Assembly (NCBI RefSeq): GCF_002104995.1
Contig: NW_024468265.1
Span: forward strand, 212,003 to 276,002
DNA length: 64,000 bases
Source of the DNA: Linderina pennispora
Taxonomy: Eukaryota > Kickxellomycota > Kickxellomycetes > Kickxellales > Kickxellaceae
Direction of reading: 5' to 3'
Part shown: positions 1 to 64,000 of the stretch, in pieces
Numbering within the stretch: the first letter of the stretch is position 1
How the letters are laid out: the number at the start of each line of letters is the position of its first letter
Position numbers and translations under genes: made by a program
Notes under the pieces: model-generated
The model's input: the letters and a program-made list of their open reading frames with translations, nothing else
Database searches by the model: none
What the model was told of the DNA's origin: nothing

Positions 1-893
1 GACAGGCGGTTTTCGTTGCGACCCGACACTGAGAAGCTCATAGCGCGGGCGCCGCCGACACCTGCATACTGGAAGCACATGCGGTTGACGCCGAGTTGCA
101 TGGTAGAAGCAACCTCGTCGTTGTAGTGCGGGATGGGGCTCCCCAGGCCAACCCAGTTGCCGCGTGAATCGCGGCCGTCCATTGTCATCTGGTGGCCCCA
201 GTTCTGCCACTGCTGCCACAGACGGTCCAAGTTTGCATGGTGCAGCATGAAGATGAAGTCGTTGGGGCTCCAGTACGTGCTCATGTCGCCGCCAATGCCC
301 AGGTGCACGCTGCCGTGGATGGTGAACTCGATGTGCTGGCGGAAGCTGCTCATCGAGCCGTCGCGCTGCATCACCGAGTAGATGTACTCGGGCGAGTACC
401 AAGGCTGGATGCCGCCGCCGCGGTCAAAAGCGCGCGATAGGCAGTGGTTGTTGGGGAACGATAGCGTCCATCCTTGGTGCACGCCATTAGGCACACACCC
501 GCCGAACCCGTTGCCGCCCATGAGCTGCGGATAGAACACGGGCGATCCGGCGGGGTTGCGGTAGTCTCTAAGGACGTCCCAGTATGGAACAGCAAAACCG
601 CCGTCATAGCGCTGGCCGATCTCTTCAAAGTCGCGAAGGAACCGGCGGTGCCAAGGGAAGAACATGTCGTTGCCGTGAATGTTGCCGAATTCGGCGTTGT
701 GGATGTAGCTGAGGTACTGGAACCAGCCCTCGTTATTCATGCGCCGGAGCACGTTAGCGATGCGGTCCCATTCACCAGGTGACAAACTCAGAATGTCCCG
801 ACGAACGGCGATGCTGGAGCAGCCTTGGGCTGCGCTCAGCGCAATCAGCAGCTGGCTGAGCAAAACGTGGATGAGGAGCGAAAGTATTTGCAT
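1..893 (-). CDS. Tyrosinase 1, secreted (3' part beyond window edge)
   Basis: Type-3 copper phenol oxidase (o-diphenol/monophenol oxidation, melanin-type chemistry). From the ATG at 893 the frame stays open to the window edge, giving about 297 residues. It starts with a hydrophobic signal peptide (MQILSLLIHVLLSQLLIALS). The CuA histidines lie in the stretch ending HGNDMFFPWHRRF and the CuB histidines in IHGSVHLGIGGDM and FMLHHANLDRLW, so both copper sites are complete. No intron is needed in the visible part. It is the first of three tandem minus-strand tyrosinases and is closest in layout to the one at 5222-6709. The C-terminal extension lies outside the window. A TATA box sits about 125 bp upstream. 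Confidence 0.93.
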   Translation of the reverse strand, partial: MQILSLLIHVLLSQLLIALSAAQGCSSIAVRRDILSLSPGEWDRIANVLRRMNNEGWFQYLSYIHNAEFGNIHGNDMFFPWHRRFLRDFEEIGQRYDGGFAVPYWDVLRDYRNPAGSPVFYPQLMGGNGFGGCVPNGVHQGWTLSFPNNHCLSRAFDRGGGIQPWYSPEYIYSVMQRDGSMSSFRQHIEFTIHGSVHLGIGGDMSTYWSPNDFIFMLHHANLDRLWQQWQNWGHQMTMDGRDSRGNWVGLGSPIPHYNDEVASTMQLGVNRMCFQYAGVGGARAMSFSVSGRNENRL

Positions 894-1017
894 TCCTGCC
901 AATATAGATGCACTGTCGACAAAAATGTGGTGATCTTTAAGCGGTGTGGTTCAAGTAGGTGGCGTGAATGCTGATGATGGTGTTTGGTATCAGAACGGCA
1001 GAGGCTAGTGGCAGGCA

Positions 1018-1024
1018 CTTTATA
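1018..1024 (-). promoter_or_regulatory. TATA box of tyrosinase 1
   Basis: TATAAAG on the minus strand, about 125 bp upstream of the ATG at 893. Several other genes in the window have TATAAA-type boxes about 80-130 bp upstream of their ATG. Confidence 0.5.
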
Positions 1025-2049
1025 TGAGCCGTGGTACTCCCGCTGTCACCCTCTGACCTACAGATCCACAGTTTCGACATTCCCCCACACCTCTTCATAT
1101 CACATATATTGCCATATTCACAGTCTGCTTGGTCTAGATCGCGCTGTTAATATCCCGCTCAGGTCTAGCATGACCGTCGGTGAGCGGCCAACACGCTATA
1201 ATATTCAGCCCCTGAATCTAAATTAATGAGCGGCTGTCGAGGACATTGGCGCATCAGCCATCTTCATTGGCCGCACGTGGCGATGGACACGGCCATGTCC
1301 GGTATGTAGATGATAAATACCCTGGATTCTATTGTTCGCCTCCCGTGCACCCCGCAATTCCAGCTTTTCACCGATGCGGAGTTCTGGCCCGATGGATTTG
1401 TACCGGTTCTGGAGGTAAAGGCAAAAACGGACATGGAATGTTGCAGGCAAACTTTCTTTGTAAATCAAAACACTTTCACGGGCGGTTTGCCGATACATGG
1501 CCGTGCATAAAGATCTTCGGCTTTCGCCAAGACCAGGAGCAGCATTGACGTTGTTTACGCAGAGCCTCTCCACAGAAGCGTGGGATCAGCGGGTACCCCA
1601 AGAAGGTTGTTCGCCTACCAACACAGCTCGTTTCCTAGTCGTGCGCTGGCTCGCATTAGCGCCAATTCGTCCGGTGTGTAAGCCCAGGAGAAATATATTG
1701 AGATGTTAAAAATGAAATGATGGTAAACGAGACTTTTGTCAGATGAGAAAACAGAAATTCGAAACTAGTATGACACGTAGGATTCAGGATAGAACGGGGG
1801 AGAGGGGAGGGGTCATTATCTGGCCCACTGCGTACATGCAGGCAGACGGAGCCGTCAAGATGGGCACGGATTACAAAGCGTGCATCTAAATATAGGCCTG
1901 GCAAGCGATGTTTGCGAAGAGGGGGACATCGTAGATCGTTATCTTTCGTCGGCCTGTAGCGGATCTAGGGGGACGTGGGTAGCAGTGGGGCCAAAGCGAG
2001 GCAGCAGAGACAGCAAGCACTGCAGCGTGCAGCCAGCTGGCAGCTATCT
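1025..2049. other. Intergenic, tyrosinase 1 to tyrosinase 2
   Basis: Only short overlapping frames on both strands, without signal peptide, domain or codon bias. Probably the upstream region of tyrosinase 1 and the 3' region of tyrosinase 2. Confidence 0.5.
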
Positions 2050-3662
2050 TTAGACCTTGGCGAAAGGCGACTGGTAGCCAACGTTGTTCATGTCGCGCAC
2101 AAACTCCTTAGCATCAGCGTAGAACTTGTGCACATCCTCAGCAGGGAACTTGTGCATGGCGCACCAGGCAGGGGTCAGGGGGTACGGGTTGGGCATCGGG
2201 TAGGCGGGGCCCTTGCCGTTGTCCAGGCCGTACAGGGCGTTGCCCTCGGTGTCCTCGTAGGCAACATAGTCCTCCGAGTAGAGAGCAGACTCCTCAGCCG
2301 AGTTGTACACATCCGAAGCCTCAGCCGACGGGAGGGCAACATAGGAGCCGGACTCGCTGGCCTCGGCCGACTCAGACCCGGAGGCCTCGGCGCTCGGCAG
2401 GGGAACGGCGCTGTACTCAGGGCCGGTGGTGGTGCCGTTGTTGGACGGGTTGGCAGCGTAGGTCGGGAACCACTTGTTCAGGACAGGGGCAGGCAGCTTC
2501 TGGGCGACGTAGGTCTCAACAAACTTGTCGGCGTTGACAGTCATGTTCTGGAAGTTCTCAAAGACGCCGTTGACCAGAGGAGGAACGTAGGCCTTGACCG
2601 GGGTGGTGACCGGGCGCGGGATGCACTTCTTGGGGGCAGTGGCCGAGTACACGGCGTTGCGCTTGTCGAGCGAACGGCGCCTGTTCGAGACAGAGCCGAC
2701 GTTGTCGTACGAGAAGCACATCTTGTTGTAGCCGAGCTGCATGACGGTCCAGATGGGCTCGTTGTAGGCGATGACGTTGCTCGAGAGGGTGAGCGGCTTG
2801 TTGGCGGTATCGACGCCGTCCATGGTCCAGATGCGGTTGGATCCCTGCCACACGCTCCAGAGGCGGTCAATGTTGGCGTGGTGCAGCCAGAAGATGAAGT
2901 CGTTCGGGCTGTGCATCTGCACCATGTCACCGCCGACAGCCAGATGGATGGCGCCGTGGAGCGAGTACTCGATACCAGCGCGGATCTGAGCCATGGTGCT
3001 GGAGCGCGACAGGACCGACTGGATATACTCGGGCGAGTACCAGGCGTTGATGCGGTTGCCGTTGTTGAACTGGCGCGCGAAGCAGTGGTTGCTCGGGTAG
3101 GACATCTGCCAGTTGGCCTGCATGCCGTTGGTGACACAGTGGTTCGAGCCCTGGCCGTTGCCGCCAAAGTAGTTGCTGGTGAAAATGTCCGACGCCGCCG
3201 GGTTGGCGTAGTCGCGGAGCTCGTCCCAGTAGGGCAGCACAAACGCGGGGTTGATCCGGCGACCAACAGACTCAAAGTCGTGCACGAATCTAGCGAGGCA
3301 GACAAATTGAAATCAAATTAGGTGCGGGGAACGGTTCATACATGCATGTCACATCCTTTTCTGTTTGTGTACATTGTGCCTCGATGCGTGGATGTGCGCA
3401 CAATCACTTACCTGCGGTGGAAGGGGAGGAAGTGCTCGCAGTTGTGGATCGTTCCAAAGTTGTTCGAGTGCAGGTAGGCGAACCAGCCCATCCAGCCCGC
3501 GTTCTGCATGGCAGTGATGGTCGACTTCACAGTGTTGAGCTCTGAGGGAGACAGGTTGCGGACCTCCTTGCGGACCCACTGCGACGAGCAGCGGACGGAC
3601 TGGCCGTCAACAGACAGGCCGACCAGGGCAGCAACAGCAACGAAGGCGGTGGTAATCTTCAT
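2050..3662 (-). CDS. Tyrosinase 2, secreted, one intron
   Basis: Copper phenol oxidase. Two exons: 3662-3412 and 3289-2050, joined across a 122 bp intron (3411-3290, donor GTAAGT, acceptor CTAG). The split Arg codon restores the CuA motif PFHRRFVHDF. The spliced protein is 496 residues. The N-terminus is a signal peptide (MKITTAFVAVAALVGLSVDG). CuA histidines are in YLHSNNFGTIHNCEHF and FHRRF; CuB histidines are in SLHGAIHLAVGG and FWLHHANIDRLW. The C-terminal third holds an acidic Ser/Glu-rich linker with repeated PSAEAS units before a conserved tail (AMHKFPAEDVHKFY) shared with tyrosinase 3. The intron lies in the CuA motif, whereas tyrosinases 1 and 3 have none there. A long open frame on the opposite strand is a shadow of this gene. 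Confidence 0.95.
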
Positions 3663-3943
3663 AATGTAAAGCGCAAGAGTGATATTGGCTAGCAATACCG
3701 GCAAATGAAATGAATGAAAGAGAGGAGCACCAAGCACGGAGGAGGCAGGGAGAGAGGGGTTTAGGAGTCGAGAAAGGGAGAGAGAGGAGCTTTTGGTGCT
3801 GTCGTTAGGGTGGTGTGGTTCTTGTCCTTCTAAAAAGGTAGACTGGACAAAAAGCACAGAGCGAAAGGGGGTTGGAAAGAAAAGAAAAAATAGATTTGTA
3901 GAGACAGGAAAATACGCACCCTCCTGGCTCGCAAAGGGCAGCG

Positions 3944-3950
3944 TTATATA
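3944..3950 (-). promoter_or_regulatory. TATA box of tyrosinase 2
   Basis: TATATAA on the minus strand, 282 bp upstream of the ATG at 3662. The leader between them is rich in pyrimidines on the coding strand. Confidence 0.4.
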
Positions 3951-5221
3951 GCCGCCCCTTCTTTGCCCTGCGAATGCGGGTGCTCCCTTGCTCGCAAATA
4001 AAAACGACGGACGTGCAGCCTGATTTCCTGCTCCAAAAATAAACGTCCTGGGCTGCATACGTCCGGCCTGCAGCCCGTAGCGGTCTGGGGGTCAGGGCTG
4101 TGCAGGCCAGCCAGCGCCGAGGGCACGCCAAATTGCTCAGCATCGATTTTGCATTCCTACACCCATTGTGATGGATATGATGTCCAATCGTCGGCGCGCG
4201 GATTCGGGCGTGTTTGTTTTCGCACATTATATATAGAGCGTGTTGAGTGAGAGGTCGAGATCGACGCCTTGCAATGATTTGCCATAGTTCAAAATGCAGC
4301 TGCCTGTGCTTGCTCGCCGAGCTATCTGGCAGCCAGCATATGCACGAGCAGGCAGTGGGAGAAGGGCGATCGCCGGCACATCCATGGCCCGAAAAAGCTC
4401 TCAAATCCTTCCCCTTTTTTCTGCTCTCAGAGCCACTTGGAGGCTGAGGCATTTTCCAATGGAACGTTGCACGGTGTCTAACTTTGTGCGATGCCGACCA
4501 GATGCTCACAGTCGCCATGACGCCAGTCACCGCTGGCGCGCCCAGGTGGCGATGCAGCGTCTGTGGTTTGCCATGTCGGCCGCAGCTGGCCAGTATCAAG
4601 GCGGGGGTAACTGGCTTCGCAATCGGCCCTTCCATCTTTGGGAGCACGTCGCACACACCTCTCAGAGCGGTGCGATCGTCCTGGGAGGGATCTGTGTCTG
4701 GGGACATTCATGTTCGCCACCAGTTCTCGGCTGCCGCCTGTGCTGCTTTGTGGTGCTGGTGCGCATATCTCCAATTGATGCTAATGGCTGCCACGCAATG
4801 CAAAATGGGTGATAATATACCATTGCAACAATCCGATAATAACAGTGCACTTATTTTTAAATGGAACCACACGCGCACGGTGGCACAACAATCGGCCGCC
4901 GGCCTCACACCTATTTTTGGGCCGGAAACCTTGTGCATATGCAGCGGCATTCATACATGCCCGGGAAAAGACATTCTTTCAATTCCAAATCCACTTCAAC
5001 TCCGAACCAGACAATGCGCTCTGTAAACGCGAGGACTGTCACACGGACCACGCGGTCTGATTATTGCAGGGATGCATGGAACTCAGCAGGAGGATGGAGG
5101 CTCACACTGGCGCCAGCAAAAGGATGCTCATATTCACAGACAATACGGGTTTCTACATCGAAATACAGGCGCCATAGACTATCACAGAAATGTATTGTTT
5201 CATCGGCAAACATGGCACCAT
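3951..5221. other. Intergenic, tyrosinase 2 to tyrosinase 3
   Basis: Several overlapping open frames occur on both strands, but none has a recognisable domain or consistent codon bias. No RNA gene seen. Confidence 0.5.
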
Positions 5222-6709
5222 CTACTTGAGCGGAACGTACTGAGCGTCCTGAAGGTCCTGCACAAACTGGCGGGCCTTCTCATTGTAGCGCCTCACCTCA
5301 GCCGCATCAAACTTGTGCATCTTTGCCCACTTGCTGCCCAGGGTCGGCGGGACAGGAATGGCGGCAACAGCCTTGTTGGCAATGTTGTGGCCTTTCTGGG
5401 GGCGCTTGAGACCTGTAACCTTGTTGTTTGCAATGTCCTTGCCCAGGCCAGCCATCTTTGGGAACCACTTGTCCAACACATTGGGCGGCAAGGTGGTGAC
5501 GACGTTCTGAGCAGACTTGTGGAGGCTCTTGCTGAGACCCTTGGTGATGCCCTTGAAGGCATCCTTGAAGAACTGGTCAACTTCCTCGAGGCTGTCCTTG
5601 ATATCTTCGTTAAGCTGCTGCACGCCCGCTGCGACATCGGATGCGACGCCAAGGAAAAAGTCGTCAATTTCAGGCTTGTTGGTCTTGGCCGGGTGGACAA
5701 TGCGCTTAGTCTTCTTGCTGCCATCACTATCCTCTCCGTTATTCTTCTTGCCGTTGCTGCTGTTGCTCTTGTCCTTGGCCACAGCCGACTGAGCGACAGC
5801 AGAAGCTTGAGACGGCAAGTTACGGTCCCCAGGAAGGTTGGTGTCGTAGTAATAGCAGGCGCTTCCATGACCCAGCTGCATCACCGAGCTGACGGGCTCG
5901 TTGTACGCGAGAATCTGCGAGTCAATAGTCATGTTTGCACCCTTGTTGTCGACACCGTCCATGACCCAGGTGTTGCCGTTGTCCTGCCACTGGTCCCACA
6001 GGCGGTCCATATTGGCATGGTGAACCATGAAGGCAAAGTCGTTCGGGCTCCACTGCTCAATCATGTCGCCACCGAGGCCCAGGTGCACAGCGCCGTGCAG
6101 ACTCATCTCCATGTCAGGGCGGAACTGTGCCATGGTGGTGTCGCGCTGGATGATGGACAGAATGTACTCGGGCGCATACCACGAGTTGATAATGCCATCC
6201 CCCTTGTCGAATTTGCGCACCAGGCAGTGCGTGTTCGGGTAGCCCACATTGATATTGGCCAAGAAGCCATCCGAAACACAGCCGTTGGCGCCCTGGCCAT
6301 TGCCGCCAATGTACTTGTTGGTCAGGACCTCTGAGGTCTGCGGTGCACGGTAGTCGCTGACGGTATCCCAGTACGGCAGATAGAAGCTGGAGCTGTAGCG
6401 CTGGGCAATCTGCTCGTAGTCGATGGTGAAGCGGCGGTGGAACGGGAAGAACTGCGAGTTGCCATGGATGGTGTTGAAGTTCTGGGTGTGCACGTACGCA
6501 AACCACCTGCCCCAGCCGTCGCGGTTCATTGCGAGCACAACGCTCGAGACAACGCTCCACTCGGCGTCAGTGAGGCTACGAATCTCCTTGCGCACGCCAG
6601 CAGTGGTGCAGGCAGCTGGCTTTGGGGAGTTATCTGGCTTTGGTGAGCCCTGTGCAGCGGCCAACAGACTCGAGGCAAGAGCCACCACAGCAAAGAAAGC
6701 GAGCTTCAT
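5222..6709 (-). CDS. Tyrosinase 3, secreted, intronless
   Basis: Copper phenol oxidase of 495 residues from the ATG at 6709. That ATG was chosen because it opens directly into a signal peptide (MKLAFFAVVALASSLLAAAQG); the frame continues upstream but without signal or domain. CuA: YVHTQNFNTIHGNSQF and PFHRRF. CuB: SLHGAVHLGLGGDM and FMVHHANMDRLW. The region after the copper domain contains a Lys/Ser/Asn-rich, predicted disordered segment (KDKSNSSNGKKNNGEDSDGS) and then an amphipathic, possibly coiled-coil stretch absent from tyrosinase 2. The tail AKMHKFDAAEVRRYNEKARQ matches the tail of tyrosinase 2. The array therefore keeps the enzymatic core and the terminal motif but varies the linker. 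Confidence 0.95.
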   Translation of the reverse strand: MKLAFFAVVALASSLLAAAQGSPKPDNSPKPAACTTAGVRKEIRSLTDAEWSVVSSVVLAMNRDGWGRWFAYVHTQNFNTIHGNSQFFPFHRRFTIDYEQIAQRYSSSFYLPYWDTVSDYRAPQTSEVLTNKYIGGNGQGANGCVSDGFLANINVGYPNTHCLVRKFDKGDGIINSWYAPEYILSIIQRDTTMAQFRPDMEMSLHGAVHLGLGGDMIEQWSPNDFAFMVHHANMDRLWDQWQDNGNTWVMDGVDNKGANMTIDSQILAYNEPVSSVMQLGHGSACYYYDTNLPGDRNLPSQASAVAQSAVAKDKSNSSNGKKNNGEDSDGSKKTKRIVHPAKTNKPEIDDFFLGVASDVAAGVQQLNEDIKDSLEEVDQFFKDAFKGITKGLSKSLHKSAQNVVTTLPPNVLDKWFPKMAGLGKDIANNKVTGLKRPQKGHNIANKAVAAIPVPPTLGSKWAKMHKFDAAEVRRYNEKARQFVQDLQDAQYVPLK

Positions 6710-7323
6710 TTTTATGGAATAAAAGATAATAGTCAGAGTCGTAAATGGAATGAAATATTGGAAAGTTTGGCCAAATATCCTGGTATTTAGACAACCGCGA
6801 GGTGGTATCAACTGAATAACAGGGCGGGCAAAGGGAAGGGGAAGGGGAGGGGAGGGAAATGGAAGGGGGTAAAAATAGGAGTCGGAAGAATAGAGACAGG
6901 GATATTCAAGGTTGTTTAAAAAGGACGAAGAGAGCAAAGTCTCGAGGCCCATCACCTCTAGCTTCTCGGTAGGCAGACTGGCACACCTTCCTTTGCCGAA
7001 CGCGAGAGACGTCAACATTGGAAATCGCTACCAATACGTCAATAACGTGAGCAGGGTAGATCGCTTTTGAATTGCAGTGGAGACTTTCTCAACAGCAACA
7101 AACATTAGTAGAGCCGAGGACTAGGAAGCGAAGCAAGCTGCGGGGATTAGCAAGCTGACGGCCCTGCGCAACTGGTGCAGACTGGCTTTTGTTTCGGCAC
7201 TCAGGATGCTGGACTGCCAGAGAAATGCAAAGATGCGGTCAGCGCATGTCAGTGCTGACATGACGTCTTCTTGATGGATGCTTCCATTATTAGGGCGATT
7301 AGCTGTTATTGGTGGGTAAATAC
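6710..7323. other. Intergenic upstream of tyrosinase 3
   Basis: Holds the tyrosinase 3 leader with G/A-rich tracts on the plus strand (about 6820-6890). No clear TATA box and no other gene seen. Confidence 0.4.
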
Positions 7324-8655
7324 TCAGACCAATTTCACATCGATCTTCGAGTTGGATGTCTTGGCAGAGAAGCCATGCGGCCCATTTCCGACCATGACGC
7401 GCTTGTAGCTCTTGTCCGACACAATATGCTGCAGCTCTGGCGGCTGTGCGTATTGGCTGGCCAGCTGCACATTGGCCTTGTCGTTACTTGTCCGGGCATC
7501 GATTATGCCGCGGAAGCTCTCAGCAGGCAAAAATGCCTCAATCTTGCTGTTCGACGTCGAGAAGCGAATCTGGGCCGGCGCCCTCGCATCAGCCAGCTGG
7601 ATAGTGCCGGAGATCCGGCTGTTGGTTGTGTACACATCCAGGGCGCTCTTAACCACCCACATGCCCTCCACCCTGGCATTGGTCGTGCTGATATGAAGTG
7701 AGTCTGCGCGAATTCCGTCCGTGGTGATAGACGAGTTTGTCGTCTTCATGTCGACGCTCCCGGCGCGCACATTGCGGCTCTTTATCGAGCTGTTCTTGGT
7801 CTCTACCTTGAGGCTGTCAGCGGTGACGTCGCTCAGACTGACCCCCTGGTTGGAAGTGGCAACAGTGATTGCAGGCGCAACAGCCTGGTCCAGCTCGATC
7901 TTGGCGTTGGTTGTGCGCAAATTCAGAACCTCGCTCGATTTGACATTGCTAAGCCGGAGGGAGCCGTTGGTAGTGGCGAGCTGGATGTCGCGACCCGATA
8001 TGTTGGTTACTGATGCGCTGCTGTTGGTTGTCTTCAGGTTGAGCCGCGTAAAGCCAATGTTGCTGAGTGCGGCTATATCAAAGCGGCCGTTGGTGATGTC
8101 GGCACGGATACCTGGGTGGGCACGCACAATAGTCGACGGCGCACGCACAAAGATGCGACACATGACCGGGAGCATGTTCCAAAAGGTCCATCCGACGTTG
8201 ACATGGAAGTCGTACTCGTTGTACTCATTGAGATGCACCTGGAACTCTGCTCTCTCCTCTAGCTTTCCCTGCAGCGCACTCACCTCAGCCGACACAAACA
8301 TTGTGCCCTGGTTGTCGGGGTTTGGGTCGGGCTCGATCAAAAGGTCGGTCTTTACCACGCCCGTGGTGTGTATAAACAGTGGGCGCTCAAAATCGAAGCC
8401 CTTGGTTGCAACCATCTCGTATGAGCTCTTTTGGTCCACCTTCAGGTCGGTCTGGCTGCCAGGCACAAATGGCGGCGGCTGCTGTGCGCCAGCAGGTGCA
8501 TTGGGGTCGACTTCTGAGTAGGCTGGCGGCAGTTCACTCGCCTGAGGCATCTGGCTCAGCGGCGGGGCCGATGGACCAGCAGCGGCCACGGCAGAGGTCT
8601 CCATAGGCACCGCGCTCTTGTTGTCGTGTCCGAACGAGGGCTTTTTCTCAAACAT
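7324..8655 (-). CDS. DUF4097-like beta-solenoid protein 1 with PPAY motif
   Basis: 443 residues from the ATG at 8655. The upstream in-frame extension looks non-coding, and the paralogue starts at the equivalent point. The N-terminus is Ala/Pro-rich and disordered, with a PPAY WW-domain ligand at about residues 43-46. The C-terminal half is made of degenerate ~20-residue units built on T-T-N-[SA] cores (LRTTNAKIEL, MKTTNSSITT, ISTTNARVEG). This is typical of the right-handed beta-helix seen in DUF4097/adhesin-like families. There is no signal peptide or membrane segment, so it is probably intracellular. First of three tandem paralogues. Function unknown; the PPxY motif suggests ubiquitin-ligase (Nedd4/Rsp5) binding, which is an inference. 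Confidence 0.85.
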   Translation of the reverse strand: MFEKKPSFGHDNKSAVPMETSAVAAAGPSAPPLSQMPQASELPPAYSEVDPNAPAGAQQPPPFVPGSQTDLKVDQKSSYEMVATKGFDFERPLFIHTTGVVKTDLLIEPDPNPDNQGTMFVSAEVSALQGKLEERAEFQVHLNEYNEYDFHVNVGWTFWNMLPVMCRIFVRAPSTIVRAHPGIRADITNGRFDIAALSNIGFTRLNLKTTNSSASVTNISGRDIQLATTNGSLRLSNVKSSEVLNLRTTNAKIELDQAVAPAITVATSNQGVSLSDVTADSLKVETKNSSIKSRNVRAGSVDMKTTNSSITTDGIRADSLHISTTNARVEGMWVVKSALDVYTTNSRISGTIQLADARAPAQIRFSTSNSKIEAFLPAESFRGIIDARTSNDKANVQLASQYAQPPELQHIVSDKSYKRVMVGNGPHGFSAKTSNSKIDVKLV

Positions 8656-8937
8656 TGCGCAAGTTGAAGAGTTGAAATTCAGAGTATTGGGATAGTAGAC
8701 AGAGCGAGGTGGTAAATTATGCAGTGTGGTGGGGGTCAGTAGAGGAGAGGTGATGTGGGCGGCTGCCCGATTTATTGTCCTGTGGTGGATGCCAAGCATC
8801 CGCCTGTCCATGACACGAGCGGCAGTGGAGGGTTGCTGCACAGAGCGCAGATAAATCAAGCAAATGCCAAGCACGTACATTCTGGGCAGATCCGCCAAGT
8901 GTTCTGGCATATTAGGTGTGTAATGAGGTCAAGGTGC

Positions 8938-10473
8938 TCAAGCAAGCTTTATATCAATCTTGGAGTTTGTGGTGGTTGCGGCAAAGTCGTGCACGCCGCT
9001 GCCAACCATTACCCGCTTGTAGGGCTTGTCGTCGACCAGCTTGTGGAGCTCAGGCACGACCCGGAGCTTCTTCTTCTTCACCTCAACCGACACTGACGAG
9101 TCGACGGTCCGCGCATCGACGATGCCGCGGAAGCTGTTGCCAGGCAGTGTGACGTTGATGCGGGCATCGGTGGTGCTAAATCTCATCTTGACCGGCAGGT
9201 GGGGCTCGGTCAGCTCGACGGATCCCTCGATGCGTCTCTTGGTTGTGCTGATATCGAGCATGTCCCTGACTGTCCACTTGCCCTCAATCCGCGAGTCGCT
9301 GGTGGCGATGCGCAGCGAATTGGCCTTGATACCGTTGACATCAATGGTGGCCCCGTTGGTCTTGAAGAAGGCAGTGCCGGCGTTGACGTTCTGCGTCTTG
9401 ATGTTACTGCTGGATGTCTCGGCGGTGATGCTGCCGGCAGTGATGTTGGTCATCGACACAGCGCCCTTGGTTGTAATGGCAAATATGGTGCCGGCAGCCA
9501 GGTTCTCAAAAGCCAGCGTGTCGGCCACCGTGTGGGCCTTTAGGACATCGGTGATTTTGGAGTTGCTCACATCGATTTTGGCACTGCCTGTAACCAGCAG
9601 CGCCGACCGGCAGGTGATGTTTGACAGGGAGATTTCACAGAGATTCGAGTAGAGCCGAAGGTACTCAAAATCGATATTGCTGACTGCAGTCATCTCAATG
9701 CGTCCGCACGGCGTCTCAGCGCGGATCCCTGGGTGAGGACGCACCACGGTCGGCGGCATGTACACGGTGATCTGGCACTGCGGCGGTTTGCTCCAAAACG
9801 TCCCGCTGGTGCTGACCCAAAAGTCGAACTCGCCGTTCTTATTTACTTGCACAGCAACATTGACTCTGTCCTGGATCCCCGACGACTTTCCTACCAGGTG
9901 GGCAACCACACGGACGCTGTCCTGGTTCGCCAGCTCTGTGTCTGCGATAATGGTCAGGTTGGCTCTCGACTCCAAGGTCGAGTGGATAAAGATGGGCCGC
10001 GAACAGTCAAACACGTGGGTGGCCAGCAGCTCCTTGGGGCTCCTGAGCTCGATTTCAGTACCGTCCAGCACCGTCGACCACGCATCGGTGATGTGAGTTG
10101 AGGATGGTGCCAATGTCGGCCCTGGTGTGTTGCTCGGGGAGATAGACACTGGCATTGAGCGGGTGGATGTGGAGCGTTGCGGCAGAGGCGGCACCAGCGG
10201 GGACATGGTAGCTACACGGTGGGGCGGCGCAGGTGGTGCCATGTAGAACAGGGGGGCTGTGTTGCGCTGAGGAAGCATCGGCGGCCCGGCCGCAGCAGCG
10301 TGGGACTGGGGGTCATGTTCTGTGTACGCTGGCGGGAGCTCTCTGCTTGGTCCCGCCATATCCCTGTAGTCGTGGCCCATCGCTCCGTCTGTGCCTAGTG
10401 TGGGTTCGTCGTAGGGGTGCGCGCTTTGCTTGCTGTCTACGCCGAAAAACGAGTCCTTGGGTGATGGCATCAT
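8938..10473 (-). CDS. DUF4097-like beta-solenoid protein 2 with PPAY motif
   Basis: 511 residues from the first of two adjacent ATGs (10473, 10470); the frame runs upstream without supporting features. The N-terminal ~190 residues are Pro/Ser-rich and disordered, with RELPPAYTEHDP at about residues 44-55, very close to ELPPAYSEVDP in protein 1. The C-terminal solenoid has the same repeat grammar but more Ser/Thr/Ala substitutions. The closing block is almost shared with protein 1: FRGIVDART, KPYKRVMVGSGVHDF and TTNSKIDIKL. No signal peptide or membrane segment. Tandem duplicate of the 7324-8655 gene. Confidence 0.85.
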   Translation of the reverse strand: MMPSPKDSFFGVDSKQSAHPYDEPTLGTDGAMGHDYRDMAGPSRELPPAYTEHDPQSHAAAAGPPMLPQRNTAPLFYMAPPAPPHRVATMSPLVPPLPQRSTSTRSMPVSISPSNTPGPTLAPSSTHITDAWSTVLDGTEIELRSPKELLATHVFDCSRPIFIHSTLESRANLTIIADTELANQDSVRVVAHLVGKSSGIQDRVNVAVQVNKNGEFDFWVSTSGTFWSKPPQCQITVYMPPTVVRPHPGIRAETPCGRIEMTAVSNIDFEYLRLYSNLCEISLSNITCRSALLVTGSAKIDVSNSKITDVLKAHTVADTLAFENLAAGTIFAITTKGAVSMTNITAGSITAETSSSNIKTQNVNAGTAFFKTNGATIDVNGIKANSLRIATSDSRIEGKWTVRDMLDISTTKRRIEGSVELTEPHLPVKMRFSTTDARINVTLPGNSFRGIVDARTVDSSVSVEVKKKKLRVVPELHKLVDDKPYKRVMVGSGVHDFAATTTNSKIDIKLA

Positions 10474-10855
10474 GGCATGCGTATAAATGAAGAAGCAGTG
10501 GAGGTAAGGGGAGGCGGAAGGGATGCTCAAAGCAAGGCGCCTGCTGACAGGCGTCGTGCAGAAACGGAGTGGGGTTAAATATGTTGTGATTCGCATCGAG
10601 TTTGACCGGGCCAAGAGGTGACTTCCACGTCGCCAAGATAAGCGCAAATGTCCGCCCCGCATCAGGCTTATGCGCTGCCAAGGGAAGCAGCATGTCGCTG
10701 GACAAGGGGCCGATTATCGCTGTGGCAAATACAGTCAAGGGACACGCAGGGCTTGGCGAAAATTGGGGAAAGCGATTTATTCAGCAATGGTACAGTCTAA
10801 AAATACATGCAGGATCGGAGGGAGAGCCCAAAGACGCAATGCACCCTTTGGTCAG

Positions 10856-12148
10856 CTAGAACGTGGTGATCACAACAGGCGAGTTGGTGCTCTCGACCTC
10901 GAGCACATTGGCAGCAATGCCGATGACGCCTTGGCGCCAGTACTGCTGGCACTCGTAGAATGTCGCACCGGCAAGCCCAAAGTTGACGATGCTGTTGGCA
11001 GAGCGGATGTCAAAGTAGCCGGTATAGTCGTCGCTGACCGCCAGCCGCACCGGCCACCTGCTGGTCCTTATCCGGATCCGCGCGTCGTCGCCAGCCACTG
11101 TCAATCGGCCTTGCACGATCGCCGCTTCTGCCTCGATGGTCAGCGCCTTGGACACAGTCCAGCTGCCGCGCACAGGCGCATGCGACGACTTCACTGCAAT
11201 GGTCGCTGCCGTCACGTCCTCCAGGGTCACCGGTCCATCAGTGGTCTGCACCGAGACTTTGTCAGCTGCGGTGGCCCGGACCACCAGTGTCGAGCTCTTG
11301 GCTGAAACCGACATGGTCGTGGTCTTCGCATTGCTGATCTCCAGTCTGCCCTCGGGCGCGTTAATGCGGATTCCCTGGCCAGCGGTGCACTCGGCTATGG
11401 TGTGCTCGCCCTTGATTGCTATGAACTCTGCGCAGTCCTGGACGCTAATGCGCTCGATATCTAGCCGGCCATCGGCCACTGCCAAGCGCAGGCTGTGCAG
11501 GGACATGTCTCGTAGGCGGGCTACGCACGCCACCGCTGCGAGGTCGAGCCGCGCCAACTGCGTACAAGTGATTCCCGAGGCCGACAGGTGCGAGTTGGCA
11601 GGCAGTCTCAAGCGAATTGCCGGCACCGTGGCCGAGCTGGGAACCACGATTCTGCACTCAGCCTTGACCAGACAAGCAGCCGGGGCGTTGCCAAGACCAA
11701 ATTCCAGAATGCGCTCATCCGGTTTGGTAATCAGCTTGGATGCCGCACTGACCGCACATGCAGGCTCCTGGGCTGCCTCAAACCGGCTGTCAATGAACAG
11801 GTAGCCGCCATACCTGTTCTCCTCGTCCACAACCAGCAATACACGGGTCTGCGCGAAGCCCTCGAATGTCAGCTGCGTGCTGTGCGTGGGGTCCAGGACC
11901 TGGGTGGCACGGGTCAATGGCCCGTTGGCAGTTACGTGGAGCTCGGTGGGCTCGACCACTGAGCGCACGCTGCTACTGCCCGAGACAGGGCGCCGGATTT
12001 GCAGTGAGTTTGTGTCGCTGGGGACGGTGAGGTCGTCGCCAAGGAACGTCGGCTGGAACGGCGTGTACGGCGGCAGCTCCTCGTCTACCGGCAGCGCATG
12101 CACCACCACCTGGGTGTCTTCGAAATTCATGGTGGGAAATGCAGACAA
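10856..12148 (-). CDS. DUF4097-like beta-solenoid protein 3, divergent
   Basis: 430 residues from 12148; an alternative start six codons in (12130) is equally plausible. It keeps the acidic proline motif near the N-terminus (DEELPPYTPFQP), but as LPPY rather than canonical PPxY. It also keeps the solenoid repeats (VRATAADKVSVQTTDGPVTL, IAVKSSHAPVRGSW). It is the most diverged of the three paralogues: Asn ladder positions are mostly replaced by Ala/Ser/Thr and the family's C-terminal block is weakened. The gene ends just before a region that serves as the upstream region of protein 2. Function unknown. Confidence 0.8.
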   Translation of the reverse strand: MSAFPTMNFEDTQVVVHALPVDEELPPYTPFQPTFLGDDLTVPSDTNSLQIRRPVSGSSSVRSVVEPTELHVTANGPLTRATQVLDPTHSTQLTFEGFAQTRVLLVVDEENRYGGYLFIDSRFEAAQEPACAVSAASKLITKPDERILEFGLGNAPAACLVKAECRIVVPSSATVPAIRLRLPANSHLSASGITCTQLARLDLAAVACVARLRDMSLHSLRLAVADGRLDIERISVQDCAEFIAIKGEHTIAECTAGQGIRINAPEGRLEISNAKTTTMSVSAKSSTLVVRATAADKVSVQTTDGPVTLEDVTAATIAVKSSHAPVRGSWTVSKALTIEAEAAIVQGRLTVAGDDARIRIRTSRWPVRLAVSDDYTGYFDIRSANSIVNFGLAGATFYECQQYWRQGVIGIAANVLEVESTNSPVVITTF

Positions 12149-12453
12149 CAGTAATAATGAGCCAAGGAAAAGTTCTGAGAGAGGGAGAGAATGTCAGGGG
12201 GACGAGAGAGGAGTCTGGCCGGGGCCCAGCCAAACATCAAATTTATTCTTGTGCCAAGATGGCACCAGAGTGGAGTGAATAGAGCTGCATTCCTTCTAGA
12301 ACTCCAGCGGTAGTGCGGCTAGGTTAGGCAGCGGCCGAGGCCGATACGGGAACAGGTGTGGGCAATAATGAGGAATGTATTGAACAGGGGATAAGGAGCA
12401 GAAAAAGAGAGCCCGGCAACGGCTCCAGCCGCCACGCACAGACCAGAGCAGGA
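12149..12453. other. Intergenic, DUF4097-like 3 to ERV2
   Basis: About 300 bp with nothing recognisable beyond probable promoter and 3' UTR sequence. Confidence 0.4.
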
Positions 12454-13050
12454 TCACGGCTTTGCGCCATCGGGCTTGTAGCGCACATTATCAGGTCCAC
12501 ACCCGCAGTCGTAGTTGTCGTGGACGGTGGCGCAGTCGAACTGCGGCTTCTTCAGCACCTTGTTGACTGTGTTGTGCATTCGACACAGGTACTGCTCGAG
12601 CTCGTCGCGCGACGACGCCACCGGCGGGTGCTTCTTCAGGTGCTGCTGGAAGTGGTGGGCGCAGTCGCCGCACGGATACAGGCGCGACATCAGGAACAGA
12701 AAGTTCTTCATTGCGCTGACCTCGTCCTTGGTCGGCTCGGTCGGGTACCGGGACGCCATCACATGCAAAAGATACCACGTCCGCCGCCCCAGCTGCGCCC
12801 GCAACGTCTCGTTGCCCAGCTTGCCCATCACCACGTGGCTGTCGCCGGCCCACAGGCTGTCGAAGCCGTCGTTGGAGCCGCCAAACAGGTTCGGGAAGAA
12901 CCCGCCGCTGTCTGCTGACGCATCGCGCTCATTGGCCAAGTTTGTTATGTCGCGGTTCTGGAATTCGTTGCGGTAGGTATACGCAGTTAGCGATATGAGG
13001 GCCACGCACGCCAGCGCCAGCGTCAGTAGCAGGGATTTTATTTTGAACAT
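12454..13050 (-). CDS. ERV2: FAD-linked sulfhydryl oxidase, Erv2 type
   Basis: 198 residues. Erv/ALR-family enzymes use FAD and O2 to make disulfides; the Erv2 branch acts in the ER lumen. An N-terminal hydrophobic segment (about residues 6-24) fits a signal anchor. The active-site pair CGDC is at 127-130, followed by the FAD-binding H-x3-H pattern (HHFQQHLKKH). The structural Cys pair is at 156 and 173, and the C-terminal shuttle Cys-Gly-Cys is at 182-184, the arrangement known from yeast Erv2. A mitochondrial Erv1-type protein would instead have its shuttle cysteines N-terminal and no signal anchor, so ER assignment is favoured. Confidence 0.92.
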   Translation of the reverse strand: MFKIKSLLLTLALACVALISLTAYTYRNEFQNRDITNLANERDASADSGGFFPNLFGGSNDGFDSLWAGDSHVVMGKLGNETLRAQLGRRTWYLLHVMASRYPTEPTKDEVSAMKNFLFLMSRLYPCGDCAHHFQQHLKKHPPVASSRDELEQYLCRMHNTVNKVLKKPQFDCATVHDNYDCGCGPDNVRYKPDGAKP

Positions 13051-13400
13051 TTGAACGGAATGCAGGCAGCAAGGAGAGAGGCAGAAAGAACAAGGAGGTG
13101 CAGTGGTTGCTGGAAAGCGGCCAAGTGTGGGGAGACTAACAAAAACGAGAGGCTGGAATCAGCTGACTCAGAAGGCAGTGAAACTGCCGAAAGCGTTGGC
13201 AGTTCTGGATACAACCGCCAGCAAACGAAATTACCGGGGTTCTCCAGAGCAGCCGACAGGCAAAACACATCTTGCAGAAACACGTGCCATTGCAGACAGC
13301 GACACTCGGCGATCTGAGCTGGGACAGCCTGCGGTGGATCGGCCTGGTTGGCCGGCGTCTCACAGGCCAAGAGGTTTATTGAATCACAGCCAACCTATCT
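13051..13400. other. Intergenic, ERV2 to aminopeptidase P
   Basis: 350 bp with no coding or RNA signal I can support. Confidence 0.4.
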
Positions 13401-15655
13401 TCAGAGGGGCGACGTCTCGCGCTTGAGCCACTCGTAGCCCAGGCTGCCCTCCTCGAGCAGCGGGCTGACCTTCTGCCAGACCTTGTCGTGGTAGGCATCA
13501 AGCCACTTGATCTCGTCGGGAGTGAGCAGACCGGCCTGGATCAGCTTCTTCTGGATGGGCACCATGGTGACCGGCTCGAACGTCAGGAAGCCTTGGCCGT
13601 TGGAGTAGTCGAATTTTGTCTCGGTGCGCACAACCAGGCAGGTGTTTTCAATGCGGATACCAAAGCTGCCGTCCTCGTAGTAGCCGGGCTCGTTGGTGAT
13701 GGTCATGCCGTGCTGGAAGCCAGCGCTCAGGTACGCATCGCGCATGCCGACGCCCTGCGGGCCCTCGTGGACGTTGAGGAACGATCCGACGCCGTGGCCA
13801 GTGCCGTGGCGGAAGTCCAGACCCAGCTCCCACAGCGGCAGGCGCGCCAGCGGGTCCAGCGCATAGCCGTTGGTACCCGACGGGAACACAGCGCGGTCCA
13901 GCGCAATGTGGCCCTTAAGCACACGCGTGAAGCACTCGCGCTCCCAGGCAGTGGGGGTACCAAAGTGCATGGTACGCGTGACGTCGGTGGTACCATCCAG
14001 GTACTGGCCTCCCGAGTCGCACAGGTACATCTTGTTGATGTCCAGCAGCGCCTCGGAGCCGCGCTTGGGCGAGTAGTGGATGATGGCGCCGTTGGCGCCC
14101 ACCGACGAGATGGTGTCAAAGCTCAGACCAACGCAGTCCTTCTGGGCCCGCCGCAGCGACTCAAGCTTGTCGGCCACGTCGACCTCCGACAGCCGCAGGT
14201 GGCCGCCGTTGAACACAAGCTCGTGTTCCAGCCAACCAAAGTAGTTGGCCATGGCGGCTCCATCGCGCACGTGGCTCTGACGCATACCCTCCAGCTCCAC
14301 CGGGTTCTTCAGGGCCTTGAGCAGGGTCACCGGCGACTTGTCGACCTTGACACTGTCCTCACCCAGCGCCTGCACCAGCGCCCAGCTGGCCGTCTCGCCT
14401 GCCAGCAGCTTGCGCTTGTCGGCCGCCAGCGACGCTGCCATGGCTGACAGCTCACCAAAGATCGCCTGGTACGGCTTGATCATGACACCCTGCAGGTGCT
14501 GCCGCACGCTGTCGTCCAGCTTGCAGTCGTCGATGAACAGCGTGACGTCTGTCTTGGTCACCAGCGCGTAAGCAAAGAACACCGGGTTGTAAGCGATGTC
14601 GTTGCCGCGCAGGTTGAACAGCCATGCGATCTCGTCCAGTGCTGCCACAACCAGCCCGTCGACGCCCAGCTTGTCCAACTCGGCCCGCACGCGCTGCACC
14701 TTGTCGGCACGAGCCTCACCCGAGTACTGGATGTCATGCACAAATGCCTTGTTGGTGGACCGGGCAGGGCGGTCGTTGCCCCACACAATGTCCACCAGGT
14801 TGTCGGGGATTGCCACCAGTTCTCCCGAACCGTTCTTGTTCAGCGCTGCCTTCAGCTCATTGCCCGTGGCTGCCGACAGCAGCGTCGGGTCGATACCCAC
14901 GCGCGTGCCCGCCGGCAGGTGGCTGGTCAGGTACTCTTCCCATGTCGGCACTCCCGGCAGCCCGCGCTTCATCAGCGTCCAGTTGTCGTCCATCTGCTGC
15001 CGCGCCTGCAAAAAGTACCGCCCGTCAGTGAACATCGCTGCCTTGTCCATCGTCACAACAGCGCATCCCGCCGACCCGTCGAATCCCGAAATGAACCCGC
15101 GCCGCTCATCACACGTCCCCACGTACTCGCTCTACCATAAGATGAATGCGTGGGAACAAAATCAATGCAAGCTGTTATAAAGTGGTACCCGGTCAGTCCG
15201 GTTTTGTCCTGGGAAAACCGTTGCGCCGTGCAAATCCCACTAATGATGCCCAGTCCCCGGCACCCACTTCCGCAAAGGTAATGCTATTTCCCATGCCCAC
15301 TCGCTGATGCGTGGGAACGCTTTCCCTTCAAACCAGGGACCAAGCCTGATCATGGGTGTTTCTGAATGCTTACCTGGTGCGCGTCTCCACTGGGCACAAC
15401 ATACGCCGTGACGTTGTACTTGGGATCCGCCATCAGCTCCCGCAGGTGCTTGAGTCGCTCGCCGGTCTTCACTGTCTCAACCATGGTCGCGTCGATAACT
15501 GAGCTGTACTGCTGCTTCTTGGTAAACGATTGCGCAAGCGTTGTTGTGCTGCTTGCCGGTGATGCTCCGAGTGTATAGAGCGAGGGTGTCGAGTGCTGTC
15601 TTGAGGTGCAACTAAATAGTGTTTTGCGCGCAAAGTTTGCTAGTCTACTAAGCAT
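13401..15655 (-). CDS. Xaa-Pro aminopeptidase P (M24B), likely mitochondrial isoform
   Basis: Metallopeptidase releasing N-terminal residues before proline. Two exons: 15655-15374 and 15131-13401, with a 242 bp intron (15373-15132; donor GTAAGC, acceptor GGTAG). The join gives SGDAHQ-SEYVGTCDERRGF, the canonical N-terminus of family members, for 670 residues. Metal ligands are in GQYLDGTTDVTRT (two Asp), FRHGTGHGVG (His), TNEPGYY (Glu) and RIENTC (Glu); the catalytic HEGPQG is present. Residues 1-57 (MLSRLANFARKTLF...) are basic and Ser-rich, like a mitochondrial presequence. A second ATG at Met58 (MVETVKTGERL) would give the usual cytosolic length, so one gene may make both forms. A TATA box lies about 100 bp upstream. 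Confidence 0.93.
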
Positions 15656-15754
15656 AAAAGACTTTGGTGGCAAAGGAGTTGCTGTGGGAGAGAAGGAGGA
15701 AATATTAAACTTGTGTGAATACCAGAGCGCAAGAAAGCAGTTCCCCAAGCTGCT

Positions 15755-15762
15755 CTTTTATA
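15755..15762 (-). promoter_or_regulatory. TATA box of aminopeptidase P
   Basis: TATAAAAG on the minus strand, about 100 bp upstream of the ATG at 15655. It is just inside the GC-rich side of the boundary with the AT-rich island. Confidence 0.5.
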
Positions 15763-16033
15763 CCTTGGCCACGCCATGCAAGCCTCCGCCGCTACGCTGT
15801 GCCGCATGCTCCCTAGCGATTATCGCTGATCAGGGTCAGGGGTGCCGCATGATTTACCTCTTTGAATGGTGATCGGGCGGATTATAATCCATCTTAATTC
15901 TTTGATATATACAGCATCAAAAGTGAAATCAAATCCTAGGTCAGACTACACTGGGCGGCAAAATTGAGTCACAAAATTTATTTTCAACTTTTACTTACTA
16001 TATCTTCGTCATCAGATAGCGTAGATACTTCCA

Positions 16034-16050
16034 TTCGATATATGTTCGAT
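16034..16050 (+). repeat. Left member of 17-bp direct repeat near island border
   Basis: TTCGATATATGTTCGAT; its partner at 25444-25460 differs at one position (A to C) and has the same orientation. Confidence 0.4.
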
Positions 16051-16618
16051 GGGGCTTGACATAGTGTAAACATATATAGCCAAATGTTCTCTAACTATTG
16101 TACCCCGCATGATATCGAAACAATAGTAAAAAAGTAGAAAAATTGGAGAGATAAAAATTTAACTCTGACTTCACAGTGCTATTTCTATACCTTATCATTT
16201 TTTGAATAATGTGAAATCTCTGCCCACACCTCTGCTGCACTCCTTCTTCTATATTAATATCTCATTCACAATGTTGCTCAACTACACATAGTACTATCAT
16301 ATAGTTAATATAAGATGAAAAATTAAGAAGGAAATGATCAATGCTTCAGCACTGCACTCACTCTTATAGATGTTGAGTGCATAGTTGATACTCACATGAC
16401 TAGAATTCAATGTTGAAGATATATGAGTTTGATAGCTAGTTCACAGAAGGAATAATCAACTATAAATCATATGTAACTACACTTCTGCTCTCCTTTGAAA
16501 CAATTTAATTCTATGATATGATTTTTTATAATATTAATAAATTAATTGGTAGAGAGGGTACTACTGTGGCTATCTACTCTATACTATGAGATATCAATAT
16601 ATAACCTCTGTGCTTAAT

Positions 16619-16966
16619 GGAGGCCATTCACAAATAAAAAGTTTAAAGAAACTTAATATCTTATATTTGATTAACCAATTAATAAATATTAAATCAATTA
16701 CTTGTAGTTGATAAATATTTTAAAAATCAGAATGTTTACTAATGGCCAAAAGGAGTATAGCAACTAGATTAACTAATAAACAATAATGCAAGAAAGGGTA
16801 TTTCTCTAAAACCCCTATCAGCATCCTGAAAAATTTCAGTTGATTTCTTGTGACCCAGCCTCTAACTCAGTAGAAGCATATTAATTGTGTATCAACTGAA
16901 ATTTTTCAGGATGCTGAAGGGGTTTCGGTGAAGCACCATATTTGGCATCTTTGTTTATTTATTAAT
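16619..16966. repeat. Hairpin repeat copy A (left arm plus central hairpin)
   Basis: Starts with GGAGGCCATTCACAAAT, the family terminus, and runs through the central palindrome (arms about 16811-16844 and 16891-16925, loop about 46 nt). It is interrupted by the terminus of copy B, so it lacks its own right arm. The stem has one or two mismatches, the least perfect of the five copies. Confidence 0.75.
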
Positions 16967-17515
16967 GGAGGCCATTCATAAATATAAAAGTTTAAAGAAA
17001 CTAAATATCTATTATCAGAATAACCAATTAACAAATAATAAATCAATTACTAGCAGTAGATAAATATTTTAAAATACAGAATGTTTAGCAATGGCCAAAA
17101 AGATTCTAGCAACTAAATTAACAAATAAACAAAGATGCCAAATATGGTGCTTCTACGAAACCCCCTTCAGCATCCTGAAAAATTTCAGTTGATTTCTCGG
17201 ACGCAGCCTGTATCTCAGTAGAAGCATATTAATTGTGTATCAACTGAAATTTTTCAGGATGCTGAAGGGGGTTTCGTAGAAGCACCATATTTGGCATCTG
17301 AACAAGAAAACAATAAAAATATAAATAATTATTAAATAGCTAACCATTTCTGACTGATCTCCAATCTAGTTGCTAGAATCTTTTTGGCCACTAGTAAACA
17401 TTCTGTATTTTAAAATATTTATCTACTGTTAGTAATTGATTTCTTATTTATTAATTGGTTTTTCTGATAATAGATATTTAGTTTCTTTAAACTTTTATAT
17501 TTGTGAATGGCCTCC
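16967..17515. repeat. Hairpin repeat copy B (composite)
   Basis: Left terminus GGAGGCCATTCA; long palindrome with arms 17134-17193 and 17239-17298; then an internal right terminus CTGACTGATCTCC (ends 17371), the reverse complement of the left end of copy E. A second right arm, 17372-17515, ends in GTGAATGGCCTCC. The unit is therefore one ~405 bp element plus an extra right arm. Confidence 0.75.
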
Positions 17516-17863
17516 TTAGGAGTACATCTTAACTCCCTTTTGGGACTTGAGTTGAAGAATAGAGATAATATGCCTGATATATCTGATGCAAGATATACTA
17601 GTAATGGCATTGAACAGCAAGGATTTGTTCAGCAATCTGATATCTTTATGGATTCATATGTTGTTGAGATACCTGAATCATATGCTCTTATAGATCAGAT
17701 TAATAATATTACTCCATTTGATAGATTGCATAGAGTTTTTGGTGATGGATACAGATTTAAGTATATGAAGTGCATGGTATGTGTGAGAAATGGTAAAGTC
17801 TCTGTTTATAAAGTATCTGCTCCAAATGTTGCAATAGCTGATCCTGCACTAACTGATATCTTT
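17507..17863 (+). pseudogene. Truncated 5' duplicate of the 547-residue element gene
   Basis: Starts with the ATG contained in the repeat terminus (GAATGGCCTCC) and encodes about the first 118 residues of the protein at 18251-19894 with very high identity (SLLGLELKNRDNMPD shared). It breaks off after ADPALTDIF exactly where hairpin repeat copy C begins (GGAGGTC at 17864). Thirteen further in-frame residues from the repeat precede the stop. Probably a remnant of an element copy cut by another insertion. Confidence 0.75.
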
Positions 17864-18259
17864 GGAGGTCATTCACAATCACTAAACTAAGTAAAAAATA
17901 ATTAGAAATTGTAAAACTTTTTGTTCTTTTGTTTTTTTTGAACTTCTCCGAAACCCCCTTCGGCATCCTGAAAAATTTCAGTTGATACACAATTAATATG
18001 CTTCTACTGAGATACAGGCTGGGTCACAAGAAATCAACTGAAATTTTTCAGGATGCCGAAGGGGGTTTCGGAGAAGCGTCTGTTCTTATATTTTTATTTA
18101 TTAGTTAATCTAGTTGCTAAAATCTTTTTGGCCATCACTAAACATTCTGATTTTTAAAATATTTTTCAACTACTAGTAATTGATTTGTTATTTAATACTT
18201 GGTTATTCTGATACAAGATATTAAGTTTCTTTAAACTTTCTTATTTGTGAATGGCCTCC
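17864..18259. repeat. Hairpin repeat copy C
   Basis: 396 bp, ends GGAGGTCATTCACAATC and TTGTGAATGGCCTCC. The central palindrome has perfect 44-nt arms (17943-17986 and 18033-18076) around a 46-nt loop. It lies directly upstream of the 547-residue gene, and its right terminus supplies that gene's ATG. Confidence 0.85.
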
Positions 18260-19894
18260 TTAAGAGTACATCTTAACTCCCTTTTGGGACTTGAGTTAAA
18301 GAATAGAGATAATATGCCTGATATATCTGATGCAAGATATACTAGTAATGGCATTGAACAGCAAGGATTTGTTCAGCAATCTGATATCTTTATGGATTCA
18401 TGTGTTGTTGAGATTCCTGACTCATATACTCTAATGGATCAACTTCACAATATTACTCCTTTTGATAGATTGCATAGAGTATTTGGTGATGGTTATAGTT
18501 TTAAATACATAAGATGCAGCACAAGTGTGACAAATGGTAATGTCTCTGTGTATAAAGTATCTGCTCCAAATGTTGCAATAGCTGATCCTGCACTAACTGA
18601 TATCTTTCTTAGGATGCATCAAGAACATGTATTTCTTCAAAACTATGATATTACTATGGATTGTCTAAATATTTCTTCTAGAGCTATTGTTAAGGAATTT
18701 CTTCTTGATAATGGAATCAGTAGCAAAGATATTCTTGATGATGAAAATAAAGTTGGAGCAAACTGTATTAGCTGGTTTACTGAAGAAGATGAGATAAGAA
18801 TAAGGAACAAGTTGTATAATAAATTTGTTCAACTCTTAGAAAGTGGTGAAGTTCGCAATCAACTTACTTCTAAGCTATCAGAGCTAGTGATGCCAACTTC
18901 TCAACAGTTTGGTGAAACACTTGTTGCTTGTAGGAATGAAGGATTAATGAGACTTGAGCTTACTGTTCACTCTCCTGAGTTGAAGGAAGTAGAATGGAAC
19001 ACAAACTTAATTGTCAATACTCTTGAGTTTCTTCATAACTGCAGGACATTTGCAACATCTTATGAAAAGCAATGGATGGCACTAGTTGATCAGATTCATA
19101 ACAAACATACATTGTGTATTTACTTCCATAAAGAACATTCTCTTGGTTACTGCCATTGGTTCAATAAAACAACTAAGAAGAAACAAGGAATAGCTAAAAA
19201 GTTGAAAAAGAATGAGGATATGATGACTGTTGTTTCTAATCTTACATTCAATGGACACCCAACTGTTCTTCTTACATATGCTACTAGTAGTGGTCCTCTT
19301 GAATCTGAAGTTGTTCTGAGAAGAGATATCACAAACATCACTATTGTTCCTAGTCAGAGAAACTCCTTCTGGCCGGTTGCTTCAAGAGAAAGACAACAAC
19401 ATACATTTGCTGAAATGGGACTTATTAACTATCGTGGAATACATATTGATTGGTTAACAGCTCAGCAAGCAAGAGAGAAAGTTAGGCTTTCAACTCTCTC
19501 AATTGTTAGTGATAATACTGATGGTTTAGGAATAGATGACCTTCTTGCAGATATTAGCAATATTGAACTTGATGATCTAGAACCTACATATTTAAGAGAA
19601 AATACTGATCTCAAGCCAGCTAGATATAAAGTTGCTTACAACATACTTCATGTTGGTGATGAGTTCTTAGTTAGTTATTACTTCCTATATACTTTTAGAG
19701 GATTACCTTTCTACTATCTAGATATTTCTATGATTCACAATGAAATAGTTAGTAGCACTCATATACTTATCAAAGTACTGGCAAGTAGTCCATTTGGTGA
19801 ATGTATTGCTTCTGTTATTGGCCAACCAAATCAAGAAGTGGTGCTTAAAGTAACTAGAATTCATAATCGTATTATCCATACTGAGAGGATCTAG
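18251..19894 (+). CDS. Element-encoded protein of unknown function, 547 aa
   Basis: I do not recognise this family. The protein is 547 residues, mostly alpha/beta in look, without signal peptide or membrane segment. The start ATG lies inside the terminal sequence of hairpin repeat C. Features: a Phe/Tyr-rich segment near residues 70-90 (PFDRLHRVFGDGYSFKY), a basic stretch near 305-320 (NKTTKKKQGIAKKLKKN), and a region with LYNKFVQLLESGEVR followed by NEGLMRLELT. The LYNK...RLEL spacing faintly recalls phage gpII/RstA-type replication initiators, but I find no HUH motif, so this stays a weak analogy. Codons are A/T-ending like the neighbouring transposase. It ends 2 bp before the convergent small gene at 19897. 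A truncated copy lies upstream. Probably the element's second protein. Confidence 0.7.
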   Translation: MASLRVHLNSLLGLELKNRDNMPDISDARYTSNGIEQQGFVQQSDIFMDSCVVEIPDSYTLMDQLHNITPFDRLHRVFGDGYSFKYIRCSTSVTNGNVSVYKVSAPNVAIADPALTDIFLRMHQEHVFLQNYDITMDCLNISSRAIVKEFLLDNGISSKDILDDENKVGANCISWFTEEDEIRIRNKLYNKFVQLLESGEVRNQLTSKLSELVMPTSQQFGETLVACRNEGLMRLELTVHSPELKEVEWNTNLIVNTLEFLHNCRTFATSYEKQWMALVDQIHNKHTLCIYFHKEHSLGYCHWFNKTTKKKQGIAKKLKKNEDMMTVVSNLTFNGHPTVLLTYATSSGPLESEVVLRRDITNITIVPSQRNSFWPVASRERQQHTFAEMGLINYRGIHIDWLTAQQAREKVRLSTLSIVSDNTDGLGIDDLLADISNIELDDLEPTYLRENTDLKPARYKVAYNILHVGDEFLVSYYFLYTFRGLPFYYLDISMIHNEIVSSTHILIKVLASSPFGECIASVIGQPNQEVVLKVTRIHNRIIHTERI

Positions 19895-19896
19895 TT

Positions 19897-20151
19897 TTAA
19901 AATGGGCAGTTGGCAACCATTACTTCCATATCTGCACAACTGTAGTTGCATACATCAAACACATGCTTAATACTAACACCCCTATCTTCTGAAACATTCT
20001 TAATCCATGCTCTGATGTACACTGTTAATTTTCTGCTCATATTGAAATTTCTGCTAAGTAGTTGGACTAGCTTTTCTCTCTCTTCCTCATCTAGCTCAGA
20101 AAGTTGAGTGTTGAAGAACTTATAGAATGGGCCCATTATAATAAATGACAA
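19897..20151 (-). CDS. Small element protein, 84 aa, paired with transposase
   Basis: 84 residues, convergent with the 547-residue gene (2 bp apart) and divergent from the transposase (28 bp between starts). It is homologous to the 73-residue product at 21635-21856. Shared pattern: F-x3-F ... L-x2-EER-x2-L, FNMS, W-I, K-H-x2-[DE]-VC. A family relationship supports it being a real gene although short. Predicted helical. Function unknown; by analogy with PIF/Harbinger elements, which carry a small accessory DNA-binding protein, it may help the transposase, but no Myb/SANT signature is visible. Confidence 0.55.
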   Translation of the reverse strand: MSFIIMGPFYKFFNTQLSELDEEEREKLVQLLSRNFNMSRKLTVYIRAWIKNVSEDRGVSIKHVFDVCNYSCADMEVMVANCPF

Positions 20152-20179
20152 CTTTTAAATTTATTAGTACATCGCACAG

Positions 20180-21409
20180 ATGAATCATCAATTACAAGAA
20201 CTCAGAGAAAAGGAATATCATAAGCTCTACACAAATAAGTGGAAATTTCTGAATGATGACTGGGTAGTTCTTAAGCATACAAAATATCACAGAAGTGAAG
20301 TTCGTGAAGTAAGAGAAATCAAACTTATAAAAGATACACTTCTTAAACATCTAGGGATGATTCCTGTTTTCTTCTTTCTGAATGTTTTGTTTGGCTGCAC
20401 TCATTATCCATGTCCTTACAGAAGTATAGAAAAAGGATTGCTTATCTTATACCAACTTGTAGAAGGATTGTCAATCAATGAAATGGAAAGATTCCTTCCA
20501 AGAAGTAGCTATCAAGTTATTCACAATATGTTCTACATTTCAGAAATGCAAGATTTGAATAAGAAGCTGATATTCTATCTGCAAACAATGTTTTCTACTC
20601 CAGAGCTACGACTACTTGCAGCAAAGATGCAGAATCCTCATGGGTTTAAACATGTAACACTAATGTTAGATGGCCATGACTCAAGAGCACTACATAATGG
20701 AGCATACAAACCAGGACTTTATTCCTTCAAGTTGAAGAAATCAGGATATCGTACACAAGTTTGCATTGATATAAATGGAATGGTTCTACTTGTTTCACCA
20801 ACAGAAGACTGTAGAGATAATCCAGATTCAAGAATGATTAAAAACATGGGATTATTAAAGAGGATATCCCCTATAGATTGTATTGTGCTTGATGGTGGCT
20901 ATCCACAGAGTGTTCTTCAAGAGATGACAGAAGAAGAAGAGCAGGAGGACTTTGGAATGCATAACTTTTGTTTGCCAATTAGAAAGCAGAGAGGGGTAAA
21001 CTTACTAGAAGCAGAAGTAGAGTACAATTCCCATCTTGGATCATTCCGTTCAATGGTAGAAAACACATTTGGAGAACTAGGAACAACATTCAAAAGGTTG
21101 TCAAATAAGGAGATTGTTCGAGTAAAGAATAAGAATGTTTACAATGTGCAAATGAAACTGTGCTGTGTATTATATAATATGAAGAAAATACTAGCAAACA
21201 GTGATGTGCAAGTAGAACATCATCATACTCTCTGGGTTATGACAAACTTTGACTATCCTGAATCACACAATGAAAGATCAACACAAATGGAACCAACATA
21301 TACTTTACCTCAAAAGGTTGAGTTTGAAGCATCAATGGTTGAACTACAAAATAGATTTCTACAATCTAAAATTGATGACAACTATGACTGCTTTGTAGAT
21401 ATGGGGTAA
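20180..21409 (+). CDS. DDE transposase, PIF/Harbinger/IS5-like (DDE_Tnp_4 type)
   Basis: 409 residues. The likely catalytic triad is Asp164 (LMLDGHDSRA), Asp238 (IVLDGGYPQS) and Glu294 (SMVENTFGELGTTFKRL). The DGGYP and E-[NR]-TFG motifs are characteristic of the DDE_Tnp_4 family of Harbinger and IS5 relatives. The N-terminal ~150 residues are helical (VEGLSINEMERFLPRSSYQV fits a helix-turn-helix-like segment). Intact, single frame, A/T-ending codons. A degraded partial copy is at 23159-23770. Terminal repeats begin GGAG, and the transposase class would predict 2-3 bp target duplications; I could not define one convincingly. Confidence 0.85.
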   Translation: MNHQLQELREKEYHKLYTNKWKFLNDDWVVLKHTKYHRSEVREVREIKLIKDTLLKHLGMIPVFFFLNVLFGCTHYPCPYRSIEKGLLILYQLVEGLSINEMERFLPRSSYQVIHNMFYISEMQDLNKKLIFYLQTMFSTPELRLLAAKMQNPHGFKHVTLMLDGHDSRALHNGAYKPGLYSFKLKKSGYRTQVCIDINGMVLLVSPTEDCRDNPDSRMIKNMGLLKRISPIDCIVLDGGYPQSVLQEMTEEEEQEDFGMHNFCLPIRKQRGVNLLEAEVEYNSHLGSFRSMVENTFGELGTTFKRLSNKEIVRVKNKNVYNVQMKLCCVLYNMKKILANSDVQVEHHHTLWVMTNFDYPESHNERSTQMEPTYTLPQKVEFEASMVELQNRFLQSKIDDNYDCFVDMG

Positions 21410-21474
21410 CAACAGATATGATGCTAGCTACTTGATTTTAAAATAGCTAGTTCTTATCAATATTGTTCAATATG

Positions 21475-21535
21475 GAGGGTATTCACAACTGCTAAATTTG
21501 TAAAAGATAGTTAGAACTTTTAAAACTTTATTATC
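21475..21535 (+). repeat. Isolated left-arm terminus of the repeat family
   Basis: GGAGGGTATTCACAACT followed by ~45 bp resembling the left arm of copy C. No hairpin follows, so this is a lone or diverged terminus just after the transposase. Confidence 0.5.
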
Positions 21536-21634
21536 TAATGCACATTCTACTCCTTCTCTTGTAATTCTTATAATTGATTGTTCATGGGTGGTAAGATAAG
21601 ATAGACAACTCTGGTTCATTATCAATTTTAGAAA

Positions 21635-21856
21635 ATGCCATCATTCCATAATTTCCTTAAGAAACATATAGCTGATCTGAGTACTGAAGAAAGAGATATG
21701 CTAACTTTAGTGCTTATCCATGACTTTAACATGAGTGCTGGCTTAGCATTCCAAGTGCATAATTGGATCCAACTTAGTGGAACTTTTTATGAGATAAAGG
21801 TTGAACATATATATGAAGTGTGTCAAAATTCCATAGATATATGGAGTGGATGGTAG
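21635..21856 (+). CDS. Small element protein, 73 aa, paralogue of the 84-aa protein
   Basis: 73 residues with the pattern of the 19897-20151 product: HNFLKKHIADLSTEERDML, DFNMS, NWI, IKVEHIYEVC. Identity is roughly one third over 65 residues. Two independent copies with conserved spacing in opposite orientations argue these small frames are genuine. Function unknown. Confidence 0.5.
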   Translation: MPSFHNFLKKHIADLSTEERDMLTLVLIHDFNMSAGLAFQVHNWIQLSGTFYEIKVEHIYEVCQNSIDIWSGW

Positions 21857-22500
21857 CATATAATATGTTTTAAAATGGTAGTTATATAACTATGACCATT
21901 CTGTAGCCCTCACTTACAACTCTTAGATATATTTGTTGGTGTATTATTCCTTTCTATAGAGTAATTGCTTTTCTAAAAGAACTATCATCTGGTATCTAAA
22001 TATGAGTTGGCTGTATATCTCTCCTATTAATATGAATATCTAAATAGTAGTAGGAATGTCCTCTGAATATACAGAGTGCATAATATATAACTACAAAACC
22101 ATTACTAAAATAGAGAACAATATGAGCAACTCTTTACTAAAGGCTTAAGATCTAGATTCTCATATAAATATTGCCCTTATTTCATCTAGTATGGCATCTT
22201 CAATCACTGTTGTTAGTGCATTGATCTTTTGTTCACCTATAGAAACTACACCTCAGACATTTCTTATAGACAAATCATATTATTTGCTTATTTGAGTATT
22301 TTCTGTCTATCTAACTAATATGCATCTCTTAATAGTAAACTAATCACATCTTATCAAAAGTGTGATATTGCTTAGATATAGGATATATAGACCAGAAGTA
22401 ATTTCTCAGATTTAGAACAATAGATATATTATCATCAACTCTTCTAAGAACATTTACTGTATTAAGCATATTCTTATGTGACTTGTATATTTGATGTTTT
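21857..22500. other. AT-rich spacer inside the island
   Basis: No gene, hairpin or family terminus seen; low-complexity A/T-rich sequence. Confidence 0.5.
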
Positions 22501-22740
22501 AAATAGCACAGTTTGATGCTTTCTAAAATTGATGACATATATGATTGCTTGGTGCATATCTATTAATTACAGATGGGATTCTAACAACTTGATGAATTTA
22601 TTATGATTTTTTAAAATGGCATAATTTGATTCTTTTTAAAATTGATGATATATATGATTGCTTGGTATTAGAAAAATAGTTATAAATAGGATGATAACGA
22701 CTTGATGACTAGAACATGATGTTTTAAAATGGCAGCATTT
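22501..22740 (+). repeat. Tandem repeats derived from the transposase 3' end
   Basis: About two degenerate ~110 bp units, each with TCTAAAATTGATGA, TATGATTGCTTGGT and a TTTTAAAATGGCA-like end. The first two motifs match the last codons of the transposase (encoding SKIDDNYDCF), so the repeat unit began as the gene's tail. Confidence 0.6.
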
Positions 22741-23158
22741 GGAGGTTATTCACAATCACTAGGAGGTCATTCACAATCACTAAACTAAGTAAAAAATAAT
22801 TAGAAATTGTAAAACTTTTTGTTCTTTTGTTTTTTTTGAACTTCTCCGAAACCCCCTTCGGCATCCTGAAAAATTTCAGTTGATACACAATTAATATGCT
22901 TCTACTGAGATACAGGCTGGGTCACAAGAAATCAACTGAAATTTTTCAGGATGCCGAAGGGGGTTTCGGAGAAGCGTCTGTTCTTATATTTTTGTTTATT
23001 AGTTAATCTAGTTGCTAAAATCTTTTTGGCCATCACTAAACATTCTGATTTTTAAAATATTTTTCAACTGCTAGTAATTGATTTGTTATTTAATACTTGG
23101 TTATTCTGATACAAGATATTAAGTTTCTTTAAACTTTCTTATTTAGTGAATGGCCTCC
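22741..23158. repeat. Hairpin repeat copy D with duplicated terminus
   Basis: Nearly identical to copy C over 22762-23158, with perfect 44-nt arms at 22841-22884 and 22931-22974. The left terminus is preceded by a 21-bp tandem duplicate of itself (22741-22761, one mismatch). It ends in GTGAATGGCCTCC and abuts a transposase fragment directly at 23159. Confidence 0.85.
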
Positions 23159-23770
23159 CAACTGAAGACTGTAGAGATCACCCAGACTCAAGAATGATTA
23201 AGAACATGGGGTTGCTGAAGAATATATCACCTATTGATTGTATTGTGCTTGATGGTGGTTATCCACAAAGTATTTTGGAAGAGATGACTGAGGAAGAAGA
23301 GCAGGGATACTTTTGGACTGCACAACTTTTGTTTACCAGTAAGAAAGCAGAGAGGAACAAGCTTATCAGAAACAGAAGCTGAATATAATTCCCATCTTGG
23401 ATCATTCCGTTCAATGGTAGAAAATACATTTGGGAGAACTAGGCCAATACATTCAAAAGGCTGTCAAACAGGGAGATTGTTAGAGTAAAGAATAGGAATG
23501 TTTACAATGTGCAAATGAAGTTATGCTGCTTAACTCTATAATATGAAGAAGATACTAGCAAACAGTGATGTACAAATTGATCATCATCACTCACTCTGGG
23601 TTATGAGCAACTTTGATTACCCTGATACACATGATAAGTCAACACAAGTGGAACCAATACATACTTTGCCCCAAAAAGCAGAGTTAGAAGCATCTATTGT
23701 TGAAATTCAAAATTGATTCCTTCAATCTAAAATTGATGATACATATGATTGCTTGGTGCATATCGATTAA
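23159..23770 (+). pseudogene. Degraded DDE transposase, C-terminal half
   Basis: Begins in mid-gene at the sequence for TEDCRD, residue ~208 of the intact copy, and continues past the DGGYP motif. Frameshifts and a premature stop follow; matching sequence reaches the C-terminal end (CTAAAATTGATGATACATATG). The first catalytic Asp is missing, so it cannot be active. Confidence 0.8.
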
Positions 23771-24077
23771 TTACAGATGGAGTATTAATGACTTGATGAC
23801 TTGAATTTGATGTTTTAAAATAGCACAGCTTGATTCTTTCTAAAATTGATGACACATATGATTGCTTGGTGCATATCTATTAATTACAGATGGGATTCTA
23901 ATAACTTGATGAATTTATTATGATTTTTTAAAATGGTATAGTTTGATACTTTCTAAAATTGATGAGTTATATGATTGCTTGGTATTAGATAAATAGTTAT
24001 AAATAGGATGATAACGACTTGATGACTTGAACATGATGTTTTAAAATGGCAGCTTTTGAATAAATCTAATTCTATAA
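23771..24077 (+). repeat. Second block of transposase-tail-derived tandem repeats
   Basis: Three or so ~110 bp degenerate units of the same kind as 22501-22740, following the degraded transposase directly. This shows how the repeats arose from its 3' end. Confidence 0.6.
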
Positions 24078-24476
24078 GGAGATCAGTCAGAAATGGTTAG
24101 CTATTTAATAATTATTAATATTTTTGTTGTTTTCTTGTTCTGATGCCAAATATGGTGCTTCTACCGAAACCCCCTTCGGCATCCTGAAAAATTTCAGTTG
24201 ATACACAATTAATATGCTTCTACTGAGATAGAGGCTGCGTCCCGAGAAATCAACTGAAATTTTTCAGGATGCCGAAGGGGTTTCATAGAAGCACCATATT
24301 TGGCATCTTTGTTTGTTTGTTAATCTAGTTGCTAGAATCTTTTTGGCCATTGCTAAAACATTCTGTTTTTTTAAAATATTTATCTACTGTTAGTAATTGA
24401 TTTCTTATTTGTTAATTGGTTATTCTGTTAACAGATATTTAGTTTCTTTAAACTTTTATATTTATGAATGGCCTCC
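24078..24476. repeat. Hairpin repeat copy E
   Basis: 399 bp, ends GGAGATCAGTCAGAAAT and TTATGAATGGCCTCC. The long palindrome has arms 24142-24202 and 24249-24307 with a small mismatch. It is the same element as the first part of copy B in opposite orientation. Confidence 0.8.
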
Positions 24477-25227
24477 ATTGGCTATAGATATCAGTCAGGG
24501 GTAATGCCAGCCTGGCTTAGATACCTGGTAGAGCAAGTTGAGATACCATTCACTAAGTTGCAGTTTGAAAAATCAAGGTACTTTTTTTTTTTTCAAAATG
24601 TGAAAATAGCTATACCTATGATAGGGGGTCCACTATTTGGGCTGCTTTATATTCTGCAAGTACGAAATATGGCTAGTTGGCTGGCTGCCAAAAGGTGGGC
24701 TAGAGTCACTGTTATAACAAAAATAAATGGAGCTGACTAAGCAAAAAATTGTCAACCATGCTACCATATTCCTAGCACTGGTAAAATTAAATGCAATATA
24801 GTGGTGGGTTACTTAGGTATTGATATAGAAAACCCAGGCATCAGCCAGTGGCACTTGATCATGACCAGTATTAAAATGCATTTCATCTGCATTCCAAATT
24901 TCATTATTCATCTAGCACCAAACTGATTATCTATTACACAACTCTATCTCATATAAACAAGGTGATGCTAACATGCATCATCTGTAGCCAACATGTGTTT
25001 CCAGGCGAAATTATGCAAGAGAATACTGAGGCAAAGCATCTGTAGGTACTTTACTATGATGCATTGTAAAACTAGCATCCTTATAAAATATACCAAAGGG
25101 ATCAAGCCTATACAACACCTAGTAAATAAAGCCAGGGTGTTTAAACCATATGTGTTGTGCATAGAGCATAGGCATAGAAGTAGATATACCAGGTGTGCCA
25201 CTAGTTACCTTATGTAAATAAGAGTAG
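24477..25227. other. Right part of island, no recognised gene
   Basis: Intermediate base composition with a T-tract near 24582-24594. Only short frames; possibly decayed repeats. Confidence 0.4.
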
Positions 25228-25230
25228 TGT

Positions 25231-25413
25231 TTTGACAACAGAATAACTATATACTCATTATGATGGTTGTCTGAATAGTGCCTGGTGAAACTGTTGGTTG
25301 TTGGGGAGTTGTGTGGTGTAAGTATGCAGTATATAGAGGTGTGTACTTCAAGTGAAAGTCACAGTGAGAAAAGAGAAGAGAGAAAAGAGAAATGATTACA
25401 TACCCTAACAATT
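25231..25413 (+). repeat. Possible LTR remnant
   Basis: Sequence starting TGTTTTGACAACAG and ending ACCCTAACA, so TGTT...AACA ends, with an internal TATA-like AGTATATAGAGG. It is followed two bases later by TGGCACATACACTC, which has the look of a tRNA primer-binding site. No flanking duplication or second LTR seen. Confidence 0.25.
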
Positions 25414-25443
25414 GGCACATACACTCACTACGAAACGAATGTC

Positions 25444-25460
25444 TTCGATCTATGTTCGAT
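25444..25460 (+). repeat. Right member of 17-bp direct repeat near island border
   Basis: TTCGATCTATGTTCGAT, 16 of 17 identical to 16034-16050. Confidence 0.4.
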
Positions 25461-25797
25461 TGAGACATCATACCAAGGGAGATATCATGTCTCCCTCAAA
25501 GGTCCGGGTCTGTGCACCTGCTGCCATGCACCCGGCCGCTGCGCAACGGATTCGTGGCCATGCAAATGAAGGGGTATCGCTGAGGCAATATCATCGCAAG
25601 CATGTCTCTCTACATGCGATGTCTGCGGATTAGTATTGCAGATATAGGTTCGTGAGAACATCGATCGCCATGATTCGCGGTGGTGATCAACAGGTCTGCA
25701 AATCATCCCAACGGGTTTTGACGAGCTGCGGTAGCTGAACTATCCCTCCACTTTGGGCAATGGACAGCATGCTCTGTCTTGGCACAGGGCGGTTCGG

Positions 25798-25805
25798 CTA
25801 TAAAA
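25798..25805 (+). promoter_or_regulatory. TATA box of serine carboxypeptidase 1
   Basis: CTATAAAA about 75 bp upstream of the ATG at 25878, just outside the AT-rich island. Confidence 0.55.
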
Positions 25806-25877
25806 ACCCTTTTCTTTTGCTGCCAGCCATTTTTAAATCCAGTTGTTCTTTTAACTCCAGGTTATTTTGATTCAGGA

Positions 25878-27365
25878 ATGAAGTTTATCGTTTGTGCTTT
25901 ATCCGTCCTTGCCTTTGCAGGCAGTGCTGTCAACGCTGCTCCTTCAGATCAGTTTGTGTTTAGCCCCCACCATCGACCAGGGTTCGCAGATGGGTCTCTC
26001 CAAAATGCCAAAAGCAGTGGACAATGGACTCAAATAACAACCATGGACGCATTCCCCGACTACCGCTTGCGCATCAAGAGCCCGCAGCTATGTGATACCA
26101 GTGTCACACAGTACAGTGGGTATATGGACACCGATGAGGACAAGCACTTTTACTTCTGGTTCTTCGAAGCGCGAAATGTCCCCAGCGATGAGGCACCTCT
26201 AATTCTGTGGACCAACGGTGGACCTGGCTGCAGTTCCTTCACTGGTCTTCTGATGGAGCACGGTCCGTGCCGTGTGAGCAAAGGTGGAAACAGCACCGAG
26301 TATAATCCTTATGGATGGAACGACCGCGCGAATATCATCTTCATTGACCAGCCGCTGAACACAGGATTCTCGTATGGAAAGAAGGTTGACAACTCGTATG
26401 ATGCCGGAAAGGACGTCAACGTGTTCCTGCGCATGTTCTACAAGAGTTTCCCGCAGTATGCCAATAGCGAGCTGCATGTGTTTGGCGAGTCTTACGGCGG
26501 TCATTACGTGCCAGCTATTGGCAAAGCTATCCACGAGGCTAATCTGGAACTGGTCAAGAAGCGTGAAATGAGCCTGCTTAGCAAAGCAGAGGCTGAGGTC
26601 GATGTCCTTCCGCTTGTTTCAATTGGTATTGGTAACGGCTTGGTTGATGTGTTGACTCAGCATGCGTACTACGCCAAAATGGCTTGCAACTCTACATACC
26701 CACCCGTTCTTCCTCAAGAGACTTGCGACAAGATGGATGCTGCTGTTCCTACCTGCGACTTTTTGGTCAAGGCATGCTACAAGTGGCAAACCCGCCTCGC
26801 GTGTATCCCAGCCGAGTACTACTGCCTCAGTCGCATCATGGGTCCTTACAGCGATGGCACGCACAACAACCCTTACGATGTTCGCAAGAAGTGCGTGGGC
26901 GACAATTTGTGCTATGAAATTGAGGACGATATCGACAGGTATCTGAACATTCCGGCTGTTCAGCAGGAGCTTGGTGTTGACGTGCCAAAGTTTGTCGGCT
27001 GCAACCAAAAGGTCAGCGAGGGGTTCCTTCTCAACGGCGATTGGATGAAGCCATTGGTGCGTGAAATCCCCCCGCTCCTTGAAGCTGGAATTCGTGTCCT
27101 CAACTACGCTGGTGATGCAGACTGGATCTGTAACTGGTACGGCAACAAGGCATGGTCGCTCAAGCTCGACTGGTCCGGCAAGGACGGTTTCAACGGGGCC
27201 GACGATACTGAGTGGAATGTCGACAGCGAGCAGGCTGGTGAGGCCCGCACCTTCGAGAACTTCACATTCCTGCGTGTGTTCGGCGCTGGACACATGGTTC
27301 CCTACGACCAGCCCAAGAACTCGCTGGACATGATCAACCGCTGGCTCGACGGAAAGCCGTTCTAG
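25878..27365 (+). CDS. Serine carboxypeptidase 1 (S10, CPY-like), secreted or vacuolar
   Basis: 495 residues. The ATG at 25878 opens into a signal peptide (MKFIVCALSVLAFAGSAVNA); the longer upstream frame reads through the promoter. Catalytic Ser205 in GESYGGHYV, Asp413 in YAGDADWICNW, His472 in GAGHMVPYDQP. The oxyanion/substrate motif NGGPGCSSF and the CPY-type Cys residues are present. S10 enzymes release C-terminal residues in the vacuole or outside the cell. No frame break. Tandem with a close homologue at 27537-29052. Confidence 0.95.
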   Translation: MKFIVCALSVLAFAGSAVNAAPSDQFVFSPHHRPGFADGSLQNAKSSGQWTQITTMDAFPDYRLRIKSPQLCDTSVTQYSGYMDTDEDKHFYFWFFEARNVPSDEAPLILWTNGGPGCSSFTGLLMEHGPCRVSKGGNSTEYNPYGWNDRANIIFIDQPLNTGFSYGKKVDNSYDAGKDVNVFLRMFYKSFPQYANSELHVFGESYGGHYVPAIGKAIHEANLELVKKREMSLLSKAEAEVDVLPLVSIGIGNGLVDVLTQHAYYAKMACNSTYPPVLPQETCDKMDAAVPTCDFLVKACYKWQTRLACIPAEYYCLSRIMGPYSDGTHNNPYDVRKKCVGDNLCYEIEDDIDRYLNIPAVQQELGVDVPKFVGCNQKVSEGFLLNGDWMKPLVREIPPLLEAGIRVLNYAGDADWICNWYGNKAWSLKLDWSGKDGFNGADDTEWNVDSEQAGEARTFENFTFLRVFGAGHMVPYDQPKNSLDMINRWLDGKPF

Positions 27366-27536
27366 TCGATCCGGGTTATCTTTTTCCCCGCACCCTTTTC
27401 ATAAGGTCTATGCGAATCAACTATGCACAGCAGCTATCATGCTGTCCTGCGAGTTTAGGTGGCAACTGTGAGAAAAATGTGAGGGACTGCTTTGCCTACT
27501 CTTTTCTTATTGTTCTCATAAGAATCCATTTTTGAC

Positions 27537-29052
27537 ATGCTATTTACTAGGGTCACGCTTGGCACTTGGCACTGTGCTTCTCCTGGCTACTGCAGTCACT
27601 GCCACGCCAGCTCACCAGCATGTTTTCAACCAGCACCATCACGGCGCCGCAGCATCTAAGGTATCTGGCCGTGTGGCTAACCCAGCGATGGTAGACATGA
27701 GCCAGTGGACAACAGTGTCCACAATGGATGCGATCCCCAACTATCGACTGCGCGTGAAGAACCCGGGTCTGTGTGATACCAGCGTCGAACCAGTACAGCG
27801 GGTATCTCGATACCGCGGAGGACAAGCACTTTTTCTTCTGGTTCTTTGAAGCACGCAAGGTCAAGCACGAAGATGCGCCGCTCATTCTGTGGCTCAACGG
27901 CGGCCCTGGGCTGCAGTTCGTTCACCGGTCTGCTGATGGAGCTTGGCCCGTGCCGTGTCAGTGAGGGTGGCAACGGCACAGACCACAATCCGTTTAGTTG
28001 GAATGATCGTGCGCACATCATCTTCCTTGACCAGCCCACCAATGTTGGCTTCTCATACTGGTTCAGACGTGTTCAGCTCTGTTGCGGCAGGAAGGGACGT
28101 CAATGCGTTGCTCCAACTGTTTTACAAGAGCTTCCCGCAGTATGCTAACAGCGAGCTCCATGTTTTCGGGGAGTCATACGGCGGCCACTATGTCCCGGCT
28201 GTGGGCAAGGCAATCCATGAGGCGAACAGGGAATTGGAGAGCAAGCGGTCGCTGAGCCTTCTTTCTGTGAGTGAAGAGGAACAGCGCATTTTGCCACTCG
28301 CTTCTATTGGTATTGGAAACGGAATTGTCAATCCGCTTGTCCAGTTCAAGTATTTCTCGACAATGGCGTGCAACTCGACCTATCCAGCCACGACTTCCCC
28401 AAGAGACCTGTGATAAGATGGATGCCGCCTATCCGACATGCGCCCGCCTTTTGCGCGAGTGCTACAGGATGGAATGATGTATCCAGGTGCGAGGACTGCG
28501 ACTAACTATTGCTATCCCTACTATCAAGGGGCCATACATGGATACCGGGAGAAATCCCTATGACGTGCGGCGCTACTGCGTCGGCAACGGGCTATGCTAC
28601 GAAATCGAGGACGACATTGACACCTATCTGAACAATGCTGGCGTGCAGAAGGCACTTGGTGCTGAAGTCAAGAAGTTTGAGTCGTGCTCGGAGAAGGTTG
28701 GAACTGGGTTTTCGCATGACGGTGATCATTCGAAGCCCTTCCACCAGTATATTCCCGCCCCTTCTTGCTGACAACATCCGTGTGCTTATCTACGCTGGGG
28801 ATGCTGACTTTACATGCAATTGGTATGGCAACAAGGCGTGGTCGATGGAGCTCGAGTGGCCAGAAAAGGAAGCATTCAATGGTGCCAGTGATGAGCTATG
28901 GTTGGTGGACTGGTGTGGGTGCTGGCGAGGTGCGCACCCATGAAAATTTCACTTTCCTGCGCGTGTTTGGTGCCGGACACATGGTTCCGTATGACAAGCC
29001 CAAGGAGTCTCTAGACATGATCAACCGCTGGCTCGACAGAAAGCCATATTGA
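27537..29052 (+). pseudogene. Serine carboxypeptidase 2, broken only by +1 shifts
   Basis: Close homologue of carboxypeptidase 1. Aligning the two shows ten places where one extra base changes frame, near 27558, 27790, 27910, 28059, 28393, 28469, 28503, 28530, 28757 and 28911, and no net deletion. The span is 1516 bp; minus ten it is 502 codons, close to the 495-residue neighbour. Signal peptide, [38 protein letters not shown] and the conserved C-terminus all survive, and I see no separate nonsense mutation. Annotated as a pseudogene because the literal sequence cannot encode one protein. Preserved motifs suggest either assembly insertions or a gene read with +1 shifts. Confidence 0.75.
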
Positions 29053-29308
29053 GCACTGAATGCCCATATTTATTACCATTTTACTCCAAGCAAGGAATAC
29101 GTGGTAGCAGGCCGCTATATGCTTGAATATGGTATGCTGGCTTCAGCAGAGTCTGGATAATAGGCTTTATGGAATAAAGCAGATGTGAAATGACTTGAAG
29201 TGAGAAAAGAGATATCTGGCCTCAATGTGGGCCGAAATGCATGTGTTTGGGCCTGTCCATTGTCATCCTGAACGAACGTCTCGTGACGTTCTGGAAACAT
29301 TAGTCGAA

Positions 29309-29363
29309 CAGCAGTGACTGCTGTTGGGAACCTTTCTGTATTAAAGACCAGCAGTCACTGCTG
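29309..29363. repeat. 15-bp inverted repeat, each arm itself near-palindromic
   Basis: CAGCAGTGACTGCTG at 29309-29323 and CAGCAGTCACTGCTG at 29349-29363, exact reverse complements with a 25-nt spacer. It lies between the 3' ends of two convergent genes (carboxypeptidase 2 and the multicopper oxidase). It could be a two-way 3'-end signal or a foldback remnant. The rest of 29053-29466 shows nothing else. Confidence 0.6.
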
Positions 29364-29466
29364 TGATGACTAAGGTGGCACAGGGACACATCGGCGCTTG
29401 GTGCCAACAGGTATAAAGTGCAGCTGTAGATGACTATCGGTTTTATTGGATTTAGCATTTACTGAA

Positions 29467-31325
29467 TTAGTGATCATTATCGTCGTCATCATCGCTATCA
29501 GCTTCGGAGTCTATATCATCAGCCGTCGTTTCCCTGGCTTTATCCAGTGTTGTGCTGTCAGTCCTGGTTGGTGATTTGCCTTCAGAAGTGCTTGTAGTAC
29601 TACCCGCTGCCTCGCTGTGGGATGCGTCCAAAGTTGCCGGCGGCGGTCCATCCTCATCACCCATTTGCAAAATATACGACAGCATCTGCCATCCAGCTGG
29701 TGGATCAATGCTTTCTACTTTGTCAGGCAGCGGATTCGGTCCTCCGGGCTGACCTTCCAGATCCATGCCGTCGCGGCCAATGGCATTGCCTGAAGCCTTG
29801 ATTCCTTGTGCAATGCAGTTCTCCTTGAGCCCCTCCGGCAAATGCGTGTTATTCTGCAGCAAACCCGGTGCTGTGACAAAGGTAAGCTCAAGGCCACGAA
29901 TTGCATGGTACTCAATATGGCAGTGAAATAGCCATGCTCCAGGATTGTTGGCGCGGAAGCGCAGAACAGCATAGTGGCCGCCACGCAGGATAAACGTGTC
30001 ACGCTTGACTGGGGCATCGCGAGCCAGCTTGGTGCGGTGTAAGCCTGACCGTAGTGCCCCAATTTCGACTATCTGGAACACATGCCCGTGCAGATGGAAT
30101 GGGTGCGTATAGTAGTCGTGGTTGTTCAATGTAATCTCCACCACATCACCCATATTCAGCACGTACGTGTTGGACTGGCGGCCGTATACTTCGCGCTTGT
30201 TAGCATTGTCGCCAGTGGACAGTGCTGTAAGCAAAGTAGGCACCTCGGGCAAAATGAATGTGACATTGTTGAACGAGTGGCGGAATGACTGATCGTCAAA
30301 TACGCCCGAGTAGGCATCGAGCGTTACTTGCACCGTGGGGTCCATTAATGCCTCCTCATCCAAAGGCTCGAGGTCCAAATCACTGGTAATTTTCCATCCG
30401 CCGTTGACTTCACGCTTGAGCGACGCTTTTGGTGCGTATTCTAGAACCCCGGTAAAGTTGAGAGGGTTGTATTTGGGCATGGTGAACAGGTCCGTGAACA
30501 TGTCGGCGTGGAACAAGTAGTTGTTGTCGGCTGTTTCCTTGGACCGCACAAGCACCGATACTCGTTGCCCCGCTGCCAGCATTACTCCCTTGGTTGGCTT
30601 CTCCTTGACCGGCACGCCATCGACCTCGATGATCCGCAGCTCATGGTCGTCGATACTAAAGTGAAATTCAAACGAGGCGCCAATGTTCAACAGCCGTAGC
30701 CTGTACGTCTTGTTCTTGACAAACTTGATCACCTTTGGCATTCAAACACTCGCCGCCAATGATGCCGTACGGGATCATCGGCTTATAGCGCACATTGGGA
30801 TCAGGACTTGAAAACTGCTTGATGATAGTGTTTGCCTGGCTCACGGAACCAATCGGACATGGGAAGGATAACATCTTCGTCGTACTTGTAGTAGTCATTT
30901 GGATCGCGCACGATTAAAGCAGTGCGTAAACCATCTGAAGTTTGCGCCTTGTAATGGCTGTGGATCCAGTACGTTCCGGCCTGTACCATCGGTATGCGAT
31001 ATGTGAATGTGCCATTAGGAGGAATAGAGCACTCGGTTACCATTGCAGCGCCATCGTAGTAGTTGGTGCCATTTTGGAACAGCCCATGCGAATGCAGAGA
31101 TGTGGGCTCGTCGAGCGAGTTGTGTGCGTGGATTATTAGTGTATCGCCCAAGGTCACCTCTACTGCGGGGAGTGGCCATTTGCCATTGACACCAATAGCC
31201 TTCCGACTAAACAGCCTACCAAAGCTAAAATCGATATAGCCGATATTCCAGTCCAGTACCACATCGGTTGCCTGGCACACAAGGAGCACCGGTGCGAGCA
31301 GTGGCAGAAGCACTTTCCAGCGCAT
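29467..31325 (-). CDS. Multicopper oxidase, Fet3-like ferroxidase, without membrane anchor
   Basis: About 618 residues if two +1 breaks (near 30830 and 30741) are bridged. Signal peptide MRWKVLLPLLAPVLLVCQAT. The four copper motifs are intact: HSHGLFQNG, WIHSHY, HPFHLHGHVFQIV and WLFHCHIEYH. The start TDVVLDWNIGY and YYDGAAMVTECSIPPNG are typical of Fet3-type ferroxidases. Yeast Fet3 has a C-terminal transmembrane helix; here the protein ends in a Ser/Thr then Asp-rich tail (DSEADSDDDDDNDH) with no hydrophobic segment, and no FTR1 permease lies nearby. A secreted ferroxidase or laccase is therefore likelier than a plasma-membrane iron-uptake subunit. Confidence 0.82.
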
Positions 31326-31928
31326 GATCGCGAGCTATTATAAAAAGGATGTAAAATGATGTTGAAGAGTGTGGGGAAAGAGGAATGCACCGGGGGGGTG
31401 CAGACAAAGGACATCCACGGTGATGTTGTCTACCTTTCCGAGTTTGTCCCGGTCCTTGCTCCGCCCTCAACTCCATCGGGCATACATGCAGGTGCCTGAT
31501 TTCAATAAATGCACGTCGTATATTAAACTGGCAAAGACATTATTGTGCATAGTGGTGGTAGTGGTGCGACATTACGTTCCTCCTGGGCAAAAGCACTATT
31601 CAAGCCTTACAGCGCGCTGGTCGACAGAAGGGGACGGCGGTTGTATAATGCATGGCCACCTGGGTGCAAAAGTCGTCGCCCAAAATGAAAAGCATGGCTT
31701 GGACAGGAGAGTGCCGTGATCATACGCCGTTGATTCTGGTAATCGCCAGCAGGTTTTTTTTTTTTCTGATCGCTTCTTTTTCAGAGGCAGTTAATGTTCT
31801 GCTCTTCGACTCTGTGCCAAATTTGCTTCCCTTATTCTCCTTCTTTCCTTTTCGCTGTACTCTTCATTCAGCACCTACAAACACTCTCACAAAACCCTAG
31901 TTCTGATCCACTATACAAAAGTGCGAGT
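31326..31928. other. Divergent promoter region, multicopper oxidase and RRP9
   Basis: About 600 bp between two divergent starts, with a T-tract at 31755-31766 and CT-rich leader before RRP9. No gene. Confidence 0.45.
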
Positions 31929-33623
31929 ATGGCAGGAGACCGGTTTCTTGCGAAAGGCGTGACGAGGACAAAGCGGCAGCGCAACGGGCGGCCAGTCAGC
32001 AAAGGAGCTACATCGACCGGGGCAAAGGCGCGTTCACGAAAGGCCACAAAGGGCTCCGACGAGTCGGGAAGCGACTCTGATGCCATCGGAGACATTGAGA
32101 GCCTGGAGCACCGGTATGGGCCGAACGAAGATGAGCTCTCCTCAGAAGACGAGGATGAGTTCTTAGAGACTGCAGCGGACAAGCGGCTGCGGCTGGCCAA
32201 GGAGTACATTGGCAAGGTGCGCACTGCCACCGAGCAGCACTCGGGGGAAATTGATGCGGCGCAGATTGATCGCGATCTGATTGCCGAGCGGTTGATGACC
32301 GACGCCAAGGAGCGCACGGGCAAGTGGAGCCGGCGGATTGCCGACCAGTTCCTGTATACGGTGGACAAAGAGTGCCTGACGGAGCTAAAGCAAGGCCTCC
32401 GGGGGGTAGTTACGTGCGCGGCAGTTACGCCAGACGGCAAGTTTGTGTTCAGCGGATCAAAGGACGGGTCGGTGATCAAGTGGGACGCACACAACGGCAA
32501 GCGTATCTGGACGGTCAAGGCGCAGCGCAAGCAGAAGGGTGGGCAGGCTGTGGCAGCAGAAGCGGGCAAAAAGAAGGCTGTGGGCCATTCCGACCATATT
32601 CTGTCGATTGCCATCAGCAGCGACGGGCAGTTTGTGGCCACGGGCGGGCGCGACCGCAAGATTAACGTATGGGCGGTGCGCGACTGCCGGCACTTGACAA
32701 CGTTCCATCAGCACAAGGACTGGGTGACGGGTCTGGTGTTCCGCCGTGGAACGAACCACCTGTACTCGTGCTCGGCCGACCGTATGGTGAAAATGTGGAA
32801 CATTGACGAGCTGGCGTACATGGACACACTGTTTGGCCACCAGGATTCGATCATCTCGATCTCTGCGCTGCAGCGCGAGCAGGCAGTCACTGTCGGCGGA
32901 CGCGACAAAACCGTGCGTCTCTGGCGCATCGCCGATGAGGCACAGCTTGTGTTCCGTGCCGGTTCGACTACAGACCAGCACCGCCTCACCAAGTCGCTGG
33001 CTGATTCTGCCAAAAGCGACGCGACCAGCGCCCTGGATCTGAACCAGGCAACACGTGGCGACATTGCGCGCCACGAGGATCTGCTGCGCGAGCTAGCTGG
33101 ACAGGAAGCCGAGTTGCACGAGGGCAGTGTTGACTGCGTGGCCATGGTCGACGAGGAGACATATGTGACGGGCGGGGACTCGGGCGCTCTCTCTCTGTGG
33201 AGCGTGCAAAAGAAGAAGCCGATCTTTGTCCAGCATGCTGCCCACGGCATGCAGGCTAACGCCGATGGCTCGCAGTCGACGCGTCCGCGCTGGATCACGG
33301 CTCTGGCCACAGTGCCATACACCGACCTGATCTTGTCGGCTTCCAGTGACGGATACATGCGCCTGTGGCGTATGCGCGATGGCAAGCTGCCGGGCTTTGA
33401 TCTGGTCAATGTGATCGAGGTCGGTGGCATTGTCAACAGCATCGACGTCAAGGAGATGAATGGCACCAACGGCGGCGACAGGGATGTGCTGGCAGCGAAG
33501 CGCGATCTGGTGGTTGTGGCTTCGGTAGGTCTGGAGCCAAGACTCGGCCGGTGGGCCAAGGGCACTGCGCGGAATGCAGTCAAAGTCTTCCGTCTGTTGG
33601 CAGCCAAGCCGCAGCACAAGTGA
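31929..33623 (+). CDS. RRP9: RRP9 / U3-55K, U3 snoRNP WD40 protein
   Basis: 564 residues from the ATG at 31929. The N-terminus is basic (TRTKRQRNGRPVSKG), then acidic, then ETAADKRLRLAKEYIGKV, a motif typical of RRP9 before the propeller. Six or seven WD40 repeats follow (DGSVIKWDAHNGKRIW, DRKINVWAVRD, DRMVKMWNID, DKTVRLWRI, GALSLWSVQ, DGYMRLWRMRD). RRP9 binds the box C/D motif of U3 snoRNA in the nucleolus and is needed for early 18S pre-rRNA cleavage. Intact, intronless. Convergent with the EST1-like gene, 92 bp apart. Confidence 0.92.
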   Translation: MAGDRFLAKGVTRTKRQRNGRPVSKGATSTGAKARSRKATKGSDESGSDSDAIGDIESLEHRYGPNEDELSSEDEDEFLETAADKRLRLAKEYIGKVRTATEQHSGEIDAAQIDRDLIAERLMTDAKERTGKWSRRIADQFLYTVDKECLTELKQGLRGVVTCAAVTPDGKFVFSGSKDGSVIKWDAHNGKRIWTVKAQRKQKGGQAVAAEAGKKKAVGHSDHILSIAISSDGQFVATGGRDRKINVWAVRDCRHLTTFHQHKDWVTGLVFRRGTNHLYSCSADRMVKMWNIDELAYMDTLFGHQDSIISISALQREQAVTVGGRDKTVRLWRIADEAQLVFRAGSTTDQHRLTKSLADSAKSDATSALDLNQATRGDIARHEDLLRELAGQEAELHEGSVDCVAMVDEETYVTGGDSGALSLWSVQKKKPIFVQHAAHGMQANADGSQSTRPRWITALATVPYTDLILSASSDGYMRLWRMRDGKLPGFDLVNVIEVGGIVNSIDVKEMNGTNGGDRDVLAAKRDLVVVASVGLEPRLGRWAKGTARNAVKVFRLLAAKPQHK

Positions 33624-33715
33624 GTTCTGGGTCATTTCCAAGCCGAGTACAGTTCCTGAGCCGTTTTGAATACAAAAAAGATTTATAGCTGTCAAAAAAG
33701 AATGCGCTACGGGTG

Positions 33716-36700
33716 TCAGCTCTGCGACGCCGCAGCAGCTCCAGACCCAGCGGCACGGGTAGCCGAGGCGCTGGGTGTGCTAGCCGCAGCAAAGTCAGCA
33801 GCCGACGCCTGCGAGCCCAGCATCGAGAAATGCATGGGTGAAAGCGGGGAAAGCTGCAGCAAAGTTGGGTGATGTGCACCACCAATCTCGGTGCCAACCC
33901 CGCGCCCCGGCGGATTGAACAGATTCAATGGCGGCTGTTGCTGCTGGCTCATCGGCTGCATCCATGGGTATATCCCGGAATTGCCTCCGGCCATAGCCTG
34001 CATGTACGCCTGCTGGTGCTGGCTGATGGAGGCAGCAATGGAGCCTGCTAACAACTGCTGCTGCTGGGGTGGCTGCTGCTGCTGCTGCTGCTGCTGCGAG
34101 AAAAAGTTGGAAGAGAAGCTGCGCGTCTGCTGCTTAGCTGGCTGTGATGTTTGTGACAATGCCATGCTGGCCACCGATACGGCTGTAGCATCGCCATCGT
34201 CCTCCTGGGTGCTGAGCTGACGGTCGCGCAGCTCCATGTGCTGGCGCAACTGTTGACGCAGCTGCTCATTATAGTGGGTTTGCTCCTGCAGCTTCTGCGC
34301 GTACTCTTGCCACTTCTCCAGCACGTTGTGGTCATCAGTACCATTATTTAATGGCTGCTGCTGATGCTGCGGGGAAAGGACAGAGGATGTGGTGCCAATC
34401 GCCGACTGACTAGCAGATGGCCGAAGTGCCGGGCTCCACATGCTGCTTGCGACCACCGTCTGCTGCTGGTGCTGCTGCGATGGAGCAACTGGTGAGCCCA
34501 GTAGGCTCTGGTGAGCAGACGAATTTGCGTAGGGTGAGGTCAACGAACTGCTGTGGCCCGCACCAGGCAAACCGTGCATGGAGGCTGACGGTATCATCGG
34601 TGGCATCATGGGCATGTCGAGCGCAGTCGGTGATCGGTACTGCGGGTGTGCTCTAGCAGCCTGCAATAGCCCGCCAATGCCAGCCATGGCCAGCTGCTCG
34701 TCGGCGCCAGCAATTCGGGACCCGCTGAAGGCCTCCGTTGTGCTGCTGCTGGCGCTGCTTGCAGTGGCAGGCACCCGCTGTGACCCGATCGCGTTTGGAA
34801 CACGCGGCTGTTGGCTGTGCTGCTGGCCCTGCTGCTGGCCCACAGCAGGCCGAATGACTTCGTCTCGCTCTGCATCCACCAGTGGCACATACGGCGTCGA
34901 ATTAACGGGTCGTTCAACGGGAGACCGCGTTAGCGTCCGAGCTAGCGGCGTCGTTTTTGCAGCAGTTTGCGAGCTGGCAGCCTGCTGGTACTGCTTCTGG
35001 TGCTTCTGATACTCCTTCCGCCGCTGCTGTATCCGCTGCTCCTGCTTCTGCTCTGGCGACAGTAGTCGACTAGGAGGCCGTGCTGGGAGTACAGGCCGCT
35101 TCTCCTCAATGACCTTTCTGTCCAGTGCTGTCTGAGGACGGCCGCGGAAGAACACGATCTCTTCCTCATCCTCCTCCATTGCGTTGTCAGCATCGTCGTC
35201 CGCAGAAGTGCTGTTGCCGACACCCTCCTCTTCTGTATCGACATCCATGTCATTCGAAACTACGCCTGATGGCATTTGGCTGCGGCTGTCGACAGTTCTT
35301 GCGGTCTGGACCATATCTGGAAGACACTCAGCAGCCAGTGCCAAGATGCAGTCCAGCTGCCACCAGCGCGAAAGCAGCGCCTTCTCCTCGGTTTTCTCGC
35401 TCAACAGCGCTGCATTTCCAATGTTGCTGATGTCCATCTCGGCGTATGAGGAGGGCACGCGGCCCCACACAGTTCCGTCTGGCATGGCCCACCCGGCTAG
35501 CATCCGGTCTTCTATCCGCTGACCACTGCAAGCGACGTGTTCGCCCCATAGCCGCACAGCCAGCGGCGCCATGGACCGGCACACAGAGCGCCACTGCAGG
35601 GGCTCAGGCGACTGCGACCGCCTATTGACTGTGTGGTGAACACTGGTCATAGTTCTCTTGAGCCACGATACTGTTTCTACAAACCGAGCGCGCTCGCATG
35701 CAGCAAACACTTCGGTGCGCAAACGCTGGATATGCGGGGAGTCCTGGTCCTTGGTCCGCTTGATGCGCACGGCCAACGAAACAAACATGACCAGTGACAC
35801 AATCAGCGGACCGATGACCCGGCGTGAGGGCTTTGTCAGCACCTCCTGCTCGCTTTTCAGCGTACGCCATGTCCGGCGGCTGTCGGCAATCGACCGCGAA
35901 ATCGCATGGCAGAATGATTCAGCCACACGGACAGCTAGATTGGCAGACTGGCGTACAATATTGAGCGGTGGCAGGTGCGACCCGTCGGCGATGTTTCCAA
36001 AGCACGTCAGGCGTTGCAGCTCCAGCAGATGCACGATCTGAACCATCATCACCTGCTCACCGTCCAAACTGCCCGTCCCGGTTGCTTTGGCAGCCCTGAC
36101 AAACTTCTCGACAGCATTGTCTACACGGGCTGCAATCGATCCGACATGCTCCTTTGTCGGCATAGCCTCGCGCATGACGCTGGTTCCCATGTCGCTAGGG
36201 CTCTTTGTCGACGGCTGGTACTGCGCCAGATGGTACCTGAGCATGGTGAAGTTCGGGTATATCTGGCTATCCGCAAACCAGTGGGCGTTGGGCGGGCGGT
36301 CAGGAATTGGCGGCACGTTGGCCGATAATAGCCGCTGTGCATTGTCCAGCATGCCACGCATGTTGGATTCGGAGGCAATAAACCGGCTGTGCGCTGTCGT
36401 TGCCCTGTAGTAGCCAAATATAGTCGACAAATAGTCCTTGTCGTGTCCGTAGATCACTGCCAGCTGGTTATGTGGCTGGCCACGGTGCGGTGCCAGCTTG
36501 ATAGCGCCCTGATAAAATTTTTTCGCAGCCCACCACATGTCCCGCTGCTGTTGCTGCTCGGCTTCGCTGTTAGCCGCTGTGCGCGCTGCCATCACCGCCG
36601 TTTGCTTGCGACTAGTATACATGACGCGGTACCGCGACAGGTCACCAAGGTACACCAGGCACTGCGCAATGATGGCTACGGCAGACTTGCGCGGCAGCGA

Positions 36701-37381
36701 CAGGGCGCCCCGGGCCTCTGCGTGCAGAGCATCTACAAACTCGTACCCGTAGGCATGGGTAGCCAGGGCTCGGTAGTCGATGGCAAACTGGGAGGTGTTT
36801 ATCAGCTCGCCAGTAACCACCAGCTCGTGTTGCTCGGCCAGCTCAACCACCAGCATGAGCAAGAACCCTGCCATCTCCTGCAGGAATGTGCGCAGCCTTC
36901 CACGAATCTCCGACGCCTGTTTCCTCACTACTGCCAACGTCTCTTCCGACTCGCGCATGAGCTGCGGGCGCGGGCGCCTGTTCTGGGACGCTGCCTTCTT
37001 CTTCTCCTCGGCGCACAGCCTCTCGCGCTCGGGCGTCCATGACAGCCTGCCATCAAGCCCTTTGAGCTCGACCCGATAGTGGTCAATCACGCGATAGATC
37101 AGCACGAACCACAGCTTGCCGATAAGATCCTTGCGGTTCGACGAGTACGGATTACGCACAATTAGTCGGCGGAACAGGTCGCGGCACTGCCCGCGCTGGC
37201 TCTCGAGCGACGGGCTAAAAAAGTCCTTTCCACCGTCGCGCTTTCCCGTGGTCTCTATCTGCTCCGTCAGCTGCTTGATTGCCTGGAACAGCTGGGCCGT
37301 GCTCTCGGGATTCGACGTCTCCCAGTTCATCGCATTATCCACACCGGCCATTCTTGATCTCCTTTTGGTAGTCCTAGCCAT
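33716..37381 (-). CDS. EST1/EBS1/SMG7-like protein
   Basis: 1221 residues, intact. The N-terminal part matches the EST1 14-3-3-like/TPR region: FFSPSLESQRGQCRDLFRRL, GDLSRYRVMYTSRKQ and ARKFYQGAI-like AAKKFYQGAIKLAPHRGQPHNQLAVI. This last region leads into the EST1 DNA/RNA-binding domain (YYRATTAHSRFIASESN). The middle carries an acidic stretch (EEDEEEIVFF) and a possible coiled coil (EQKQEQRIQQRRKEYQKHQ). The C-terminal ~350 residues are Gln/Ser/Pro-rich with a poly-Gln run (34062-34095). Family members act in telomerase recruitment or nonsense-mediated mRNA decay; the sequence alone does not say which. Confidence 0.87.
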   Translation of the reverse strand: MARTTKRRSRMAGVDNAMNWETSNPESTAQLFQAIKQLTEQIETTGKRDGGKDFFSPSLESQRGQCRDLFRRLIVRNPYSSNRKDLIGKLWFVLIYRVIDHYRVELKGLDGRLSWTPERERLCAEEKKKAASQNRRPRPQLMRESEETLAVVRKQASEIRGRLRTFLQEMAGFLLMLVVELAEQHELVVTGELINTSQFAIDYRALATHAYGYEFVDALHAEARGALSLPRKSAVAIIAQCLVYLGDLSRYRVMYTSRKQTAVMAARTAANSEAEQQQQRDMWWAAKKFYQGAIKLAPHRGQPHNQLAVIYGHDKDYLSTIFGYYRATTAHSRFIASESNMRGMLDNAQRLLSANVPPIPDRPPNAHWFADSQIYPNFTMLRYHLAQYQPSTKSPSDMGTSVMREAMPTKEHVGSIAARVDNAVEKFVRAAKATGTGSLDGEQVMMVQIVHLLELQRLTCFGNIADGSHLPPLNIVRQSANLAVRVAESFCHAISRSIADSRRTWRTLKSEQEVLTKPSRRVIGPLIVSLVMFVSLAVRIKRTKDQDSPHIQRLRTEVFAACERARFVETVSWLKRTMTSVHHTVNRRSQSPEPLQWRSVCRSMAPLAVRLWGEHVACSGQRIEDRMLAGWAMPDGTVWGRVPSSYAEMDISNIGNAALLSEKTEEKALLSRWWQLDCILALAAECLPDMVQTARTVDSRSQMPSGVVSNDMDVDTEEEGVGNSTSADDDADNAMEEDEEEIVFFRGRPQTALDRKVIEEKRPVLPARPPSRLLSPEQKQEQRIQQRRKEYQKHQKQYQQAASSQTAAKTTPLARTLTRSPVERPVNSTPYVPLVDAERDEVIRPAVGQQQGQQHSQQPRVPNAIGSQRVPATASSASSSTTEAFSGSRIAGADEQLAMAGIGGLLQAARAHPQYRSPTALDMPMMPPMIPSASMHGLPGAGHSSSLTSPYANSSAHQSLLGSPVAPSQQHQQQTVVASSMWSPALRPSASQSAIGTTSSVLSPQHQQQPLNNGTDDHNVLEKWQEYAQKLQEQTHYNEQLRQQLRQHMELRDRQLSTQEDDGDATAVSVASMALSQTSQPAKQQTRSFSSNFFSQQQQQQQQPPQQQQLLAGSIAASISQHQQAYMQAMAGGNSGIYPWMQPMSQQQQPPLNLFNPPGRGVGTEIGGAHHPTLLQLSPLSPMHFSMLGSQASAADFAAASTPSASATRAAGSGAAAASQS

Positions 37382-38202
37382 AGAGGAGTTAGAAACTGTA
37401 TATCAAATTAATTGCGGCCGCAAATGCTTGTCTGGGATGTGGCCGCATTTGTGGCGCCGACTGCCAATGCGGTAGGGGAACAGGCCTGCGGTGGTGAGCC
37501 CCATGAGAAGCCAGCTGCACCATGCTACAGCCCGAAATCTTACCTTGTCTCAAATGCGCGGTTGGTGTTGTATCTGAGAGCGCTTCTGTTTTCTGCTGTC
37601 GCCTGCTGCTGCTGGTGCTGCTGCTCAGCTCACAAAAAACAAAGGAAATAGCAATAGAGAAAAAATCCCTGCGTCAGAGACTATCAACGGGGTAAGTGTC
37701 AGGAGTGGAAACAAAGTCTGGCGTATTCAGACACTCATGAAAAGAGGGTGCTCAGGCGGCAGGAAAGCGTGTGAGCGTAAACTGAGCTGCGGCACTCACT
37801 AGCAAAAGAAGGGGCGTGCAGTTGTTTGCTACCAAGGCCAGTTCCAGAGAGAGAGGCGGGATAAGGCTCAACTACGAAAGAAACCGCGCAGAGCCCGAAA
37901 CAGAAAAGCAGAGAGAGGGAGCCCTTGTCAAGTATCTCGGCGTTCTGCAGAATAACGGACCAGGAGAGCAAATGAGAGGAAATTTGAAAAAGAAGAGGGG
38001 GAAAAGCTGGACAACAGCAGGGCTGAGAAGGGCAGGGGAAAGAGAAAAAAAAAGGGCCGGCCAGTGGTAAAAATTTTGGTACTCAGAATTCAATGATCAG
38101 CTGGCCAAACCTCGCCCTCTGAGGATTCATAGTTCCCCACCCACTTTCTTGCCCAGAGTCAACAAACCACCTTGCCTTACAAAAGACGCCCTTTTATCTC
38201 CA
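37382..38202. other. Divergent promoter region, EST1-like and aminotransferase
   Basis: 820 bp, purine-rich on the plus strand (37850-38070). No gene or RNA recognised. Confidence 0.45.
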
Positions 38203-39163
38203 ATGCAGCTGCCGCCAGTGGACTCGTTCAGGATTCTCGAAACCACGCTGTACACGCGCGAGAAAGGTACGAGACAGGTTCCAGCTTGTCCCTCCGCACA
38301 AAGGACGCCTGCCCAGCAGCTGCCACTACTACTGCTTCATTCTCATTAGGGTTCTGGCTCTTGGACAAGCACGTTGCGCGGCTGAAGCGCTCGGCCGATC
38401 TCCTGCGTCTGCATTACCCGGCAGAGTGCTTCCCTACAGAGCAGGTCACAGCCGATGCGGTTGTGCAAGCAGCCACAGCGGTAATGGCCGCCGGTGACGA
38501 CGAGCGGTATCGTGTATGTACAGCAACCTGCTTTACGCCTGAGGTCAAGCACCACTGCTAATTCTTGGAAGCTCCCTCTGCATTAGATACGGATGCTGCT
38601 GGATCACACTGGCTCGCTGCAAGGTGCAGGCCACAGTCCGAGCCCCAGCAGCCAGACAGTGCTCAGACACCGCCGGTGCTTGTTCTCGACTCTGAGCCTA
38701 CTCTGGATACAGACTCTGTGTTTGTGAAGTGCAAGACCACGCATCGCCAGATCTACGAGCGTGCTCAAGACCGAATTCCCAAGTCGTATCCGGCCGGCAC
38801 CCAGGTGCTGCTGTTCAACCAAGACGGCCTAGTCACCGAGGGCAACATTGCCAATGTTGCGGTTGGTGTGCCGGTAAACGGTGAGCTCAGGCTGGTCACA
38901 CCGTGTGTTGATGCTGGTCTGCTGGCTGGGACTGCACGGTCGCAGTTCATCTGAGAGTGGCGATATTGTGGAGGGCCAAGTCACGGTCGAGCAGTTCAAA
39001 CAGGCAGTCAAGGTAAAGTGCACATTCGCAACCGGGCCTAGCTCCTTCCACACAAACCTATACTGACAAGCCTAATCTTACTTTTCGCTTGTAGAATGGC
39101 TGGCCTGTGTACTGTATGAACTCGGTTCGCGGTCTGTACCAGGTTACACCTCGGACCATCTAG
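38203..39163 (+). CDS. Class IV aminotransferase, aminodeoxychorismate-lyase-like
   Basis: PLP-dependent fold-type IV enzyme, best fit PabC/Abz2 (4-amino-4-deoxychorismate to p-aminobenzoate, folate synthesis). Four exons: 38203-38266, 38350-38513, 38587-39012 and 39095-39163, with introns of 83, 73 and 82 bp (GTACGA, GTATGT and GTAAAG donors). Spliced segments read ILETTLYTREKG-FWLLDKHVARLKRS, DDERYR-IRMLLDHTG, VKCKTTHRQIYERA, FNQDGLVTEGNIAN, VTPCVDAGLLAG and AVK-NGWPVYCMNSVRGLYQV. These are the PLP-lysine region, the E-x-N-x-A motif and the typical tail. Exon 3 has three +1 breaks near 38623, 38651 and 38952. A branched-chain or D-amino-acid transaminase role cannot be excluded. Confidence 0.75.
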
Positions 39164-40197
39164 GGACTACCAGCACTATCTTTACCTTCATATAAGATTT
39201 TACTAGGCTTATGGCGCTCGCGATGCAAGCCCGGCTAGCCAGATGGTTTAGGCAGTCGGATAATGTGCCAAGGGAGTCTGCCACGGGGCTTCACGGCCTA
39301 AGGCCGATAGCAGCTGTCTAGAAAGTTAGATAAAAGAGTTTACTTTTAAGGGGCTTGTTCTAGGGGTTAGATCAGTACAGGAATGCTGCTGCTTTGGCTT
39401 GCTTGCTTGCTTGCTTGCTTGTTTGCAGTCTGGGTGGCAGCAGAGTCATCAGGGGCAGGGTCAGTAGTGAAAACCTTGCAAGAGTCCTTGCCTGTCTAGG
39501 CACAGCAGGAGGTATGTGCCCACAAAGAGAGCCCGATGCAGCCAGCCTGTAGGTATGGCATAGCGACGTTTATCGCAGACGGTTGCAGAGCAAAAGCAGG
39601 AGCTGATCCCACTGCCCAGACCAGGCGATTCTTGTGTAGTCAGACGTATCCATCGAGTGGTTGCTGATTTGCATCACCGGGTCGAGCCCCGCACCGAGGC
39701 ATGCCATGGCTGGCAGCTACGAAGATTAAATAGCGGAATGTGTGGAAACGGGTGAGATGGTAGAAAAAGTGGATGTCACAAGAAGGATCGCTTTTATATG
39801 TGAGATATGTCGTTGGCCAGCAAGCCAATGGTTCCAAGTTTGAGTGCCAAAGATGCAGGGAACTGAGTGGATTTGTTTATTACATTACTGCATCTGCAAA
39901 ATGGGAACTGAGAGGAATGGTACTTTAGTATAATTACAGGTTCCTGGGTTCGATTTTTCGAGTGCTTTGAAGAAATATTCGTCACCTTCAGGGTCTGAAT
40001 CCATCCAGCCGTAAAAGAATGCTGTTAAGAGTTTACAGAAGCGAGCCACGCATGCTCGCTGTGAGGCTCAAAAGAGTATGGGTCCCCTCAGTCGAAAACG
40101 CCCTAGCGGACGGTCGGACACTTGGACTATAAGTCTTATATATAGGGCAATGAAAGCAAATGATTAAAAAGTAAATATATATATATAAACGCGGCTA
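39164..40197. other. Intergenic, aminotransferase to P-type ATPase
   Basis: 1 kb between convergent genes. Contains a GCTT microsatellite and a short hairpin near 40041-40062 (AGCGAG/CTCGCT). No tRNA or gene supported. Confidence 0.45.
39397..39420 (+). repeat. (GCTT)6 microsatellite
   Basis: Six tandem GCTT units in intergenic sequence. Confidence 0.9.
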
Positions 40198-43100
40198 TTA
40201 AGCAGAGAGATCGACAGAGCGCGTTGTGTGGCGCGTGCTCCAGATAGTTCGGATGCATGTGCAGGCCCTCGATCTCGGGGATTCCACTTGATGGGGCGGC
40301 TCTTGCGGAAGTAGAGAATGCGACCCGACGCGTAGGCAAGCAGGACAAAACCAAAGCCGAGTGCGATGAGCCAGTAGAGCGGGATAGACTTGTAGCTAGT
40401 GTTGAACACGGTGTTGAGGGGCGGCACGTAAGTGACAAAGCACAGCAGCACGAGTCCAGCGCCAAAGCCGTAGAAGGTGCGCTTGTTGCGGAACATGAAC
40501 TTGCCAAAGGGCATGCGAAGCCGGGCCTTACAGATGAACAGGTTGAACACCTGCAGGATGTAGATCGAGAACAGGACGCCGGTGCGGGCCTCGTTGAGTG
40601 CATAGAACTGGTTGTGGCCAGTGAACTCGCGGCCGTTGTACACATAGACCTTCGAGTCCTTCTCGAACCACGTGTTGTCTTGGTCCTTCGCCATGATGCG
40701 AGCCTGGCGCGGCGAGATGCCGTGCTTGTTCAGGATGACGAAGAAGGTGATGATGAGCGAGATGGCCGAGATCATACCAGCCTCGAGGTACGCCCAGGAG
40801 AGAAGGTCGCCGTCAACAAGAATCTCGCCCTCCTCCTTCTCAAACATGTTCTTCCAGAACATCTTGGTGAACGGCTTCTTGGCGGACTGGCCAAGTTTCT
40901 GGAGCCGGGTCGGCTTGATGGGCTCACCAGTGGCAGGGTCGATCTGGGCGGCTGGCTGGCGGGCCTTGCGGGCACGCAGCTGCTGGATCGAGCGCATGGT
41001 GACGGGCTTGCGGGGCGGCAGCAGCATCAGGCCGTTGCGCGACTCGGCAGGCTCCCAGGCATAGGATAGGGCAGCGCAGATCTCAAAGCCAAGGTCAATG
41101 ACCAGGATCATAATTGACGTCAGGATTGCTGGCAGCGGCACGAGGATGTACAGAATCTGCGGGATGATTTCAGGGGTCGAGTGCGTAAGAGTGTAGCGAA
41201 TCGACTTTTTCAGGTTGGCAAAGATCAGGCGGCCCTCCTCGATACCCTTGACAATGGACGCAAAGTTGTCATCCAGCAGGATCATCGACGCAGCCTCCTT
41301 GGACACATCTGAGCCCGATTCGTTCATGGCAATGCCGAGGTTGGCCTTCTTCAGCGCTGGCGAGTCGTTGACACCGTCGCCGGTGACACCACAGATGTGG
41401 CCTAGAGACTGGGCACGGGTGACGATCTCCAGCTTGTTCTTGGGCGACGTGCGCGCAAAGATAACCTCGGGCTTGCGGAAAATAGCGTCCCAGTCCTCGT
41501 CAGTCATGGAGGTAATGCTCTCACCGTGGATCACAACTGCGTCATACTCGTCGTCCTCAACCTCTTCGACAGGCCGGCCAGTGCGCCTGGCAACACCCTC
41601 GCGCGTCTCGCCCAGAACCAGGTTGATTTTGCGGCCAATGGCTTCGGCAGTGAGCGGGTGGTCGCCAGTGACCATCATGACCTGGATGCCTGCAGAGCGA
41701 CACCGGCCAATGGCCTCGCGCACGCCGTGCTTGGGCGGATCCTCAAGCGAGGTCAGACCAACAAAGGTGTAGCCGGCAGTCGGGTAGTTCTCTGCCTTCT
41801 TGTCGAACTGGTACGTCTCGGGGAACTGGGAGCCATCGAGCTGCAGCTGCGCAAACGCCAAGACGCGGTGGCCCTGCGAGGCCATGTACTCATACGTCTC
41901 GTTGTACATGCCGCGGTGCTCATCAGTCAGCTCGATTGTCTGGCCGTCGTACAGGATGGTCGAGCACAGGCGCAGGATGCGCTCAGGCGCTCCCTTGATC
42001 AGCAGGGTCAGCGCTCCGTTGGCGTGTGCCAGCTTGTGCACCGAAAGCATCCACTTGTTGGCCGAGTTGAACGGGATCTCAAACACCTTTGGGTGCTGCG
42101 GCAGCAGCTCGTCGAACTCCTGGCCCAGCTTGGCGCCAGCAAAGCGAACAAGGCCAGACTCGGTAGCGTCGCCTAGAAGCTGGCGCTTCTCCATCGGCAC
42201 GTCGGTGCGGTCAAACTTGACGCTGCGGCACAGCGACGACGTGTACAGGACCTCCTTGATCCCGGCAGTATTGGTGTCTGTGATCTGCTCTCCGACGTCG
42301 TGGTGGCCGCGCGTGGCAGAGAACATCTTGCCGTTGGTCCAGATGTTGGTCACTGTCATCTGGTTGCGCGTCAGAGTACCGGTCTTGTCGGTTGCTAGAA
42401 GAGTAATGGCGCCGAGCGTCTCGACGGCCTGCAGGTCCTTGACCAGCACGTTCTGCGAGGCCATGCGCTTGGCAGCGATGGTCAGCAGCATAGTAACAGT
42501 GGCGGGCAGACCCTCGGGCACCCAGGCGACAAAGGTACCGATGGCGAAGTTGATGGCGAATGGGAAGTCCTTGTTGATGACCATGCCGATGATGAAGAAG
42601 ACAGCCGCCGTGATAATGGCAAACGATGCAATGGTGCGCACAAACCTTGCAATCTCGTTGTTCAGCGGGCTATCCATCTTCTCCTCGCCCGCTGTCATGC
42701 CAGCGATCTGGCCAAGCACAGTGCTGTCACCGGTGCGGATGACGATCGCGTAGGCTTCACCAGAGACAGCCAGCGTGCCGTTGAACACAATGTTGGTGGC
42801 CTCGAAGGGGCTGTTGTTCTTGTTGCCGGCACCACGCTCCTGCGGATCAGACTCGCCGGTCAGCGACGAGTTGTCGACCTTGAGATCGCTGCCTGAAAAC
42901 ACATAGCAGTCGGCAGGGATCTTGTCGCCCATGCGCAGGTAAACGACGTCGCCAACCACCAGGTTGACTGCCGGGATCGAGTCCAGCTTGCGGTCGCGGA
43001 TCACATGCGTCTTGGCTGGGATCATCTGCAGAAGCGCCGCCAGCGTGTTCTCACTCTTGCGCTGCTGGTACCACTCGAACCAGGGCGTTGAGGAAAGCGA

Positions 43101-43740
43101 CGGCAATCAGAATGGCACCCATGTAGATCTAAATGGTGGAAATGGTGGAAATGGTAGGCTGGTTAGCAGCATGTGATAGGGCTCGTTGCTGCCCACAAAT
43201 TACTCCATAGCATATTGTCAGCTCTGCACTTACATTAACCTTGTTTGCCTCAAAATCAATGCCGAGCAGGATGTACTCGAGGATACCGGCAGCAATCAGC
43301 ATCAGGTTGAACAGCGACATGAGGCAGTGCAGGAACTTTTGGAAGCTCGACTTCTTCTTGGGAGGTGTCAGCGTGTTGGGTCCGTTCTTGGCTAGCAGAT
43401 CGGCTGGCCTGCGAGGAGCCCAGGCCGTCAGAGTCGGTGGGCTTCACGTCGTTCACCTGCACGCTGTACTTTTCACACACCTGCTGCAGCGACAGCATGT
43501 GCTCGGTGATGTCGACATTCTTGGTCCTTGGCCTCCTGTCCGACTGGATGCCTCAGCCGCCTCCTTTTCCTTCTCAGACTCGACAATCACATTCGTCTTG
43601 CTCTGGCGGCTGGTCGTTGGGCGCAGGGGGTAGTGCGTCTGCGTCGTGCGCTGGTTTCCAGCGCCGGCGTCATCGGCAGAGAAGGTGATCGTGCGGGGCA
43701 GACCGGCAGGAGCGCCGTCGGTGGTGTTCTTGTTGGCCAT
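40198..43740 (-). CDS. Na+/K+-type P-type ATPase (type II), with +1 breaks at both ends
   Basis: Cation pump. The core, 43106 to about 40275, is one long intact frame with TGESDPQERG, the phosphorylation motif DKTGTLTRNQ, the nucleotide-binding region KGAPERILRL, TGDHPLTA, and GVTGDGVNDSPALKKA; six or more C-terminal membrane helices follow. STPEIIPQILYI and PAILTSIMILVIDLG resemble animal Na+/K+-ATPase alpha subunits more than Pmr1 or Pma1. Start ATG 43740; intron 43233-43129 (105 bp, GTAAGT...TTTAG). Four +1 breaks occur near 43539, 43523, 43402 and 43083. Two more near 40274 and 40216 lead to a GC3-rich tail (IEGLHMHPNYLEHAPHNAL) ending VDLSA. The ends are inferred. Confidence 0.85.
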
Positions 43741-43788
43741 TTATCGATCTTGCAAATAGAATAAGGGATGCTGAGATGGGAATGCCTG

Positions 43789-43798
43789 CTTTATAAAG
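43789..43798 (-). promoter_or_regulatory. TATA box of the P-type ATPase
   Basis: Palindromic CTTTATAAAG about 50 bp upstream of the ATG at 43740. Confidence 0.45.
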
Positions 43799-45798
43799 CA
43801 GCTACTCCGCAACGCGATGGTATGTAAAGCGCCAAAAAATACGCAGAGGCGTAGATGAGCGAGCAAGCAGGGGTATGTAGCCTTCCTTCCGGCGAGTCTT
43901 GCGCAAATGAAAGAGATGGGGGAAAATTACAAAGAATAGCACCGCTTCACGGATGGGAGGGGTGATTGATGGCTGGGTAGGCGGCGGCCGATTTATATGT
44001 CTCCGAGAGGAGGGGCGTTGTCGGCACGCTACAAAGCGCACTGCAAGATGCTGCCAGCGTGAGAGGCAGGCCAAGCGAGCCCATGCCTCCAAGAGGGGCC
44101 AGAAATCATCTCAGGGGGCGGCCAAAATTTGTTTCAACTCTGCCCAGCCAAATAGGCCGGGATATGTTGGGGACTGCAATTGTAGCTGACACTGGAGCAG
44201 CAGCAAATGGCCCGCCGTTCCAGGCTGGCTACCCCCTTGCCCCGTACGCGTCCAACAAGAAAACGAGACAAACCCCCCACCACACGGCAAATGACCAGGA
44301 GCCAAAGGGCACAAGCATCAGTCTTCACACAAATGGAAGCGTCGATCTCCACTAGTTGTGTCTTTGTCCAGTGGGTTTGCCGATCGGCAATTTTTAATTC
44401 TCTTTCGCGATATTTTGCCTCCTTTCGGTCCCCATCATGCTGGCAAGACCAGTGACGTTGCTAGGCACATCGCTGACCCGTCTCCCCACAGCGCCTGTCC
44501 TCGGCGTCATCCTGCAGCAGCCTGGATCACGACCGACGGCGAGCAATCTGACATATGGCAGCTCTGGGATGGCCGAGATGTGTGGTGTGGGTCACGTACC
44601 TCGGAGCTGTGGGGAACAATCGGCGCCCAGCTGTGCTTGCAGGTGACAGCTGCTGCGGAGTAGGCTGGGGGCGTTACCTACAGAAATATGTTCAAGGCTG
44701 ACTCTGCTGGGAGCGCGAGGCTGCTGGGCAATTGGGGGTACCAGCATATGCACATCAATGTAATAAAAATAGGCGCGTATATGTAGAAATATACCCTATT
44801 TGCCGATTTACAGGCGTAAGGAATAGGGGAAAGCAGTTTTGACTCGACATTCAAAGCGGAGCGGGAGGGAGAGGGAGAGGGCGGGAAGGCGTTGCTCGAA
44901 TGAAGTCTTTAAATATATTTGGCCGTTGCACTTTTCGCACGGCAGTTATACATGTCATCCGAGGGGGTCTGCTTGCTCTGACATCCGCTGTGGATACCTG
45001 CTTCCCGCTGCATCGGCAATGAGGCAGGGAACAAGGACTAATTGCCCCTTACTTGCCATGTTCCAAACGGTGCCTGAATCCAAGGGCAGTGGACACCTTC
45101 CATCGCCTCTGCCATGATGCTGGGTTTCATCACCCAGACGGTGCACCTACCCCTCGCCTCCTTGACGCTACGGCAGATGCCCAATGAAGTCATCAGGGGG
45201 CAGCAGAAAACCGGTTTCCAAAAGAGATTGAAGATGAAGGTGTGTTTCATGCTGCCCTGTCAGTCCCCTCCCCCTGGCTGGCACGCATCGCTCGCAGCAC
45301 GCTGCCAACCGCTGGATCTGTCAGAAAACACAAACTATCCCCCCGGCGTCTGAAATGCAGCGGGCAGCCAATTGCCAGCAGCCGCCGTGCTCGCCAAGCA
45401 GGCCAGAGCGGGTTCGACATTGGGACCGTCCCTCGCCAGATTGGCCGCTGTCTGCCTATGTGCCCCCTGGCGCTGCTCCTAAAAATTGTTGACACAAACG
45501 CACCGCTGCCGATCCCGTGTTTCATGTGTCCCCCCTGCCATTGGGCAGTCCAGCCGCCTGATTTCCATTGATTTGGGCAGATCATCTCGGCTAAATTGCT
45601 CAACGGTTTACTGGATCATATTTAGTGTCACCAAGCAGTGTGCCCTGGACTGTTGTGGCCACTGGCCACAACAACCCGGAAATAGGACAAACACCAGCCG
45701 GACCATACACACGCCTCTCCTTCAACTCATCTATGCCTGAATTCAATTCACATATAGACTTTCTTCCTGTATTATTATCCTTTCAGCATAGACAGATA
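43799..45798. other. Long intergenic region, ATPase to MCH1-like gene
   Basis: 2 kb between divergent genes. Many short overlapping frames, no domain, signal peptide or codon bias. Possibly regulatory; no RNA gene recognised. Confidence 0.45.
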
Positions 45799-47376
45799 AT
45801 GAGTTTGCCAAAGCCGGGGGCTGCAGACTAGCCGCGAGCGGTTCACCAACACCCTTGTCGTACCTGGCGACGTGCCTGTCGATGCTCTGCGGCGGCACCA
45901 CATCGCTGTTTGCCACATACGGGTCGTCGTTTGGCGAGATTCTCGGGTTTACACAGTACGAGACAAACCTGGTTGCCTCACTCGGCGACTATGCACACTA
46001 CATGAGCGCCCCGCTGTTTGGCTACCTCTCGTCGCGTATCGGGCCCGCATCGAGTGATCCAGACTGCCGGTGTGCTGATGTTCCTAGGCTACTTTGGGCT
46101 TGGCTATGCATTCTCAAACTTTGATACGCCATTCCAACGCACCCATCACTATGTGGCGTCCATGTCGCTGCTGTTTGCGCTGGTGGGCGTGGGCTCCAAG
46201 GCTGCGTACATGTCGTCGATGGCCACGACAGCGCGGAATTTTAAACACTCTAGGATTTCAGGGATTGCGCTCGGGATTCCGATTTCGCTATACGGACTGT
46301 CGACGTTTGTGTTCTCGTCGTTGAAGGCAAGGTGGTTCGAGTCGGACCTGACGCCATCGCGGTACTTGACGTTTATGGCTATAGTGTCGTTGATTGCTCA
46401 TATCGCAGCTGCACACTTTGTTGTTGTCAAAGAGGACCCCGCTATGGCTGTGCGCAGGCGTGCTGCATCAGTGAACAGGGCAAACCGCGAAAGGGCACAG
46501 TCGGAGGCGATTGAGATGGTCGAGTCGCGGAGGCGCCGGGCAATGACGACAGGCAACGAGCAGGGACTTGCCAGCAACAAAGCAGCATTGGCTGACGACG
46601 ACGCAGCAGAGAAGCGGCCCACTGGTGAAACTCAGCCGGCGCCGGCATTGGCGCCATCCTTGCAAGGCGACGACCCAATCTTCCGCCGGTTCAGCAGGGA
46701 TCCTCTGGCGTGGGCATTGCTGCTGGGCATGATCTGCTTCTCAGGACCAGGCATGGCATTCGTCAACAACTGCGGCTCAATGGTCCGTGCGTTGTCAATA
46801 AACACAACGCTGACACCGGAGCAGATCGGCCAGTTCAAGGACAACATCGTCGCCACGCAGTCGTTCTTTTCATTCTCATCGCGCCTAGCTATCGGGTACT
46901 TGTCGGATATCTGGCGCACGCGCCTGCGTTTGCCACGCGCCGGGCTCCTGATTCTGGGTGGTCTGCTACAGATCTACGCGCAGTCCATCGCCATGCGCGT
47001 CGCCAAGCTCGATGATCTGTATTCGCTGGCCGTAGTCACCGGCATTTCGATGGGGTCAATATTCACGCTGGCACCGACGATCACCAGCGAGACATGGGGC
47101 GCCGAGAACTTTGGCATCTGCTGGGGCTTCATCACGCTCGGACCCGCCATTGGCGGGCATATCTGCAATCTGATATTCGGCGCCAGCTGGGATCAAGGCT
47201 ACGCCGAGATTGTCAAGCGCCTGGGCCCAGACGCATCGCCGGATCTGATGCAGTGCGACCGCTCCTGCTTCATCCCAGCATTCATGGCCACGATCCAGTA
47301 CGCGTACGCAGGGGTGTTTTTCTTTGGCATTGTATTGTGCCTACCGCGGATACAGGCGGTTTGGAAAAGAAAGTAG
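45799..47376 (+). CDS. Major facilitator, MCH1/nodulin-like family
   Basis: Twelve-helix transporter related to yeast Mch1 (monocarboxylate-transporter-like, substrate unproven). The 3' 1.3 kb is one intact frame. Upstream, three +1 breaks (near 45829, 45854 and 46047) separate MSLPKPGAAD, SRERFTNT, LSYLATCLSMLCGGTTSLFA and HRVIQTAGVLMFLGYFGLGY. Together these give the usual first two helices and a total of about 524 residues. The central loop is long, acidic and Ala-rich (residues about 225-290), as in the family. The stop lies 18 bp from that of the convergent PPC decarboxylase. Confidence 0.75.
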
Positions 47377-47394
47377 GAATAAAAGTCTATAGCT

Positions 47395-47994
47395 CTAGAG
47401 CGTCGCTAGCAGCTGCTGGACTGTGGCCTTGGCGATGGTCTCGGGCTCAGCCATTGCACCCATGCCGATGTCCCCGCATGCAAGCTTCTTGCTGATTGGG
47501 TCTACAACTTGGAACCCGAGCTTCTTCAGCACATCCAGCTGCACTTCGGTGATCGGGTGCTCCCACATCATCGGATTCATCGCCGGGCACACAATCCGGG
47601 GCTTCTCCATGTCCCACGCCCTCAGCACGCATGTCAGCAAGTTATCGCAGAAGCCATTCGCCACCTTGGCCATAGTGTTGGCGTCCAGCGGCGCTAGCAC
47701 GCAGATATCGGCCCACTTGCGCAGTTCGATGTGCAGAACAGAGTCGCCGATCTTCTTCCAGTTCGTCCATTCGTCCTTGTCGGTGTACAGCGTGATGTTG
47801 TCGCCCAGAAGCTGCTCCTTGCGGAAAAAGTGCAGGGCAGAGTTGGATGCAGCGATAGAAACCTCGATGTTCAGGTTCGCCAGCAGCCCCTGTTTCTGCA
47901 GCTCCTTGGCTAGCTGTGGCACCTTGATGCTGGCCACGCTGCCTGTTGCGCCAATGAGCACCCGCTTTGTTGTCAAATCCGGCATTGTGTGCAA
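47395..47994 (-). CDS. Phosphopantothenoylcysteine decarboxylase (flavoprotein, CoA synthesis)
   Basis: 199 residues (or 196 from the second Met, MPDLTTKR). HFCD-family flavoprotein converting 4'-phosphopantothenoylcysteine to 4'-phosphopantetheine. The FMN-binding start is VLIGATGSVASIKVPQLA; the catalytic His is in LHIELRKWADICVLAPLDANT; the PxMNxxMW motif appears as CPAMNPMMW; and the catalytic Cys is in LACGDIGMGAMAEP. All key residues are present, so it is an active decarboxylase rather than a regulatory Hal3/Vhs3-type subunit. Divergent from pICln/Lot5, with a 229 bp shared promoter. Confidence 0.93.
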   Translation of the reverse strand: MHTMPDLTTKRVLIGATGSVASIKVPQLAKELQKQGLLANLNIEVSIAASNSALHFFRKEQLLGDNITLYTDKDEWTNWKKIGDSVLHIELRKWADICVLAPLDANTMAKVANGFCDNLLTCVLRAWDMEKPRIVCPAMNPMMWEHPITEVQLDVLKKLGFQVVDPISKKLACGDIGMGAMAEPETIAKATVQQLLATL

Positions 47995-48223
47995 AATAGT
48001 AGCAAAAATAGGTGTGTCTAGAAGGTGCTTGCAAAAAGAGCTTATTACAAGAGGATGTGGGTTTCAGGAAAAGGAGAGGAACACAGCAAGTCCTATTAGT
48101 AATGCAGTTTGAACTTGCTGAAATCGGTGTGGACACCATAAACCCCGTGAGATCCCTCGATTGGTCAAAGAATTGAATGCGAAAAAAAAAGTGCTGGCAA
48201 CCCAGACTCGCCTTTCATTGCCC

Positions 48224-48895
48224 ATGACTATTAATATATTCTCGCAGCAGCCGGACACAGCGGCCATTAGGCATACAGTTGACTCCACAAAATGCGTCTT
48301 TGACCCACCACTGGCTGTACATACCGACACCACTGGCACGCTGTACATAACTGAGCATGCGCTCATGTACTTTTCGGCTGCTGAGAGCTTTGGGTTCTCG
48401 ATCGATTACCAAAGCATTGTCATCCACGCCATTTCACGCTCAGAAGAGCAGTCTACAGGCAGCAGCCTGTACTGTCAGCTGGACTGCGCATTTCCAAACA
48501 CACGCTCAGAGAATGAGGACAGCGATGACGAGGAGGATGGGGAAGAGTTTAGCGAGGTGCGGTTTTTCCCATCCAGTGCTGACGATGTTGACACAATGTT
48601 TCGGGTCATGTCAGAGTGTGCTGCGCTGAATCCCGACCCCGACATGGAGGAGAGCGACGACGAGGACACGCTCCCGCATATCGATTCCAATGACAACGAT
48701 GAGGATGCGGATGGTATGCAAGGCGCCGTTCAGGAGATCGGCAGCTTTGACCCTTCCAGCTTCATTACCTCGGAGGACCAGCTAGACCAGCTGACGCCCG
48801 AGGGCAGAAAAACCCTGGACCGACTCGAGTCCTTGGTTGCTGTCCCTGACAACCAAAACAACCATGGTGCAGACCGCTTTGCAGACGCAGACTAG
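48224..48895 (+). CDS. pICln/Lot5-family protein (Voldacs domain)
   Basis: 223 residues from the ATG at 48224. PH-like domain at about 15-135: VHTDTTGTLYITEHALMYFS, GFSIDYQSIVIHAISR and LYCQLDC. An acidic insertion (EDSDDEEDGEEF) and a second acidic stretch (MEESDDEDTLP) are both characteristic of pICln. In animals pICln chaperones Sm proteins to the PRMT5 methylosome; yeast Lot5 is the fungal relative. No introns, no frame break. Its stop is 22 bp from that of the convergent transporter. Confidence 0.85.
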   Translation: MTINIFSQQPDTAAIRHTVDSTKCVFDPPLAVHTDTTGTLYITEHALMYFSAAESFGFSIDYQSIVIHAISRSEEQSTGSSLYCQLDCAFPNTRSENEDSDDEEDGEEFSEVRFFPSSADDVDTMFRVMSECAALNPDPDMEESDDEDTLPHIDSNDNDEDADGMQGAVQEIGSFDPSSFITSEDQLDQLTPEGRKTLDRLESLVAVPDNQNNHGADRFADAD

Positions 48896-48917
48896 CAGAT
48901 TCTATTGAATAAAGGCA

Positions 48918-50593
48918 CTAATAAACGTATCTGTGGTTCGGGTGGTTATCGCACAAGTCGTCGATCTCGCTGTCGCTCAGTTTGGAAATGTCGACATTTG
49001 CTTGCTCCCGCCGACGGTTCTCGGACCAGAAATACATGCTAAGACCGACCGCCCACACGACAATCAGCCCTTCGCATGCACAGTTGAACCAATGGCCGAA
49101 CCGGTAGTACGGTGCATCCTTTTCGCGGTAGATTTGCGACGACACGATTCCAGCGATTCCGCCTAGCATCACCGTCAGAGCAGAGCCAGCACCGCGCTTT
49201 GTGATTCCCAGTGTATTGCTGGTCATCCACAGTGTCGACCAGGGCAGAATTGGCGCCAATCCAAACTGGGCAAGGCACAGAAAGGCGAAGCGCAGATGGT
49301 ACGCCTATCCTGCGACGCAATGATTGCGTAGGAGACACATGAGATGGCAGCGGCTATGCTGATCAGAACGCTGATATGCCGGTAGTGGATTGTCAGCACC
49401 GACGACAGCAGCTGGCCAACAAAGCCACAGGCGCTGGGAATTGCCGACATCATCTGCGCCTTGGTGGCAGTATAGCCCATGGCCTTGATCAGAGTTGGGC
49501 CAAAGATCGCCTGTGAGGCACCGCCGGTTGTGCATGCCCAGAACATCAGCGCATACATCCACAGCTTCCAGTCAACCAGCGCTGTGACAATCTGCACTGG
49601 CGAAATTTTGGTCTTTGATGCCAGCGCGCGCTCATGGCCCAGCTGCCGCATTGCCACGTTGCGCTCGTCCAGGGTCAAGAACTTTGCTGTCTCAGGATAG
49701 TCGGGCATCACTAGGTATGCCAGCACGGCAACACAGACAGACACGCAGCCTTCGACCAGGAAGATGTACTGGTAGCTATCGAGTGAGCCGCGGATGCTGC
49801 TGAGCCCTGAGGCGATGGGACCGGCGACAATACCCGAGAACATGCCGGCCGAATAAAAGATGGCTAGACGCGGTGCCTGCTCCTTGCGCGTGTACCAAAA
49901 AGTCGAGTAGTAGATAAATCCCGGCACAAAACCGGCTTCAGCAACGCCCATCAAAAGGCGCAGCGCAATGAGCGACGCATACGAGCGGGCAGCAACCATG
50001 CATAAGAGAATCGCTGACCAGCAGCCCACGATAATCGGAATGAAGACCTTGCCCGAAAACCGCTTCAGCAGGATGTTGGCTGGGATCTCAAAGATAATGT
50101 AGGTGATGAAGAACACCGACGATACCCAGTTGAACTGACTGCCATGCAATCCCACTGCTGTGTCCAGGCCGGCGACCTTGGCATTTCCGATCCCGTTTCT
50201 GTCCAGGACACACAGAAAGTACATTAGGAAGGCCAGCGGCATCAGGCGGGTATCCACTTTGCGCAGGTACCGGCGCCGCGATTCCTGCTCTGCAGCCGAA
50301 AGAATCAGCTCTCCCGAGATATGCTCACGGGCATTGCCATCATACGCTGTGTCGTGCGACTCGGCATGCCGCTTTTCGTCGTCTTTGAGACAGATAGCAC
50401 CCATGGGATCGATCTCGGCAGCTACAGTAGTAAAAAGAAATAAAAATGCAATGTGGGTGCGGAAGAGAGGTCTGTTGGTCATTTGGGCGATCGACTCACG
50501 CGCCTTTTGGAGAAAGCCCGTGCTACGCTGGTTATACGGAGGCGGATTAGCCTGCAAAAAGGGATATGCAAACGAGACTTGCAAAAGCGCCAT
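48918..50593 (-). CDS. Major facilitator, anion:cation symporter family (Dal5/Tna1-like), copy 1
   Basis: Twelve-helix permease of the fungal ACS family (allantoate, nicotinate, biotin precursors and similar anions; substrate not readable). Motifs: YLRKVDTRLMPLAFLMYFLC, LDRNGIGNAKVAGL, GVAEAGFVPGFIYY and FWYTRKEQAPR. A 78 bp intron (50499-50422, GTGAGT...TGTAG) joins ...GFLQKA to PAEIDPMGAIC; if translation instead starts at the internal Met (50404) the intron is in the leader. Two +1 breaks 7 bp apart (49306, 49299) separate IIASQD from HLRFAFLCLAQFG. Bridging them matches the neighbouring paralogue's IIASVSGIHIRFAFLCLANFA region exactly in spacing. Confidence 0.82.
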
Positions 50594-50641
50594 GCGAATT
50601 AGATTGATATTAGCTGAGCTGGAAAAGGTATTATAGACTAT

Positions 50642-52075
50642 CTAGTAAGAGTAGCGGTGGTCGGGGCGGTTGTCGCACATGTCCTCGAGCTCCTCCGCAG
50701 AGTACTGCGACAGATCAACCTCAGGCATGCGGTCGCGGCGGCGGTTCTCGAGCCGGAAGTAAACGTGGAGAGCAAGCGAGATGGCGAACACAAGGGCATT
50801 GCACACGCACACAAACAGGTGGCCGAACCGGTACTGCGGGGCATCCTGGTTGCGGTAGATGTGCGAGCCAATAAGCCCGGCAATGCCGCCCATCATGACT
50901 GTCATGGCCGAGGCCACGCCCTTCTTGGTGACGCCTAGCACATTGTGCTGCATCCACAGCGACACAATGGGCATGGTCGGCGACAGCGCAAAGTTGGCCA
51001 GACACAGGAAGGCGAAGCGTATGTGGATGCCCGACACCGAGGCAATGATCGCATAGAACACACACGCCATGCCACTGTAGATCATCATCCACACGCTGAG
51101 CCGCGGGTAGAGCCGCGGCAGGAACATCGAGATGATCTGGCTCACAAATCCGCACGCGCTGGGAATCGACGACAGCACCTGGGCGCGGGTCGCCGTGTAT
51201 CCCATGGCCCTGATCAAGGGTCGGGCCAAAGATCGCCTGGGTCGCACCACCGGTCGCAGCCGCCCAAAAGATAACGCCGTAGCCCCAGACAGTCGGGTCG
51301 GCCAGCGCGCGCAGCACCTGGCGCGAGTTGTACTTGGCCTTGCCCGCCAGCGCCCTCTCCTTGTCCAGCTTCTCCATTGCCACCGACCGCTCGTCCTCGC
51401 TCAGGAATGTTGCGCTCTCGGGGTAGTTTTGCAGCAAAAAATACATGATCACCGCCAAGCCAACTGTGATTACAGCCTCGATGATGAAAATATACTGGTA
51501 CCCGTGCAGGCCAGTGTCAATTTTTTGCAGGGCGGCGGCCAGCGGGCCCGTCCAGATGCCGGCGAACGTACCCGCCGAGAAGAACAGCGAGATGCGCGGG
51601 CCCAGCTGCCGCCTTGTGTACCAGAACGACGTGAAGAAGATGAAGCCCGGCACGAGTCCTGCCTCGAAGATACCCATCAGGATGCGGATCACAATCAACG
51701 AGGCATAGCTCTTGCCTGCAGCCATGCACGCACACAGCACCGACCACGCAATGGCAATGAACGGCAGCCAGATCTTGGCGCCGACCCGCTTCAGCATGAT
51801 GTTGGACGGAATCTCGCAGAAGATGTATGTGAAGAAGAACGCCGAGACGATCCAGTTGAACTGTCCACCGTGAAGCCCAATGATTGCCTCCTATGTTTGC
51901 TAGCCTTCGCGTTACCTACGTTGTTTCTGTCCCAGATGGCTGTGCAGTAGACTGCGCAGCAGATGGGGAGGAACCGCAAGTCAATCTTGCGCAGGTACGA
52001 GCGTGTCAGCTGCTGCTCCTCGTCTGTGGAAAAGTCATTGTACCGCGACTCTGTGTTATCGGTCTTGCCACTCAT
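50642..52075 (-). CDS. Major facilitator, anion:cation symporter family (Dal5/Tna1-like), copy 2
   Basis: Tandem paralogue of copy 1, same order of motifs: YLRKIDLRFLPICCAVYC, WDRNNVGNAK, IFEAGLVPGFIFFTSFWYTRRQLGPR and LSSIPSACGF. Start ATG 52075. Frame breaks: two +1 between NVGNAK and IIGLHGGQFNW (about 51888-51900; exact bases uncertain) and one +1 at 51215, splitting QAIFGPTL from IRAMGYTATRAQ. Copy 1 reads through the same positions without interruption. Bridged length about 477 residues. Confidence 0.82.
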
Positions 52076-52154
52076 TATTACGCCTCGACAAGCAATAGCT
52101 ACGAGATAAGACCTGAATGGGAGGGGTGGGAAAGTGACAAAAGTCTAGAGGTGT

Positions 52155-52207
52155 GGTGTATAAAAGCTGGGGGAGACAGAGCGCTGCCACCCGCTTTTAT
52201 ACACCAG
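52155..52207. promoter_or_regulatory. Inverted pair of TATA boxes
   Basis: TGGTGTATAAAAGC at 52155-52168 and its exact reverse complement at 52194-52207, 25 bp apart. The minus-strand box is about 120 bp upstream of transporter copy 2. The plus-strand box faces the gene-free region to the right. Confidence 0.5.
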
Positions 52208-53502
52208 CCCTCCCCCATTACGTCTCAGGAGAATGGGTGAGAGCGGGTGCTTGTCACACCTGTGTGCGCACAGATGTTGAAGAAAAAAATTCCACTCAAC
52301 GAGTTTTCGAAGAAAACAACGGCTGAATAGCTGTGGGGGGGAAATAACCACGCGATCGACGCCTGCTGTTGTCTCCTGCCCAACCACCCTCCCACCTCCT
52401 TCTCTGTCGGGGGACGACTGCCCGACACGCTGCATTGCAGCTCTCTACTGGAACACATCCTGTCGACATGCATATCGATTGCATCCGAGAAAGACTGCCC
52501 CGAAAAGCATATGCTGTGGGTGCGATCAACGCTTGCCCATGCTGCATTAGGTGCTGACTTGTCTCCAGAGATAATATCCGTTCCCGCGGTAAGCCAGGTG
52601 GATACGTGGCTGTTCTGCGAGCAAAGATAAAGCGGTTTATCGCACCCGCCGCACAGCCCTCTGCATTCCAGCTGCTGAGCAGCCGGCTGGCAATTAGCTT
52701 GTACGAACTTTGCAGACATGGCTCAACAGAACTGCACGCAATCGGCAGTTTCTTTTCTGTGCACACTCAGAGCAGCACTGGCCCTTGCTACGCCTGGATA
52801 GCAGGAACCCCCAGCTGCCGACTTAGGAATTCCTTTGGGACTGCCATTGATCCGCATTCGCCTCTGCGCCTTGGGCTGGAGGGCAATGCTAATTTGCGCT
52901 CGATCAGGCCAAAGCGCGTCTCAGGGCCAATGGGGGAATTTGGGCTGCTTCCCGTGGCACGGTGCCAGATTTTCTGCCTAGTGACTTTTGTTCAGAGAAA
53001 TTCTTTTTGGCAACCCGTTTCTTATCTCTGGGCTAGTGCTGCACATATCCGCGGCGTGTAGATTGACAGGAAATTATCCGCAGCTAGTGCGCTCTAAGGC
53101 GTGATTTGATTTCAGCCAATATCCTAGGTTCAGCAAGATGTAGTTTTCTCTCCAGCGAGCAGTCCGATGGGACTGCTGGCTGGACCGCTGGACCGTTAGT
53201 TGCTGTGGCTAGCACCGAAACAAGCTGCGCTAGCTGACAAGCGGTCTTTGGCTACAAGCGGCAGTCCATTGTGGCGCAGCATATGCATTGTGCGAGGCAT
53301 CGGGTATCTGAAGACCACGCGCTTGTTCGCAGGGGCTTGTGACGAAATGGACTGCCCACATAATGGCCATGGCCCGGATTCGACATTCGTTGTTGGATGC
53401 ACATATCGCCCATGTAACTGCTGTGGAGTCTGTCAAACAAGCTCACCCTTTGCTATTTTCCACTCTTTGCTACCCTTTCTCCTTTGCTTAGTATTTACGA
53501 TT
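52208..53502. other. Intergenic, transporter copy 2 to small secreted proteins
   Basis: 1.3 kb without recognisable gene, RNA or repeat. Confidence 0.45.
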
Positions 53503-53509
53503 ATATAAC
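53503..53509 (+). promoter_or_regulatory. TATA box of the proline-rich secreted protein
   Basis: TATATAA-type box about 105 bp upstream of the ATG at 53611. Confidence 0.45.
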
Positions 53510-53610
53510 GGCTTTAACCCTCCTTTGCCAGCAGCAGGCTCACTAGCATCCACATCACTCTCAACAGCTTTAACGCCACACGCACGATCACGAACATCCA
53601 CTCCGCAATC

Positions 53611-53969
53611 ATGAAGTTTTACAGCTGCCTGCTGGCCCTCATTTTAATCCTTTGCTTTCTCCGTGCTTTCAGCACCAGTTGCACAGGCACCTGGTCCGAT
53701 AGCTGGCATGCCGGGCATGCCCAAAGATAGGTGGTGGCGCTCCTCACCCGAATCCCGGTGCACCGCACCCCCCGGCTCCAGCCCCAGCTCCAGCTTCGGC
53801 TCAGGCAAGACCTCAAGCTCCGGCTCCGGCTCCACCTGCCAGCGATGGATCTGTTATTCCGCTACCCGGGCCTGGAGAAACTCTCTTCGGCTACCTTGAT
53901 CGCCTGCTCAAGAACCTGCCATTCATTGGCAACTTGCTGCCTATGCTGGGTGTAGCGCGGTCCAAGTAA
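53611..53969 (+). CDS. Small secreted proline-rich protein (two +1 breaks)
   Basis: Not a family I know. Reading through +1 breaks at 53662 and 53729 gives 118 residues: a signal peptide (MKFYSCLLALILILCFL then VLSAPVAQA), a Gly/Met/Pro stretch (GPIAGMPGMPKD), a Pro/Ala-rich linker, and a hydrophobic C-terminus (LDRLLKNLPFIGNLLPMLG). Codon bias is consistent only along this path. The literal first frame stops after about 36 residues. May be a small effector-like or cell-wall peptide. Confidence 0.55.
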
Positions 53970-54426
53970 CAACCGGCATTTCATGACTGTTTCCAACAAT
54001 GAATTCTTTTTACTTTCGAACCATGAAGATGAATGGGGCATTGTTGCCTCCAGCACTATGCCAAGCAGTATAGCAGCAATGTGGCTCTTGGCCTACTGAA
54101 CATACTATTAGAATCCCTGCTAGCGTTTTCTGGTTTCTTGTCTGAATTCGGGGGAGGGAGCCATCTCTATTCGTGCTGGTGTTTCGTTTCGCACTGTAGA
54201 CGAAAGAGGGACTGCTGGACCATTATCTGGAATCTAGTAGAGTGCTGGATGGTTCGGCTGCCATGCAATGCCTGCGCAGCAAAAATGGCCGTTAGCTGAC
54301 AATGAAACGGCTACTATCTGGTGTCGAAGAACACAAGCCGACGAGCACACCGTTCATTCTGCACACCAATGAAAGGATCGCAGCTTCCAATTTGCATCTC
54401 CTCTTGCGCACACTGGTCCAACGGTC
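53970..54426. other. Intergenic between small secreted-protein genes
   Basis: No gene seen; ends at a TATA box of the next gene. Confidence 0.4.
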
Positions 54427-54433
54427 TATATAA
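54427..54433 (+). promoter_or_regulatory. TATA box of the PKPEYH-repeat protein
   Basis: TATATAA about 100 bp upstream of the ATG at 54530. Confidence 0.5.
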
Positions 54434-54529
54434 CTACCTCTGCATCAGCGACCTCCTCGACTCACACATCACCTTCACACAGAACCGCAAGCACATTTCC
54501 AACACCTACCCCGCTACCACCCTATCACG

Positions 54530-55550
54530 ATGCACGTTTATACCACCACCATCCTTGCCTTGATTACTCTTGCAACAGCCCAGCAGGTTGGCTTCGCCAG
54601 TGATGCCTCGGTCGTCGCTGGCCCGAATGCGATCGACTCGACCAACATCAACAATGGCTGGCAAGCAGATGGCTCGTTTTTCACCTCAGGCGGCTCTGGA
54701 AGTGGCTCGACATTCAGCAACATCGCCAACTCGCATTTCAGCGACATAAACTCCAACTCAGTCAACGAGCACAACATCGCTAACAACCCGAGCTCTAACT
54801 CTGTTGCTGGCAACAGTGGATGGACTGCCAATGGCAACGGCAATGCCCTCGGTGCTGTGCAAAACCAGTTTGCTGGAATTGCCTCCCCGTTCTTCAGACG
54901 TGACGGAGCCTACCATGCAGCTGCAGCCCCTGCTGGAGAGTACAAGGCACCAGGCCATTTCGTGGGCAGCCCACCTCCTCCTCCCCATGTTGCCCCTGCG
55001 TCTTACGCTGCGCACCCGGTTGTTCCTGTGGTCCAGATTCCAGTGGTACCAGTAGTTCCGGTTCATTATGTAGCCCCTCCTGTTGCCCCTGCCCCTGCCC
55101 CCCAAACCCGAATATCATGCTCCTGCTCCTGTTCCAGCCCCCAAGCCCGAGTATCATGTACCGGTTGCCCCTGCTCCCGCTCCTAAGCCTGAGTATCACG
55201 CTCCTGCTCCTGCCCCCAAACCCGAGTATCACGCTCCTGTTCCTGTTCCTGTTCCTGCTCCCAAGCCTGAGTATCATGCTCCTGCTCCTGTTCCTGTTCC
55301 TGCTCCCAAGCCCGAGTATCATGCTCCTGTTCCTGTTCCTGTTCCTGCTCCCAAGCCTGAGTATCACGCTCCTGCTCCTGCTCCTGCTCCTGTCCCCAAG
55401 CCTGAGTATCACGCTCCTGTTCCTGTTCCTGTTCCTGCTCCCAAGCCCGAGTATCATGCACCGGTTGCGCCCGCTCCCGCTCCTAAGCCTGAGTATCATG
55501 CGCCGGTCGCTCCTGCTCCTGCTCCTAAGCCTGAGTACCACGCGTACTAA
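54530..55550 (+). CDS. Secreted protein with NSNSVN domain and eleven PKPEYH repeats
   Basis: 339 residues if one +1 break in a C-run (55098-55103) is bridged. Signal peptide MHVYTTTILALITLATA. Residues about 20-125 are Asn/Ser/Gly-rich with NAIDSTNINNG, INSNSVNEHNI and NPSSNSVAGNSGWTA, homologous to the 56204-56860 protein. Then a His/Pro/Val linker, then eleven copies of PKPEYHAP spaced by Val/Ala-Pro stretches. The repeat region is highly regular at DNA level (about 45 bp units). Such Tyr/Pro/His repeats suit a structural wall or extracellular matrix protein, possibly cross-linked through Tyr by the nearby tyrosinases (speculative). Confidence 0.75.
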
Positions 55551-56061
55551 ACCAATTCGATGTTACAGCCCTGATCAACAGGCTCATGGATCTCTTCTTG
55601 CCTGTGCTATATCGGGAATATAGTGATTACAATTTTCGCCCCTTTTATTCGTTATGAACATGGGTATATTGCGAATGAAAGTAGCAGCTAATAGTCAGTC
55701 TGAAAGCATATATGGCGTGGCTTCAACTAATGTGGCGGTGTTGCATCGACTGCTGCCTACAATAAAACAGGCAACAGCCCTGATTGTCATCTGAGAGCTC
55801 TTCTATGCGCCACCACGGACCAGAGTACTGCCTTCGATGAATGCGATCTATGATATCTTGTCCACTGCCAGCACCCTAGAGCATGGGGGCGCAGTCATAT
55901 GGACGCCACCCAGCGTCATGACATGCTATATGTGAACGACAATATAATCACCATTGTTCGTCGGTGTATTCAGATTGTTTTTTGTTTGCGATGTTTACAA
56001 AATTCTCCAATGGCTAACGCCAGAGGCAAAGGAAACTTGACAGCAGCTAGGAAGACAAATG
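55551..56061. other. Intergenic between the two NSNSVN-domain genes
   Basis: No gene; TATAAAG at 56062 belongs to the next gene. Confidence 0.4.
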
Positions 56062-56203
56062 GTATAAAGCTACCCTGCCAACACACGCTCCACCAAGTAG
56101 CATCAAGTCAACCTTGTAGACCAGTTTTTGTCCCGCACTTAGCACTGCCCCCGCCTTAACTTCCCCGTAGCCCCTAACCTCCTTTCCAATCACAGAGTCG
56201 GCC

Positions 56204-56860
56204 ATGCGCACCTTCATTCTCGCTCCTATCCTCACCGCACTTGCCATTGCGTCTCCTGTCCACAGGCGCCAGCAGGTCGGTTCGGCACAGGGAGATGCTA
56301 TCGACACTGGTGCAAATGCCATCAGCTCGCCCAACATAAACGAGGGCACTCAGGTCGAGGACTCCATCATCGACAATAGCTCCGATGCTGGCAGCACCTC
56401 GGCTGGAAACTTTGGCACCTCTGTTACCAAGGTAAACTCGAACAGCGTGAACAAGGGCAATATCGTTGTCAACCCGTCGACGACTACCACCTCGGGCAAC
56501 ACCGGGACGACAGTTGACGGATTTGGGAACCAGGTTGGCGACGACTTTGGTATCCTGCCATTCATCAGTGACTTCCTTGCCAAGCGTTCTGTTGTGGAGC
56601 GTGCACTTGCTAAGCGCAGTATCGTGGACCGTGCACTTGCTAAGCGCGGTATCGTGGAGCGTGCACCCGTCAGGCGCAGTGCCATCTTTGCTTCGCCGGA
56701 CTTTGTGGATCCGTTTGACTTGGGGTACTTCCCTGGGCAGTACCTGCCGGCCGGATTCCCCGTCGATGTCCCTGTTGCCTTGCCTGTCGGCTTCACTGTT
56801 GCCCCGGGCTCCAGCCATAACCAGGTTCAGAATGCAGGAATTGTCCAGAACCAAGCCTAA
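56204..56860 (+). CDS. Secreted NSNSVN-domain protein with Kex2-type repeats
   Basis: 218 residues. Signal peptide MRTFILAPILTALAIASPV, then HRRQQVGSAQG. The N-terminal ~100 residues match the preceding gene (NAISSPNINEG, VNSNSVNKGNI, NTGTTVDGFGN). Next come three tandem ten-residue units, each ending in a dibasic site: SVVERALAKR, SIVDRALAKR and GIVERAPVRR. The tail (ATFASPDF-like, AGFPVDVPVALPVGF) is hydrophobic and Pro/Val-rich. The unit layout is that of a kexin-processed precursor, so short peptides may be released in the Golgi. Intact frame. TATAAAG about 140 bp upstream. Confidence 0.75.
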   Translation: MRTFILAPILTALAIASPVHRRQQVGSAQGDAIDTGANAISSPNINEGTQVEDSIIDNSSDAGSTSAGNFGTSVTKVNSNSVNKGNIVVNPSTTTTSGNTGTTVDGFGNQVGDDFGILPFISDFLAKRSVVERALAKRSIVDRALAKRGIVERAPVRRSAIFASPDFVDPFDLGYFPGQYLPAGFPVDVPVALPVGFTVAPGSSHNQVQNAGIVQNQA

Positions 56861-57152
56861 GCCCACCACAGCATCTCCCAGAACCCATCTTAAAATATAA
56901 TAACACTCCCATGTTGCACGGCCCACGCCACATTGGACGAAAATGCGGCTGCTGGTACCAAAGTCCATGGAGCGGCATTGCAAGCCAGCGTGTACTGTTG
57001 ATCGCAGCAGCAGCCACATTTATTTGGTCTGCATGGCATTCGCGCCCTTACTCCCGTCGTACTATTCTATAAAAACCCGTTCTGGCCAACAGTCAAGGTC
57101 GACGGGACCTCCATCCTCGGCTTTGGCTCTCATCCAACCTCACTGAAAAAAA

Positions 57153-58091
57153 ATGGCAGCAATTCCAACAGTCGAAACCGGTGTTCCTGGTGATCATATC
57201 AAGACTCCACGCATTGGTTTGGAATGCATGCCACTGAGCGGCACCTATGGATCAGTAGTTGATGCCGAATCACTCCAACTGCTCGGCCATGCACACAAGG
57301 CAGGCTGCACCCTGTGGGACACCACCGATCTCTATGGTTTTGGCCACGAGTTCACAGTACCAGAACTGGGCGCAGACGTATCATTCAGCTCTCAGATCAC
57401 AGGCATCCGTGGTGGCCTTGAGTATGTGCGTACCTCCATCGAGGGCAGCCTTAAGCGCCTCGGTGTAGACAGAATCGGCCTCTACTACCAGCACCGCGTC
57501 GACCCAAATACACCTATTGAAAAAAAACAGTGGCTGTGATGGCAGAGCTGGTCAAGGAGGGCAAAGTGCGCTACCTCGGACTGTCCGAGTGCAGTGCCGA
57601 CACTCTGCGTCGCGCCTACAAAGTCCACCCAATTGCTGCTGTGCAGATAGAGTACAGCCCGTAGACTATCGATATTGAGTCCAATGGCATGCTAGATGCG
57701 TGCCATGAACTTTGTGTCACTGTGGTTGCATTCTCTCCGCTGGGGACGCGGCATCGAGGATATCCCTGCAAACGACTTCCGCAGAGGACGTCCGCGTTGG
57801 ACACCCAAGAACTTTGCCCACAACATCCAGCTAGTTGACGCTTTTGGCCGCATGGCCAGGCAAAAGGGCTGCACGCTTGGCCAGCCTACACTTGCCTGGC
57901 TGTTGGTCCAAGAGAAGAACATGGCTCTGATCCCAGGTACCCGGCGTGACGCCAGATTTGACGAAAACTTTGCTGCTCTTCAGGTGCATATCGCTGGCGA
58001 AGAGAATAAGCAAACCCGCAACCTGTTGAACAGGGCAGGCATCCAGGGGCAACGGTACCCGGCTGAATTTATGAGCAGGGTCGGGCTGTAA
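57153..58091 (+). pseudogene. Decayed aldo-keto reductase, copy 1
   Basis: Clearly homologous to the intact copy at 58605-59637, nearly identical over [20 protein letters not shown] and [20 protein letters not shown]. Lesions: eight A instead of six at 57520-57527, an extra base near 57746, a W-to-stop TAG at 57662, and in-frame deletions of about 24 residues after LYGFG and 8 residues after SPLGRG. The catalytic Tyr region survives but part of the cofactor-binding barrel is missing. A TATA box (TATAAAA, about 57069) is kept. Confidence 0.8.
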
Positions 58092-58504
58092 ATTCATCAA
58101 GCGTCTCGTCACGTTAGTCTTCAAAAAATGTATATTGAGCGGTACCTTGCTAGAAGAACAGTTGTTGCAAGTGTCTCACACTGCTCATGGTGGAACCAAG
58201 AGCTGTTCGCTTCAAGCGGCAGAACTCACCAGTGCTACACAATGGCAGTCGGAAGATACTGTGACCGCAGCACACCCTTAAATGCTGACGGTGATAGGAT
58301 GTGCTTTTTGAGCCTATTCCGACGATTCTCCGATACTCCACCGAAATCGATACCTGCTCTGGTGTCGCCTTTTCCACAGGAGTCCGCTGACTAATTCAGT
58401 AGCTGCCGCAAAAAGCTAAGCAGGCTAGTAATACTGGTTAAAACTGGTTTACATACCGCAGTGGTGACGCAAGCTACGGCTATGCGTTGCCAAGAAATCC
58501 GCCT
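58092..58504. other. Intergenic between aldo-keto reductase copies
   Basis: No gene seen. Confidence 0.4.
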
Positions 58505-58505
58505 T

Positions 58506-58512
58506 GGTATAA
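58506..58512 (+). promoter_or_regulatory. TATA box of aldo-keto reductase copy 2
   Basis: TATAAAA about 95 bp upstream of the ATG at 58605. Confidence 0.5.
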
Positions 58513-58604
58513 AATCCCCTCAGAAATCGTCAGGATGCCCTAGATCGCTGCAGTATTAACGGACCCAATCCCCTCAACCAGTGCCCAAGCAACCTACCTC
58601 GACC

Positions 58605-59637
58605 ATGTCTATCGTTCCCACCATCGAATTTGGTGTTCCCTGGCGACAAGATCCGTGTGCCTAGGATCGGCTACGGAGCAATGACTGTAACCCCTGTGTA
58701 CGGTCCAGTTGACAATGACGAAGCGCTTCGCACCCTGAAGCGCACCATTGAGCTTGGGTCGACCTTTTGGGACACTGCCGATTTATATGGTTTCGGCAGC
58801 AGCGAGCGCTTTTTGTCCGAAGAACTGAAAAGGAACCGCAACGGGATCTTTATCTGCACCAAGTTTGGCAATGCATACCGTATGCCTGAGCCCGGATTCA
58901 AGGGCAACTTTGCTTCGTTAATCACAGGAATTCGCGGAGACCCTGAGTATGTGCGTGCCTCCGTTGAAGGCAGCCTTGAGCGCCTCGGTGTAGACAGAAT
59001 CGACCTCTACTACCAGCACCGCGTCGACCCAAATACACCTATTGAAAAAACAGTGGCTGCGATGGCAGAGCTGGTCAAGGAGGGCAAAGTGCGCTACCTC
59101 GGACTGTCCGAGTGCAGTGCCGACACTCTGCGTCGCGCCTACAAAGTCCACCCAATTGCTGCTGTGCAGATGGAGTACAGCCCGTGGACTATCGACATTG
59201 AAACAAACGGTCTGCTGGATGCGTGCCGTGAGCTTGGCGTGACTCTTGTAGCGTATTCGCCTCTGGGCCGTGGCTTCTTGACCGGACAAATTCGCAAGTT
59301 CGAAGACCTTCCTGAGCGCGACTGGCGCCGCACCAACCCGCGGTTCCAGCCCGAGAACTTTGCCCACAACATCAAGCTTGTCGAGGGCTTCGAGCGCATC
59401 GCGGCAAAAAAGGGTGTCAAGCCAGGACAGCTTGCACTTGCATGGCTCCTGGCTCAAGTGGACAACCTCATTGTGATTCCTGGAACCAAGCGCGTCAAAT
59501 ACCTTGAGGAGAATGTCGCTGCTGCCCAAATCAAGCTTACCGAGGAGGAAATTGAAGAGATCCGTGAGCTGGTTGACAAGGCCAACGTCAAGGGGGAGAG
59601 ATACGACGAAGTACAAATGAAGCTTGTTGACGCATGA
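58605..59637 (+). CDS. Aldo-keto reductase, AKR13-like, copy 2
   Basis: NADPH-dependent (beta/alpha)8 oxidoreductase. The true start is the ATG at 58605 (MSIVPTIEFGV); one +1 break in the C-run at 58638-58640 separates it from PGDKIRVPRIGYGAM, as shown by the homologous start of copy 1. About 343 residues. Catalytic set: Asp and Tyr in FWDTADLYGFGSSE, Lys in FICTKFG, His in [16 protein letters not shown]; cofactor motif IPGTKRVKYLEEN. Family members reduce aldehydes such as pyridoxal; substrate unknown. The tandem arrangement with a dead copy shows recent duplication. Confidence 0.85.
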
Positions 59638-61429
59638 ATAGAATAAAACTATATCTCTGCACATAAACTATAACTTATCGGTAGTGACTGGCATGGTTGA
59701 TTCATTACGGCAACACTGGATATGCTAATAGAATACTACACACGTGGTGGTGTTGGAAAGGCGACCTAAGGATATGCCCAGCAGAAGATGGCTGCATATG
59801 CAAAAGTGATTGCATCATTAGGAATAGTCATGGAGGTGATCATAGTTGAAACAACGGTTGCACTGGACGGTGTGTAGTGTGCATTGACAACAACATGTCG
59901 AAGAAACTGTACCCATGCGGCGCGGGCAGAACGCAGATCGTCTCGGGTAGACATATCGGTGGGCTGTGTAGGTCTGATCAGGTTCACACAATTCCAACAA
60001 CCTTATATTCACACATGCTGCATGCTATTCCTGAATGAATGCCCTGTGTGATTGGCATGTGCATCTTTGTAGAAAGACTGGCTGCGAACCATGATCCCTC
60101 CACACCATGTTCGGCGCTGCACAGACTGCCAGGATATTTAGTAGACCAGGACCAGCAGCCTGCTCCGTGTTAGCAGTGAGCACAAGACGTGCGCCATTGG
60201 CTGTAGGTGATGTAACAGGCAGATCTGGAGAAACGAGAGAGCTGCATAAATTTATTCCCAAAAAATACATGCTGCTCCACGTAGTAGCAGGAGTATCTGC
60301 CAGAAATGAACAGCAGTGTGTATGCATCTCTCGAGTCCAGGTGTGGTATAAAAAAAAGCTTGGTTCGCATTCGGCATACACTTCCACACGGAGCAGTAAG
60401 TGCTTTTGCCTTGTGGTAATGCATGTAAACCAAGCACTGGCCCGTTAGTTGTCTATAGCAGGAGAGCCGTGTTTCAAATAATCAAATCAATATTTTTGAA
60501 TGATTGTCATCTCAACTACAAGCATCCTTCCAATGAGTGCCAATGATGCGCACGCTCGGATACTCGGATGGGTCTGCATCATGTACTCAGATATGGAAAC
60601 AAAACTAAGACAATGTAACGATTTGTAGAGCCAGGTGTGCTCAACGCTTGAAAAAGCGAACCGGCCTGTTAGAATGGACGCTGGGATTTGCATGGGGAAA
60701 ATACTCCGTAGCTGGTTGCTTCAAGTTGGAAAGATCCATTCATTGAATTGTACATGACTCGCAATTCATGTTTAACCGCAATCAGACCACGTAGAAAGCA
60801 AATCTGGAACAGGTGCTGGCAACGCATATTTATGCATGCGCGGAGATCAACAAAAGTTGCAGTCGCAGCCACTGCTGGCACATCGCCATCTTCAACAATG
60901 ATGTGCTAGCTTGGGAGCTTCTTCCATATACTAAAAGCTATGATGCCCTATGCCGAGTACGTGCAGCCGGCATAGTTTCTGCCCATCTAGACCAGCATAC
61001 CCTGCTATTCTTGGATCTGTGCCGCTGTGGTTTACACAACGAAGCCAGCTTTGTTCTTGACTGGCAAATCGGCTCTGAGTTAAATCGTCGGAAAAACACA
61101 TACGTTACAAACGAAGAACATGCTGTATCTTTCGATTCCAGGTCGCATTGCCGACTTGCATGCAGTCTTTGCAGAAGGGAGAGGCGGAAAATTGCGTAGT
61201 GTGCAATATTCACAAATGTGGCAACTGGCAAGAGTCGTGTATATAAACCCAGGCACTGCCTCGCTGCGTCTGCTCTCAACCACAAGCACATATCACAACT
61301 ATCTTCTTTCCAATTCCTTACCAGTTCTACTAATTTGGATCCTGTATCTTCCACCTTTTCTAACGATTAAACTCTTCCTCAGGCCCCAGCATTGGTCACA
61401 CTGACGACTACACCTCACCGTAACTCAAG
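59638..61429. other. Intergenic, 1.8 kb
   Basis: No gene I can support. A TATA-like TATAAAAAAAA at 60350 has no ORF behind it. TATATAAA at 61240 precedes the peptide gene by about 190 bp, with a CT-rich leader. Confidence 0.45.
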
Positions 61430-61627
61430 ATGAACCATCCTCTTACATCGCTTCTCGTGCTCATGGCGCTTCAGCTGGTCGTTGTAAGCGCTGCCCCCGT
61501 TCCGTCCAATGCCAATGCAAGCACAAGCAAACTAGGGAATCCCTCCCATTCTGAGTGGGCGGGTGCTTTGGACACTTCAGCCCTGTCAAAGCGCGGCTGG
61601 GATTACTTTGGAGTCTACAGAGGCTAA
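61430..61627 (+). CDS. 65-aa secreted peptide precursor with Kex2 site
   Basis: Signal peptide MNHPLTSLLVLMALQLVVVSAA, a Ser/Asn/Ala-rich spacer, then SALSKR followed by GWDYFGVYRG and the stop. The Lys-Arg followed by a ten-residue aromatic/Gly peptide at the extreme C-terminus is the layout of a kexin-processed peptide hormone or pheromone, or of a fungal RiPP core. A TATA box and CT-rich leader upstream support expression. No homologue known to me. No RiPP enzymes or pheromone receptor lie in the window. Confidence 0.6.
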   Translation: MNHPLTSLLVLMALQLVVVSAAPVPSNANASTSKLGNPSHSEWAGALDTSALSKRGWDYFGVYRG

Positions 61628-61874
61628 TGGTCTGCACTCTGCCAGTTCATGATCGCTACTACAGCAACCCCCTAAAAACTACCCTCATTCAACCTTCCTT
61701 TATACTCGTCGATACTTTTGTATATAAATAATTTCTTGCAGTCCGAAACACACCACAGTTACAATTGCAAAGGCTTGCATTGCGAGCAACGAAAGTCTGG
61801 TGGGTGATATTAATTCAGCAACATAAAATATAGAAACGACATAAAACGACATAAAACGATTAGGGGACACTGAC

Positions 61875-62787
61875 TTACTTGAACATGCTGTTTGTCTCCC
61901 AGTCAGTGTTGATTTCGTTGTCAGGAGATGCCATGTCGAGTGGGTCAATAGTCCGCAGTTCTTGCGTTATCGAGTTCTTGACTAGCTCGTCCAGCTCCTT
62001 TGTGACAACGGAAATCATCTTTTTGAAGCGGCTGTCAATCTTGGCAATGTTGTCGAAGGCTTGCTGGGTGATGGTGATGGCCATTAGTGAGTCGGCCAGC
62101 TTTGTGTACATGATAACTGTGATCTGACAGAACGTGTCAAACACCTGCAAAAAGTCCAGGTCGAATGGCTACAGCGCAAACCAGTATATAGAGAAAGCTT
62201 GAGTGATTCTGAAATGTTTTCGAATATTGAAAGACCGTGTTGAGGTACTGCGTACACTTACCGGCTGATGTGTATCAAGGTATGAGAAATTGCCAGCCTC
62301 ATAGCTGGCCTGCAATGCCGATGCATGCTCGTCCGAATTGCGCGACTTTCTGAAGAACGTCCTCTTTTTGCTTTTGCTGACAGTTTCGGACATGTACGCG
62401 TCGTATTCGTTAATGAGAATGCCCAGCGCTTTGATGTAGTCTGACGGATTGGAAATGGCCAGGATGGGTCCCAGGCTGGCGCCAAGCATAAAGTATGCCC
62501 GTGTCCGTTTGCGCAGTCTGATGCTGTTGAACATACCGCGCATGTCGTCAGGGTCAAACAGTAGCGTGTTGAAGTATGCCCGCCGCCTTGACGCTTTATT
62601 GGCATTGGCACGCGCTGTCAGCGTGCTGCCTGAAGGAACTTCCTGTGCGTCGTTAACAGTATCGCCTGCCTAGGTCAATTTCCAGCGGTAGAGCCATTGA
62701 ATTGCGTAGATGCCGGAACGTAACAATGCGCTTACTGATTAGCTCGCGAATACTGAGCTCCCAAACATTGCCGGCGACTGAGCCCAT
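61875..62787 (-). CDS. Conserved fungal hypothetical protein, one intron, damaged N-terminus
   Basis: Two exons: 62787-62262 and 62168-61875, with a 93 bp intron (donor GTAAGT, acceptor GTAG). The join gives DTHQP-PFDLDFLQVFDTFC. About 270 residues, mostly helical: MGSVAGNVWELSIRELISKR, then after a gap DDMRGMFNSIRLRKRTRAYF, SDYIKALGILINEYD and IAKIDSRFKKMISVVTKELD. I believe related proteins occur in many fungi without assigned function. One +1 break near 62700 (HLRN to QWLYRWKLT) is followed by an in-frame TAG (about 62672), so the literal sequence is interrupted. The 3' end could also continue, since AAGTAAGT at 61875 resembles a donor. Confidence 0.6.
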
Positions 62788-64000
62788 TTTTGTAGAATAG
62801 AATGTGTAAGAAAAAGTGTAAAGGTCGAACGTGAATAAAAGGGAAGATTGAATAAGAAAGGGCACTGCGAAGTAAACATTGTTTGTCTACACAAAACAAT
62901 GGTGGCCCACTGCATACAACCGCAGCTAGTAAATCATATCACCATAATCGGGATTAGCTCCAAATGCAGATCCACGTGATATCTTTGCTTTATACAGCCG
63001 CTGAATCGTCAAATACTGCTAGCTGATGCACAATAAATTTCTGCAGCAGTGGCATATGGTGCAAGAGTACTGTTACATAGCCTCTAGAGCTATGCATGTT
63101 GCAATGGCCACTGAACAAGACTAGCCCTTAAAGGCATAGAGTAATCAACAATGACTAATATAACCATATAGTATGTACAATTGGCTACAAATTGCCTCAT
63201 ATTAGATACTAGATATCAATTTATAACTTTAATCTTACTTATATATATTGAAATACTAGAGCTTAAATTAATTTTAATAAAGTTCTAGCATTATAACATA
63301 TGATGATATTTTATATGGTAAGTAGTACTAGACAATAAGTGCTGATTTCAGAGATAACTTCATAGGCATAATAATGTCTTTACCTTTATATAAGATATTA
63401 TACTCCAAAAAATGCCTGACTGTCTGCTAGAAATGATTTAATTGGTTAAAAAATAAAACTCTTAAGCTTCAATATGAGTTTGGGTGACTTGCTCTGTAAA
63501 CTCCTTTTGATCTTGTGTGGCATCTGACCTCATCGGTGAAACCAGGGTGACAAGTTGGTATTGTAGTGGTAACAGGTCTCCACTAGATATCTCCATTGGT
63601 TCAGCGCAAGAGCTGCCCTCATTGTCGGTCGGCCTGATAACTTCCATGGCATCATCATGTTGGTCATCACCAGCTGCGCAACACTCTTAGGATATTTATT
63701 TATGAGCACCTATTGAATAAGGCCATATAGCTCTTCTAGTAGTCATGCAATATTTGTGGATTTATTTTATAAATTAATTTGTCTTATGAACATGCATAAG
63801 CAGTAGTATTTGGGCCACAATGGACCCAGTCTGTATAGACTGATTCAAGAGTCTGTATCAGTGCTAAGGGCCCCAAGAACCATGCAAGCCAGATCATTTT
63901 TAATAAAAAGTTCTTAATGCTATGCATACGCAATACAGCAAAACTGAACAGCATCATTTCTCTTGTTTTGCCTACCGAATTTCTCAAATGAATATTACGC
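62788..64000. other. AT-rich right end of window, no gene
   Basis: From about 63,130 the composition resembles the 15.9-25.5 kb island. Only short frames (for example 63462-63647 minus) without recognisable domain, and no family terminus or hairpin seen. Possibly the start of another repeat block. Confidence 0.4.

Follow-up and report, generated by a model that had tools for sequence, protein, structure and literature searches.

Programmed +1 ribosomal frameshifting is well known from the yeast Ty elements, EST3, ABP140 and antizyme, where it requires that the extra base be present in the genome together with a shift signal. Broken frames also have technical sources: the consensus derived from long reads is prone to homopolymer indel errors. 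A more specific source was described for early FALCON assemblies of PacBio reads, in which the merging of similar haplotypes put indels at some of the nucleotides that differ between them; according to this brief statement, made with data not shown, assembly separates only divergent haplotypes and merges the remainder, and phasing prevents such indels (Korlach et al. 2017, PMC5632298).

Here we describe a locus that resembles this last system. The window that was analysed comprises the final 64 kb (positions 212,003 to 276,002) of the Linderina pennispora contig NW_024468265.1, here C79, which has 276,002 bases in all. We conclude, with a probability of roughly 0.92, that the frame breaks right of ~27.5 kb in the window are a merged-haplotype consensus artefact of the genome assembly and not biology, and the genes that carry these one-base breaks are probably intact in reality. 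As in the FALCON account, indels stand where haplotypes differ. The L. pennispora contig differs in that the exact form can be read at base level, adjacent alleles and hence +1.

The proposed mechanism is as follows. Where the haplotypes are placed on separate contigs, C79 is nearly clean. Where one contig combines reads of both haplotypes, or close to the ends of second-haplotype contigs, the consensus would fail to choose at some SNPs. Both bases of an unchosen SNP would then be printed in a row, and the one added base would shift the frame by +1. The caller, we infer, was a long-read one of the early FALCON type, in which a mismatch is handled as an indel.

The first line of evidence comes from a stretch that is found on three contigs. 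The window shares 25959..31632 with contig C129, up to the end of C129, with 42 substitutions and 40 gap openings, and 25904..29093 with contig C147, up to the end of C147, with just 2 substitutions and 21 single-base gaps, every one of which is an extra base in the window (with a second aligner, 22 extra bases fall in the window and C147 has one). This stretch hosts the carboxypeptidase 2 gene (27537..29052, + strand). When aligned to an intact paralogue the gene shows nine +1 and zero -1 breaks on C79, one fewer than the ten that had been claimed, five +1 and zero -1 on C129, and zero +1 and five -1 on C147. C212 and C124 carry intact allelic paralogues of carboxypeptidase 2.

Ten extra bases are specific to the window, being absent from both C129 and C147. 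At nine of these ten C129 and C147 differ in base, and the window prints both bases adjacently: seven in carboxypeptidase 2 (27549, 27787, 28392, 28467, 28515, 28751 and 28910) and two upstream of it (27442 and 27446). Across 27442-28910 these nine extra bases thus lie on heterozygous sites, with both alleles present. The exception, at 27908, is a homopolymer position and not a C129/C147 SNP, and two further extra bases (28058 and 28493) are common to the window and C129. A random insertion would give an allele pair with a probability of 0.0066 at each site, and at least nine of ten by chance has a p of 2e-19. Two of the five examples outside homopolymers that were listed in the original prediction, GAC-T-GGT near 28910 and AGG-A-TGG near 28467, are among the nine double-allele sites. 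A transition test over all 21 extra bases relative to C147 gives 17, modestly above chance (null 0.565, p 0.018). The single-base steps of C147 are mostly in runs. We considered the bases missing from C147 as calls of neither allele, and dropped this as the main account, most of them being homopolymer steps.

The sequenced strain behaves here as a heterozygous two-haplotype genome. C129 and C147 differ by 41 substitutions in 3,128 columns, and three phased comparisons give a haplotype divergence of 1.6 to 2.0% in substitutions. The share of transitions in four SNP sets is 81% of 456, 83% of 115, 68% of 31 and 90% of 42.

The second line of evidence is the link between breaks and the absence of a second haplotype contig. 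The density of breaks modelled on C79 is 2 per 25,070 coding nucleotides where a second haplotype contig covers it and 38 per 46,965 where none was found (p 9e-6), about tenfold rarer under cover, with the end zones of C129/C147 (9 events in 4,471 nt), of C216 (5 in 1,740) and beyond C216 (4 in 2,774) excluded. Those of C129/C147 and C216 are break-dense despite their cover. C79:1-20000 (2 events in 10,202) and C79:50001-60000 (4 in 4,661) may or may not be covered by a second contig. C216 itself has 11 events (eight -1 and three +1) in 23,039 coding nucleotides, ten of them at most 1.4 kb from its start or at most 4.6 kb from its end.

The left of the window illustrates the phased state. Window 1..15951 has its other haplotype on contig C190, which is 97.6% identical over 9000-15951 and, judged by colinearity with C79:210555-212002, would also be the other haplotype of 1-8999. 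This separate contig fits the clean left part, where no frame breaks were called at the model penalty used. The claim that everything left of 26 kb is clean stands for coding sequence, with zero events in 1-25900 at that penalty (a laxer one calls a single +1 and a single -1 up to 25.5 kb). It does not extend to the AT-rich sequence at 18.9-25.9 kb, which is gapped relative to C147: there are 45 gaps, 27 in the window and 18 in C147, and the bias to extra bases in the window fails there. On the right, no second haplotype contig was found in those parts of 43200..57000 that were directly tested, 43200-49300 and 52500-57000; the same result was obtained for C79:192003-196002. Queries of at least 10 kb missed even their match to themselves, and may likewise have missed a second copy of full length. 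We read 43200..57000 as probably merged haplotypes.

The WD40 protein (31794-33620, + strand; named RRP9 in the original prediction) and the EST1-domain protein (33716-37381, - strand) were said to be clean, and we agree that neither has a break. These two and the P-ATPase core frames, about 8 kb, are unbroken though no second contig was found there, and a merged-haplotype reading needs patchy heterozygosity to accommodate them.

To count breaks we used frameshift-aware alignment to protein references, with +1 and -1 costed equally. With the two breaks of the Fet3-like gene, called in another way (below), this brings the window total to 27 +1 and a single net -1, spread over eight genes. It accounts for much of the original figure of about 37 breaks in twelve genes, which is not verified in full; the aminotransferase (three claimed), the proline-rich protein (two), the PKPEYH protein (one) and a hypothetical gene (one) lie outside the eight. 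The claim that every resolvable break is +1 thus nearly holds in the window, but its stronger form, never -1, fails: C147 has five -1 breaks in carboxypeptidase 2 and two in its neighbour, and the codon model calls a minority of -1 on C79. A scan by this model gives five +1 and five -1 over the window at a strict penalty, and right of 25.5 kb 11 +1 and six -1 at a middle penalty and 15 +1 and ten -1 at a lax one, figures in which two +1 cannot be separated from one -1. The scan was rejected as sole evidence, since two close +1 mimic one -1 and references are required. Some of the -1 calls on C79 must be two close +1.

Several further genes of the window carry breaks. The MCH1-like MFS transporter (45799..47376, + strand) has the three +1 expected, near 45828, 45852 and 46041, relative to a protein from EC988, a different L. 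pennispora record. The two ACS-type MFS transporters likewise have the two and three +1 that were claimed, near 49306 and 49300 in the first (48921..50419, - strand) and near 51902, 51892 and 51220 in the second (50645..52075, - strand). The break sites are spanned by the EC988 protein in the MCH1-like gene and by an L. macrospora protein in MFS transporter 1. The P-type cation ATPase (40167..43740, - strand) was thought to have six +1; we find four, near 40250, 40281, 43079 and 43407, and one net -1 near 43,540 that may be two +1. The Fet3-like gene (29467..31325, - strand; a provisional name from the original prediction) was compared with C129. Its two claimed breaks correspond to extra bases in the window at 30734 and 30835, which the coding model calls +1. 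C129 has extra bases of its own at 29527, 29846 and 30042, so the break positions differ between the two; a two-base difference at 31165-31166 lies where the window frame is open.

We suggest that the same cause extends to 31.6-62.8 kb, where the statistical signature is modest. Where genes have no second contig, either of two adjacent, different bases can be dropped with equal best score at 12 of the 16 +1 sites (null 0.44, p 0.012), and such a pair can be a transition at eight of the 16 (null 0.22, p 0.013), a modest signal in which ties may be inflated, as the references are diverged and those for the null exact. For the nine carboxypeptidase 2 sites, which stand outside this test, eight allow equal-scoring adjacent different bases.

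The most serious rival is that of random residual insertion errors from single-molecule long reads where coverage is low at a contig end, with no link to heterozygosity. The original prediction favoured long-read insertion errors, and was right about the kind of event, an assembly artefact of extra bases, and wrong about its cause. For 27.4-29 kb this reading is refuted: random errors cannot make nine of ten extra bases coincide with SNPs at which both alleles survive. In favour of the rival, the window ends at the contig end, a few of the extra bases fall in homopolymers (27908 and the A run of aldo/keto reductase copy 1), and at the end of C216 most gaps are homopolymer steps. Between C79 and C216 there are 30 single-base gaps, namely six C79 +1, four C216 +1, three C216 -1 and 17 that are unassignable, with five longer gaps uncounted. 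Transition pairs there are near chance (9 of 17 where C79 has the extra base and 6 of 8 where C216 has it, nulls 0.55), in a comparison of only two contigs in which alleles are inseparable from homopolymer steps, and lend the merged-haplotype reading no support at that end. Plain homopolymer indel errors, then, also occur at contig ends. The steps on C147 and at the C216 end resemble known homopolymer errors in being mostly in runs; such errors differ from the window breaks in having no tie to SNPs and, on C147, in being of opposite sign. Against this rival, modelled breaks also run through C79:162360-207363, far from the contig end, and stop before the C190 cover begins at 210555. Overall we regard random error as unlikely, and the merged-haplotype cause is the more specific of the two. 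That the leftover breaks (27908, the A run of aldo/keto reductase copy 1 and the net -1 near 43,540) are truly genomic and read through by tolerated frameshifting is very unlikely.

True pseudogene decay near a chromosome end seems extremely unlikely as a general account. A dispersed repeat terminates the contig, and one gene fits: aldo/keto reductase copy 1 (57153..58091, + strand) has an in-frame stop, lacks ~30 residues, and may be a true pseudogene. Scored against copy 2, it has the three +1 claimed, two of which share an A run. Copy 2 (58605..59637, + strand) has one +1 near 58636, as claimed, although its sole reference was its own typed reading and hence not independent; a parallel open start is seen in copy 1. 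When the frame is followed, however, carboxypeptidase 2, the MCH1-like transporter and both MFS transporters have no in-frame stop in their aligned coding stretches, and the only one in the P-ATPase falls in sequence that aligns as an insertion and is probably intronic. Programmed or tolerated +1 shifting in a clustered gene set, to which the near-uniform +1 sign in the window lends some appeal, has virtually no chance of being correct: its extra bases are missing from near-identical C147, which differs by 2 substitutions across these 3.2 kb and breaks by -1 elsewhere, the allelic paralogues are whole, and the breaks follow contig structure. Nor did a shared slippery site stand out in the original prediction.

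Under the merged-haplotype reading, a case for clustered frameshifting that looked striking turns out to be false. The +1 breaks are likely a free map of heterozygous sites, and the strain a strongly heterozygous two-haplotype fungus. This reading also offers a simple test for other genomes: extra bases that form alternative-allele pairs, and that are rare under a second haplotype contig, point to merged SNPs. Finally, public gene models of L. pennispora can be damaged by such breaks. For example, the GenBank protein DL89DRAFT_270391 lacks segments close to the P-ATPase breaks; these are encoded in the DNA and retained by relatives.

The frame breaks in this window most probably stem from a known type of assembly artefact, a reading to which we give a probability of about 0.92. 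The most direct evidence comes from two other contigs of the same assembly: positions 25959-31632 are also found on C129 and 25904-29093 on C147, and both contigs end there. Ten window bases are missing from both. At nine of them (27442, 27446, 27549, 27787, 28392, 28467, 28515, 28751 and 28910) C129 and C147 carry different bases and the window holds the two side by side. C129 and C147 differ by 41 SNPs in 3,128 aligned columns; one random inserted base would have this doubled-allele look with a probability of 0.0066, and at least nine in ten with 2e-19. At the tenth site, 27908, there is no SNP between C129 and C147. Site 28115 reads as one base in the window, two on C129 and none on C147. 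The original prediction favoured residual insertion errors from long reads. An assembly artefact it is, but the cause is narrower, namely doubled alleles at nine of the ten window-only extras.

The window differs from C129 by 42 substitutions and 40 gap openings, and from C147 by 2 substitutions and 21 single-base gaps. All 21 are extra window bases, so C147 is nearly the window's haplotype without them. Further left, at 18911-25903, 27 gaps fall in the window against 18 in C147, hence the extra-base bias fails in that stretch. The carboxypeptidase 2 gene has nine +1 breaks on C79 (the contig that ends, at 276,002, with the window) and five +1 on C129; its five on C147 are all -1. The sign and position of a break belong to the contig rather than the gene. 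For programmed or tolerated +1 frameshifting there is no evidence here, as C147, of nearly the same haplotype, lacks the extra bases and has five -1 breaks instead.

About 37 breaks in twelve genes, every one +1, had been claimed. Frameshift-aware DNA-to-protein alignment, with +1 and -1 costed equally, together with the C129 comparison for the Fet3-like gene, gives 27 +1 breaks in eight genes and one net -1. The aminotransferase, proline-rich, PKPEYH and hypothetical genes of the claim stand outside this count. Carboxypeptidase 2 has nine +1 and zero -1 relative to the intact paralogue on C212 (this and the C124 paralogue are intact alleles, 98% identical and gap-free). The MCH1-like gene has three +1 relative to a protein of L. 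pennispora EC988 (292/300 residues identical), the P-ATPase four +1 and the net -1 (near 43,540), and the two MFS transporters two and three +1 respectively. Copy 1 of the aldo/keto reductase (AKR) has three +1 breaks relative to copy 2. Copy 2 has one, relative to our own typed reading of it, for which the sole backing is that copy 1 has an open start in parallel. Compared with C129, the Fet3-like gene carries an extra base at 30734 and another at 30835, and differs by two bases at 31165-31166.

The AKR copies appear by eye near-identical over some 230 bases (57450-57680 versus 58960-59190), which hints at gene conversion, and copy 1 seems to be decaying. The best match of the P-ATPase (40167-43740), the public L. 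pennispora model DL89DRAFT_270391, lacks segments close to the break sites that are retained in relatives; similar damage may affect further gene models of this genome.

The breaks also track the lack of a second contig holding the other haplotype. That of window 9000-15951 lies on C190 (97.6% identical, 115 substitutions), whose end is equivalent to C79:210555, so window 1-8999 should be under C190 too. Using a codon model over C79:162003-276002, we counted 30 breaks (21 +1, 9 -1) in 28,814 coding nt from C79:162003 to 210555, none in 11,023 under C190, and 8 (4 +1, 4 -1) in 18,151 after C79:243635; the same model gave 2 in 14,047 at C79:110001-132500, under C216. Where no second contig was found there are thus 38 per 46,965 coding nt, versus 2 per 25,070 under cover (p 9e-6). 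This test leaves out C79:237901-243634, with 9 events in 4,471 coding nt, C79:132501-135301 (5 in 1,740) and 135302-140000 (4 in 2,774), and also C79:1-20000 (2 in 10,202) and 50001-60000 (4 in 4,661). The first two are contig-end zones, break-dense despite their cover. Each of the nine 2.5-kb pieces before C79:132501-135000 has 28 to 90 SNPs; that piece has only 17, while its single-base gaps climb to 23. On C216 the model counts 11 events in 23,039 coding nt, and all but one lie no more than 1.4 kb from the start of that contig or 4.6 kb from its end. The C190 piece has one in 5,300. Direct searches found no second copy of window 43200-49300, window 52500-57000 or C79:192003-196002; absence is direct only for these three, because queries of at least 10 kb missed even their self match.

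Do genes without a second contig carry the same signature? At 12 of 16 +1 sites (MCH1-like, P-ATPase, both MFS transporters and both AKR copies; the net -1 site and the nine carboxypeptidase 2 sites were left out) there is an adjacent differing base pair of which dropping either scores equally best (p 0.012; null 0.44 from 4,000 simulated random insertions, 0.43 from base duplications), although ties may be inflated, since the data used diverged references and the null exact ones. The pair is a transition at 8 of the 16 (nulls 0.22 and 0.23, p 0.013); for carboxypeptidase 2 the counts are 8/9 and 6/9. In four SNP comparisons, transitions account for 81% of 456, 83% of 115, 68% of 31 and 90% of 42. 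This support is modest; the inference of doubled alleles leans on the result at 27.4-29 kb.

Such doubling probably arose when reads of both haplotypes were merged into one contig and the consensus method, handling each mismatch as one insertion and one deletion, retained the two bases. An early FALCON that merges similar haplotypes is reported to have produced indels at some positions where they differ (PMC5632298). A two-haplotype genome fits the report that, of four Zoopagomycota studied by single-cell sequencing, three are not haploid; Linderina is absent from the ploidy tests in the accessible part of that source (PMC6784888). L. pennispora is named in a methylation comparison (PMC8298701), the accessible part of which is silent on its ploidy. 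Allele doubling leaves some breaks unexplained: site 27908, the A run in copy 1 of the AKR, and the P-ATPase's net -1 near 43,540. At the C216 end, transition pairs (9/17 and 6/8) are near chance and homopolymer steps account for most gaps. That the WD40 and EST1-domain genes are clean requires patchy heterozygosity.

The assembly comprises 26,172,285 bases in 222 contigs, and the window corresponds to C79:212003-276002. C79 ends in a dispersed repeat of about 620 bases (63378-64000; at least 39 copies at 91-93% identity). A short element at 29259-29375 has matches of 90-117 bases, 98-99% identical, on C146, C195, C158 and C189, as well as shorter inverted ones, and C129 lacks many bases right there. 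The stretch 16000-25800 is AT-rich (31-39% GC; the surrounding part of the genome is about 55%) and multi-copy, with repeats common to C201, C112, C35, C158, C165, C135, C194 and C1. Within it, DDE transposase families are matched by a 409-aa frame at 20180-21409, next to which a 547-aa frame has no Pfam match. Two adjacent minus-strand proteins at 7324-10662 carry DUF4097 domains, the first alone with DUF7330 above the cut-off, and a tyrosinase-domain protein (5222-7018) adjoins the pair.
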